A program made the position numbers and the translations under genes. Below the pieces are notes generated by a model that was given only the letters and a program-made list of their open reading frames with translations, searched no databases and was not told where the DNA came from. From NCBI GenBank assembly GCA_947044365.1, contig OX345636.1, positions 16,045,115-16,109,114 of the forward strand: DNA of 64,000 nucleotides. Reading direction: 5' to 3'. Source of the stretch: Petrosia ficiformis. Taxonomy: Eukaryota > Porifera > Demospongiae > Haplosclerida > Petrosiidae. Positions 1 to 64,000 of this stretch are shown piece by piece. The first letter of the stretch is position 1; each line of letters begins with the position of its first letter.

Positions 1-395
1 AACACTAATTAACGGCATATAACATCCCTATAAAATAATTGCCTTATCTTTAATTTAGACAGGAAAAATGCCTTTTTAACTACCAGGTTCTTCACGCTTG
101 TTATTACTGTTTCTGTGATTATAAATCATATACATGTATCTGAAATAGCAGGATATATGTACATGTATGTATGTATATGTATATTACTAATAATCCATAG
201 ATTTTTTTTATGTTTCTAATCAACATTATGTTGTTGATTTTTCTTTTAAAGAGTCACATAATAATTTAGTCTCATATAGTACAAATGTATGATGACTCTT
301 TACTATGAGTATTGTAGTTTGCAAACTAGGTCACATAATAAAATCATATAAATAATAGATGCATATCTCAGGTATCACTATTTTTTAACAATTAG
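1..395. other. AT-rich intron upstream of gene 1 ApoL exon
   Basis: No coding exon is recognisable here. The stretch ends in a good acceptor (pyrimidine-rich tract then AG at 394-395) and is therefore most likely the last intron of gene 1. It contains short TACATGTA-rich simple sequence near 130-185. Confidence 0.5.
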
Positions 396-1173
396 GATTG
401 ATGAAGTTGAAATGGGACGCCAATTACAAAATAAACGTAGGGATCTCCTGCGTGAATGGAAAGGCAGACGTGAAGCTACCATCAAAAGGATCCGAACTAC
501 AGCAGAAAAACTAGTAAAACATCATCGAAATGTAAACATCTCTTATATTACAGGATCACTAGCTGCTATTGGTGGATCAAGTATTGCTATCCTAGGATTT
601 GCTCTTACTCCAGTAACATTCAGTGCATCACTAGGGCTTACACTTGTAGGTGCAGGCATAGCAGCAGCAGATGGGGTAACTGCAGCTGGGGCAAGCATTG
701 TTGATAAAGTTATCACTAAAACAAGAGTAAAAGAAGCAAAGGAGCAGTTAGACTTTGATCAAGATAAGTTGAAGGAAATTGCTCTGGTTCAGTATCAGAT
801 CAAAAAGCAGAATGAAAGGATCAGAGAGAAATGTCCAGATCTCAAGGACGTGGATATATTCCGAGTGACAGATGTATTTTCATATGCTCAAGGAATAGCC
901 AAAGTAGGTAATCTTGCTTATAGAGTAGGAGAGGCTGCAGGTATAAGTGCTGTAGAGTTTGGCTCACTTGGACTCCGGGCTGCTGGTGTTGTAGCAAGAA
1001 GTGTGGCTACTGCAGGTATTGTCCTAAATGTAGTGATAATACCAATAGAGATTGTGAGGAGTGGATATAATATTGCACATGGAAATGAAACTAAAGCTTT
1101 AAAACAACTTCGTGAAATAGCTAACGAACTAGAACAGCAAAAAAAAGAGATCTGTGATCAGATGAATGTGTAA
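396..1173 (+). CDS. Gene 1 (partial): terminal exon encoding an ApoL-like membrane domain
   Basis: This is the last exon of a gene whose 5' exons lie left of the window. It opens after an AG acceptor with one base completing a codon, then Ile-Asp-Glu-Val, just like the ApoL exons of genes 2, 3 and 4; the ATG at 412 is internal, not a start. The roughly 258-residue product has a basic amphipathic start (KRRDLLREWKGRREATIKRI), a glycine/alanine-rich hydrophobic hairpin (TGSLAAIGGSSIAILGFALT onward), a charged helical stretch (LDFDQDKLKEI), a second hydrophobic segment near the end (AGIVLNVVIIPIEIVRSG) and a charged coiled-coil tail. The hairpin matches the apolipoprotein-L family signature, whose members insert into intracellular membranes and can form channels. 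By analogy with its neighbours a caspase-like exon should precede it. The function in this organism is inferred. Confidence 0.8.
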
Positions 1174-1689
1174 ACAGAACTGGAATTTTAATATATATTT
1201 ACCTGTACATGTACATGTATATTTTATTTAGTGTTTAGTTTAATACATTTTTGGTGTGATTAATTTTTTAGGATATTTTTGTGAGCTGAATATACATGTA
1301 ATTATTTTCAAAACATCTATTCAGAGATATAATGTACTGTACAAATAGGTTCATACCCATCAAAACAGCAATCTATACCACACACACTTAACTAGGGGGA
1401 TGGGCAATATTTTAGAGATACCAAATTTCCTTAACTCTCTATAAATACAATACCGGTATTGCAACATTAAATCAAATTATTCACTCACACAGTCACACAA
1501 TATTTATTTACACAAAATGTTCAGTGCTAAAGGCTTCAAAATACATTTTGAAAGATATAATTATATATCACTTATAGGATGTGTGGTTTGTAACATACTT
1601 TGCGTGTGTAATACATACTAAAAATACATGAAAATTCATGTGCCTAGCATGCTAGCAATAGGCATAAACAAACACACACACAAACAAAC
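1174..1689. other. Intergenic, no gene seen
   Basis: AT-rich 3' flank of gene 1. I see no coding exon or defined element. Confidence 0.4.
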
Positions 1690-1819
1690 AAGCAGCCACA
1701 ATGGCTTCATTAAATATTAGAGCAGCCACTTTGGCAATAATCAGGCACAATGGCTTAGAACAATAATAATCAGTCACCATGGCTTACATAATAAGCAGCC
1801 ACAATGACTTAGAAATGAG
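1690..1819. repeat. Degenerate tandem repeat (CAGCCACAATGGCTTA units)
   Basis: About four imperfect copies of a unit resembling GCAGCCACAATGGCTTAGAA, spaced roughly 30 bases apart. A further copy resumes at 2598-2616, immediately right of the TIR element, so the element has inserted into this array. Confidence 0.6.
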
Positions 1820-1952
1820 TAGTCTCGTGCGCACAGACGTTCGATAAGGAACGTCTGGGGAAACTGTTATTGATTAAGTTAGCACGATGGAATTTAATTA
1901 GTTGCAATAGTCATGTGATAAACGTATGCATTACGCAAGGCGTCAAATAAAC

Positions 1953-2114
1953 ATGGCAGTGATCTGTTCAGCGTGTAGCACTTCTTTGAATGATGCTGGA
2001 TCACGAAGGAACTTAGAGGGAGAGTCTTCAACTGAAGTAAGATGTAAAATAAAAGAGTTACTTTGTAGAACAGAGAGTGCCCATGATGTTGAAGAATTCA
2101 TATCTGGGCCATAA
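1953..2114 (+). pseudogene. Short CxxC-motif ORF fragment inside TIR element
   Basis: Reading from the ATG at 1953 the product begins MAVICSACSTSLNDAGSRRN, with a Cys-x2-Cys pair followed by an Arg-Arg-Asn-Leu stretch, and stops after about 54 residues, overlapping the end of the opposing RecQ fragment. The other RecQ-bearing element begins an ORF with the near-identical MAVICLACGD at 20631. The shared start suggests a genuine transposon-encoded zinc-binding N-terminus, truncated here. Function unknown. Confidence 0.4.
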
Positions 2115-2460
2115 CTTCAATATCCCTGCTACTCTTCACATGAACAGCCTGCAAACCCTTTCTTGTCAATGATTTTACCTGGTCTGCAATGATAGCATCC
2201 AAAGGACTAACTACATGTATAAGTACTATAGAGTATGGAGAAGTGTAGCCTTTTAATGTATCAAACAGCATTGGCAGGATGATATAACATAATGACTTGC
2301 CAAAGCCAGTGGGTAAACAAACAAAAACATCGTGTCCTTTTACAAATTCTTTAATAGCATCCTTCTGTTCTTGTTTCAGGGAAGTATATCCCAAAGTTAC
2401 TACAACCTTTTCCAGCGCTGCAGTCAGATCTGTTTTCAACACGTCAGTCACGAACGTCAT
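2098..2460 (-). pseudogene. RecQ-family helicase N-terminal fragment
   Basis: The ATG at 2460 opens a 120-codon reading frame covering the start of a RecQ-type superfamily-2 helicase: an upstream glutamine-region (TSLKQEQKDAI), the Walker A box LPTGFGKSLCY, and a motif Ia-like stretch VVSPLDAIIADQVKSL. All later motifs (DEAH box, IV-VI, zinc/RQC region) are missing because the frame ends inside the TIR element. It cannot be an active helicase alone. It is carried within the 1820-2591 element and resembles the fragment at 20705-21025. Confidence 0.8.
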
Positions 2461-4096
2461 GTGATATTAATTATATTCATAAGTGTAGGTTGATCTGATT
2501 GGTCTGCACAAATCTGTGCAGAGCCCAACTTTGTCAATAGCAGTTTCCTCAGACGTTCCCTCCTTATCGAACGTCTGCACGCATGAGACTAAGAAATGAG
2601 CAGCCACAATGGCTTATAAAAATAAGGAAAAAGGAACAATGTACATGTATATTATAAATTATGAGTTGTAACACACCTTGTAAGTGAAACGAGAGGAACT
2701 CAATACTTCAATGATGTTAAATGCAGCCATTTATATCATATCACAACATGTGTACCTACAAGAAGTTTATATCATATAAATGTAAGTGCATTAATATACT
2801 AGTCTACAATATTTATAGCACAAATATGTACATGTAATCAGAGATGATTAAATAAACTACATTGGAATATTGCAATTACTAATTGATCAATAATGTATAA
2901 TAATTTGGATTTGAACTCAATGACACAGTAATGAATTATTGTGATAGATCTAGAGTTCACTATTGCTCTAGCACACCCTCCCTCCCCCTAACAACCACTA
3001 CTATATATAATGTATGGGTACTACCAGCTATAGTCTTGCTGGCCACCCTGTATTTGGGAGGGCCCAAAATGAGTCTGGTCACTCTCGTTGACGTTCCACA
3101 CATGAAAGTGTGCAGCACCAATCAGATCATAGCTGTCTAAAGGAATAGTAATTCCTTATCGTCTCAGAATGGCTAGATATTCATCAACCTGTGTCCCTAG
3201 AGCTATCTCGAATTGTGAATTTTCTCAATTATTGTATTCCTACTTGTCACTGAAAATCGACTACTTGTCAAGGAAAATCAAAAAAGTTTAATATTACCAA
3301 AATGACTAACAGATTGTCAGTCAGTACATTTAGGTAACAATCAAATACAATTCACATCTTCATTGTTGTACATATTTTGTACCTCAGTAGCTCCGTTCCA
3401 CGATGAGCTCTTTCAAAGTCTCAGCAAAAGAGGTGGGGCATATTAGTAAACACGTGCGTTCACGTGGCTTTCTAGTCAGTCTAATCCTCAGAGTTGACAT
3501 AATACCAGTTTAATTATAAAATTTCAACTTCAGGCTTAATAATTTAATTTGTAATTATAAAATCATTTTAAAACTGAAATTATATTGAGTCAGTATATAC
3601 ATTTCCATATATCTGTACCGAGATGTTGCTCTGATTGATGCTGGTATCTTCCCACTTATTTAGTCTACAATTTGACACATTAATTTTAATCTAGACTCAA
3701 ATTAGTGGCATATTTGCATTATTCATGTACTACACAACAAAAAAAAATGTGTACTTATAATGAAACTGAGAACTTCAGTGTATGCAAATTACAAGAAATG
3801 TATTTATGATGATATAATATTCACACACATCTAACAACATATTTGTGTAATTAATGTAATAGTAGAGTAGTTGGTGTAGTTAATAACAATTTCTTCTTTA
3901 GTTCTTTAGTATATAAAGTTCTTGTGTCTGGCGTTGTTGAATCATCATATCCCTTAAAGGTATATAACCCTTTCTCTTGGTCTCTTAGATAACCTTATAA
4001 AGGACATGATATTTCATCAACTATCAGATGCAACTAATCTCAAACTATTTGTGCCTGTAATATAAACAAAAATATACAAATTATTATAAGTAATAA

Positions 4097-4205
4097 TGCA
4101 TGTATAGTAAAAGTACATTATGCGTGTATAGTAAAAGTACATTATGCATGTATAGTAAAAGTACATTATGCATGTATAGTAAAAGTACACAACGTATGTA
4201 TAGTA
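4097..4205. repeat. 24-bp tandem repeat, about 4 units
   Basis: Units of ATGCATGTATAGTAAAAGTACATT recur with one or two changes. The paralogous site in copy B (about 18412-18435) has only one unit, so the array expanded after the segmental duplication, or contracted in copy B. Confidence 0.8.
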
Positions 4206-5371
4206 ATATAATGAGACAATTTGAGAGAACTGATTTATGAAGGGTTATAATACACAGAACACGATGGTTATATATATAATCACATCTTTTATAATATTTC
4301 GAATTAACTACAGAGCTCAATATAGTTACCTAATACAGCTTTATAAACCATACTATAAATAATTCCCTAATGAAAGATCATCTATTTAGCACAAATCCCA
4401 GTATAAATGGCTAAATGCCTGGTTTGTATAGTGTAAACCACAGACAAGTCTGAGACAACTTAATTTTCATTTAATGTCATTGTGGTTTCTTTTTTTAAAA
4501 CAGCAATTCAGCTATGCTAAATGTAATGACTCAACAGATTAAACTATGAATACGATTTAAATTACTAAGCCTCAGCTATTTGTATGATTTATAATCATTA
4601 CAATAATATATTTTATAAGCAGCATCAGTTAACAACTGAAATCAACACCCATTTACTAAAATGTTTTTATAAAGTCATGAAACCTAGCTATCTCTAACAT
4701 ATAATTGAAAAAGCATTGCTACAGTAGTACTGTAATTAGGTAGGTATAAAATGTAAGTTGATTTCTACTTTCTGAATAGAACAAATGTAATATTAGACTA
4801 CATGTATGATCAGTGTGACAAAACAGACATGGAGAAATTTAATTACAAAATAAGTAAGGCCCGGAATAATGAATAAAAGGTATCTTACAAGCTTCATTAT
4901 TCTGTGCCTTAATTATTTTGTAATTATAATCATGTTTTCATGTCTGAAACCAACCACATTATAATTTTTATAGTTCTTTATTTTTTAACAACGGCTGCTA
5001 AGAGCTACATTGCACTTTTTTTCCACTTGTCTGTGCTACTAAAGTGTGTCTTTTTTTATTCATGTGTCACACGAAATAATTCACTGAGCCCCTCGCATGA
5101 CATAACTTTCTTAACTACAAATACAATGTCATTCTTTTCTTACATTACACACATCTACATATTTCTATATTATATAATTATATAAAAATAATTACAATAT
5201 ATTTGTGTATACAATGAGGCCTAAAAGGGGGGTAGGTGGATGTGGGTGACAAACAGGGTTAGTGTGCTGTGCCTATTTGCAACCTAACTTCAAATGTCCA
5301 AATCCTCCCGCTCCTACCTAAATTCAACTCTATAATGTATATAATTATATTGTATTATATATACATAATAG

Positions 5372-5461
5372 TTATAACATGCCCAGGTGGGCTGTATCTG
5401 ATTCATAAGCATTATAAGTGATTATAATCAGATATATACTGACCAACTGGGCATGTTATAA
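5372..5461. mobile_element. 90-bp palindromic MITE, copy 1
   Basis: Begins TTATAACATGCCCAGGTGGG and ends with an inverted match (CCAACTGGGCATGTTATAA), with further inner complementarity around ATCTGATT. Related copies lie at 19561-19639 and 20131-20216. Confidence 0.7.
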
Positions 5462-5520
5462 TTGGCACTTGCATAGGTGGTTGCTAAGATACATTGAATA
5501 CTGCTAGGATGCTTAATTAT

Positions 5521-6743
5521 AGTGAAGTTTTGTTGCCTGAATCTGGTAATATCCAATCAGATTGTTAAGTTTATTAATTGATCACATGACTTCATAATTA
5601 TACAAAAAACGGCATATAAAAGCATACAGGTACAATAAAGTTTGTGAAATGTCCTGGATATCAGCATTCTACCCACATCTGGAGACCACGATTCACCACA
5701 TAAATAAACAAAGATTCCAATATTTGTGATACATGTAGGCAACCTGATTATGATGTCACTGCCTAGGAATGTTGGCCCAAGTAACCACTTACATGCACCA
5801 GGCAGTTTTTCACCGTGGGCCATGCCAGTTTAAGGGCAAGACCATACCATTCCATTTATTATCTACGTATGAATAATTAATGATACACTTATCAAAATGG
5901 CATCAGATCAAATCTCTGCAGTAACTGAAAATCTCTTCGTTCACAGTACCTGAAGGTATCGTGTTACTATTTCAGCCACCAGACTCCTTGATGGAAAGAG
6001 TGTCATCAAAGGGTCTGGTGGCTCAAATATTAGCACCAGGGTTTGTTGGTTAACTATGTTACCTAGAGTACAAACCCTATAAGTATTTGTACTCTTGACA
6101 TTCATTTAAAGTACACAGGAATATTTATATATACATGTATACATGAATGGTAAATTCCACAACAAAAACAACAGTTTTGCAGCTCTATTTTTAAAAATGG
6201 TGATTTATTTCATTTAAGAGAAATTCAACACTATTTGCTTAAAATGCATGAATTTACACACTGTGCAAGTGCATACATGTGTGCTGGTTTCTATATGTAA
6301 CTTAATAATATATTGCATGCTATAGTGAATAGCCTGTGTATGATAGCTCATTGTTTTGCTTATTTAATACTTACTGTACAATACTGAAACTTAATGCAAG
6401 TTATGGTAACATATATAAGTTTCAGTTTGCATTCATGTTTGCAAACACAATAGAAACATGTGTACACAATTCGAAAATATAATAATATGTGATACATTAT
6501 CCATGCAGATATAGTTTCTAATTCTCATGCCTGTAATCATCATAACAAATTATGTATACATGTAATATACCACAGTACGTTAAATTCAATGTACACAGTA
6601 ATTATATGAATGCACAAGGAATGTAAATACACATGAATACACTTACAATTAATGTAGTAAAATTCATCACGTGCTTTAATATTAGCACTGTCAGTGATAG
6701 TAATACACATATAGAAGACATTTCCTAAGCATAAACAACAAAG
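5521..6743. other. Intergenic region upstream of gene 2
   Basis: No coding exon is recognisable. It holds a strong hairpin at 5975-6022 and AT-rich sequence leading to the gene 2 start. No promoter motif could be defined with confidence. Confidence 0.4.
5975..6022. repeat. Near-perfect 19-bp-arm hairpin
   Basis: GCCACCAGACTCCTTGATG is followed after a 10-base loop by its inverted counterpart CATCAAAGGGTCTGGTGGC (two mismatches). A second, weaker inverted pair (AGGGTTTGT / ACAAACCCT) follows directly at about 6038-6080. Confidence 0.7.
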
Positions 6744-9700
6744 ATGTTTGACGATGAGTTGGATTGCCTGCTTCAGAGCTATCATCTACCACAAGAAATA
6801 CTTGAAAAACAGTGTGATGATCAGCTCTTTCTAAAGATGGCAATGGAAATTTCCAACTTCGATAATGCTGCACCATATTTCGGAATCACAGAGGCTGAAA
6901 TTAATGAAATTCATTTTGATCGCAAATTTGAAAGATCAAGAAAGTTACATATGTTGTGGAAATGGAAGAAAAAAAATGGAAGTCGTGCAACACACCGTGC
7001 TCTTGTTGCTATATTTCTAAGCATGAAAGAACGACAACTTGCAGAAATAGTCTTGAAATACATCAAACCAGTCAATTATGAATCATCACGTTCACGGGTG
7101 TCAGATATCAATCCAAGTGCAGGAGGAAAATATCCCAAATGGAAAGATAAAAGTGCACACGAGAAAGGATGCATTAAAGCTCAACTTATGATAGAAAATG
7201 AGTATGTTCGTCAATGTTATGCTGAGCTACTTGATGACATATTTATTTCCTTCAAAAAAAACATCGATTTTGACCGTTTGAAGGTATTTCTACGAGCCTA
7301 TGGAGTTAATTGTCAGGCTACCAACATTTCTGGAGTACTAACAGAACTACAAACACGTCATATATCATGGTTCAACAACCACTTCCTGAAAGTCCTCGTT
7401 CATCGCTATGGAAATGATGATGATAAACGTAACCTGGCACGTTACGAAAAAAATGTGCTCATTCCTTACCTTCAAAAATCAATATTTGAAATACCGTCGT
7501 GTTCTTTTAGTGAAGGTCATGAAACAGAAGGTTTTATCTACTTTTCCCTATGTTTAACAGATGCTTCACCAAATGGACAATATATCTCTGTAATCCAACT
7601 GAGATTATCTAGACTGTTGGGAATAAAAGATGGGTTACTAAAATTAATTCGTTTCGATGAAGGAAGCACAATTTTGATTTTTGCACTACCAGACACACTA
7701 CTTAACATTCCTGGAATACGACAATCAATTGAGAAGTATTTTGTGTTTGATCACGAAAAAAATGTTTACACCACAAAAACTAACATAATGTAAGTTAATG
7801 TTTTTCATTTCTTATGACAAAATTATGCCTCTACTTACAATTTAAAAAGTATATATGTATAATTCAAGAGCTAACAGTGTCATTGTAAAAACAGATAGCC
7901 TGATTCTCAGCTGTTGTTGATTTTGTTAAGACACGAAACAAATATCTTGTGGTATTAGCCATTTATTCATAACCAGCTACTTCTGTCTGAGCATAAAATG
8001 ACAGGATAGCATATAGCAGTATGATATTAACTGTAATAGTACAAAGTACAATATGACATCATTACGTATGTAGACATGAATACACATACTCCATACTACT
8101 AACTCAACAACACTATATACCTAATACGTAATCCTGTAACCAACTAAACCAAGTATATGTATCAATCCATTGTTCTACCGTGAAAATAGCATGTAACTAT
8201 GGAATGGCCAAAATTATAATGCACAAAATGCTTTGTAGAATTTTCCAAGTTGCTATGTAAATTAACAAGTGACACATAACCTATGATTATCATTGATTTC
8301 CGTTTTAAAAGCTGTTAGACATCATATCAGTCATACTACACTATTAATTTACTTAGTCATTGTGAACAACAACATTCCAAAACATATCCTATTCTATCTT
8401 ATGATGTGACATGCAATTCATGTAACAAAGCATGTGATTAAAAGAATCAATTCATTTTTTTTTCTTGTTATAGCAAAATTTGTCCACAATTTGATATGGA
8501 CTGTACTGTGCACTACCTTTTACCTACATGTACTATCTATGTTAGTGCTGAGCACTGCCCTTTACCTACATGTACTATCTATTATGTTAGTGCTGTGCAC
8601 TGACCTTTACTTACATGTATTATCTACCCTTTATTAATATACTATCTATACCCTTTCAATTCTTACTTGAGAAAGAAACATTTTTCCTGAACCAACAAAT
8701 CTCCAACAACAGACATACCCTAAAATGTTGATTAAGCCTAAAAATGGTCTCGATATACTAACAAAAATCACACTTTCTTAATCTATTATACATGTACATA
8801 ATTATAATCATAATTATAATCATGGCTGCATACCTAATGATGTATAATGCACTTTGCACTATTACAACTAATTATCATAATATAATATGCTATCCTATGC
8901 TCAGATGTAACTGGCAATGATTTAATTTATTCCTTTGCATTTGCTTGATACTATGCAAATTGTTAAAATGAAATGCAAATAAGATAACTGTTTTCACAGT
9001 GATATAATTATTATTATGAATTGATAAAATGGATTTGATACAACCTGTAATATATATGTTCTTTAGATCCAGTGTCTTAATTAACTAATACCTTGTGCCA
9101 ATCATAAAACTGTAACTAACTAGTGATTTAGCACATGTAAAAACTATAATGTTATGCATTGATCCTGAAATGTTTTATGAACACCGTAAAATGTACTAAA
9201 CCTTTGAACAAAATAAAAAATGTATATTTTATGGTGATATATATGTCTCAATCTTATTACAGTGCACAACAGCTACTATATCCAGACATAGATGATAAAA
9301 ACAGAAAAGAGTTGGAAGGTAAATGAGTACATTACATCATTGTAATAAACATGCTATTGTCTAATTCATGCAACAAGGCACAGAAAGTAAAAAGTATACT
9401 CTATGTAATGAATCAGGGTTCCTAAGTTATCACTGTTGTACTTCTCCTAATATACATTTATGTAACAACTAAACTCTTAATCATACTTGAGTCACATTAT
9501 ATCAGTGATGTTTCACACTGTATTATCATCAAGTACGGTACCATTTTGTACAACTGCTTCTATGAAATTTGTGAATGGGAAGTAACCCCACTATATGTTT
9601 ACTTAGCTACAATCATTCTCCACATGTCAGACACAATTATAGTAGCAGCACTTCACATCAGCAGTTAATCAAATGTTTTAAATAACATGGAATTCATATG

Positions 9701-12700
9701 TATCCAAGTAAAATTAATGACTAAAGGATCAACCTGTTCTGCACATGCAGTGTGGTAATCTGGTGTGTAGCTTTATAAGACTAAACAAAGAGTGGTGGAT
9801 GATTATGGTTCACCTGAGCTAGTGTCGTATTGTGTGGCACTTGAAGAATTGGCACAACTCAGTAAAATTCTTGTATTGTTACTAATAAAATGGAATGTAT
9901 ACATATTTAGTGTACTTCTAGTGTTGTTCCAACATACGTATGCACTGCAAAAACAGATTGATTCTTTAACTATTTACTTGGTTATATGTATATTATATGA
10001 TTTATATCTCCTTAACTGCTGATGTGAAGTGCTGCTTTGTGCATAACTCCTGAATACAGCAGTATGGTGTGAAATGGCATATTATGCAAACTCTAAAATA
10101 AAATTATTGGTTATATAGTACAGTTGCAAGTATTTAACAATTAGTTGATTATTCAGAATACCAAAGTCATAGCTACATGTATTTTGTACAGTTAGTTGAA
10201 GCACCATAATTTTAGGGTGCTGTCAAATCAAATTTTGTGCAAACAATTTAGTACGAGTTTACTACTACACTGTAAAAATGAATGGGTTATATTTGGTTAC
10301 ATGAGTTTCAATTCCTATATAAATCAATGCTTATTTCATGTCTAACTAGGTAATGTTTACAAGTAGTAATTTGATTTGATCTATATTGACTAGTGTACAA
10401 AGTACATGCCATAATAAAAAATGGTAACAAAAGCAATACAATGTGCTGACTTTTCTAATATCTGTTATCTGTGGAGTACATCACATATTACAAGTAAAAA
10501 TTCATGTACATACTAATATTGATTAATTACTCTGGAATGAGCTAGTAACATCTGTTGTTTTCGCAGATGTTGGAATTGGAATACACCACAAGTTATATGT
10601 CCTTTACCTCTACATGTTATAACAACAAACATTGCCTGATGTCATTCATTGCTACTAAATGAATGCTCAAACCTCCTCATGGTGAAGCTATTTAGCATTA
10701 TTATTCATTCTCAAAGTTCATAAACATAGTAAAAGAAAGCAGCATGTGGCATCCAATAACTTTCAGAAAATGGCCATAATTACTTTGAAATTATAACAAT
10801 TATGTATTCATTCTATAATTAAACAATGACATGACAATTTGATCCAAATAGTATGACACCAGCAAATATGAATACATGTATGTTTAATAATGTACATGTT
10901 TTTTTTAGTAGTCGTCAGTTTACTTCCTAGGATATTCATTTGATATTATAATTATACATTTGTGAACTGTTTGTATAGTTGAAACCATACAACTTCACAC
11001 ACAATGACTCAGCCACTATTCATTCTCCTAAGACATATACTGATTTAGCCTGTTATAATTATTTGGACAAAACCCTCAGAATCCAAATAATGCAATCCCA
11101 CCAAATCAGTGTAAAACCTATGCAAATTGTATTAGAACTATGGAAAACTGTTTAGTACTTCATACTTGATACGTACAAGTACAAAATCATAACCATAAAC
11201 ACAGAAATTTTCATCAGTAAAAAAATTTACACATGAATTAAATCGTTGTATAAATTAAACAGCACCAAATATTAGTTGGTAGGAATGTACAAAAATTTAA
11301 TGGCAAATTAGAAGGACTTTGAGTTGTTTCCCAGACTATACAATTACCAACATTCTGTCTTATCATGCCATCCATTATTCACAGGTACAGATGCATATAA
11401 CACACCTCCTGGATTTTGTTTGATTATCAATAATTGCATGTTCGATCAAAGTTCCCCAATACCATGTGGAGAGGTGGATGAGGATACCATGAAGAGAATT
11501 TTCCAGCAACGTGGGTTTATAGTGGATGCTCGACGAGATCTCACCAAGTTACAAATGTTACAAGTTCTGGAAGAATATCAAAACATAGAACACACTGGAT
11601 GTTTCGTTGTTATTATTCTCAGTCATGGAAGGGATGGAGTTGTTCTCAGTAGTGATGACCAAGAAATACATATTGCTGACATCGAAAAAGAATTTCATCA
11701 AAGTAAATGTCCATCTCTCCAAGGAAAGCCTCGTATATTCGTTATCGATGCATGCAGAGGTCAAGAAGACAGCATAGAGTTTACCAGTAGTACACAAACC
11801 TCTACTGATCTCACAAAAAAGCCTTTTACCAGTTCGTTAATATTCAATCGATCACGACAAAGCGAAGACCCAGAGATGGCTGATACTGCAATAATTTATG
11901 CAGTTTCAGACAAAAAGAAGGGTAGTCACAGCTGTTTGAGGAAGTTATGTGTGAAGGAATAGAAAGAGACATGGAATTCAACACCATCATGACTGAAGTC
12001 CATTATCGAATTTACAGAATCCAACCTGAAACTAGAAATTCCTCGACAGTGGATATAGTAACCAGACTTAGACACCAGTACTACTTTAAATTGTAAGTGT
12101 TTTATCAAACATCCATTCTTTTGCCCCCCATTTGTTTACAAAAATACACATACCATTACTGTATGCTTACATACTTATGAATATTGTATCATAAATGTTC
12201 TGCTTACCTTTAACAATAATTAGGATTGAACTGGAGGTTGTACGTGCATTACAAACAAAACTGAGAGATACTATTTGTGAATGGAGAGGAATACGAGACA
12301 ATACAATCAGAATGATTCGAAATATAACGGCAAATCTCGTAACACATCGTCAAAATGTTAACATTTCTCTTATTACTGGATCACTAGCTGCTATCGGTGG
12401 ATCAGGTATTGCTATCCTAGGATTTGCTCTTGCTCCGGTAACATTCGGTGCATCACTAGGGCTTACAATTGTAGGTGTCGCCATAGCAACAGCAGGTGGG
12501 TTAACTGCAGCTGGGGCAAGTATTACTGACACAGCTCTCACTAAAAATGGAGTAACTGAAGCACAGAAACAGTTAACATATGATCAAGGCAAGTTGCAAG
12601 AAATTCAGGCGATGCAGGATCAGATAACAGAGCAGAACCTAATGATGAAGGAAAGATGTCGTAATCTCAAGAACGTAAACATATTTCGGGGGATATCTGT

Positions 12701-12947
12701 ATTTGCACTTCCACTCCGCCAAGTACAAGAAAAAACTGCTAATTTTGCTTTAAAGGTAGAAAAAACTGCAGCTACACATAGAGGTGTGTCAACTCCAGCA
12801 AATGTATTCCTAAATGCAGTGATGATACCAATAGAAATTTTAAAGAGTGGGTGGAATATCATTAATGGAAATGAAAGTATAGCTATAAAACGACTTCATC
12901 ATACAGCTGATCAACTCGAAGAACAAAAAAATGAGATCTGGGGATAA
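6744..12947 (+). CDS. Gene 2: Death domain - caspase-like - ApoL-like, frameshifted
   Basis: Proposed exons: 6744-7789, 9263-9318, 11385-12092 and 12224-12947, all GT-AG. Exon 1 encodes a Death domain (about residues 1-108; core LHMLWKWKKKNGSRAT) and a conserved module containing SWFNNHFLKVL and SIFEIPSCSF. Exon 3 encodes a caspase fold with catalytic His in LSHGRDG (about residue 448) and Cys in DACRGQ (about 491), so protease activity looks possible. Exon 4 is the ApoL-like tail (TGSLAAIGGSGIAILGFALA). Relative to genes 3 and 4 about 7 nt are missing near 11926-11935, shifting the frame and giving a stop at 11960-11962 before the small-subunit end. Coding resumes in another frame (LFEEVMCEGIERDMEFNTIM) to the normal donor at 12093. 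The exons sum to 2534 nt, becoming divisible by three once 7 are added. It is either a recent pseudogene, a shorter protease lacking its tail, or an assembly error. Confidence 0.8.
8497..8640. repeat. Minisatellite, about 50-bp unit, three copies (gene 2 intron)
   Basis: Units contain TTTACCTACATGTACTATCT followed by a variable GTTAGTGCTG(A/T)GCACTG part. It lies in intron 1 of gene 2. An ORF spans it only because the unit lacks stops in that frame. Confidence 0.75.
10263..10450. repeat. CACTG-family repeat fragment (gene 2 intron 2)
   Basis: Begins ACACTGTAAAAATGAATGGG and continues with sequence shared with 16904-17090 and 27146-27315, including CTATATTGACTAGT and CATGCCATAATAAA. Only the left end is clear here. 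Confidence 0.6.
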
Positions 12948-13522
12948 TATTTGAAGAATGCTAACTATAATTTAAAGTGTGAGCATATAATTTACGTAGT
13001 TGTGTATGCATGCAGTGTGAGTGGATATTAATTTTTTTAACTGACATTTACTTGTGTATTCAGTGTGATTGTATAATTACATGTATATTATTATCATAAA
13101 TTTTCACAAGGAATCTCAATTGACTTAACTGGCAAATAAATTTGATTGTATAACGTAGTATGGAATTCACAACATTACTTTGGGGGTGGCTAAATATACC
13201 GTTTACTTTATTTATCAGAATACAGTGAAAAACTACATGTACAGGCAAATAGGTTCACTGCAGTGATTAAAGTACGAGCAATATCAAGGTACTATTGTCT
13301 ATGTCAGGGTATATATACAACTAAAAGTTTTAAAAGTAAAGTAGACCTCAGTACCCTATACACAACACACGTATATCCACAAAACTGTCTTGTTCATGGT
13401 CATACTTCAACAAATTTTCTCACTCAAATACTGCTTTTTGGCTCTATTTTTTCACGGTGTTCTGATAAATAGAATTAATGGTACAGTTCAGCCACTTGAG
13501 GGTAGCCTGATGTGACCAATGA

Positions 13523-14273
13523 CTAAACCCTTACAGGAGGACTGAGCTTGTTTTTCAAAATTCTTCCCATTTCCAACACTGGTGTCTCTATTGCATATAT
13601 TTTGGCCACCGTTCACTTGCTCGACCCTAAACTTGGCTTCTTTTCCAACATGGAGTACTACTTCTACCAACTTGCTTACAGGGACTCAAAATTCCCCAAG
13701 CGCTTCGTAGGATTAATGCAATGCTCTCTCTTTTGACTGGAACTGGGCCAAACAAAATGACCCTCCTGCATGTTGGCTATGGAACGCGGATCCCAGGGCC
13801 TAAACTGGGGGGGCGGAGCACCCCAGTTTAGGTCCTGGGATTGTTAGGGATATCATCCATGTTGTTTGATTGGACAGGAACGTTCAAGTTTTAAATCGAT
13901 TTCATAAGATCAATTTCATAAGATCGATTTCACGACTAAATCAATTTTGGTCATAATCCGCGTTCCATAGTTGGCACCAGGGGATTTTACAGCAAGGGAA
14001 ATGCCTCAGCTACCCACCAGAGCACATCACATGAGCAGGGTCACAAATAGCGTGGGCGGTGAGGGGCCGACCCCCTTTTGAACCCCCATTAACATTCCCC
14101 TTATTTAGGCCAAAGGGTGGCTTAAAAACCATCAACATTTTTAGCCATTTTCATGGGCTTGTCCCTGACACCAATTACAAGCATTTGGAGTGCTTCATAA
14201 TGCTAGGAACACACTCTGAACTGTAAAGGGGTCAAATGTCACATATATGTGACATCAGTCCTCTAAGGGTTAA
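13523..14273. mobile_element. TTAA-type (piggyBac-like) element with nested MITE
   Basis: The right end reads TCCTCTAAGGGTTAA, the complement of the left ends seen at 17369 and 30590 (TTAACCCTTAGA), and the subterminal palindrome GTCACATATATGTGAC lies just inside. The left end is degenerate (TAAACCCTTACAGGAGGACT). No transposase is recognised; ORFs in it are short. A 194-bp MITE interrupts it at 13777-13970. Confidence 0.65.
13777..13970. mobile_element. 194-bp MITE with 13-bp TIRs and TTGG duplication
   Basis: Ends CTATGGAACGCGG and CCGCGTTCCATAG are perfect inverted repeats, flanked by TTGG on both sides (13773-13776, 13971-13974). The copies at 17369 and 30590 show the uninterrupted sequence, confirming an insertion. 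Inside is a strong GC-rich hairpin (CCTAAACTGGGG ... CCCCAGTTTAGG) at about 13789-13848. Confidence 0.85.
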
Positions 14274-14953
14274 ACTTTGGAAACCCTGCTATATTTCTTA
14301 CATGTATGTAGGGTTGTTGTGCAGAAGTGATTAGTTTAATTTTGTTGCTAAAGTACTCTGATTCTGTGTTGTTTTTTTCCGGTTTTGATACCCCTACATG
14401 CTATTTGCTTTAATACGTATGTAGTGCATTAATTATATGGAAGCATAGTAACTAACTTGTGTGTGTATTGTCAAATGAAATGTAAATAAGTGATAGTTTA
14501 CTTACAAATGGCTTGACCACAACAATAAAATGTAGAACATGGTACGCAAAAGGTATGTAATTAAGTGAATCCTACATATTGTAAATATACACAGTGATGT
14601 ACCCAGGATGTTTTGTGGCGATTGGAAATTGAAGGATAGTATGTAGCACACTACGTATATGGGGGCTGGGGGTATGCTGTACCAGTGAAGGGATTTACAG
14701 TAGTATACATTTATGTACATTCATTATATATTAATATTACACAAAATCATTGTCACTGACCTTCAGAAATATGTGGTACATCACAACAATGGCCTTCTTC
14801 ATTAGATAAGGTTTGGTGGAAGCTGTCTATAAATAAAATGATAAATTTTGAAAAATTATAATAAAATATCATGTACATATTCAAAATAATAAAATCATTC
14901 GAATGATTTGATAATACTAAATACTTATCATCATCCCATACAAAGGTAAGTAT
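14274..14953. other. Intergenic, no gene seen
   Basis: AT-rich stretch between two TTAA-type elements. I see no coding exon. Confidence 0.4.
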
Positions 14954-15397
14954 TTAACCCTTAGCTCTCGATGCCTACTTTTCGTGTCAGCAAAATTTAT
15001 TTATTTGTTTGCATCTTTTAAAGTTTAGCTGGATTGATTTCAAACTTTCTATGTTGATAACTAAATTAACTACAAACATTAAACAGACTACACTTAGCCA
15101 ACAGGAAGTTATTTTTAAAGTGGAAAATGGTCGAAGAAAAGTAGACTGTTTAGACATGTTTTATTACTTCTCTTGCATTTTATCAATATCACTGGTTTAT
15201 ATGATGATCATGATCAAATGTTGTCCTTTGAGTATAATTCAGATTCTTTGTAGTATAATGTCTTTGTAGCCTCTATATAACAATGCATATCATAAACAGT
15301 TTTATATAAGTTTTATAACCTTTTTAAAAACATGCATATACCTTTAATTAAGGTTGAGTATGTCACAAATTAGTGACACCCGAGTACTAAGAGTTAA
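14954..15397. mobile_element. TTAA-type (piggyBac-like) MITE, second subfamily
   Basis: TTAACCCTTAGCTCTCG at the left pairs with CGAGTACTAAGAGTTAA at the right (about 14 of 17 positions). TTAA lies at each boundary, and a GTCAC...GTGAC palindrome sits near the right end, as in the main TTAA family of this window. No transposase. Confidence 0.6.
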
Positions 15398-15891
15398 TGT
15401 TTAATTATTTGAGATAGATGTGTGAATGTATCTCAAATATGTTATTGTGATAAGATGATTGTAGAACTACAATGTAGCACACAAGATTAACAGTTCGTGT
15501 TAACAAAATTCCAGTGAAAAGATCATAAATGAAAGTAGAGCATCACATATACAATTTACATGTACATGTAGTATTCCATTATCATATAACAATAGTGTCT
15601 TCTTGTTTTTCAATACCACAGCTAGAAATATGTCTATAATTATACCAGTCTTATTGTTTAGTATAATATTATAAGTTCAGTCAATATAAAAATGAATCAC
15701 AATTTCAAACTGTTGTTCAAAAACATGCACAACAGTATGTACATAAGAACTCATTTCAATGACTTGACAAAACTGATATACATGTACAAAAATAACAGAA
15801 CAGAAGGTGAAGAGGAGACTAGTCTAACCTGTAGCTCTAACAAAAAAAAATCTACAGAGCTGGTAGGAAGAGCTATACAAAACAGTACACC
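15398..15891. other. Intergenic, no gene seen
   Basis: AT-rich. The 80-codon ORF from 15692 has low-complexity composition and no recognisable domain, so I do not call it a gene. Confidence 0.4.
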
Positions 15892-17130
15892 CTCCCTCCT
15901 CCCCCATAACAGCCACTACCATAACTATATATAATGTATGGGTAGTACCAGCTCTAGTCTTGCTGGCCACCCTGTATTTGGGAGGGTCCTGAATAACAGT
16001 GTAGTGACTCTTGTCATCGCTGCACGCAGTGTGCAGTGCCAATCAGATCATAGCAGTCACATGAAATCTAAAGGAATGTTAATTACTAGTCATCTCAGAA
16101 TGGCTAGATATTCATCAACCTGTGTCCCTAGAGCTTTCTCAAACTTTTGAACTGCAGAAAGAATTACAGAGCTTTTTGCAGGGTAAAGGTGTTCTGTGAG
16201 TGTTAAAATTTTTGCTGTTTTGAGCACACATGCATTTTCAATTATTGTATTCCTACTTGTCATGGTAAATCGACGAATCACAAGACTGTTATTTTGGACC
16301 CTACCAAATACAGGCTGGTCAGGAGAATGCTCTCTAACTACTTTGATATTGTTAATATCCTGACTCCACTAGAGTCAACAGGACCTATCCTATAAATCTG
16401 CACTAATGAAACTTTAATATCACCAAAGTGACTAACAGATTTCAGTCAGTATATTTAGGTAACAAACTTATTAATCATTCACATGTGTACAAACTATCAG
16501 CCTATAATATATATACTGGATGCTAATGGATTTTCTAATAAATAGATTACAAAATGAGTAACTTAAGAGTAGTAGCATTGAGTCATGTGTGTAATTAGTC
16601 CCAACATTGCCAGTCTAACCTCAGAGTTGACATACTGCCAATCTCACATTATCTAATTATAAAATTTCAACTTCAAGGTTCCTCAATAATATAGAAACAT
16701 TTTGAATATGTGAAACTGAAATTTTATTTATCCAGTACATTTCCATATATCTCTACCCAGATTTTGCTTTGATGATGGTGTCTTCCCACCTATTGACAAT
16801 TTGATACATTCAATAAAATTAATCTACTAATCAACTAAAAATGTGTACTTATAATAACTTTATTGTATGCAAATCACAAGAAATGTATTTATGATGATAT
16901 AATACACTGTAAAATTGAATGGGTTACTTTAACACTCATTTGATTACATGAGTTTAAATTCCTCCTGAGACTATTATATAAATCGATGCTGCTTCCTTGT
17001 CTAGCTAGGTAATGTTTTGATTTTGATCTATATTGACTAGTATATAAAGTACATGCCATAATAAAGAATGGTACATACATGTGCTGATTTTTCAAATATC
17101 TATGGAGTATGTCACATGTTTGCTATTACA

Positions 17131-17160
17131 GAGTGTCGTGGGTTCGAATCCCACCTGAGG
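17131..17160 (+). other. tRNA-like 3' half (T arm and acceptor strand), probably SINE remnant
   Basis: GGGTTCGAATCCC forms a T stem-loop with a consensus B box and is followed by a plausible 3' acceptor strand (TGAGGCA). No 5' half, A box or anticodon arm is found upstream, so this is not an intact tRNA gene. A short T-rich run near 17170-17200 follows. Confidence 0.5.
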
Positions 17161-17368
17161 CAACTCTCATTTTCATTTTTCCATTTGCCTCAGGTGTCTT
17201 TCTTCTCTCTTACTTTCATTCTTTCTACATCTCTGATAACATCATGTATAAATCATGTAGATATTTATATTAATTAGCTATTAACATATGTTGTTTTCAC
17301 AGATAATACACCACAGGTTGTACCTATATAATACTATGCTATGCATATAGCTACATTGTATTAATTAA

Positions 17369-17912
17369 TTAACCCTTAGAGGACTGATGTCACATATATG
17401 TGACATTTGACCCCTACGCAGTTCGGAATGTGTTCCTAGCATTATGAAGCACTCCAAATGCTTGTAATTTGTGTCAGGGCCAAGCCCATGAAAATGGCTG
17501 AAAACGTTGATGGTTTTTCAGCCAGCCTGTGGCCTAAATAACGAGTATGAGGGAAATTTTAAAGGGGGTGTCCCCCTGTTAATGGAGGTTTGAAGGGTGC
17601 ACAGTCCCCTTGCTCCCCACGCTGTAGAATCTGAAATCGTGGGTGTAGCCGGTGCCAACATGCAGTGGGGTCATTTTGTTTGCCACAGTTACAGTCAATA
17701 GAGGAAGAGCACTGCATTTGATTTAATCGTACAAAGCGCTTGGGGACTTTCGAGTCCCAGTAAGCAAGTTGATAGAAGTAGTACTCCATGTCGGAAAAGG
17801 AGCCAAGTTTGGGCTAGAGAAAGTGAATGGTGGCCAAAATATATGCAATAGAGATGCTAGTGTTGGAAATGGGATGAATTTTGAAAAACAAAATCAGTTG
17901 TCTAAGGGTTAA
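17369..17912. mobile_element. TTAA-type (piggyBac-like) element, 544 bp
   Basis: Bounded by TTAACCCTTAGA at the left and TCTAAGGGTTAA at the right, with TTAA on both sides. Closely related to 30590-31134 and, in opposite orientation, to 13523-14273. A 76-codon minus-strand ORF matches the equivalent ORFs in the other copies but resembles no transposase I know. Confidence 0.75.
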
Positions 17913-19560
17913 TATGTTTGTTTGGCTTGTTATGACATGTACTTTATATTAGTCAATATAGTCAAGGTCAAATGAACTGTGCATGACTTGGAAATATTAA
18001 CTCGCAGAAAAAATAAATCAGCATGGAGGAAAATATATTTGCATTGAAACTCCTATAAACAACTGAAGGTTAAAATAAACTATTACTTTTTGTTTGCAGT
18101 GTATTCACACTACTAACAAAATATTTGTGTAATTAATATAATAGTAGAGTAGTATGGTATAGTTAATAACAATTTCATCTTTAATCATATTCCTTAGCAT
18201 TATAAGTTCTTTAGTTTAGTAAATTGTTTTGTATGTTTTTGTGTCTGGTGCTGTTGAATCATCATATCACTTAAAGGTATATAAACCTTTCTATTGGTCT
18301 GCTGGATAACCTTCTGAATGACATGATATTTCATCAACTACCACAACTAATCTCAAACTATTTGTACCTGTAATATAAATGAAAATACACAAATTATTAC
18401 AAGCAATAAAGCATGTATAGTAAAAGTACATAATGTAATATAATAAGACAATTTGAGATAACTGATTTATGAAAGGTTATAATACACAGTACACGATGGT
18501 TTTTCACATCTTTTACAAAATTCCAAATCAACTACGTAGCTAAATAAAATAAAACATAGCATGAGTAATTCCCTTGAGATTAAATGCTATAATGAGGGAT
18601 TAAATTAGCATAAATCTGAATAAATCCCAGTATAAACATGGTTTGTATAGTGGAAACCACAGACAATTCTGAGACAACCTATTTTTCATGCAATGTCATG
18701 GTGGTTTCTTTTCCTAAAGCATTTCATGGTAACTCAGCTACAAGTAGGTTCAAATGTAATGACTCAACAGATTAAACCGATTTAAATTACTAAAACTCAG
18801 CTATTTGTATAATTTATAATCATTACAATAATATATTATATAAGCAGCATCAATTTACATGTAGTTAACAACTGAAATCAACACCCATTTACTAAAATGC
18901 TTTTGTAAAGACATGAAACCTAGCTATCTCTAACATATAATTGAAAAAGCATTGCTACAGTAGTACTGTAATTAGGTAGGTATAAAATATAAGTTGATTT
19001 CTACTTTCTGAATAGAACAAATGTAATATTAAACTAAAATGTATGATCAGTTTGACAAAACAGACATGGAGAAATCAGTTTAATTACTAAATAATTAAGG
19101 CACGGAATAATGAATAGTAGGTATCATACAAGCTTTAAGCTTGCTGATGACGCTTTCATGTCTGAAACCAACCACCTTATAATTTTTATAGTTCTTTGCT
19201 TTTTTTTAGTTTTTTTAACAACAGCTGCTAAGAGATACATTGTATTTTCTTTCCATTTGTCTGTGCTACTGTAGTGTATCTTTTTTTTTTCATGTACCAG
19301 ACCCAATAATTCCCTGAGCCCCCTCACATGACATAACTTTCTTAACTACAAATACAATGTCATTCATTTGTTACATTACACACATCTACATATTTCTATA
19401 TTATATAAAAATAATGACAATAATTATAATTATGTATACTGTATACAATCACCTACAAGAGGGATGGGGGTGACAAACAGGGTTATTGTGCTGTGCCTCC
19501 CATGCACTCCCACCTAAATTCAACCCTACATAATTGTGTTGTATTATATATACAAAATAG

Positions 19561-19639
19561 TTATAACACGGCCAGGTGGGCTATATCTGATTCATAAGCA
19601 TTATAATCAGATATATACTGACCAACAGGGATGTTATAA
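19561..19639. mobile_element. Palindromic MITE, copy 2
   Basis: Same family as 5372-5461, slightly shorter in the middle. It is part of copy B of the segmental duplication. Confidence 0.65.
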
Positions 19640-19710
19640 TTGGCACTTGCATAGGTGGTTGCTAAGATACATTGAATATTGCTAGGATGCCTAATTATAT
19701 CATCCTATAT

Positions 19711-20129
19711 GTAATAGATTTATCGCGAAACATCAAAGCAAACCACAGGTTTATAAAGCACCCTGTGGTCAGATATAAAACCTGCCATTGAAACAGACTA
19801 CAAGAAAACAATGCTTACCTTCTCCAAAGTTGCGACAAAAAGGTAGGAGTAGCATCAGACATCAACAAAGGTTTTGTCTTTCCTACAGCCTGAGGGTGAG
19901 GTGATTATAATTCTGATATAGCATAAGTAAGCGTGTTATAATTAATATATTTCACAAGACAGAACCGTCTGATGCTTCTCCTACCTTTTTATCGGCACTT
20001 TGGAGAAGGTAAGCGTTGTTTTCCTGTAGTCCATTTCGATGGCAGGATTTATATGACTACAGGGTGCTATATTTGCTTATAAACCTGTGGTTTACTCTGA
20101 TGTTTCGCTCTTTCAGGATATATCTATTA
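19711..20129. mobile_element. Foldback element with about 165-bp arms
   Basis: The left arm contains CGAAACATCAAAGCAAACCA and CTTACCTTCTCCAAAGT; the right arm carries their inverted counterparts (ACTTTGGAGAAGGTAAG, TGATGTTTCG). Direct repeats of MITE plus flank (19561-19700 and 20131-20250) sit on each side, so the foldback lies between two copies of the same short sequence. Confidence 0.75.
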
Positions 20130-20130
20130 C

Positions 20131-20216
20131 TTATAACATGCCCAGGTGGGCTGCATCTGATTCATAAGCATTTATAAGTGATTATAATCAGATATATACT
20201 GACCAACTGCAGATGT
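20131..20216. mobile_element. Palindromic MITE, copy 3
   Basis: Third member of the TTATAACATGCCCAGG family, with a degraded right end (ACTGCAGATGTGCAC). Confidence 0.6.
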
Positions 20217-20479
20217 GCACTTGCATAGGTGGTTGCTAAGATATATTGCAGCTGTTTTTCTAATCCAAATAATGTAACAAGGCCAGGTATTTTTCTCTCT
20301 TGAAAAATTTCAATGTTGAACAAACTGATTTCATACCGTCTTCAAGCGACAAACATATCTAAGGTTGCATTTTTGAAGTCCTTTAACGTTTTTCAAATAC
20401 ATTTCTACACAAGGTAATCCACTAAATGTGCTTTAATTAACTAAGATAGTGCAAAAAAATGAAGTTAGCAATCAAAAGT

Positions 20480-21050
20480 TATCAGTATATAGTAGCCACA
20501 CCCTTCACTTGGAGAGGAAGGTCTGGATAACCAACTTGTACAAAATGGAATGCAGAAGTAGGGTGGGGCTACTTAGCCAGTTATTGCAAGCCACTCCTGA
20601 AGTCCTTCCTGTGAACTAAAGCGTGAGTGAATGGCTGTCATTTGTCTTGCTTGTGGAGATGTGTTAAAGTTTTAAAGAGCGTTGTTTGTTGGGACAGTGA
20701 CTCTTCAAAGCGGTGTGCTACAATGGTTTTTCAGTAACACATCAAAGATCCCAGATGAACAAATGTAACAAAGACTTTTACCAAAACCTGTTGGTAGCAC
20801 ATCAAACATGTTGTTAACGGTTTCTTGTTCTTTCTTTAACTCCCTATAACCGAGAGCGCACCTTATAGCTCTTCTATATTTTTCGAGTTCCATCTCTGCA
20901 ATAATCTTTTTCATGTGTTGTATACAGGTGGAGCTTACAAGACTTTGCGGTTTGAGTGGGTGGTTAGAGCAATCTGATTGGCTGGCAATATTTCTGCGAG
21001 CTTGTACGTACAAGTCCTCCTCCAAGCCAAGGGTGTGGCTACGCTAGACT
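20480..21050. mobile_element. Second TIR element with convergent CxxC and RecQ gene starts
   Basis: GTAGCCACACCCTT...CTTGGAG at the left (about 20493) is inverted at the right (CCAAGGGTGTGGCTAC, ending about 21042). AGCAATC occurs just outside both ends (about 20468 and 21051), a probable imperfect target duplication of about 9-11 bp. It holds the start of a plus-strand ORF (MAVICLACGDVLKF then stop, ATG at 20631) opposite a RecQ fragment, the same arrangement as 1820-2591 but with different TIRs. Confidence 0.65.
20705..21025 (-). pseudogene. RecQ-family helicase N-terminal fragment, second copy
   Basis: From the ATG at 21025 the frame reads into a stretch with LGYRELKKEQETVNN followed by the Walker A box LPTGFGKSLCY, the start of a RecQ-type helicase. 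A short segment between these parts is missing compared with the fragment at 2098-2460, and all later motifs are absent. It is enclosed by the TIRs of 20480-21050 and is not functional as a helicase. Confidence 0.7.
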
Positions 21051-21054
21051 AGCA

Positions 21055-21365
21055 ATCGAAGACGCTAAGTGTGGGTGTAGGCATTGACCACTTTATACTT
21101 TCAAACACTCCTTTCCTCCAACTAACGAAGCACAATTTTAGTATCTATGACTTTGTTCGAAGGTACTCCGTCTATCTAAGTAAGTTAAAAGTCTGTGTTG
21201 TGTAGAATGAAGAATTTATGCAGCTAAGTGGAAGTGTGGGCATTGCCCTTTGAACTGCAAGCACTCATCTTACTATCTTCCTGCTGAATGCGAAGCATAA
21301 ATTTAACATCTATGGCTTTCTTAATAAGTCTTCTCTCTAGCAAAGGAAGTTAGAATCTATAGTCT
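21055..21365. repeat. Dispersed repeat R1, copy 1 (internally duplicated)
   Basis: Two similar halves (one around GAAGCACAATTTTAGTATCT, the other around GCGAAGCATAAATTTAACAT), both with TGGCTTTCTTA- or TGACTTTGTT-like continuations. Related copies: 23945-24200 and 41845-42150. No coding potential seen. Confidence 0.55.
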
Positions 21366-21783
21366 TATAAAACGGGAGAGTTCCGTTCGAACAGAGCGTG
21401 CGTGAGATCGTGTGAACGAACATGCATGCTTAGTCAAAAAAATTTAATTATGAAATCATAAAAGGTTTATATATACATTGAAAATTTGAAGCTATACGGT
21501 ATATTTATCTCTTTGGGAAACGTAACTTGAAGCAAGTTAATCTGAAAACTGAGATTATTATTACCAAATAATTATGGCAAAGAAAGGTAAAAACACAATA
21601 TAATGTTACCATAATTTATATACTGATCAGTAAATGAAGATATATACAAAAACTGATGCAAAATTGTGCAATTAACGTTTTTGCCAGTTTTAAGCAATTT
21701 TCGCATGTACTCATGGAAATAACTCAAATAAGTAAAGTAATTGTGCTTTCACAAATTCTTCGGCAAGAAAAATGTAGTGTATT
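21366..21783. other. 5' flank of the module-ApoL gene
   Basis: AT-rich. An ATG at 21574 followed by a possible donor at 21587 (ATGGCAAAGAAAG then GTAAAA) is a candidate first exon for the 21889-23667 gene. It would require an acceptor at 21915-21916 rather than 21887-21888. Not resolved. Confidence 0.3.
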
Positions 21784-21833
21784 AGATCTTACTACTATCA
21801 TCCACGAAAAAGGGTTATAAGAGAGGCAGACTT
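21784..21833 (+). pseudogene. Decayed duplicate of an exon start
   Basis: AGATCTTACTACTATCATCC and the following 30 bases repeat the start of the coding exon at 21888-21936, about 104 bp upstream, with substitutions and an in-frame TAA. It looks like a local duplication of acceptor plus exon 5' end that has lost coding capacity. Confidence 0.6.
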
Positions 21834-21888
21834 AAAATTTAGTATATTGCAAATCATTATCCCATATGTGTTGTTTGTATTGCTATAG

Positions 21889-23667
21889 ATCTTACTGCTT
21901 TCATCCACGAAAAAAGAGTTAAGAGAGGCAGACTTGGAAACTTCCTGCAACTTGCAGTCATTGTTCAAAGAGCCAGTTGAAGAGAGTTGTCCAGACTCTT
22001 ATGCCAAGTTCTATCCTTTGATCGATTGGAAGTCAATGTCACAGGAGCAACAGCAAGAGACATTTCGAAAACTGGAAGACGCTGCAACTGCTGTGTGTGA
22101 ATCGTTTGCCAATCTTATAATGGTGACACTCTCCTCCTTCATAGAACGGAATGTGAATCCACGCCAACTTTTGGTGTACATCAATGCTCTTGGGAGTACA
22201 CCGATTATGAGACATGACTGTGACAAGGAACAACTTTTCCCAAAGTTGAAGAGTGCAGAATGCATGGAGTCTGTATTCATGTGGATAACAGATCATACAT
22301 CATGGCTCCATCCACAGCTTCTGGAGTACATCATTAATGATAAGCAAGGAAAATTTGGTTCTGATTCAGATCGCAAGGCTTTAGAAGATTACAAAAACAA
22401 TCATTTGAAACCATTCCTACAAAACTCCATTATAGCAATGCGTACTACCATTCATCCACTCTCATCTACAAGCTGTAGTAAAGATATGGCTGAACTTGTC
22501 TTGAAGATTCCTGACAAGAGAATCAACGAAGCTGAATTGAAGGGATATGATCTTGTGGAGATACAAAATAACCTGCAGCGTCTCTTAGATGTAAAACCAG
22601 GTACACTTATTCTAAGATCTTATGAAAAAGGGTGCATCGAGCTCGTCTTTATAGTACCTTCCGAGGTTTTGACAGATCATGGTCAAGAGACAGCTCTTAA
22701 ATCTAATGTCCGATGGGATGAGAAGAGAAAAATGTTTTGGCTTACCATGGATATTGGAGAGATACTGCCTCGTCTTTCGAAGCCCAGCAGTGAGATACCA
22801 GTGCATGTTAAAGTAAACAATCTTGAGAAACTCTCGTATGAAGAGTTATATCAGAAAGGACAGACTGTTTCTCAAGAATTCAAAGATGCTGTATCAGCTT
22901 GGAAAATTACCCGACAAGCAACAATAGATTCACTGAAAGTTATCTCTAAGAAGATTAGAAAACATCGCAAGAACATAAACTATACACGAATGTCGGGGGC
23001 TGCTGTCTCTATCGTTGGAGGTGTGACAGCAACAGCAGGATTTATTTTGATACCATTTACATTCGGCACTTCTATCATAGTCAGTGGGATAGGTGTTGGG
23101 GTTGGAGTAGTGGGAGGTAGTATGGCAGCTGGGGCTACAGTGGCAGATTTAGTCATTGAAATATCACAGATGAAACAAGTTCAACAAATGATCAATGAAG
23201 ACAAAAAATTGAGCACCAAAATCAATGACTTGTACAAAAAGCTTATGTATATAGCCGACAGCATTCATCTATATAACCATCACCTCACAATTGAGCAAAT
23301 ACTCCATTCTCTCTTGATAGGAAAGAAAGCTCTTGCACATCTTGGAGTTGTGAGTTGCTTTGGACAAGGCATTGCCCTTACAAGAGGGATAGGAAGTGCA
23401 GGTGTTCGAGGAGGTCCTGCCTTGTTACGATCAGGTCCAGCAGCTATTAGAGTAGCAAGTGCAGGTGCACGAGGAATAGCTATTGCTGGAGTGGTACTGA
23501 ATGTGATTATCATATCAATAGATATTATTGATATTGTATACAGTGCTCGAAACCTGAAAAAAGGTTGCAAAACAAATGCAACAAAGAAAATCCAACAATG
23601 TATAACAGAGCTTGAAGAAGATCGGTCCAATTTCATGGAATACTATGAAAAAGTGTTCACACAATAA
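21889..23667 (+). CDS. Conserved adaptor module fused to ApoL-like domain
   Basis: One long open exon. The frame is open from an acceptor-like TAG at 21886-21888; no ATG starts it, so an upstream first exon is likely and the true start is unknown. The first roughly 280 residues carry the module that follows the Death domain in genes 2, 4 and 5 (SWLHPQLLEYII, then LEDYKNNHLKPFLQNSI, then LRSYEKGCIELVFIVPSEVL), but no Death domain is present. The rest is an ApoL-like tail: basic helix (WKITRQATIDSLKVISKKI), glycine-rich hairpin (MSGAAVSIVGGVTATAGFIL onward), charged helix, a second Gly/Ala/Arg-rich hydrophobic region, and an acidic C-terminal helix. There is no caspase-like part. It shows that the head module can be joined directly to the membrane domain without intron or protease. 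Confidence 0.75.
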   Translation: MLLLSSTKKELREADLETSCNLQSLFKEPVEESCPDSYAKFYPLIDWKSMSQEQQQETFRKLEDAATAVCESFANLIMVTLSSFIERNVNPRQLLVYINALGSTPIMRHDCDKEQLFPKLKSAECMESVFMWITDHTSWLHPQLLEYIINDKQGKFGSDSDRKALEDYKNNHLKPFLQNSIIAMRTTIHPLSSTSCSKDMAELVLKIPDKRINEAELKGYDLVEIQNNLQRLLDVKPGTLILRSYEKGCIELVFIVPSEVLTDHGQETALKSNVRWDEKRKMFWLTMDIGEILPRLSKPSSEIPVHVKVNNLEKLSYEELYQKGQTVSQEFKDAVSAWKITRQATIDSLKVISKKIRKHRKNINYTRMSGAAVSIVGGVTATAGFILIPFTFGTSIIVSGIGVGVGVVGGSMAAGATVADLVIEISQMKQVQQMINEDKKLSTKINDLYKKLMYIADSIHLYNHHLTIEQILHSLLIGKKALAHLGVVSCFGQGIALTRGIGSAGVRGGPALLRSGPAAIRVASAGARGIAIAGVVLNVIIISIDIIDIVYSARNLKKGCKTNATKKIQQCITELEEDRSNFMEYYEKVFTQ

Positions 23668-23944
23668 ACGTTTGTGCTGGCATACTTATACACATTGAAC
23701 ACAAGAATTCGTAATAGAAGTTATGTACAGACACATGTGTACAACAAATACATATATATGTACTGCATTGTTTATCATATTATACATGTACGTGTACTAC
23801 AACTGTATATAATTATGTACATATTATTACAGTGGAGTTGTCGAATTCCAGGGGACTAAGTATAACACTTCTTACTAACATTAATTTGTATTAAACAATA
23901 TTATTAATTATTACATCATCATTAACGACATCATCATTAATAGC
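23668..23944. other. 3' flank of the module-ApoL gene
   Basis: AT-rich with AATAAA overlapping the stop codon region at 23662-23668. No gene seen. Confidence 0.35.
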
Positions 23945-24200
23945 ATGTCACTGACTACTATAATTTCAAACACTCGTATAATTTTAAACACTCGTCTTGC
24001 TGCTTTCCTGCAGCTAATGAAGCATGTTTTTGATATCTACGGCTTTCTTAGATAATCTTAGGTCTAACTACGTGTGTGAATTTAAGTCATTGCGGTTTGA
24101 AATCCAAACGTTATACAGGTTAATAAAGAAGTGGGACTACTATACATTCAAGCACTCACTTTGTCTCTCTTCCTGCTGATATTGAAGGATAAATTTGACA
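23945..24200. repeat. Dispersed repeat R1, copy 2
   Basis: Shares CTTGCTGCTTTCCTGCAG, GAAGCATGTTTTTGATATCT and, after an internal duplication point, CTCTTCCTGCTGA with copies at 21055 and 41845. Confidence 0.5.
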
Positions 24201-24696
24201 TCAATGGCTTTTCGTTTTAAAACATACACATACCATATAAAAAATGTATCAATGAATATTGACACAATAGATATCATTTGAACTAAGTGGGAATTTGAAT
24301 TAGTAGGCATACATGCATAAGGAATAACAAGGGAAATATTATTATTATTATTGCATGATAACATACTTTTACCAATTATAATCTATTATCATGTCTATAA
24401 TATCTCATATTAGATGCACAAAGAAGGTTGGAAACCTAAAACATTCATTTATTCTGCTTCATTGCATACCTACTATACAGGATAAGGACATTCAAATTAC
24501 AATTATTAGATTATAATTAGTACAAGTACATATATATCACCATGCAGTCATAGCAACCTACACTACCAATTAAAATACAATTTACTCTATTCCTTGCAAC
24601 TGTACTGGCCAATAAATTAAAAACTTTATTTTTGCAATGCAATTTTTTAGCTGTTGTAGTGCAGTAGCGTTGAAACAAGATTTATTGAGAAAAAGT

Positions 24697-25128
24697 ATCC
24701 TTATAATTGCTTTGCGATGACTGCGTATCAATCATTGTTGATGGCATTAGTATCTCAACCTTTGTATGTACTCAAAAACTGGAGCCTAACGTAAGTGCAA
24801 TTGTACAGGACTTTTTGGGTCGGCGTTAAAACAAGATGGGCGTTTATTTGAGGTAGACGTTTGTTCTCAAACTATTTTGGAACTATTTAAAACTTTCCAT
24901 ACATCATTATCAATCTTATAACCAACTACCTACCATGTTTAAACCACTGTGTTCATGTACTTCCATGAATGAGGACTGAGTACAGTGGGTTGACCAGACC
25001 CTTTTCGTCATGTAGCCGAGGGTTGAGTCTGGCTACGCAAGACTAGACAAAGTCTGACAGACTCTACGCATTTATATATATAATCATATGTATATAGTTT
25101 GAACCCGTGGAAAAGCAATTATAGGGAT
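24697..25128. mobile_element. ATCCYTAT...ATTGCTTT TIR element, copy D
   Basis: The left end ATCCTTATAATTGCTTT and right end AAAGCAATTATAGGGAT are inverted. The subterminal GAACCCGTGG is shared with copies at 55581, 55982 and 57830. No ORF of interest. Confidence 0.6.
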
Positions 25129-25257
25129 AAAGATTTGAGTTGAACTGTATTCTTCATATTACACACACACACATGTAGCATCATGAGTCTAAAGTTAGAA
25201 TCATCAATTATATTTATAATTATAATTATAATTATAAAATTAATTAGAAAAGTAACA

Positions 25258-25425
25258 TTAACCCTTAGAGGACTGAGCTTGTGCCTCAGGTGCCCATCAG
25301 AGTGCATGGGCGGGATCACTGAAACCACTAATTGCATGGGCAGTGAGGGGGCTGCTCCTCTTTCGAACCCCCTTTTGAAACCCCCCTCCCCCCTCCCCCC
25401 GTATTCGTTATTCAGGCCAGTATGT
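25258..25425. mobile_element. Truncated TTAA-type (piggyBac-like) element
   Basis: The left end TTAACCCTTAGAGGACTGAG matches the family at 13523. It is cut off after a C-rich run at about 25380-25400. Confidence 0.6.
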
Positions 25426-25532
25426 ACTAATATTCACCTCTCTATTTAAAGTATCAGTACATAAACACAATTTAATTGTTTCAATTAACAACTTGAATCA
25501 ACAAGCTATATAAAGAAAAAAGTATCCTTATG

Positions 25533-25701
25533 CAGTGTTCTGCCACACTGGTTGGAAATAACCACTACTCAGATGAGTTAACCACCTCTCAGATAATACA
25601 TATATAGTGTATTGATATAGTATTAAGTATATACTGGGTAAACAGCACTAAATGCAAGTTAGAATCCAACCACCACTCTAAATATCCTGGGCGGAACACT
25701 G
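25533..25701. mobile_element. 169-bp MITE with CAGTGTTCYGCC ends
   Basis: CAGTGTTCTGCC at the left and GGCGGAACACTG at the right are inverted with one mismatch. CAGTGTT-type ends are common in hAT-derived MITEs; no clear target duplication is visible. Confidence 0.6.
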
Positions 25702-26032
25702 TATATAATTGCTTTGTAATCACCAATAATCACTGCTGATGACCTGAATCCCCAAAACGTAATAATTACTACTTTTGCCATTCTTCTCACTAGTTAAAAA
25801 TTCTTGTAAAGTATTTAGCTACAATAGCTAATAATTGCAGTTTCCCCAAGCTAAATGTGTCTTGCTGGTCTGCTATAGCACTATAGCTTGACCACATGTT
25901 CATCTATGGGTCATGTCATTAATTGACCAATCTCACATAATGATGCAATTCCTTAACTTATAGAACTCATGTGTGACAAACACATATATATATATATATA
26001 TACATGTAATATATATACATGTAATATATATA

Positions 26033-26192
26033 TAGTATGCTAACAGGTCCTATATACAAAATATAGGACCTGAGTTTTGTGTCTGAGGATGTGATATACC
26101 CAGAGCCTGAGAGGACTATGTCACATCCGAAGACACAAAACAAGGGTCCTATATACAGTATATAGGACCTATTACTGGCTATTAGCATACTA
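26033..26192. mobile_element. 160-bp foldback element
   Basis: TAGTATGCTAA at the left and TTAGCATACTA at the right, with inner arms containing GTCCTATATAC...GTATATAGGAC and TTTTGTGTCTGAGGATGTGA versus TCACATCCGAAGACACAAAA, give a nearly complete palindrome around a short loop. Confidence 0.8.
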
Positions 26193-26298
26193 TATACAAT
26201 ATATTGTATAATGGTGACATCTCCTGCATAGTATGCACATGGAAGGTCTATATACAATATATAGAACTCACCATATCAAAGGGATGACGTCACCATCA

Positions 26299-26301
<3 letters not shown>

Positions 26302-26346
<45 letters not shown>
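26302..26346. repeat. (AT)n microsatellite
   Basis: About 22 uninterrupted AT units. Confidence 0.95.
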
Positions 26347-26349
<3 letters not shown>

Positions 26350-26831
26350 TGTATATAATATTATACAAAAAATTCTGTGTAAAGCAATTATAAGGATGGC
26401 CTTGCAGACCATAAACATCATTAATTTTTATCATAATTGGCACAATAATTATGCATAATCATTATAAGAGTAGAGTATATCTAGATGTGCAATGCAAGCA
26501 GTGTTGAAAGTTAATTATGTTAACTACTACAGTTCTCAGAGGTCATGAATAAAGGAAATGCTGAGGGGATAGGTGGAATATCTATTTTTAGAACAAACAA
26601 TTACATAATCTATCAAAATTAAAGATTAACTATGGAGCAATCATGTGATCACTACTATAGACCCAAACAGTATAAATAAGATGTTTTTCTTTCCTGCATG
26701 GTTAGCAGTCAGAAGCAGCTTGGTGTCACTTCATTATTCATTACTAGTAAGGTAATTTGTGGTGTTTTATATTATAATGGTGTATGTATATTATGTACAT
26801 ATAGGTTACCAAGTGAGATATACAGAGAAGT

Positions 26832-29229
26832 ATGGCTACAAAGTGAGTGTATATAAAAACAATGTATGGTAACTTAGAAGTGATTACAACTGCTATCCAC
26901 ACTATACAGAGTATTATATCATAATATTATTACGAATTGCATAACTCACATCTCCAAGTTTTATACATCCATGTCCATACTAGCAATAAACCAGTTCATC
27001 TTAGAAAATCAAAAGGAGTAGATGATGGAAATAACATTGAGGGAAAAGGAGGTCAGTCAAAAAACCAAAGACAAACAGCAAAAAAAAACACACTGCAACA
27101 ATTATTGAATAATGGTAAATTTTCAATTACTACTGATTGGTTACACTGGAAAAATGAATGGGTTATTTTAATCCTCAATTAGTTACATCCTCCTCAGACT
27201 ATAAATTAATGCTGCTTTCTTGGTAGTGTTTACAAGTAGTAATTTATTTCTTTTGATTTGTTCTATATTGACTAGTATAGAAAGTACATGTACATGTCAT
27301 AATAAAGAATGGTTAAAATAAACTATTACTTTTTGCATTCCTATAGTGCATTTATTCTCCTCCATTATTATTTATCTTTTTAAATAGTCTATATAGCTCC
27401 TCCTGGGCACTGTTTGATTATCAACAACAGTAATTTTGATCGCAGTAAATCTATACCATGTGGAAACGTTAATGAGGCTGTGATGACAAGGATTTTCCAA
27501 CCTCTTGGTTTTACAGTGGATGTTCGACGAGATCTCACAAAATTACATATGATAAATGTTTTGGAAGAATACCAGAAAGTAGAACATACTGGCTGTTTTG
27601 TGGTCATTATTCTCAGCCATGGACAGAACGGAGTAGTTTTCAGCAGCGATGATCATGAAGTTAGTATTGAACATGATGTTGCAAAGAAATTCCACAGAAG
27701 CAAATGCCCTTCGCTTCAAGAAAACTGTAGCATATTCATTACTCTAGCCCATACAAGTCAACGAGAGATTGTAATATATACTGGTCCCACAGTAAAGCAA
27801 ATTACAAGTGAGAATCCAGAGATGGTTGATATTGCAATGGTTTATGCTACAACCAGTTTCTATTCAGCTGCAAATGAAGTCAGTCCCTTCACTCAGTTGT
27901 TTGAAGACGCTATGAGTACAGGAATCGATAGTAATGAGGACTTCAGTATTATCATGACTAAAGTCAAGAGTCAACTTCAAGCAAAATCCTATAAATGTAC
28001 AATGGAGTTCATAACTGGGCTTAGAAATCAATGTTACTTTCTTTGGTAAGTTTTTCTTAATACAATATTCGTGTTGCTATTGCATGAATTTTGATGGCAG
28101 CCGAAACATGCAATTAGTCAAAAATATAAAACCTTGCTGATCTGAATATTAATTATTTTACACTTCTATTAATTTTGCAACACTTGATAGACCGTAAATA
28201 ATACTTGAAGTTCAAATGATGCATTACATGAAATTATAGCTTTAAATATATTCCTATTGACCGTAATTCCCAAGGGCATATAAAGCGATACTGGTTTGTG
28301 TCATAGTGGCTAGGTGATTATCATAGCGATATCAAAATTTCTGAGCTTGATTGATCTTTATAAAGGTTTATATAATTATCAACTTAGTACTAGGTTTATA
28401 TTGAGACAACATGCACACCCTATTCATAATGTATGGGGTATGAAATGTTTATTATAATAACTATACAATAAAATGTTTTGTTACTTTATCAATCAGGATT
28501 GAGGAAGTTGAGGTGGCACGTAAATTAAAAAAGAAATTCCTAAGGTGTGTGAATGAATGGAAAGAAGAGCGTGAGAAAACAATCAGAATGTTTCAAGAAA
28601 TAGCACAAAAACTGGAAGAACATCGGAAAAATGTTAACATTTCTCGAATAGCAGGATCAGCAGCAGGAGTTGGAGGAGTAGGTATTGCTGCTGTAGGAGG
28701 AGTTCTTGCTCTATTTACATTTGGTGCATCAACTCCACTTATGATTACTGGTGGTGCAATAGCAGGAGTAGGTAGCGTAACTGCATATGGGGCAAGCATT
28801 ACAGACCGAGTTCTGTCTGATTCTGGACTAAAGGAAGCACAGGAGCAGATAGAGCATGATAATAGAAAATTGACGGCACTTCGAAAAATACAGATTCAAA
28901 TTACAGAGCAGAATAAAAAGTTCAGTGAGAAATGTCCAGATCTCAAGGATGAAGTTATAGCCATAGTGACAGGAGTGTTTTCATCTATCGTGGTAGAAGT
29001 AAAGTCTGCAGAGCTTGCAGCAATTGATGATGGTTATGTTGTACTAAGAAGCCTAACTGCAACAATAAATTTTGTGGAGATCGTAAGAAGTGGAAGTGAT
29101 GTCCATTATGGAATTAAAAGTGAAGCTACAAAAGAACTCCGTAGAAAGGCAAACGAGCTTGAAGAAAATAAAAAAGAGATTTGTAGACGGATAGGATTAA
29201 TTGAGAATAAAATTGAAGATTGTTACTGA
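26832..29229 (+). CDS. Gene 3: caspase-like (catalytic Cys lost) - ApoL-like
   Basis: Proposed coding exons 26832-26842, 27005-27051, 27388-28045 and 28497-29229 total 1449 nt, exactly 483 codons. The first is an 11-nt micro-exon (ATGGCTACAAA) whose surroundings (GAGATATACA...AGAAGTATGGCT) are matched at 61948, the start of gene 7. No Death domain is found upstream. The caspase-like exon keeps the catalytic His in ILSHGQNG (about residue 97). The segment aligned to the active-site DACRG reads TLAHTSQ, so the Cys is replaced by His (about 141), predicting no cysteine-protease activity. The small-subunit region is intact through SPFTQLFEDAMSTGI. The last exon is a complete ApoL-like domain with glycine-rich hairpin (IAGSAAGVGGVGIAAVGGVL). 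It is a pseudo-enzyme candidate: scaffold or regulator rather than executioner (inference). Exon assignment for the micro-exon and exon 2 rests on phase and paralogy. Confidence 0.75.
27146..27345. mobile_element. CACTG-family short element (gene 3 intron 2)
   Basis: Begins ACACTGGAAAAATGAATGGG and ends around AACTATTACTTTTTGCA, i.e. left and right ends of the 16904-18102 element with most of the middle deleted. It sits about 45 bp before the caspase-like exon. Confidence 0.6.
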
Positions 29230-30589
29230 CCATATTCCAGCTGGGAGAAGATTGCTACTAAAATTTACATGTAATTATAAAATGTTTGTGAGTTTTTTTA
29301 CTCCTGCTTTTAAAATTATTTTAACTATCAATTACAATAATGTTGACATTTCCATTGTGATAAGGTGTTTCTAATTTTGAGAAGATGATAAAACTAGTAC
29401 AATAAGGACACTTTCTCGCTCCACCCACTTTATAATTGTGCATGTTAGGGCTAAGAAAAAGGTTCAAAGGTTCGAACTCTCATTTGTTTGCTGTGCATTC
29501 AAAGCTAAATTTCTGCCTTCGAAGCTTTGCTGCCATCCCACTTTAATGTCTGCACATGGACAATCTAAACATGTGATTAATAATTGGGCGTGTTCCAGGA
29601 AAGTTGAGGCTGTGTTGCTGGCTGCTTTTGTCTTATTTCTCAGTCCAACAATGCTAAATCTGGATAGAAACACCAACAGGAACAACACTAATACTTGTTA
29701 TAAAGCAATAATCCAGTTTTGGATGCTTTCTGTAGCCAATCATGGTAAGAGCAACAGTGATAAAAACACGAGAACTTTCAATTCTTTGTTCATTTTTGCT
29801 AAAAAAGCTTCCAAGGTTATTTTCTAAATTTCGTCCCAGCCCTAGTGAATGCAATGTAAGCACATTTTAATTTGTACACGTGGAAGTTCTTGTTTCTCTG
29901 CACTGAAATGTAACTTCATGTACATGCGTAAGTCATAAGTATTTTGGGTTTGTTTTAATAGTTACGGTAATTTTTACTTTGGAAGTTAGTCATTAGTAAA
30001 GAAGTCACATGTTGTTCACTATAGTAAATAGCTAACTTTATGTGACTAGGAATACGAAAATATAACTTGTTAATCGTTATGCAAAAAAATTTGAGCAAAT
30101 ACTTGTTAAAATGTCCACTTTTCAGTAATTTTGTACAGGAAGCCATTGAAAGTTCGTATCTAAGAAGCCTAATGATTGCTCTTCCTGGATACAAGATTCA
30201 GTGATTTACTGCATAAAATGGTTGAATAACAAGTGTGTGCTGAAACACAACCCTCTGATAAAAAATGTATGTCTGTGCAACAATACTCCCAGACATCTAC
30301 AAGTAGTAATTAATAAAAACAAAACACCGAAGATAAAATGCATGAATTCAAATACATATATTTATGTACGATACTATTCTAACAAATGAAATTGGTTAGA
30401 AACCTTTGGAAATAGCCTGTGTCATATGTGTAACTGTACAGCTTCCTTGAACAAACTGATGTATAGCATGCAACAACACCCTTTCTCGTGGCATAGGTCT
30501 GACACACGAGACTATACTCTTGGCTTGTGGTTACAGGTATATTGTTATAATTGAATACAAGAAAAACATATGGGAAGATTAGTCCAATA
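29230..30589. other. Intergenic; possible repeat, no gene recognised
   Basis: A 129-codon ORF starts at 29438 and overlaps two minus-strand ORFs of similar length. It has no domain I recognise, and the stretch is bounded by inverted-looking TAGGGCTAAG (about 29446) and CAGCCCTAG (about 29837), suggesting a repeat rather than a gene. The remainder is AT-rich and featureless. Confidence 0.35.
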
Positions 30590-31134
30590 TTAACCCTTAG
30601 AAGACTGATGTCACATATGTGACATTTCACCCCTACGTGTTTCGGAATGTGTTCCTAGCTTTACAAAGCTCTCCAAATGCTTGTAATTGGCGTCAGGCAC
30701 AAGCCCATGAAAATGGCTAAAAAATTTGATGGTTTTTCAGCTGCCCTTTGGCCTAAATAACGACTATGGGGGGAAATTTAAAGGGGGTGTCTCCCCGTTA
30801 ATGGTGGTTCGAAGGGGGAGCAGCTCCTCGTCGCCCACACAATTTGCAGTTTCAGTGACCCCGCCCATGTACCTAAGGCATTTCCCTTGCTGTAAGACCT
30901 GAAATCGTGGGTGTAGCTGGTGCCAACATGCAGTGGGATCATTTTGTTTGCCCCAGTTCCAGTCAAAAGAGGGAGAGCACTGCATTTGATTTAATCCTAT
31001 GAAGCGCTTGGGGACTTTCGAGTCTCGGTAAACAAGTTGGTAGAAGTAGTACTCCATGTCGAAAAAGGAGACAAGTTTGGGGTAGAGAAAGTGAACGGCA
31101 AGCAGAATATATGCAATAGACCCACCAGGGTTAA
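30590..31134. mobile_element. TTAA-type (piggyBac-like) element, 545 bp
   Basis: TTAACCCTTAGA at the left with GTCACATATGTGAC subterminal palindrome; the right end is truncated or altered (CAGGGTTAA). Same orientation and content as 17369-17912. Confidence 0.7.
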
Positions 31135-32044
31135 ATAACAATCATTATTATCAGACATGCATCATGTCATGACCAAGTCTAGTATGGCCATATCCTTCAC
31201 TTGTAGAAGGATGGTTCGGGTAAAAGCAGCATGAACAAGTTGTGGAGTGTAGCAGGATTCCTGTTACCATTAATTTGCCACAAAAATGATGAAATGTCAA
31301 CTGAAAAATTGTGAGATCAAGAGTATGTCTGTTTCTTTGTTAGATAGCACTAAAAGAAGAACAAAGATTGATGATGTCATTTTACAGTAATTAATTTCCA
31401 TAATTCGTTGGTGCTGCTGTTACCAGACTCTTTGCCTCCTCCATAACTTTAGTCTGGCCACACCAGACTATATACTCATGAGCAGATCAAAGAGGAAATA
31501 AACTCCAACCCATACTTAGACCAGTGAAATAGCCTTGGATGACTATAAAATCACTTACTCTTATCAAAATGATTGTCAGTTGACTCCTTCTCAGAACGAA
31601 TCTGCCAAAATGGAGGGCATGTTAGTGATATTCAGATAACCAATTCATAATTTCTATCTTCTCTATCTGTGTTCCACAACTCTCTCTTCTCAGAACAAAT
31701 CTGCCAAAGGGGAGGGGGACTCAGTTTATAGGATAGACAGGCCTAGCCTGGAGACCACGCCTACCTTGATCAAGCATATATAATGTGTGAGGTGTGGCTC
31801 AGCATCACAGATGCAACTGAATGCAGCTTCTTTGCAACTTTCTGAGTGACGCTATACTTGTGAGTGACTGATATGTATAGAGATCTAAACGTCACATTCA
31901 TTTATGTGTAATCACCACCTATTCAAATATTATTTTGGTACATTTTGTCTGCTTTTGGGATTACAATTTCATTTCACAATAATTGTATATAAAATAATAA
32001 TAATAGTAAAGATAAGTTGATACACTTTAATAATTTAAATTAAT
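31135..32044. other. Intergenic with a short duplicated segment
   Basis: TTCTCAGAACGAATCTGCCAAAATGGAGG near 31588 recurs near 31690 with changes. TIR-like TCTGGCCACACCAGACT lies at about 31453. No gene seen. Confidence 0.35.
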
Positions 32045-34440
32045 CTTTTGGAAGCGATCTTGACAAGAAAGTATTTATGGCTTCACTGTACTTCATGTTA
32101 TACTTTTTCATGATGAGGGCAGTGAGGATCTAGTGAACACATTACATGTTGAATCTTCAACATAACGTAACAATGTTATATCTTTTCTTACCTTTGGCCA
32201 TATTACATATACATTAATATTGTGCTGAAAAGACATAACAGGTTTCTTCAAAATATCACTTTCAAGACCCATTACAAAATACTGTACTTCAAATTCCTGA
32301 ATAAATATAATTACATAATATTTATTCTACTACCACATGATATACAGAGACATACCATATCCATAAGTTCAATAGGCCAAGGTGCACATTTATGTACTCC
32401 GAGCTTCTTCAATGTTTGCACATGTTTAGGGAAGTCACTTTGACATTCACCCAAATAAAGTTTTCGTAGTGTTGGCTAAAATAAAAGTATAAATTGTGCA
32501 TACACTTATATATGAATACTGTACATAAATACCTCTAATTCTTTTTACAGTTTGACATATAAATGAACGTGTAAATATGCATTTGCTGTAATTGAATGGC
32601 ATAGGAAAGTTTTAAGGTGTAAATATAATTCGTGTGCATACTCATCAGATTGTTGTCTTTCCAATGTTGGGTAGCAGCTAATGTAACACTCACTTCCCCA
32701 CTTAATATGAAAAAGATCCTCTTGTGATCCCGATTTGTTCTTGAAATCAGGCACAAGACAACCTTCTCTAATTGGGTCAAAGTCTACAAAAGAATGCACG
32801 TTATTAAATACAAATAACAAGAAATATTCATTGCACAAATAAGTATGCAATTATACTTACTATCATTCTGATCATCATGTGTATTCTCCTCTGAGCTGAC
32901 TGTGTGATATTGTATGAACGTACATATTACTTTTTTTCCACAGTAATTGCAATGCAGTAGTTACCTATGTCTTCACCAGCTTCACTACACAAAAGTTGTT
33001 TTATTATGTCACTGTTGACCACAGCTTCAGATGTATGCCTGCTGTTGAAACATCATAGTTTATGCAACATTCATTATCCCATACCAGAGATGTATCTGTT
33101 AATCCAATTAGATATAATATATATTTCAATTTATTTTTGCAAAACTATTTACAATGTCCAGAGTTAGTCCCACTTCTGGTCCCACCATGATGAACCTGAT
33201 GAAGTTCAAAGACGTAAAAACACAATATAAAGTCTATAGTTTTGTCTTACAATAATAGAGGCCAATGTGTACGACATTATACTTGAATCATGAAGACTTG
33301 CAGAAAAGTATCTTGAAATGCAATGCAAATATGTTGTTATCAACATCATGTGTAATACATTCTTACAAACCTTTCCAAGATTACTCCACACTTTGATGGC
33401 ATGGCACCTCCAACACGACAAAAGCACATGAGTAATGTATCAGGTAGTTTGATCAGCTTGCCAGATACAGATAAATGTTTAGTACAAATTCCACAGGCAC
33501 TGCACAAACATTTGGCAAATACTATTACATTTCATTTATTTATTACATTACATTACCTTTTGCAAGTTAACAATCCTTCAGATGTTGTCGAACTAAGAAA
33601 TTGTGAATACAACTCAGACACAGTGCTTGATTTCACTTGTATGGTCATATTCATTTCACAGTGATAATGTGTAACAACTTCTTGCTTAACCTTTTTTTGA
33701 AAAAGAGATTAATGTAATGGATAATAATAAATAATCACTCACAAAGTTACAATGTGAACAAATTCCTGTTCTTTCAATTAAAATGGAAGTTAGCTGATCA
33801 TCATTGTCCTTTATAAAATTGAATTCAATAACAAGATAAAAGTCTGCATGAATATAAGACCTCCAAGTTGTTGCACAATATTAGCAATCCTTCTGCAGCA
33901 TCATTTTGCAAAGCCATGTTCATAGAAGTGATCCCTTGCTGTGGAATGCAAAGCACATTAAGGAAAGAAACAAAAATACAATTTACCAGAAGAGTTGATG
34001 CATCACCAATCTTTCCTTTTTGTAAGCGGCAATGTAATTCAAGGTAATCCTGTTGCATGTTATTCAATGGAATTCCTGTTGAGCGTGACATGCATGTTGA
34101 ATATAAAATGAGGTCAGTAGTGTAAGTTTACCTTGTAGAAAAAGTGGCAGGCTAGTGCATTCCAGGGCTTGAATGACTGAGTTACCCCAACAATACTTCA
34201 AACATTTATTAAAAAGGCCCCTATTTGGCTGCTTTCTCAAGATTATAGGCAACGATGTAATATCCTAGACAAAGCATTATGTGACATAGGATTGAGTATA
34301 ATATTATATTTAATATTTACCTCAGTTTTCTGACTAGTTGCTCTTAAGCAAAATTGATAAGTGAACAGCAAAAATGTTTGTAAGTGCCACATACCTGCTG
34401 CTTTTAATGATTACACAATCCAAAATTGGGTCCATTTTGT
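32045..34440 (-). CDS. USP-like ubiquitin-specific protease exons (possibly transposon-borne)
   Basis: Several short minus-strand exons assemble into a recognisable USP (peptidase C19) core. The Cys box YCWGNSVIQALE is at about 34166-34201, with Cys and the Asn-Ser-Val-x-Gln pattern in the usual places. A Cys-x2-Cys zinc-ribbon piece (GICSHCNF) is near 33740, and IKLPDTLL lies near 33450. The spliced His box YTLASII / VHHGGTRSGTNSGHC joins across an intron around 33205-33250, with GHC where USPs have Gly-His-Tyr. Later exons (VDFDPIREGCLVPDF near 32780; PTLRKLYLGECQSDFPKHV near 32470; final ILTALIMKKYNMKYSEAINT with stop near 32046) are unassigned, and whether they belong to the same protein is uncertain. 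No start codon is identified, so it may be the 3' part of the transposase-like gene immediately upstream on the same strand. Exon limits are approximate. Confidence 0.55.
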
Positions 34441-34559
34441 CTACTTCATCTTGCTCTGGGGTGCTATTATAGTGAATGCATATAGGGAATTACTGCATGC
34501 ATGCATGTTCGAATTCATTTGTAGTATAACCATACTTTAAAATTTTGAAGTTTTTTAAT

Positions 34560-37500
34560 GGTGGTTGCTGATAAACTCCACGATTACTAAAAGGTAACTT
34601 CCTCTTCTTAGGTCTCCTTGCCCACTCTTCCTTCAATGGTTTGTTCGGTTTATTCAAGGTTCTCTGCAAAAGAGTTGATTATTATATACCATAACTAAAG
34701 TAAGGAAACACTGACTGTCAATTGTTTCTTCTGTTTAGAGGACAAATTGTCGATAAAAGCCATTTGTCTACCCTTAAGTATTGGGTAATGATCTTTAATA
34801 AAAATATCTGGTCTCAGGCGATGTTTGGGATGGTCATTATTCTTTAATATGCCATTCCAGGCCTCAATTGCTCCTGAAGTTCTCTCTACAGCAACTTGCT
34901 AAACAAATTAAAGTGACTTTATTAACATGGTAGTTCAATTTTGCAAACTCACTGCAGACACATCAGCAAACTCAGTAGACTGGGCACCTTGCCAATCCTT
35001 GTAACGAGATGGATCACCTATTTAATTGAAGACAAAGTGAGTTGTCAATTAAATGAATGTAAGAATTAGGATGCATGACCAAAATGGTCTTAGAGATAGC
35101 CACTTTCGTTCCATAGTGTTTAGCCACCCCAACTGAAAGAGATTATTAGATTTAGCATCGCTATTACCTGATATATATGTACATCGCTTATCCTTCCCAT
35201 TATATAAGGAAGGAAGGCCTACTAGCTTCCATGTAAACTTCTCTTTCTTCAGAAGTATCTTCTGAAAAATCGTCATTGAGGAGATTATGATCGGTTAACA
35301 ATGGACTTTCATCACTCTCATTCTCTTCATTTGGCAGCTCTCCCATTATTTGCATTAACTGTTCGTAACTACTGTACACAGGTTCATCAACTGTAGGTGA
35401 CTGGAAAACAGTAACACATGCAGAGTCTCAGTTTTGAAATAAATCGTTCTAAACTCCATGAATTAAGAAGGATGGAAAATGCATACATGGCAAATCGATA
35501 ACCTTCACCTTTGCTGCAATAAATGAAATAGCAATGTGCAAATGTTCTAAAATAAATGAATACTATACATTTACAAGAGCTTTTTGAAATCATTCCTAGC
35601 ACTTTTCATCACATGACTTACACATGCATGGATGAACATTAAGTTATGATCACCTGTCTCTGCACACCCAGTCACTATTCTAAAACACCGATGTACATAA
35701 TCAGAAAGAGACTCATAATTATAAACTTTTAGAAAGCTCAACAGTAAAACTAAGCTCCTGTCAATGACCACGTGCTTTGGGATTATGAGGTTTTTTCGAC
35801 CATAAATGTTTCTTTCATGATTTCAGAAATTTTCCAAGAAGAAAGAAACAGCAAGAACAGAGTGTTCGTTTGATAAAAATTCTGCAAAGGCGACCAGAGG
35901 ATACTTGCCTGAAGGATGTCTCAAAACTAGGCATAATACAAAGCTTTATCTTTGATGCAATTCTGACCTTTCATGGATACAATTGTTCCAGTAGCATCAC
36001 AAAATAATGTACTGTCTTTGGCAAGGTAATGATACAAGTGAATTCTAATTGGAGTGTAGCACATCACATGGAAAGGAAATGCACATATTCTTTGAATGTA
36101 TTCAGCACATGCTACATGGCCAGCTGAGTGAATACCATCAAATTCACACTTCAGTATGTGAAGAGAGGTAATCAAATCAACATCTCTGTATTCCTCTTTT
36201 TTACCCTCAGAGGAAATTTTTTGTAAGTCAGACGGACTACTTCCAACTTTATCCCGATTTCCTGAATTAAGATCTATCTCACAGAGTTTGGAGAATCTTT
36301 TCATATAAATGGAAGATGGTGAATTAAACTTCAACGAATGGTTAAGGAGAGAACGTTCTGACTTTTTAATTGGTCAAGAATGTTTCTCACCTTTTAAATG
36401 AAAAGGATTACCATTATAATAAATTTCTACATCAAGCGATTGGTGATTTTTTGGCTCAAATTTTGCATCCAAAACACAAAAACGGAAGGATACTTGGCAA
36501 TTTGCAAAAGCACAGTGACCATAGCATCTAAAAAGATATTTAGACTGTTTTCGAAATGATTTCTTCACCCACTTTCTGTCAAACATCAACGTACAAAATG
36601 GGTTTGTTGCTGACAATAGTTTTATGACGGGAATATACATTTCATCACTGAGAGTATGTTGGGGACCTCCCATGGATTCCCACTCATCCCAAGAGAGCTT
36701 CATCCTAACTTCCTTTTGAAGTGATGCACAAAAATAACTGTTTTCCTCCCAATCAGGAGAAGAAACATGGTGCTGTGTAGGAATAATGTCAATAATTCCA
36801 AAATGATAATAGATTACTACAATAATATACTTGCAACTTTTTTTCTGACCATTCTAACGGAGTTGAAAGCTAAAGTGGAAGTCCAGCATCAAGTTTTCCT
36901 ACATTGATGTGCATTAAGATAAATAAATTAAAACTATATATATACAATCATATCTATAGCCTCCTATTCAATACCTCTCCATATGCAAGATTCATAGCTG
37001 TTTTGTAGCGATTCTCTGAAAAGAGAAATGCTAATCAATCAAACAATTGTGGTTTCTAACACATTTATGTATATACCTTCTTCATAAAGAACTTCTGTCT
37101 TCCCATTAATTTCACATAAAGAGCATTTATAAATTCCAATACTCTTTGCTTTTTCTTCAGATATATCCAGACCAATGCAATCTAAATGATAGAACTGTAA
37201 GCAGAAGTTGCACATCAGCATAAACCTGCATGTAGTACAGATAAATAAATAATGTGCATTGGTATGCTTAGGACATACCGCTCATCATAAGGTTTTTTAC
37301 ATAAACAATACAATTCGGCATTTTCTTCATCGTATTTTCCTTCCGTCAACTGGTGTGGTATACTCACAGGGATTGTTATGGTTGGCACTGAACTTAATGT
37401 TGTGATATTAGGTACTGGTGTCATACTCACATCAGCAACATTTTTTGTACTCAAATTAGAAATACTTTCACTGCGAAGTAATCCTGTAATTTGAAAGTTA

Positions 37501-37968
37501 AAAATGGTGATTAAATTACCTTGCATATATAATTATTATACCAGTCACTGAGACATCTAAATTTAAATCTTTTTGCTTCTGCTTTGAAAACTGCTATATT
37601 AAAATTTACATTTCCCAGTTAAATAATGTTTTTACAACTAAATTATCATTCTATACCAGCTCTCTTTCAAGTTGATCAGATTTTATTTGTGTCCTACTAT
37701 TAACTTGTTTCTAAGTAATAGTTATTATCTCTAAAATATTATGCAATTATAATATGTAACAGTTCGTTACCTGATCATCATCTGGTAACAGTTGCATAAC
37801 TTGAGATTGTACAAGCTGTAAATCCTTATGCCAATAGCAGTATACTGCTTTGATAAATGCAGGAGAAGGCTTTGATCTTCCTGAAAGTTCCTGAGACAGT
37901 CTCATCCAATACCCATCAGGTGTTGTGCGTGAACCTTTTTTACATTTTGGAGCAAACCATGTAGACAT
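34560..37968 (-). pseudogene. PHD-finger + MULE-like transposase gene, broken
   Basis: The first exon (37771-37968, 66 codons, ATG at 37968) is followed by exons at 37657-37710, around 37540-37590, 37279-37483, 37077-37225, 36976-37016 and 36831-36869, then a large exon from about 36770 down; all junctions are GT-AG. A PHD finger is split across two exons (ELYCLCKKPYDER, then FMLMCNFCLQFYHLDCIGL and YKCSLCE). Downstream are transposase-like blocks: LFCDATGTIVS, VVIDRSLVLLLSFLKVYN, HACVSHVMKSARN and ERTSGAIEAWNGILK, resembling MULE/FB-NOF-type DDE transposases (moderate certainty). Breaks: an in-frame TGA at 36374-36376 and a one-base frameshift near 35930 (TATTATGCCTAG); a further stop or shift near 35825 is likely. 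It is therefore probably a decayed element. No flanking TIRs were found. Confidence 0.6.
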
Positions 37969-38895
37969 ATATTATAAGCTCCACTAATCTCTTAGTACAG
38001 ATTTTGTACTTTTTCCTTCGACCCTAAATGTCAATAGCATAATGTCATACAATTCAATGTTCTTGATCCATACCATGTCAACCGAGCTTGAATAACAACT
38101 CTACTCCTACTACTAACCAGTACTATGACTATAAGGAAGTTAATCTTGACCATGCACTTTGTAATGGTTTTTATATAGTGAAATGATTATGCAACACAAG
38201 AAATAAGTATTACACAATATGGAAGATTCTAGATTGAGCATTACACAACATAACACAAAATGTATTAGACAACCTAAGAAAGTTCTAGACTAATACACAA
38301 TAAATATATAATTCTTGTGAAACGTATTGCACAACATAACACTTAACAGAAAATTATTATGCAACTTAACATACTGATAGTAATACACAACATATATTAT
38401 AGCACTTGTTAGACAAGTAATACACAATAACAAAAGAAAGTTCTAGTCTGTATTATATGATGACACTAAAAATTATTATAAAACAACATAAAACATAACA
38501 GAAGGTAGACCTAGACAAATAGAACACAACATTACCGCTCTCAGCGAAATTCTTTCACTTTGTCCGTTTTGGAAACAACCAGTCCCTAAGTTTAACTAGT
38601 TATATATAATATATATTAATAATTATCATATTATCGCTGTCAACATCAACTAGCCAGCCCCACCCGCGCGGTAGTTAAATCAGCCCAACCCTTGTCATTC
38701 CCCAACAAGTTAATGAATTTCGCTAGGCGGGGTTTACAGTGAGGTGTGGAATGCGAGGCTACTGAATGTGAGGCTAACTTCAATTGAGTGTTCATACCCA
38801 TCTGTATTGCAATTTGTACCAAACACCATTAAGGTGACAGGTGAGACTCTTAATAAGATACAAGAATATCAATGTTATTTTCTTACAAAATAAAA
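37969..38895. other. Intergenic, no gene seen
   Basis: Contains loose repeats of the type ACACAACATAACA between about 38190 and 38530. A bidirectional promoter between the minus-strand gene and gene 5 is conceivable but not shown. Confidence 0.35.
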
Positions 38896-39512
38896 GTTTA
38901 AGGTGGTACTAGGGAGTGGGCGGATGCGACTCCAATCAGTTTCAAAATAGAATATTATATAATATGACTCTAACCTGGTGTAGTAGCAACCTTCATATCT
39001 TCTAATCACCTTTATAGGGTCCTGGAATTGATAAAACATATATAAAATGTCCATTTTTGCAATCTCAATAAGTACAAAACCGAGAAAGCCACACCCACCA
39101 ATCATGGCGTGCACCAAGTACAATGCGAAACAAATAGAGCCGTTTTCTGGAAATTCATTTTACTTTTATAGTTACAAGAGGCTGAAGAAAGCTGAATTCT
39201 GTAGCTTTTCACTGAAACCATAAAATCTACCTTTCTAGGCACTATCAAACTCCGATCTTTCTCAGAGAGCAACTACAGTTACCCGCCATTGTTTCCCACC
39301 CACCGCCCCCTCCACCACCCGTGGGGTGTGTTTAGGTTTGTTTCTGAAAATAAACTATCAGTCAAAACATTTAGGCCCAATAATTATACCCCCGGGTGGG
39401 TGTGGCTTCCAAAAAATACAGAATGGAACCAGATTGTATGCAGCAAGAAGCTTGCAAGACTAGAAACTGATTGGAGTAGCATCCGCCCACGGAAAAGACT
39501 ACAACCTTAAAC
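38896..39512. mobile_element. 617-bp TIR element upstream of gene 5
   Basis: GTTTAAGGTGGTACTAGGGA...TGGGCGGATGC...ACTCCAATCAGTTTC at the left is inverted at the right (GAAACTGATTGGAGT ... GCATCCGCCCA ... CCTTAAAC), about 48 bp per arm. No coding capacity beyond short ORFs. It ends only about 80 bp before the shared gene 4/5 leader. Confidence 0.7.
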
Positions 39513-39590
39513 AAACTGTTACTAAAATCTGTTAAGTAATAAAAGCTGAGTAACAAGCCTGAAAACTATAGATGTTCTAATGGCGAAGTT

Positions 39591-39695
39591 ATGTATATAA
39601 TAATATTCATGAGTATAACACAAGTCATGAATTCATCTATCTCCATAGTAACAAACTGTAAGCATCAAACAACCTATCCACCTGAAACAGGGAAG
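39591..39695 (+). promoter_or_regulatory. Conserved leader of gene 5 (5' UTR or N-terminal extension)
   Basis: About 75 bases from ATGTATATAATAATATTCAT are essentially identical to the block at 47051-47125 upstream of gene 4, although the following Death-domain codons have diverged clearly. The frame is open and in phase with the downstream start in both copies; their lengths differ by a multiple of three. It could be an alternative N-terminus or a conserved regulatory leader. Confidence 0.55.
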
Positions 39696-42600
39696 ATGTT
39701 TGAGGTAGAGTATCCACTAGATAGTCTGCTAACACGATTTAGCCAGTCACGAATTAGTCTTGAGAAACCATGTGATGACAACCTCTTCCTTGCTCTGATG
39801 TTTAAAATCCCAAGATTCGACAATGCTGCACCATTTTTTCGTTTAACTCAGCCTGAAATAGAAGCTATTCACCGTGATTACGACAGTGAGAAATCAAGAA
39901 GATTGCACATGTTGTGGAAATGGAGAAGAAAGAATGGCAGTGATGCTACATATCTAGCACTAGTTACCGTATTTCTGCAAATGGATGACAAGTACCTGGC
40001 AGAATTTGTAATGCAGCACACAAAGCGCACTGTTATAATAGAGCCAATTGATTCTCAACTAAATCCAGAGAGGAGTGCTAAGTATCGGAACTGGGACAGA
40101 ATGAGTAAGGCAGAACGGGAACAAGTTAAAAATGATCTAACTAGTCAAAACTGTGAAGTTCGACACAAGTATGCTTCTCTTACACTTCGTATTTTGCAAT
40201 CTTTCGAGAAACGCAATGTTACAGTTCCGAAATTGAAAATTTTTTTGCAGTGTTTTGGTATTCCAAGACATACATCTGGTGAACCATTGGTACCCAATAC
40301 ACTACTCCCGCACTTTGAAAGTGATAGCAGTCTCGAAGATATGTTCTTAACATTGTCCCGCTATTATTCATCATGGTTCAACATACAATTACTCAAGGCA
40401 ATTGTTAATGGAGAGTTGGGATGCGTAGACGATCAACGAGAGGTAACGAAATATGAGCAGGAGCTCCTTAGTTATCTGCAAAGATCAATATTTGAAATAC
40501 CATCAAAATCATTTGCTCAAGGACAGGAAGATGACAGTGCAAGACATTTGTATGTTCGTTTACCCGATGGTAACCCCACAGGACATGACGTGTATCATCT
40601 TCAAAGTACCATATCCAAGCATTTGGGAATTAGTGAAGGGATTCTTCAATTCATTGGTTTTGAAGAAGGCAGCATAATGTTGATATTTAGAATACCAGAA
40701 GCATTACTTGAGCTACAAACCTCGGTAAAGAGACATATTACATTTGACCCTGTCAAGAATGTCTACAACTTCAATAATGATGATCTCAAGCAAATACTGT
40801 AAGTGAATGCTAATACAAAATTTTAAGAATTACCAGCACATCTTACATGTGACATATGTGTAATATATGCCTTTTATTTGTGAACCTCCAGATAATAGTC
40901 CAAGGTGAAGCCAAAGACTGCTATTGAGAGGTGAAGGTCTGATATTACTTATCTGGACCAATAAGACATGCTATATTTAGAGCCTATATGTATACTGAAT
41001 ACTTCTACAGCTTCAAAAATTGCCTGATTGCTATAGCTAACACTGTTAGCTATAGAATATATTATAATACCGTATACCAGTGTTAGCACCAGAAAAATAA
41101 TATTGGTCACCACTTGTTGTTTATGATCTTACATGTGTGTCATTTATTTTGAAATACATGTATTTGAAACGAGAGTATATTTCTGAATGAAAATCATGTA
41201 TTATATATGCCAACAACTGAGTAACAGGACTGATACATAAAAAATATTGGAGCGATCACCATGCTTACACACAAAACATTCGACCATCTACGCAAGATAA
41301 CCATGAAAACTCACACAATCATTCCAAGTTAAACGATCTTTTAGGCTTCTTGGATTGTGGGATTGACTAAGCTTCTTCTACATTTCTGGAGTTAGTTAGA
41401 ACTTGAGCCAGAAGGAAGAAGGTATGATCGCAACTCAAATCGTAAGTCAGCCATTCCAATTCCTGAACGCGTGTGCACACCCAGTTATTTATTATTCATT
41501 ATTAATTTTATTATTAATTACAAAATGGAGGATAGAAGAAAACCGGTCGTCATTTGACAGAGAGACGACCACTGGTGCTAACACTGCCGTACACGCTAAA
41601 ATGTTTGCAATAAAATTACGCAATTTTCGAATTGAATTTTTTTGCCGCAATGTTTGTATGCAAAATTCCAGCATGTGGGTGTGGTAAATGAGCATAGTTT
41701 CAATTTTAAGAAAATATGCAACATTAAATTTTAATTATAAAGTTGCGACATTATTAACCAAATGCAAATTATAAATAAAATCATTGAGAAACTGACATGC
41801 ATACACCACGAAGATATTTATTTAGTTTAAAGTAGAAGTATAAAGACACTAAGTATAGGCGTTGCCACTGACTACTGTGCTTAGTTGTCACTTACAAACA
41901 CTCGCTTTGCTGCTTTCCCGTAGTTGACAAAGCATGTTTTGGTATTTATTGCTTTCTCAGAGGGTCTTCTGTCTACCAAACTGAGTTAAAAGAACATGCT
42001 ATTAAAATACCGAAGTTATACAGGCAAGTATAGAGGTGGGTGTTGCCTGTGGGACTCCAGTATTTGCCTTACTCTCCTCCAGTAAGTGAAGCATAAATTT
42101 GACATCAATGGCTTTCCTGGCAACTCCTCTTTCCAGCAGAGTAAGTTAGATTGTTCAGTCTTATTAAATATTAGTTTCTGCACACTAATGATATATATTT
42201 ATGTGTGATTGAGTGTGACTTCAATAATATCGCAGATTTCGTAACTTTTTTGTCCACAAAATGCTGTTCGAGTAGATTTCGTGAAAATTTTTCTAACGCA
42301 TAAATTTTAGCATATACAGTATCTATAGATACAGGTAACTTTCATTAGCATAAAAAGTGCATGAAAGGTGCCATAGCTCATAACTGCCTGATTACTACTA
42401 CAGCTGGGCGATAGTATCAATATTTTCACCATCACAATATTAAACTGCTATCACAATTGGCACTATCCAGATAGTACATGCACCATGTATAGTTATGTAA
42501 ACCACTCTGTATACACCATGCAGTGCAACTGTTTTTGTATATAGTTAGGCTTTGTGGTTTAGTTATGTCAACAAATAGGAGGGAATTTCTAGCTTTACAG

Positions 42601-45051
42601 GAACCATTGTGCTTGTCTTTCTTGCTGAAAATCTTCTTGTTATAATCTCTGGAACTAATACATTTAGAGTATGTGTAGTAAAGTAGTAATGATTCAAGTT
42701 TAAGCATAATTATTATTCACTATTAGGAGTGCAATGGCCCACCTTTAATTACTACACACACTCTTATTTTGCCTCACAGTCCCTCTTAATTCCATTCCTT
42801 CACGCAATGTTACTTCTGAATTTATAACTCAATTTCCTATGCTCAGTGTGATGCAATCTATTATGAATATCATTGTAGAAATCAGAAACCTTCCAGAGTG
42901 ATCTCTGTCACTTAGCACTGCTCTTGATGAGTTAGATGCAACACTTGGTTATCCACAATAGTTCAAGACTTCTCTTGATTCAACATATGCTCAGTTCTGA
43001 AGGGAGATGGATGATGCTGACCCACCTACTGCCTTTCGTGGCTTGGGTATCACAGGTAGTAAGAAGGGAATTGATCTAGCAAATAGTGACATAAACACCC
43101 TCACTTCAGGAGCTGTCTCCTACCTTGAGAAGAGATATAGTATTAGTGGAGTTATGAAAGATTTGGATATATTTGATCCCACCAATTGGCCAACCACAGA
43201 CAGTGATCATGAGAAAGTTATTCACTATAGTAAAGAAGAACTCTCCCGCAATTAGATCAACTACTTTTTCCAAGTGAGTTTCGTACAAACGTTGAGGAGC
43301 AGTGGCTACGATTAAAACTATTTGTTTGCAAGAAAGTTCCACTTAGTGAAAGGCAGTTTCACACTCACTGGCCAAGAATTATTGCACAAGATTCTCGGTT
43401 CATGTGCATCATGAAGTTAATTACTGTGGCCACGTTGCTGCCAATGAATACTGCTATATACGAAAGAAGATTTTCGTTAATGAATAGAATTAAGTCGGAG
43501 AGTAGGTCTGATATATTAAATTCAATGGGAATTCCCTTATGTCGATTTCTATTAATGGACCAAATCTTTCGTCATTTGATCCTCAACCAGCAGTAAACGA
43601 CTGGGCTCCGGGTGTACATCATAGACCAGGCTACAGAAAATCTAAACCCTCTGAAGTTGAAGATAGTAGTAGTGGCTGTAGTGATTCTAGTGGATGTAGT
43701 GATGATGAACCAGATTTTGACTTTATGAGCTCTGAAAATGAAGAAAAACACTTTAGTGATAGTGACCAAATGATAACCAACTAACTCAGTGTTTACACAT
43801 ATATAAAATTATATATACTTATAATGATTAAATCTTTGGATTATAACTTGTAAGTCAACACTATCAAAAATACTATGTTAAATAGGATGTAGCATAGCTT
43901 ACCACAACTAGTGTTAAAAATACTTGTGGTCAGCACAAGTGCTAAACACATGGCCTCCCTCTTATTTGACACCCTGATAACAAGTGTCCAGTTATTCAAA
44001 CCATACATTGTATTTCATATCTTATTGTATTAACTAATGGTAAATTAGTATATTGTTATCATTACTGATGTATCTTCAATTACAGAAAAGTTACAAAACA
44101 AATATCCAGTTCTGCTACATTGAAGATATGTGATAGTATGCAAACTGATACTCAAGGTTCCCCAAGAAGCTTTTCCAAAGATGGTGAGCTATATGATACA
44201 GTTTAACTAAAGGTTCAGGTTCACCATGACCTCGAAAAATGGTTTTAGCTTCAGTTTGGAATGACCAATAACTTTTTACCAATGTATTAGAGAAAGATTA
44301 TACAGAAAGGAGTATAATTGCAATTATTAATGATAAGAACTGATCTAAGTTCACTGTTTACACTCAATGTAAATAGCAATGGGTTATATTAGCCTTCATT
44401 TGCTTACATGAATTTCGTAAATCCATACGTGTATATAGTGCATGTGCCATTTGTTGATGTAGTTACTTTGAACTGATATGAAAAACAATTGATTGCACAA
44501 ACCATTTTGGAAGAACATTGAAAAACAAATAAGACTGATTTTCGCTATGCATAGTCAATAATATAATAATTATACAGTACATTATTATAATATAATTATA
44601 TAATTACAATTATATTTAATACAATTGAGGCAAGCCAGGCCAAGCTCCATTTCATGTAGTGACAACTGAATGAACAAACAAATAAATGAACGAATGAACT
44701 TTTATACAGAGCTAATTGTCCTTGGAGGTTCAAATCTTGATCTTTTTTTTTCTTTTCGCTGAATCAAGTAACAAATGAACAAATGAAAAATCTTTTGTAT
44801 AGAACTAATGGCCTTCGAACCCCGCTCAATTATTTCTTTTTTTCTTTTTTTTATAACATCATGTATAAAAGTTATGCTCTGCAGCTGAAGAAGGTTTCTT
44901 TCCATTTTCTTTTGTATCTTTGTAGATATACTCAGGCACACAGTAAAACATCCTCAGCTTGTACAATGCTTTACATTTCACTTGTTATAATTATAATAAT
45001 AATAATTTCTAGCGTTCTGCCCTGCGACTGCATTCATTATTATTATTATTA

Positions 45052-45085
<34 letters not shown>

Positions 45086-46238
45086 GTTATTGTATACACA
45101 CACACTCTATCTTTCTATTTATGTTCAAATTTTAGATATTGAGTCATCAGCTAACATGGATAGCAATGATGAAACATTACCTGAATACCAAGATTTCCAT
45201 CCAATCGAAACTTTAAAACTTCCTCCAAATAAAGAGAGTCTTACAATTTTAATATTAGGGAAAACTAAACATGGGAAATCTTCTTTGGTAAACGACCTTC
45301 TAGGCTACCCCATGGCTCTTATTGAACCAGCTCAAAAAAGACGCAAGGATAATTCTGTCGAGGCATATCAAACAGCAGTTGGAAAAAAATGTGTTATTAT
45401 TTATGAAGCCCAAGGTCTCGGTGGTTTGATAGAATCTGATCGTAAAGTGTTACGTAAACTGGAAAAGGAACTTGAAGGCAAAACATTTGATATTGTTCTA
45501 ATATGTTACAAATTATTTGATGCAATTGATGTTTCTGCAAAAGAAAGCCTAGAAAAGATTATGGGATACCTTGGGAATGATCTTATCAGTAACACTATCA
45601 TTGTTTTAACATTTGCTGACCAGTACATAACGCAGTGTCGTGCTGTGAGAGAATACCACGAACGGTCTGAAGAAGAAACATTGGAATTGGTCAAACGAGA
45701 GATGATTGATCATGTTGGTGAAATGAAAGCTGTATTCAAAACGCTTATGGTTGGTAAATCTATGGTACCCGAAGAACTATTTGATACAATTCCATTCCGC
45801 TTGTCAAGCAGTGAAATGCGAAGTTTGCCAGTTAATGAAGACTGGATCCAAGACTTATGGGACAAATGCATTGAACTTGGTGAGAACAAAAGTAAGCCTC
45901 TTGTGGGCTTTATAGGACAACATAGAATGAAGATAGCAGGTGTAGGTGGAACAGTTGCGGCTACTGCAGGTGTAGGTGTAACTACTGGTATTATTATAGG
46001 AGGATTGTGTGGAAGTGTTGTTCCAGGACCTGGTACAATAATTGGTGCTACCATCGGAGGTTTTATTGGGGGTGGAATTGGTACAGCTGTGGGAGGAGTG
46101 GGTGGTGGAATAGCTGCTGCAACTATTCCAATCGTAAAAGAAAAATTATTAGAGCGTTCCTTTTCTTATAATAAACAATCAAAACCGAATACAATTGATG
46201 AGATAGAACTCAAGGAAGACACAACATCTGACAATTGA
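39696..46238 (+). CDS. Gene 5: Death domain - AIG1-like GTPase - glycine-zipper tail
   Basis: Proposed exons 39696-40798, 44086-44183 and 45136-46238 total 2304 nt (767 aa plus stop), all GT-AG with phases 2 and 1. The start MFEVEYPLDS was chosen by alignment with genes 2 and 4; an in-frame ATG at 39591 is an alternative. Residues about 1-110 are a Death domain (LHMLWKWRRKNGSDAT), and 110-367 the shared module (SSWFNIQLLKAIV; SIFEIPSKSF; FEEGSIMLIFRIPEALL). The last exon has a P-loop GKTKHGKSS (about 442-450) and TIIVLTFADQY in the G4 position, reminiscent of AIG1/GIMAP/Toc-type GTPases. The G3 position reads YEAQGLGG, so the usual Asp is absent. Residues about 665-735 are an extremely glycine-rich hydrophobic stretch (AGVGGTVAATAGVGVTTGII onward), then a basic tail. 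Membrane-acting innate-immune or death GTPase is the inferred role. Intron 1 hosts a hAT fossil. Confidence 0.75.
41845..42150. repeat. Dispersed repeat R1, copy 3 (gene 5 intron 1)
   Basis: Shares CACTCGCTTTGCTGCTTTCC and GAAGCATAAATTTGACATCA with the other R1 copies and shows the same internal duplication. Confidence 0.55.
42740..43784 (+). pseudogene. hAT-family transposase fossil (gene 5 intron 1)
   Basis: Broken frames read into a typical hAT C-terminal dimerisation region: LITVATLLPMNTAIYERRFS followed by LMNRIKSESRSDILNSM, then an acidic Ser/Asp/Glu-rich tail ending SDSDQMITN at 43784. Upstream pieces (43007-43254 and earlier) lie in different frames and are interrupted by stops, so no complete transposase remains. 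It resembles the ZNF862/KIAA1586-like class of hAT-derived proteins. It lies within the large first intron of gene 5 in the same orientation. Confidence 0.65.
45034..45090. repeat. (ATT)n microsatellite before gene 5 last exon
   Basis: About 18 ATT units with one interruption, ending roughly 45 bp before the acceptor of the GTPase exon. Confidence 0.9.
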
Positions 46239-47047
46239 GTAATAATAAGACACATGTATAATTGTACACAAACATATGCACTGACTTAACATTTTACAGT
46301 ACCATGTAGCTCATTTGTTAACTTTAAGACTTAAATTTTTATGGTACTGTATAATACATATTTAAATTACATTATATGAAATGCTACTATGTTACTTATG
46401 TTTATTGTTTGTTATTTTTATTGCTCAATGAATTATTTTGGTGTGAATCTTTACTTCTTGTTATTTAATAATAATTAGATAAAAAAGTAATAATTGTTGA
46501 GGGCTGAAAAATTTATAACTTTAATTGTTTTTGGAATTATTCCAGCTTTACTCACCAAGTATATATATAATAATTTTTATAGTGATTCAGCATCTTATCA
46601 AAGTCAAAGACTTCACTGTACTGCAACTGAATACAGGTAATTGGCATCATTCTTACATTCGCCTCAGTCGTGTTTACCAAATATTGCAAACACAACATAT
46701 CCCAACAGTGCGAGCGAACCCTTTTCATTTATTCTCCCAACATCCCTTTCTCTCTCACTAGATAGACCTATTTTCTTTCTTTTTTGCGCTACATCCTATT
46801 TTGATCTCATTTTACTTTCTGCCCTAAGCTAAGTTTGAAGTAGCTAATGCGTATCAAAGGTTGGACACTTGAATGTAAGCACTACCACACCACATGAAAC
46901 AAAGAGTGGTGTTTTGGACAATGGAATACTGACAGTCATAATGTGTATGCAAATCAATGTTTAAGTTCCAAGAAATGGTTACATCTTTCTAAGGAATCAC
47001 GAAATAATACTGTATTCTGTGGTATTTAGTTTGTTACTGTAGCATTT
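46239..47047. other. Intergenic between genes 5 and 4
   Basis: About 0.8 kb. Holds a dispersed repeat at 46580-46770; the rest is AT-rich without visible genes. Confidence 0.4.
46580..46770. repeat. Dispersed repeat R2, forward copy
   Basis: TTATTCTCCCAACATCCCTT and upstream CAGCATCTTATCAAAGTCAA occur in inverted orientation at about 53890-54090. Confidence 0.6.
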
Positions 47048-47149
47048 ATGATGTATATAATAATATTCATGAGTATAACACAAGTCATGAATTCATCTAT
47101 CTCCATAGTAACAAACTGTAACCATCAAACAACAAATCTACTTGAAACG
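47048..47149 (+). promoter_or_regulatory. Conserved leader of gene 4 (5' UTR or N-terminal extension)
   Basis: Nearly identical to 39591-39665 (GAGTATAACACAAGTCATGA shared exactly), while the following coding sequence is much less conserved. Open and in frame with the chosen start at 47150. Confidence 0.55.
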
Positions 47150-50100
47150 ATGACTGAGTTAGAGAATCCACTAGATAGTCTGCTAATACAATTTAGCCTG
47201 TCACGAATTCGTCTTGAGAAACCATGTGATGACAACCTCTTCCTGGCTCTGATGTTAAAAATCCCAAGATTCAAAAATGTTGCACCATTTTTTGGCTTCA
47301 CACAGCCTGAAATAGAAGCCATTCACCAAGAGTACAACAATGAGAGATCACAAAGATTGCATATGTTGTGGCAATGGAAAAGCAAGAATGGCAGTAATGC
47401 TACATATCTAGCTCTTGTTACAGTATTCCTCAAAATGGAGGATGCGTCCCTAGCAGAATTTGTAGTGCAGCACACAAAAAAAATTTATCTAACAGAGTCA
47501 AATGATTCTCAACTAAATCCAGAGAAGGCTGCAATGTATCCGAACTGGGACACAATGACAGATGGTGAAAGAGAACAAGTGAAATATAATCTAATAAGTC
47601 AAAATCATCAAGTTAGACAAAACTATTCATCTCTCATTGTCAGTGTTTTGAATTCTTTCGAGAAGCGCAAAGTTACAGTTGAGGAAATGAAGACAAAGTT
47701 ATTGGCTTACGGTGTTCCAGAAGCAGCGTCAGATAAATCACCTGCTACATTATTTCCACACTTTGAAAATGATGCTGCTCTTGAAGATGTGTTCTTAACG
47801 CTGTGCACACGTTATTCATCATGGTTCAACATACAACTACTTAAGGTTATCGTTGGTGGAGAGTTGGGATGTGAAGAGGATCAACAAATGCTGGCAGAAT
47901 ACGAGAAGGATCTGTATCCTTATCTGGAACGGTCAATATTTGAAATACCTTCAAAATCGTTTGCTACACAACATGAAAGTGCAGGTCTGGTATATTTGTA
48001 TTTTGGTCTGCCTGAAGATCACATTCCAACAGGAGAAGATGTGTTTCTTTTTCAATGTACCATATCTCTGTACTTGGAAATTACTGAAGGGCTTCTTCAG
48101 TTTATTGGTTTCAAGGATGGCAACAATGTTCTGATATTTGGAATACCAGAAGCAATACTTCAGATACAGAACTCAATAGAAAAACACATTACATTTGACC
48201 CTGTAATGAAAGCCTACAAATTCAATGATGATGATCTGGAGCGAATAGTGTAAGTGATTGTTATTATATTATAATTACATGCAGTATGTATATAATGTCA
48301 ACTCAACATTCTTCAAACATTTTAGGCCTCAAAGAAAACATTTAGAAGTTTCTGAAGATGTATTAGTGAGTTTATATGTGGCTATTTACAACTGAGATTA
48401 ATAACAAAATTTTCGTCAAATTAGAGTCAACCACTGGATAATGGAGAGAGCAAAGAAAAAGAGCTGCATTACCATCAAAATTGTAAGTACAAAACTTTAC
48501 TAATATTATAGTGATACTTGAAGACATAGCACAGTGTACAATCATATGTATAATACAGCAGATGGAACGCACTGAGGTGTGGTGCATTATTATCTAAATC
48601 AGCATGTATATCGTCTAGCTTAATTGCTAGAGTGTACTGCTTCATCATAGAACAAAGTGCTTGTATTGTAGGCTTCATAGGGGATATAAATTCTCTAGCT
48701 CCTTTATGTACTATAACTTGATGGGTCACCCTCTGGAAGTACTGCACCAAGAATACAAATCACACACCCCTACACAAGGCCTATAATACAGATATTATGT
48801 TAATTTAGTATTTATATAAAATTAATAAATTATTGTATGAGGTGAATCTGAAGCCAGTTAGAGTCAATGATGGCTGTACTCTAATATAAAGTGTATACAT
48901 TGGGTAAAAAGTAATTCATTGCCTATAAAAAATAACTTCTTTACTTTTGTTGAAGGTGAGAAAACCTTCTTGTGATTCATCAACATTCTGCCAAAATATC
49001 ATTACAGTACAATTAGTAAACGTGGTAAAGTAGTGTAATGTAAACAAGCTATTTTAAGCTTGTATAAGTAGGCAATGAATTACTTTATATGCACTAGAGT
49101 AGTACCATATAGCCCTAAATTTTTGCAGGCTATAAATTTCATGTTTTTCTCAAAAAATGACAGATCGCAAAACTTTTATTTGCAAAAATAATGGTCATGC
49201 CCACCACATGTGACCATTTGAATGTGAAGATTTTATCACGAAATATATAGTTAAATATTGTCCGAATGCAAAACTTTTACCTGACTGTTTTTCATAATAA
49301 TCAGACAATGATGGGTTAAAAGCAAGTTAGCACAAGCGAAAATAGTTTATAAACACTGTTGTCAATTAATGTGTGAAATAACTGTACCATATACGACATA
49401 ATTATATAGCTTAAACATTGTGATATTTCTAAAATTATAACAGCAGAAGTACTTCTAAACTTTCATCATCATGACAACTAAATAGAAAACTTTAATTTTA
49501 ACTGTATGGTACAACAAATAATGCCTCAGATTAGTTGTCTCTCTTATCACTTTATTTATTATAAAAATTAATATAATTAATTAATTTTACAGGTTACAAT
49601 GCTCCTCCTGGATACTGTTTGATAGTCAATAATATGAATTTCGGTTGTAGTGAATGCATGCCACAACGAAAGGTCAGTGAGGCTGCTATGAAGAGGATTT
49701 TCGAACCTCTTGGATTTACCGTGGTTTCTTTTCGAGATCTTACAAAAACACAGATGATACACGTTTTCGAAGAATATCAGAGGAAAATACACACAGGCTG
49801 TTTCATTTTTATTATTCTCAGCCATGGAAAGAATGGAGTAGTTCTCACTAGCGACGACCAAGAGTTACGTATTGAAGATATTGTCGACAGATTTAATAGT
49901 GCTAATTGCCCAACACTACAAGAAAAGCCTAGTATGTTCATTTTTGATGTTTGCAGAATTCGACCAGATTTTACAGAAGAAATGAGCAATCCAAAATCAT
50001 TGGATACAGATGATTTCAACTTAGCAGAGAAGCATTGCTCACTGAGAGGTGATATCGCAATACTTTATGCTACAGCTACTAAAGATTCTTCTTCTTTAGA

Positions 50101-52181
50101 ATCAGAGGAAGGTAGTCGATTTACGCAGTTGTTTGAGAATGTCATTTGTGAGGGAATCAACAAAAATATGGAATTCAATGCCATCATGACTGCACTGAGA
50201 AACGAATTCCAACTCCAAGGAAAAGATCAAACTCTAGAAATAACAGCCACGTTTACAAAGCATTACCACTTTAAATTGTAAGTGATATTTTTTTAAATTT
50301 TCACAATATTTATGACAATGCACTTTTGTCAAACATTTTAAACAAAATTAATATACAGTAGCTGGTTCAGAGAATTACATACCAGATTGCTATTCTGAGA
50401 ATTTTCTCAGACGTACATTTTACTTGTATTACTTAATATCTGGTGAAATAGCCAATTTGTATAAATGACTTGACACCTTCTGAATACATATCATGTTATA
50501 TATAACAGCCATTTTAGTGTATTACGGAAATTGCACTTCTCTTGATCTGTGGGTTATTGAAACTGATGAGCTTTCATATATACAGTGCACATTCATAATA
50601 TGGGAAATACAGCATTTATTTTGTTAATGCCCTCACACAATATAATTTAAGTGTAGGATCCCTTGTCTGAAGGCACATAATGCCTGTGAGAACATTGCTC
50701 ATTAAAGTATATAATCCTGAATGATTAGGTGTGTTATTTCTTTGATTCTCCAATAAATTTTTTATTTTGAAAAATAATACCAAATGTTTCGACAGCTATT
50801 CAGCTGTCTTCATCAGTGGTACAATAAACCATACATGTAATTCCAACTACTTATATAGCAATGTCAATTACTACGATGTTGTAAGCATTGTGTCTTTAAT
50901 AAACTGTTATAGACGTCAGGCATTAGCCCTTACTCTCTGTTGGTGGTTCCTGGGAGACTGTTGAAGTACCAGGATTCAATCACACAACGGGACATTATAT
51001 ATATGCTGTTCATAATTTTGAAAGTTTTCACCACTGATGATAGAAAGGAGGCAGACTAAAAACAAATAGATATCAATTCATGTACTGTTAACAACCTTAA
51101 GTAACCTTTCAATGAAACCTGTGTAAAACACTACGAATTTGTAAGTTTACTGTGATACATTTGCATGCATTGGCATGTAGGAGGAACAGTAAAAATAGTA
51201 ATACTATTGATTCCTCTTCCCAAAATTGAATTCTGTTCAAACTGGCTGTTTCTATGATAAATACTGAGTACTAACTGGTTTGTGTAGTCAAATTATCTAC
51301 ATAGATATATGTATATGTATATTTATAATGATAAATATATATTATTATATATATATATAATATATAAGTATGTATAATTGGAGCTATACATCATACTTCG
51401 CTTTTATTTCACAATTAGAATTGATGAAGTTGTAAAGGCACAAAAACTACAAAAGAAACTCAGAGATACCACATGTAAATGGAAACAAATACGGGAAACT
51501 ACTATTACAATGATCCGAGATACTGCAGCAAACCTACAATCGTATCAAAGAGGCTTAAACATTACTCAAATCACAGGATCAGCAGCTAGTGTTGCAGGGA
51601 CAGCTTTAGGTGTCGTAGGATTTTTTCTTGCTCCACCACTTGCTATTGGTGGAGCTGCGCTAGCAATAGCAGGTGGGCTAACTAAAAGCGGGGCAAGTGC
51701 TGTAGAGACTATTGTCACCAAGTCTGGAGTGAAGGAAGCACAGAAACAATTAAAGCAGGATGAAGAAATGCTGAAAGAAATGCAAGACATTCAGAAAGAG
51801 ATTGAAGAGCAGAATGAAAGGATAAAAGACAAATGTCCAAACATCGATGAAAGTGATATCCTCCAGGTGACAACTCTATATGTACATCCATTTGTCAAAG
51901 GAGTAAGCAGAGAAATTAGTTTGAAGGCAGGACAAACTGCAGGGGAAGACGTAGCAAAGTTAGGCGAGGGTCAAATTCAATTCAGTGCAACGGGAACTCT
52001 GACTAAAATGGGAATAATCACAAATCTAGTAATACTACCAATAAATCTAATTGTGATTGTAAAAAGTGGACATAACATTTGGAATGAAAATGAATGTGAA
52101 GCTTCAAAACAACTTCGTGAAACAGCTGACAACCTCGAACAACAAAAAGAAGAGATATGTGGTCCGATGGGGTTATTGTAA
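47150..52181 (+). CDS. Gene 4: intact Death domain - caspase-like - ApoL-like protein
   Basis: Proposed exons 47150-48249, 48326-48365, 48425-48482, 49593-50277 and 51419-52181 total 2646 nt, exactly 882 codons including stop, with every phase agreeing (2, 0, 1, 2). About residues 1-111 are a Death domain (LHMLWQWKSKNGSNAT), and 112-366 the shared module (SSWFNIQLLKVIV; SIFEIPSKSF). A 33-residue linker follows. About 400-628 are a caspase fold with catalytic His in ILSHGKNG (about 477) and Cys in DVCRIRP (about 520); the usual Gly after Cys-Arg is Ile. About 629-881 are an ApoL-like domain (ITGSAASVAGTALGVVGFFL hairpin; IITNLVILPINLIVIVKSG second hydrophobic segment). The start MTELENPLDS is set by alignment; an earlier in-frame ATG at 47048 is possible. 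The whole death-fold, protease and membrane chain in one polypeptide makes this the reference member of the cluster. Confidence 0.85.
48906..49087. mobile_element. 182-bp MITE with 18-bp TIRs (gene 4 intron)
   Basis: AAAGTAATTCATTGCCTA at the left is perfectly inverted at the right (TAGGCAATGAATTACTTT). Confidence 0.75.
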
Positions 52182-53421
52182 ACGAAACTGAAGAATATAA
52201 CTAAATATGACTTAGTGTACATGAGCACATAACACAGTATTATAATTCATTATTAAAATTTATTGTACTATTTATTAATAATAGTTTTGTATACTATATA
52301 CAATTATTTATAACATACAATATTGACACAATCACATCAGGGGCTTAATAATTAAATGTGGTATTTTTTTCCCATAAATTCCCAAGGGCAGTATATATAA
52401 GCCCACAAGCCTAAAACATGTATCATGGAAAACTCCATTAGTTAAGTAGTGACATGACAAAAACACATTTTAATCAAACCTGGCTATATATATATATATA
52501 TTTATTTATTTATTTATATATACATATATATATATATAATTATACATATAATCCTATATAAGTGCTTCCTATATATAAAGCAATCTGCCTATATAGTCTC
52601 CACTTACTCCTTATTGTACTTTTACCTAAACTACTTAGGCTGAAGTTCCCCTGCATGCATGGTTACGCCTTAAGGTGTATCCTACCATCATCTTGTTCTA
52701 AAACCTCTAACCAGATAAATAATTATAATTATAATGAACAAACATCTGAATCGCTTTTCTCTTCTTCATTCTCTTTGTTATTTTTTACTAGCTACCTATA
52801 TACTTATTAATAAACTAATGAAGTTTCATGGATCAGTTGTCTCAATTTTCTGTATTTGTGCCACAGACGTTTAAGACCCACATACTAATGGTTGAAGAAT
52901 ATTTGTGAAAGTTGGTAGTAGTTAGAACAGTACAATAATTATTGTTTTCTGTTGTGGCCATCCTTATGTTAACTATATACGCAGAAATCGCATATTCATA
53001 AGCTCTGCGAAATCAGAACCGGAAGTTTTGATTTAAAAAACGCTTTGCTTCGTGATTTTTACCGTTTTTATCGTTGCTCTACATTTGTCTTTTGTATCTA
53101 CACAGTTGTATGCACGGCCCAAATGAAGTGATTAAACAGAAGCTAGAAGTATCCTCCAGCTACAGCGTAAGTTATAGCTGGCTATTCCCAGCAGGTAAGT
53201 CAGGAGAAGCGTTCACTTTATAATAAGTTGGGCGTCGACCGTCGAATCTGTCTGCTCACAGGATATATGCGCGCCGAGTTTAATTAAAGGGAAACCTGAG
53301 TATATATATGCGCATCGTGCTCAAAGGGAAACAAATAAATAAATAAAACATTTCCCACAAATTCCTATCATTTGTCCACTGCCTTAGCTTGTACAAACAG
53401 TTTCATAACAACAAACAAGAG
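52182..53421. other. Intergenic downstream of gene 4
   Basis: AT microsatellites at about 52486-52545; otherwise no gene or defined element recognised. Confidence 0.4.
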
Positions 53422-53663
53422 TTCCCACGTAGTCACGTACGTATACATGTGAAATTAGCCCCACCTGCCATACGCCAGTATACGAAAAGGGGTGTGACTT
53501 CCGCAAGATCTGGTAGCAACTTGTCACATAGAGCTCTCTTTTTCTTCTTAAAGGTGTCAGTGGAAAGGTAAGTCATTAGTTTAAGTAAACAGAAATGTGG
53601 GTGGTCAATTAACCATCCTATAGGTATTGTCTAGTCAGGGTCTGGCTTATAGGTATAATCCCG
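53422..53663. repeat. Long direct repeat, copy 1
   Basis: About 240 bp from TCCCACGTAGTCACGTACGT to TATAATCCCGA, repeated at 54202-54448 in the same orientation with small indels. The 540-bp spacer includes an R2 copy. It could be a truncated LTR-like pair or a local duplication; no primer-binding site or polypurine tract was recognised. Confidence 0.7.
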
Positions 53664-53889
53664 ATGTACCACACCCCAAATTACTGTAGATTACAAGAGT
53701 ATACCAATGTGGTGGCGGCATGTCGGCATTCTATTGTTCAAAACGCCCACGCTTCGTTGGATGTGGTCTAGCGGTGCTTTGATTGAAGTGTCTAAGGGTA
53801 CTTTAAAAAAAAAATAAATAAATAAAGTGAAAGGAGAGTAGAACGTTATGTTGATGTTTGTGTGATGTATAGACTTGGTTTCTAGCTGG

Positions 53890-54090
53890 TTCTAGCGAGA
53901 GAGAAAGGGATGTTGGGAGAATAAGTGACAAATAGCGTTCGTATGCAGACTTGAGTAGATGCTGTGGTTGCAGTAATTGGTAAGCAAGGTTGAGGTGAGT
54001 GTTAGATTGCTCCAGAAGTTGGAGAAAGTTGCAAATTGCCTGTATTCATTTGCAACGATGGTTTTGATTTTAATGAGATGCTGAGCCACA
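53890..54090. repeat. Dispersed repeat R2, inverted copy
   Basis: Contains AAGGGATGTTGGGAGAATAA, the reverse complement of the copy at 46580-46770. The 68-codon minus-strand ORF here belongs to the repeat. Confidence 0.6.
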
Positions 54091-54201
54091 CCTCGCAATC
54101 AGTATATTACATCCATGGTAGGTGTGGTTGGAATTATTATTAAAATTAATTCATTCTTTTTTCAAAAGCCCCCGGGTTACGAAACTGTAAGTGTTAAGAG
54201 T

Positions 54202-54448
54202 CCCCACGTAGTCACGTACGTATGTGAAATTAGCCCCACCTGCCATACGCCATGCGCCAGTATACGAAAAGGGGTGTGACTTTCGCAAGATCTATATGGC
54301 GTGGTAGCAAATTACATAGAGCTCTCTTTTTCTTATTAAAGGAGTCAGTGGAAAGGTAAGTCATTAGTTTACGTAAACAGAAATGTGAGTGGACAATTAA
54401 CCATCCTATAGGTCAGGGTCTGGCTTATCAGAATAGGTGTAATCCCGA
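54202..54448. repeat. Long direct repeat, copy 2
   Basis: Partner of 53422-53663; shares CACGTAGTCACGTACGTA, GCAAGATCT and AACCATCCTATAGG. Confidence 0.7.
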
Positions 54449-55580
54449 ATTTTTTATTTTTTTTGCATGAGTTAAATTTGATGGGCTATTCCACAGATAA
54501 AGTATCTCTCTCCATTGAGGAGCAATTTTTAAAATTCCCTCCCAAAAAGCAGTTTAGTATATTATCCTTAGGACGTCAAATTGGATTGCCAAATCCCACT
54601 TTTAATACTCCTCAAGATAAGAACCACAAAGACATGATTAATTAATATCAATTATCCCCCAAGCCAATTAATTAGCATCAACCATTCTACACTTTACCAA
54701 CATACTCCCTGAAAATGCAATTAAAGTCTCATCAATGGGGTTGGGGTTTAGCATTATTTACTAGATCAGTCAAATCTGTAAACTTAGGAAAATGCCATTT
54801 GAACTTGGAATTCATACACAATTACTGGGCTATTCCAATGTCTAGCCACAACCCACTGATCAAGGAGCAATTTTTTCTTTCCCAGAGACAGTTATTAAAT
54901 TCTGTAAATTACCATTAGAACGTGTAATTGAAATCTCCCAGGATAGCAAATTGAATTGGTCAATCATGCAGTAATAACTTCACTCTGATACCTCCCAATT
55001 AATTACCATCATTAAACCTGGAGACCTCTGGACCCCCATCATAAGTGTGGTTCAATTTTCAAACATCTGTGAGTGTGCCAAGGCCAAGACTGGACTACTG
55101 GATAGCAAAATTAGCGTAGGTGTTTATTTGCCACACCCAAATAACGTGGCGGTGTTGTTTGCCAAGCCCCAAATCAAATGGCGTGTAGAGTGATTTCTAT
55201 TCACATTTCATGCCAATAATGCGGTTCTGGCCAACATACATGGCACTGTAAAAAACTGATTGGTTGTATTTGATTCTTAGTAGTACATAATTAATGTGAG
55301 AGCATCTCTAGAAAGCCAATATTATCGTGTTTCTAATAGGAAATATAATTGTTATAAACATAATTATTATGTACTTAATTGAAAGTACATCTGTACTATG
55401 CATTAGGAATAATTGTTACAAACATGATTAGGAACATAATAATTGTGGTCATAAATGTCCTATACTTGTTCTATTCTTATTTTATGCTTGAATCAATATC
55501 ACATAGCTAACTAACTAAATCAAGCTGCACACTGTAAAACAAGTGTATATAGAGAAAACAAGTGTTATACAGAAAAAAAC
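54449..55580. other. Intergenic, no gene seen
   Basis: A phrase GGGCTATTCCA...GAGCAATTTTT occurs twice (about 54483-54530 and 54827-54873), an internal duplication about 345 bp apart. ORFs of 60-67 codons span the two copies but show no domain. Confidence 0.35.
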
Positions 55581-55958
55581 ATCCCTATGATTGCTTTACA
55601 AATTTAAGTGAAGATAAAAGTATCCTTATGACTGCTTTGTGGTGTCCAGCATTCAGACAACAGCTTATTAAAGTTGATTATCTACTCTCCTGACCTTTCA
55701 AAGGACCTTGTAGAACTTTAGGAATATATTTCAGGCAGAACAGCTAGCTATTAGTTCCAGTTTCTATGTAAGCTCAACAGCTTTCTTTCTGCTGGTTTGC
55801 GTTCTTTTACGCGCCACGCCCATTAATTGACCGAGCCCCCGGGAATGATGCAACTTCCTTAACTACGCATACTCACGTAGGTGACACAAACATATATATA
55901 TAATTATATATATATATATAAACATACATCGAACCCGTGGGAAAGCAATCATAGGGAT
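55581..55958. mobile_element. ATCCYTAT...ATTGCTTT TIR element, copy A
   Basis: ATCCCTATGATTGCTTT at the left and its exact inverse at the right (AAAGCAATCATAGGGAT), preceded by GAACCCGTGG. Immediately followed by copy B. Confidence 0.75.
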
Positions 55959-55981
55959 GGCCCTACGGGCCATAAAAAAAC

Positions 55982-56415
55982 ATCCCTATGATTGCTTTAC
56001 AAATTTAAGTGAAGACAAAAGTATCCCTATGACTGCTTTGTGGTGTCCAGCATTCAGTAATCATGGCTGACTTTATCATGCCTAAAACACATCAGCTTTC
56101 TATAGTTATTATTTTGATTATCTACTCTCCTGACCTTTCAAAGGACCTTGTAGAACTATAGGAATATATTTCAGGCAGAATAGCTAGCTACTCGTTCCAG
56201 TTTCTACGTAAGCTACTTAGCTACAGGCAGCTTTCTTCGTGTAGAGTTTGAGCGCGCGTTCTTTTACGCGCCACACCCATTAATTGACCGAGCCCCCGGA
56301 AATGACGCAACTTCCTTAACTACGTATACAACGCATACTCGCGCAAGTGGACACAAGAAAAAAAAAAATAATAATTATATATAGTTCGAACCCGTGGGAA
56401 AGCAATTATAGGAAT
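55982..56415. mobile_element. ATCCYTAT...ATTGCTTT TIR element, copy B
   Basis: Tandem to copy A, separated by GGCCCTACGGGCCAT-type sequence. Same TIRs and internal content. Confidence 0.75.
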
Positions 56416-56946
56416 GGCCCTACGGGCCGTAAAAATTAGATTTTGTTCAACCAATAAGTTAGCTATATGAGTTGCATGTGTTTCATTCACCTTAATAACA
56501 TCTATCAAACATTATGCTAGCATTACAAACTTACATCTGTATTTTCAGTTAGAAACATAAAAATTATGTTTATAACAAAAGTGATCTTTTATAATGATAA
56601 TTATACATTATCCTGATAGAAGTCAATTTTTGGTCTTTCAAGTATTAAACTATAATATTTATCTGGAACAGTCATTTACATGCATGCAGATGGCCATTAG
56701 TCACGTCTTTAGGTGTGGCCCCAATGTTATTTAGGGTGTGGTAAATGAACACCCACACTAATTTTGCAGTCCACTAGTCCAGTCCAGTCCAGTATTCCAG
56801 TCCAGTCATTAGGGAGTACCTGAGAAAATTATATTATTTATAAATTATAATGATAATAGTGCATATACTGTTATTGGTGATTTATAATTCATATACATAA
56901 GTAAATTTTTAAATCTATAGTAAAAAGCAACAAGCAAGAAACAAAG

Positions 56947-59900
56947 ATGTCTGAACAGCTAGACAGTATACAATTTAACCTGTTTAGTGAAGCACCACCT
57001 TCTCTTTCACTTCAACAGCCAGATGGTAAGTGAAATATTTGCCTTTTTGTCATGTGTATAAAATTATTGATTGTAGTAATTTTTGTTGAAAAAGGAAAGA
57101 GCATGTAGGAATGTCACAAAAACAAGATTGCCATGGTAACTAAAATAAACCAACGACTTAGACATAAGTAAAGCCACTTCAGATTTTGCTATCTATTGTT
57201 ATAATAAATAGAAATGACTGTTAATTGTGTTGTATAAGTCAACCTTATAGTTAATTAAAAATTTAATAATCATTACAGAATTTTTTATGCTTAGTTATTC
57301 AGTTATTGATACTAAAAAGCAGTCATTTTTTCAGAGCTATCTCTAGATAGAAAGTATCATATATACTTTTTAAAGCTGTCTATAGTCTCTAATAATTATG
57401 CATTTCCAATTCTTTTGTTTTATCCTTGCCTTTGGTATCATTGTGTGTATGTGTCTGTAGTCTGTACAGACTGTACTGTTAGGTGATTATTCTTAAATGT
57501 GCTTTACTTCATCATAACATTGAAGTAGTGGCACTTATACAGAAAACATGCAGTCATATCTGCCAAACGATTGCCACACATGCCATTAAAGATTCTGATC
57601 CACCTTAGTAAACACAATTCAAAATTAATTAATGCACCTAGTAAAGCACCACTGCCCCAAGTGTGCAGTGTGAATGAAAAACAAGCCACATGTAGCATTC
57701 CTAATCAATATTGAAAGAAAACGATACGATATTATATAATTATAATTATTATAATTGTGTATGTTACAATATACACTCCAGTCCTAGCTGGAGTACATAC
57801 ATCCTAGTATAAAACAAGATATAAAGAGTATCCCTATGACTGCTTTGTGGTGTCATCATGAGATGACTTTAAAACACAACTGCTCATTATTAATTTGATT
57901 GTCTACTCTCCTTAGCTTTTCAATGACCTTGTAGAACTTTAGGGATATATTTCAGGTAGATTAGCTGGCTATTAGTTCCAGTTTCTATATATGTAAGCTA
58001 CAAGCAGGTTACTTTCTGCTGGTCTGTAGAGCTGAGTGCGCATTTTGTTCGTGTCATACCCATTAATTGACCTTGCTCCCGGGATGACGCAACTTCCGTA
58101 AGTACGTATGCAACTCATACCTGTGTAAGTGACACAAGAATATATATAAACATACACTGAACCTGTGGGAAAGCAATCATAAGGATGGCCCTATGGGCCA
58201 TAAAAAAGTATTTTTGTTATAAATCAGTTTTGTGGCTTGAATCATTGTGCTAGGTGGAACTAGAAGTGACCATAATGGCAGAAAGCTTCTTATTATGTTT
58301 TATAGCAAACATTTTACATTTTGGTAATTATTTTAGCATAAGCAGTAAATATTTTTTATTATATATGTGACAAGGTTCTATAATTATCATTCATTTTACA
58401 TATCTGCTTCTTCCATTTTTTATCTTTAGTCACTCAAGGTTTATGTGTAAACTCTTTACAGAATCTTGAAGGTAAATTTTGCAAACACATCATAAATAAC
58501 TTGTTTAATTTATTAACCTTAAAATTGAATGTAGTTGTATACTCCTATAGCCTCTTATCAAATGATGTCAACTATATGTGGTTATGGTATCATCATTGAT
58601 AATCTTAACACAGAAACTACCAGAATAGTTGTTAAAATGCAAAGTATATGCTCAGCACTCATTATAGAATTCTTGTGGAATGTTTTTCCAATCTCTCCAT
58701 GAAAGGCATGAAGCAACTTATGAAAGCAGTTAGTAGAGTCGATCATAGCAACCTAAACTGCTTAATGGTTATTATCCTCAGTCAGGGAGAAAAGGAGAAA
58801 GGGATATACGATACACATGGCAAATGCATACCAGTAGAGGATATTACAAAGCATTTCTCTGATGCCGTGTGTCCTTCACTCAAAAGAAAACCAAAAATAT
58901 TCTTTTTCGAGACAATCCTAAACAATGCTACTTTAGTTTCCACATGTAATAAAGTACATTATCCTGATATGAGAGACATATATACACTCACATGCACTAC
59001 TACTAAGATATCATTTCTGCAAACAGTAATAGAAGCTTTCCAGAAACAACAAGATGGAGTACTCTTTGTTAACATTGTCGGAGACATAGAGAAGCTATTG
59101 CATGACAAGCATATTCAGAATATTGCTATTGATGTGAAAAATAACCTTGAGCAGCCACTTACCTTTCATAAGAGGCAACAACTAATTGATAAAAGGTTTG
59201 TTTCTTACAACTCACATTGAAGTGTATTCATGAAGTGATAATAATGATAATTACAATATTATAATTATTATATAATTATATATTATATATATTATATAAT
59301 ATCTTATGATGAGATACATAGCCCATATATTTCCAACTGAATATGGGAGTTACGAACCACAAATCAAGTTAACTTGAAGTATTATAGTAAAGGTTATTCA
59401 TTTTGGCATTTAATTAGTTTTATAATAATTATGATTAGAAACTGTATTGAAGTGTATAACCATCTTCTACCATGAACACACATGAAATATAGTAATTAAG
59501 CAAATCTTTGTGCATATATAGAAATGTGTACAGTATACATATCAGAGAGTATGGTACTCTTTATATAGAGACAGCACAGAAAAAAAATGCATGAAGGGTT
59601 GTTTGGAGGCGATGCCTATCAAGCTAATTGGCCATCCATGCATTTCAATTACCAGTGATGAGCTGAAATCTCTGCTATTATAATTGGATTTGATTTGCAC
59701 ATGCGGATCTGTGTCTTTTGAACATGGGGTTACTCTATAAGCATATTAATAATATTAATTTTGTAAGCAAATACATTTTTATAATTATTTTTGATAAAGA
59801 TTATGATATTTAAACTACTGTATGTATACTGGTAATAATAATAATAAAATTATTAATATTTATTACACTATAAGCAATGAATGCCGATTGGTTGACACAG

Positions 59901-61285
59901 TGACTGACACTAATTCTTGTGGGACTGCAGTCAATACTGTAAGTGATATATAAAATAGTCATCATCTGTAAGGGAAAGAGAATCATCATCGAATCATATA
60001 CACAAAAGACTAACCTTCAATGGTGAACAAGGCTTGTAATTGTGCCTATGTATAATTAGCTATAAACATTAAATGTTAATACAGTTTTGATTGTATGATA
60101 ACTTACACCAGTATTTCTGCAATCTACAAACAATATTCTACCATTCAGAAAAACAATGGAAACAAGAATAATAAAACGTTTAAAATAAAAATGAAAGATG
60201 TAGGGATGTCAAAACCCCAAAAACTTGCAGACAAGTTCAGGATTAAATTACAAACCAGTTCCATATAACCCTACATAAGTACCTACACTGCCATAAAGCA
60301 AAAGACAAAGAGCTGTGCTTAGGGTTACATGGAAGTGGTTTAATCCCGAACTTGTCTGAATGTTGTTTTGGGTTTTGACATCCCTACATTTTCTTTCATT
60401 TTTATTTTAAATGTTTTTGTTATTAGTATTTATCATTACCTTGTTTGTCTTGTTCATTGTAAACCCATATTTTCCATTATAATTGTTTATTTATAATGCA
60501 TATACCACTTTAGGGAACAAGGACTTGTAATTGCACATGAATTGAAAATGACACTAAGCATCTGGTCTCAAATGAGAACTCTCACAATCAAGACAATCAG
60601 AACAAATAGAGACAAAATCGTAGAAGTATTCAAAGACACACGAGGAATGAAAGTAGCTGGCTCTGTAACATCTGTAGCAGGAGGTGTGCTGACATTATTT
60701 GGAGTGGGATTGGCTGTAGCTACTGCTGGAGCAGGTATAATAGCAATTCCTCTCCTGGCTGGAGGAGGAGCTATAATAGCTGGAGGTGCAGCATCAGTTG
60801 GTGCTAAATCATTAGAAGTATACAAGTCACAACCAAAGCTTGTAAAAGTGCAGGAAACCATCGAGGTTGATCGACAAATCTGTGAATTGATTAAAACAAA
60901 TCAAGAAAAACTCCAAAAAATATCAGAAGATATACACAAAGATTGTCCTGAGGCAAACATTAAGGAAATTGTTGCTGCTTTACTTTACGGTAAAGAAATA
61001 CGTGAAAGGGCAACATTTCATGGATCTCTAGAGGCTCCAAGAAGATCTGTAACATTTGAAACTACTGCTAGAATTGGAACTGCAACTGCTTTAATAATAC
61101 CGGGCATTGGTACTATGTTATCACTCACCATATTACCATTTGATATATATCAGCTTTATACCGATACATTCCAAACAGAAACAAAAGCTATCCAGTGGCT
61201 AAACGAACAATTAGAAAAACTAGGTGCTCAAAAAGAGGAAATTGAAAGACATTTAGAAGCAATACACTCTCTACATACTGAGTGA
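56947..61285 (+). CDS. Gene 6: caspase-like (both catalytic residues lost) - ApoL-like, frameshifted
   Basis: Proposed exons 56947-57025 (ATG start, MSEQLDSIQFNLFSEAPPSL), 58430-58471, 58551-59195 and 60514-61285. There is no Death domain. The caspase-like exon opens with GYGIIIDNLN, matching the family start, but the homologous frame changes by one base between about 58630 and 58650, so the exon sum (1538 nt) is one short of a multiple of three. The catalytic His is Gln (ILSQGEKE), and the active-site Cys region reads FFETILNN, with no Cys. The ApoL-like exon is intact (MKVAGSVTSVAGGVLTLFGV hairpin; IPGIGTMLSLTILPFDIY second segment) and starts with one base after AG like its paralogues. It is either a decaying gene or one whose membrane tail is still selected. 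The splice model is from phase and paralogy. Confidence 0.65.
57830..58186. mobile_element. ATCCYTAT...ATTGCTTT TIR element, copy C (gene 6 intron 1)
   Basis: ATCCCTATGACTGCTTT at the left and AAGCAATCATAAGGAT at the right. It lies inside the first intron of gene 6. Confidence 0.7.
60162..60430. mobile_element. Foldback element, about 75-bp arms (gene 6 intron 3)
   Basis: GTTTAAAATAAAAATGAAAG followed by ATGTAGGGATGTCAAAACCC at the left is inverted at the right (GGGTTTTGACATCCCTACAT, CTTTCATTTTTATTTTAAA), with further inner complementarity. Confidence 0.8.
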
Positions 61286-61408
61286 TTTTAAGTTTACACC
61301 TCATACAATTATACACTAGAACTAGTGTCAATCATTATTGTTTCTGGATTACTGTACTCAAATAGTATTAAATAAAACACAGAATACAATATCATCAATA
61401 GGCATAAT

Positions 61409-61479
<71 letters not shown>

Positions 61480-61947
61480 CGTTTTGAGGATGTATAATTA
61501 TTATGAACAATGTGCATATTATTGTCATTAATCCCTATTGTTAATTCTATTCTCTGTTTGACATGTAACATTATATATCAACATATGTATAGTATTCCAT
61601 ACTAGCTAGTTATATATAAGGCATGTCATTACGTATTTTGTAATTGATGAATTCGAAGGTATTCACAGTTCATTACATCAATCAATTTATCTTTCTTGTT
61701 TCACCCCAAAGAGAATTTTTTTAAAGAGATGCACAGGAACTATCTTATGATATAATTATGGTAAATGAATTCCAGAGTTAATGTTATCTTGACATTCATG
61801 GTGGCACAATGGTGACTCATTTAAACATGAATTTGTTTAAGTATTACATCATCTACATTGTACAACAAACAAAGGTAGAGTTTTGTATTTGTCTGGTTTT
61901 AGCTTGATCAGTTGAGGTCTAATTACAAGAGATATACAAGCAGAAGT
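61286..61947. other. Intergenic between genes 6 and 7
   Basis: Contains an (AT)n microsatellite at 61412-61480. The last 40 bases before 61948 (AATTACAAGAGATATACAAG...) resemble the sequence preceding gene 3's start and may be 5' UTR. Confidence 0.45.
61412..61480. repeat. (AT)n microsatellite
   Basis: About 34 AT units with one interruption. Confidence 0.95.
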
Positions 61948-63568
61948 ATGGCTGCAATGTAAGTGTCTATCGTATTAATATATTTACAAGCACTTTTACT
62001 GATAATTATGTTACTACAAGTATCTTCTTCACCAGTTATGAAGATATTAACAAACAGGAAATAAGTTGCAGTAGTAAGTAACATAAATACATACTGTGTT
62101 CATTAGTTGCACATGAATCATAAACTAGTGAGAAAAAGGATGATTTATTATTATAATTATTTTCAAAACTTGTATATAAATGTACTTCTAGCAAACAGAA
62201 CTGGTATACAAGCTCATGGAAGTATAAAACTATAACTACCATCAACAACAGAAGAAGTTGTCCAAGCAAGCTATAAATCAATTACAGAATATACACTCTA
62301 TATAATAAACTTCATGATTGCACTCAGGCATATCACCCTTGTGCTAGAGATCGATTGTTTCAGTGATAGATTGTGTGTACATGCATTCTATAACTATAAC
62401 ATTCTATATCCTGCAATGACATGGTTTCATACATATGATTGCTGACGTTCATCATACGTTACTGTTGGTCAACTGTAATGGTAGTGTGTGAAACACTGAG
62501 AAATTTTAGATATATCTTTCTGATAATTATTATAATAGAACAGACTAGCTACAGACCAGCAGGAGAAAGATGCAGCAGCATTAAAGTTATATAAGAATCT
62601 TCAAAAAGTAAGTGGTGGAAAAAACAAAAAATATATAATATTGCTTGTTGGATTTCAGGCAAAATCTCTCACATATTGTAATGCATGCCATCATCTGATT
62701 ATTACAAGAGTCGTTGATGATATTTTACATACGTCTGAAAAATTAATTTTATTATGTTACCATGTTTGCATGTAAATATTTATCTATCTGGATTTTCTGT
62801 AAATGAATGAAATGGGATGGTATCCAACGAAGATCAATCAACATGTTTTAAGTATAAAATTTCAATTTCACAGGTTCAGACTATCCTACTGGATTCTGTT
62901 TGATCATCAATACTGTAAATTTCAATCACAGTTCATCAATACCATGTGGACAAGCCAATGAGATTGTTATGAAGAGGGTTTTTCAGCCACTGGGATTTAT
63001 AGTTGATGTTCGAAATGATCTGACTAAGTCAGAAATGAAACAAGTTTTGAAAGAGTATCAGAAAAAAGAACATGGTCACTGTTTCATTATTATTATTCTT
63101 AGCCATGGAAGGTATGGAGTAGTTTACAGTAGTGATGACAAAAAGATTAGCATTACAGATGAAATTGCCCAAAAATTTCAAAAGAAAAAATGCCCCTCAC
63201 TGGAAGGAAAGCCCTGTATATTCATTGTTGATGCTTTTGGAAGTAGTAAGAAAAATATCAGTGCCACAAAGCAAGAATGTACAAAAATGCGAAAACAAAG
63301 TGCATCAGAAATACAGAATGAAGCGACAGATATTGCAATAATGTATGCCAAAACTCAAGATGATCCTCTCTATTTCACTGAATATGAAGGCAATCTCTTC
63401 ACTAAGTGGTTTGAAAATGTTGTGAATAAGGGAATCAGAAAACAAACTATGTTCAACATCATAATGCCTGAAGTTCAGAACCGCCTTTCAAGATTTACAG
63501 GAAATCCACAATCAGTGGAGATAGTGTCTAGGCTTAGAAACCTATGCATGACACTTCAAGTTTATTGA
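61948..63568 (+). CDS. Gene 7 (partial): caspase-like exon with catalytic Cys replaced by Phe
   Basis: The start is an 11-nt micro-exon ATGGCTGCAAT followed by GTAAGT, paralogous to gene 3. One or more linker exons lie between 62036 and 62610 (candidates around TATGAAGATATTAACAAACA and CTACAGACCAGCAGGAGAAA), but their phases were not reconciled. The caspase-like exon begins at 62874 after TTTCACAG. It keeps the catalytic His in ILSHGRYG, but the active-site DACRG reads DAFGSS, so the Cys is Phe. The small-subunit part continues to LRNLCMTLQVY and a stop at 63566-63568, where paralogues have a splice donor followed by an ApoL exon. No obvious GTAAGT lies here, so the protein may end without ApoL, or use a weak donor upstream to reach an ApoL exon beyond the window. 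Confidence 0.6.
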
Positions 63569-64000
63569 ATATTGCATAAATAGAACAATAATTTATTAAT
63601 AACTGTTTCTACTCAATCATAGTTGCATTCATTTTTTAACCATTGCTTTTCTGAGCAGAGGCCTAAAATAAGTGTTAACTGATTCCTGCTTGAAAACAAA
63701 ATGTTCTTTATTTAAAAATGCTCATAGAGACAAACAGTACATTGCAGTGTCTTTAATGTTATTGTATGTGTCACATTGTGTGTGTTTTACTATAATACAA
63801 TAGTTTGTGAGGCGTATTAAATAGAAACAACTTGAAAACAAAATGTTCTGCAGCAATACGATGAAAGTTAAATCCACAGAGAGAAATGTACTCAGCTTCT
63901 TTCATTGAACATTCCTCACAAATGTTGCAATGTCAACTAGATGTCTATGAATCACCACAATCTTTAAAATTAATTTTATTGGCTTATTGCCTTCCACTTC
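63569..64000. other. 3' flank of gene 7, no ApoL exon seen
   Basis: No glycine-rich hairpin exon is present in these last 432 bases. A short direct repeat AACTTGAAAACAAAATGTTCT-like occurs at about 63690 and 63830. Confidence 0.4.

Follow-up and report, generated by a model that had tools for sequence, protein, structure and literature searches.

Caspase-like domains joined to C-terminal ApoL domains in a predicted family of sponge genes

In animal cell death, the sensor, the protease and the pore usually reside on different proteins. A stretch of 64,000 nucleotides from chromosome 1 of the stone sponge Petrosia ficiformis (hereafter, the window; contig C1, positions 16,045,115–16,109,114), in which exons for Death, caspase-like (Peptidase_C14, hereafter C14) and ApoL domains follow one another on the plus strand, raises the question of whether such domains belong to single proteins. 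Genome-wide counts given below refer to the P. ficiformis assembly of 191.2 Mb in 29 contigs, where C1 (63.28 Mb), C7 (7.59 Mb) and C18 (4.74 Mb) are chromosomes 1, 7 and 18. The available part of the genome description gives 191.25 Mb, 35 scaffolds and a consensus quality of 62.8 for assembly odPetFici3.1 (PMC12648040).

Pfam profile searches of the window bore out the domain assignments of an earlier note on this DNA, namely Death, caspase and ApoL, as well as their order on the plus strand. On this strand, Death was matched in three exons (E = 1.4e-7, 4.4e-6 and 2.9e-9; frames beginning at 6735, 39543 and 47030), C14 in five (E = 1.1e-14 to 3e-32; frames beginning at 11312, 27384, 49577, 58636 and 62858) and ApoL (PF05461) in six (E = 2.1e-6 to 8.9e-21; frames beginning at 352, 12195, 21889, 28444, 51378 and 60497). 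All five C14 matches were above the cut-off and all six ApoL matches above the curated one, which was also passed by 19 of the 20 ApoL matches in the genome. Gasdermin was not matched in scans of 20 window frames at E-values up to 1. The earlier count of seven like genes, each with Death and a following module, caspase and ApoL, did not survive: Death is found at only three places in the window, and gene G (47150–52181; 881 aa) is the only intact gene there that combines Death, a C14 domain with catalytic His and Cys, and ApoL in an unbroken frame (Table 1). The Death and C14 exons of gene D lie upstream of the window and both contain stops, gene E (6744–12947) has a frameshifted C14 exon and its chain terminates at 559 aa, and the ApoL exon of gene I, past the window end, contains stops. 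The orphan Death exon is followed by no C14 exon ahead of the next Death exon.

Table 1. Exons of the Death, caspase-like and ApoL gene cluster within the window (positions are those of the window)
Feature	Position	Strand	Evidence or remark
Gene D, ApoL exon	396..1173	+	Pfam ApoL 8.9e-21; acceptor phase 2
Gene E exon 1, Death and helical/RRM-like module	6744..7789	+	Pfam Death 1.4e-7; donor phase 2
Gene E, predicted linker exon, 56 nt, phase 2 to 1	9263..9318	+	Sequence and chain
Gene E, caspase exon, DACRG retained, frameshift before p10	11385..12092	+	Pfam C14 2.1e-30
Gene E, ApoL exon	12224..12947	+	Pfam ApoL 3.6e-11; 131-nt intron, phases 2/2
Gene 3, start exon, encodes MAKK, phase 1	21574..21586	+	Predicted from P0001; pattern unique within the 64 kb
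Gene 3, main exon with both module and ApoL, C14 absent	21889..23667	+	Pfam ApoL 1e-15; P0001 91% identical
Gene F, predicted start exon, phase 2	26832..26842	+	Chain reconstruction
Gene F, predicted linker exon, phase 2 to 1	26984..27051	+	Chain reconstruction
Gene F, pseudo-caspase exon without the catalytic Cys	27388..28045	+	Pfam C14 9.7e-25; alignment
Gene F, ApoL exon	28497..29229	+	Pfam ApoL 1.2e-16
Orphan Death-module exon, 62% identity with its gene G counterpart	39696..40798	+	Pfam Death 4.4e-6
Gene G exon 1, Death and module, Met first	47150..48249	+	
Gene G, predicted linker exon 1, 40 nt, phase 2 to 0	48326..48365	+	Frame restoration
Gene G, predicted linker exon 2, 58 nt, phase 0 to 1	48425..48482	+	Frame restoration
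Gene G, caspase exon, catalytic His (SHG) and Cys (VCR)	49593..50277	+	Pfam C14 3e-32
Gene G, ApoL exon	51419..52181	+	Pfam ApoL 6.1e-11; phases 2/2
Gene H, decayed C14 exon lacking His and Cys, stop within matched stretch	58636..59195	+	Pfam C14 1.1e-14
Gene H, ApoL exon	60514..61285	+	Pfam ApoL 2.1e-6
Gene I, C14 exon, Cys to Phe, donor not recognised	62874..63568	+	Pfam C14 3.6e-28

The cluster extends beyond the window in both directions, and over a 200-kb stretch C14 and ApoL exons alternate on the plus strand, C14 first. Occasional runs of two consecutive C14 exons also occur in this stretch. Genome-wide, there are 22 ApoL-type exons, and 17 of them have a C14 exon 0.43–2.5 kb upstream on the same strand, a count that drew on 30 of the 132 C14 matches in the genome (those on C18, on C7 and in two regions of C1). 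Thirteen of the 17 pairs belong to the window cluster, two are located at C1:14.02–14.05 Mb and two on C18; the ApoL exons without a paired C14 are that of gene 3, three on C7 and one on C2. Death-module exons gave 98 genome-wide matches and are widespread away from ApoL.

We sought the junction sites (C14 donor and ApoL acceptor) in the 17 pairs by eye, not blind, and subsequently checked them with a script. Both sites could be placed in 15 pairs, and in all 15 the C14 donor and the ApoL acceptor are both in phase 2; of the other two, gene I has no recognised donor and the C14 end of gene L was not found. The introns measure 71 nt in both C18 copies and 131 nt in gene E, with a maximum of 2033 nt, and the phase is retained although D, E, H, M and 14a are broken in other places. 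Given the matching phases and introns as short as 71 nt, C14 and ApoL very likely belong to one reading frame; in terms of gene structure, the predicted caspase–ApoL fusion has good support. The splice phases, which had been described as matching, do so at this junction but not at the front: the Death-module exon ends in phase 2, whereas C14 begins in phase 1, so that in the window a direct join would be out of frame.

Predicted linker exons (one in gene E, two in gene G) restore the frame. The chain of gene G then reads Met, Death, module, two linker exons, C14 and ApoL, with Pfam placing Death at residues 39–103, C14 at 406–623 and ApoL at 648–874. Compared with paralogue D, the two linkers are identical at 27 of 40 and 35 of 58 positions and the introns at 49 of 76 and 37 of 59, that is, the linkers are not better conserved; the second donor is not conserved. 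At C1:14.02 and 14.04 Mb, a homologous module exon is joined to C14 directly, across an intron of 78 nt and in phases 2/2; its module part is homologous to that of the window (E = 4.9e-6 and 3.5e-5), and Pfam detects Death in neither of the two exons preceding C14. With a putative Death-like exon unrecognised by Pfam, C1:14 is a second locus in support of Death, caspase and ApoL in one predicted protein. The single polypeptide proposed earlier is well supported as regards the caspase-like domain with ApoL, given the splice phase, the brevity of the introns and an order that recurs at three sites on the chromosomes; with all three domains, it is supported for one intact gene of the window. In 14a, the ApoL frame is cut short at 207 aa. 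By eye, the C1:14 exons also have a tryptophan-rich stretch resembling that of the Death exon.

Death is not the only front end. C18a and C18b (841 and 828 aa) have a start exon (MAE), an active-type caspase (SHG, QACR), a Ser-rich linker exon, a second caspase in which both catalytic residues are lost, and ApoL. Gene J of the window cluster on C1 (1003 aa) is built likewise and contains two linker exons; its second caspase has the His and lacks the Cys. In gene F (26832–29229; 489 aa, no stop), a start-like exon and a linker precede C14 and ApoL, and there is no Death. Three caspase-bearing front ends are accordingly predicted from the gene sequences: Death with the module (G), a Met-Ala start with an active/dead caspase pair (C18 and J), and a short start with a dead caspase (F). 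No start exon or front end was identified for genes A and C, both of which have an intact active-type C14 and ApoL. Gene 3 is of yet another kind. A public protein, P0001, matches its module–ApoL exon over 99% of the length and begins with MAKK; codons for MAKK, followed by GT, are present 300 nt upstream of the main exon, and since this pattern occurs once in 64 kb, P0001 reads as a spliced product. Relative to P0001, the window copy of gene 3 is one frame off near the beginning of the main exon.

The module that follows Death has an RRM-like strand order at its end in the predicted fold, which suggests a TRADD-N domain. The corresponding profile (PF20694) gave a sub-threshold match in gene 3 (0.084), the best match in the genome scoring 0.12, and none of six isolated module domains matched TRADD-N. 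According to the available text of Kaur et al. 2021 (PMC8195603), fusions of Death-like and TRADD-N (NCOA6 clade) domains in Amphimedon have variable C-terminal domains, for which a caspase is possible. The Petrosia genes resemble that family in coming from a sponge, in forming a large lineage-specific family and in their order, with Death first, then an adaptor module and then variable C-terminal domains; they differ in the ApoL domain, which has no occurrence in the main text of that paper as available.

Among 21 aligned C14 sequences, both catalytic His and Cys are present in nine, and one sequence stops short of the Cys. For the C14 exons joined to ApoL, the proportion is 5 of 17 (A, C, D, E and G), the other 12 missing at least one of the two residues. 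D and E are broken, so that A, C and G are left as copies with both residues whose C14 and ApoL frames are open; the caspase of gene G matches caspase-7 (1.3e-17) with both catalytic motifs aligned. The earlier note proposed that the tail could be released through cleavage of the protein's own linker. Besides the loss of catalytic residues in these 12 exons, the junction itself lends this no support: inspection by eye of the 15 C14–ApoL junction strings (to the right of the border, IEEVE, MEELK, IDEVE, IELEV, IDEVV, REQG, REEEG, TVHEL, NDGD and IEEG/IEKG) revealed no Asp position common to them. Between the catalytic Cys and the start of p10, with the p20/p10 border placed by us on the assumption that it lies as in known caspases, there is an Asp in C, D and E (TTDL/STDL) and in G (LDTDD), and none at that place in A. 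For pairs of dead caspases, dN/dS, computed on frames that take in some intron ends, is 0.25 for J/K (9 against 9 changes), 0.43 for 14a/b and 1.14 for C18 (36 against 8); for the ApoL pairs on the same kind of frames it is 0.92 (C18) and 0.85 (14a/b). Dead copies are thus not necessarily unconstrained, as J/K and 14a/b show, but the value for the dead pair on C18 differs.

The ApoL tail contains hydrophobic segments according to hydropathy, and over a glycine-rich hydrophobic hairpin (about 90–110 positions) its profile gives a weak, local match to alpha-pore toxins; the structure model of ApoL is poor (pLDDT 46.8). Membrane attack by the tail is predicted from membership in the family, the hydrophobic segments and the weak toxin match. 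Protein searches with the 881-aa chain of gene G or with the ApoL exon showed no transcript joining caspase to ApoL, or Death to both. The former search returned no relative among 7995 scored candidates, and the latter, under a length limit that left fusions out, yielded 12 proteins of 212–282 aa, each an ApoL piece from a single exon. No description of a caspase–ApoL fusion was found in the literature searched.

How could such proteins work? The reading that we prefer, with about an even chance of being right, is that the family consists of single proteins in which ApoL forms the C-terminal domain behind a caspase-like domain, whether catalytic or dead, and that these are likely effectors of defence or cell death in which pairing of caspase folds gathers ApoL tails for membrane insertion. 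The caspase fold is a dimerising fold, and its dimerisation would be brought about by clustering of Death domains in the form represented by G, or by the built-in active/dead pair in the form represented by C18 and J. The clustered ApoL hairpins could then enter the membrane of the sponge's own cell or that of a microbe inside it. A live enzyme would cut within the p20/p10 linker (C, D, E and G carry Asp residues there), and ApoL would then stay on p10 rather than be freed. Copies without Cys can probably do without proteolysis, which may be an extra in some members. As most copies are dead, their common denominator is the caspase fold fixed to ApoL, which favours membrane insertion driven by assembly. 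Doubt is moderate as to the full Death–caspase–ApoL chain and large as to function. A bolder version, which we consider possible yet doubtful, is that sponges independently evolved an all-in-one counterpart of the caspase–gasdermin system, which would sense clustering, carry an internal active/dead caspase pair and use an ApoL pore without cutting it free.

A rival reading, which we regard as rather unlikely, is a modular locus, in which Death–module–ApoL and caspase–ApoL are separate isoforms or have separate starts, and the full three-domain protein is rare or absent. Because the Death-module exon ends in phase 2 and ApoL begins in phase 2, C14 could be skipped in frame; gene 3, with P0001 behind it at the spliced level, does without C14; F, C18a, C18b and J have predicted short start exons and no Death; and the linker exons of G are weakly supported. 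On the other hand, the direct 2/2 join of module exon and C14 over 78 nt at C1:14.02 and 14.04 Mb, as well as the unbroken frame of G, speak for the longer chain. We find it unlikely, more so than the modular locus, that the proteins are pseudo-enzyme regulators, i.e. mostly dead caspases serving as decoys or scaffolds in the manner of cFLIP, with ApoL as a membrane tether that forms no pores. The small share of catalytic pairs, open in only three of five cases, would fit such a role, as would the low dN/dS of two dead pairs, though not that on C18; A, C and G with their catalytic pair in open frames, and the active-type caspase within the same chain in C18a, C18b and J, would not. Finally, Death adaptor, caspase and ApoL might be neighbouring genes that are transcribed separately and merely stand in tandem, as the lack of a joining transcript in the protein searches and the many Death-module exons away from ApoL would allow. 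This seems very improbable, since donor and acceptor phases agree in 15 of 17 pairs and there is hardly space for separate ends and promoters within the short introns on C18 and in gene E.

Returning to single proteins with a caspase fold fixed to ApoL, their closest functional parallels come from known death effectors. In the caspase-8/cFLIP heterodimer, an active caspase is likewise combined with a dead one, cFLIP standing beside caspase-8; in the sponge proteins, a single chain would hold the two ahead of ApoL, and this active/dead tandem is an unusual arrangement in itself. Vertebrate APOL1–6 likewise have an ApoL domain with hydrophobic stretches, the Pfam cut-off for which is passed by the sponge exons, and APOL3 is described as acting like a detergent against intracellular bacteria; the available portions of the two sources describe no fusion of these proteins to a caspase or Death domain (PMC8358165, PMC12248677). 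The sponge hairpin was matched to bacterial alpha-pore-forming toxins (MakE, AhlB, non-haemolytic enterotoxin L1 and SmhB), for which convergence of hydrophobic hairpins is a possible explanation. If the family is real, the ApoL fold would be tied to cell-death machinery far from vertebrates, and the ancestral function of ApoL would become testable. One survey assigns gasdermin-mediated pyroptosis to Coelenterata and later groups, with sponges not listed in the part of the source available (PMC11508797). As in caspase–gasdermin pyroptosis, a caspase would be coupled to a membrane-damaging module, but within one polypeptide, with ApoL instead of gasdermin and with no border Asp in common through which the tail could be released. 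The predicted caspase–ApoL family is a variant added to the known kinds of death effector and, if true, a second route for coupling caspase fold and membrane damage, in an early-branching animal phylum.

In the two chromosome 18 copies and in copy J of the chromosome 1 cluster, the predicted chain carries an active caspase (catalytic His and Cys both kept), then a dead one (at least one of the two lost) and then ApoL, with predicted sizes of 841 and 828 aa for the chromosome 18 copies and 1003 aa for J.

Features in the window and elsewhere in the genome
Feature	Location	Strand	Details
Active caspase, dead caspase, ApoL	C18:3405312-3408656 (L028); C18:3417578-3420748 (L029)		one predicted chain each
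Active caspase, dead caspase, ApoL (J)	C1:16147232-16153001		one predicted chain
AIG1/GIMAP-like GTPase frame	window 45006-46238	+	Pfam AIG1 1.6e-8
Second partial copy of gene 3 (module plus ApoL) exon start	window 21773-21820		~100 nt upstream of gene 3 exon
Direct repeat pair	window 17393-17852; 30612-31120		85-89% identical
Direct repeat pair	window 4627-4800; 18863-19036		97% identical
Helicase-like fragment	window 2098-2466	-	LPTGFGKSLCYI motif; Pfam DEAD 7.9e-10
Helicase-like fragment	window 20705-21043	-	LPTGFGKSLCYI motif
Two ApoL exons	C7:3725.3-3731.9 kb (L027)		mutual identity 84%, dN/dS 0.49

The GTPase frame, flanked by two Death-module exons, has a glycine-rich, hydrophobic C-terminal stretch. 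Both direct repeat pairs lie outside the domain exons. The two fragments with the helicase-like LPTGFGKSLCYI motif, the second of which gave no Pfam DEAD match, are perhaps repeat or transposon remnants. Comparison of caspase-like (C14) matches with ApoL positions revealed no C14 match near the two chromosome 7 exons, which are possibly stand-alone sponge ApoL genes.
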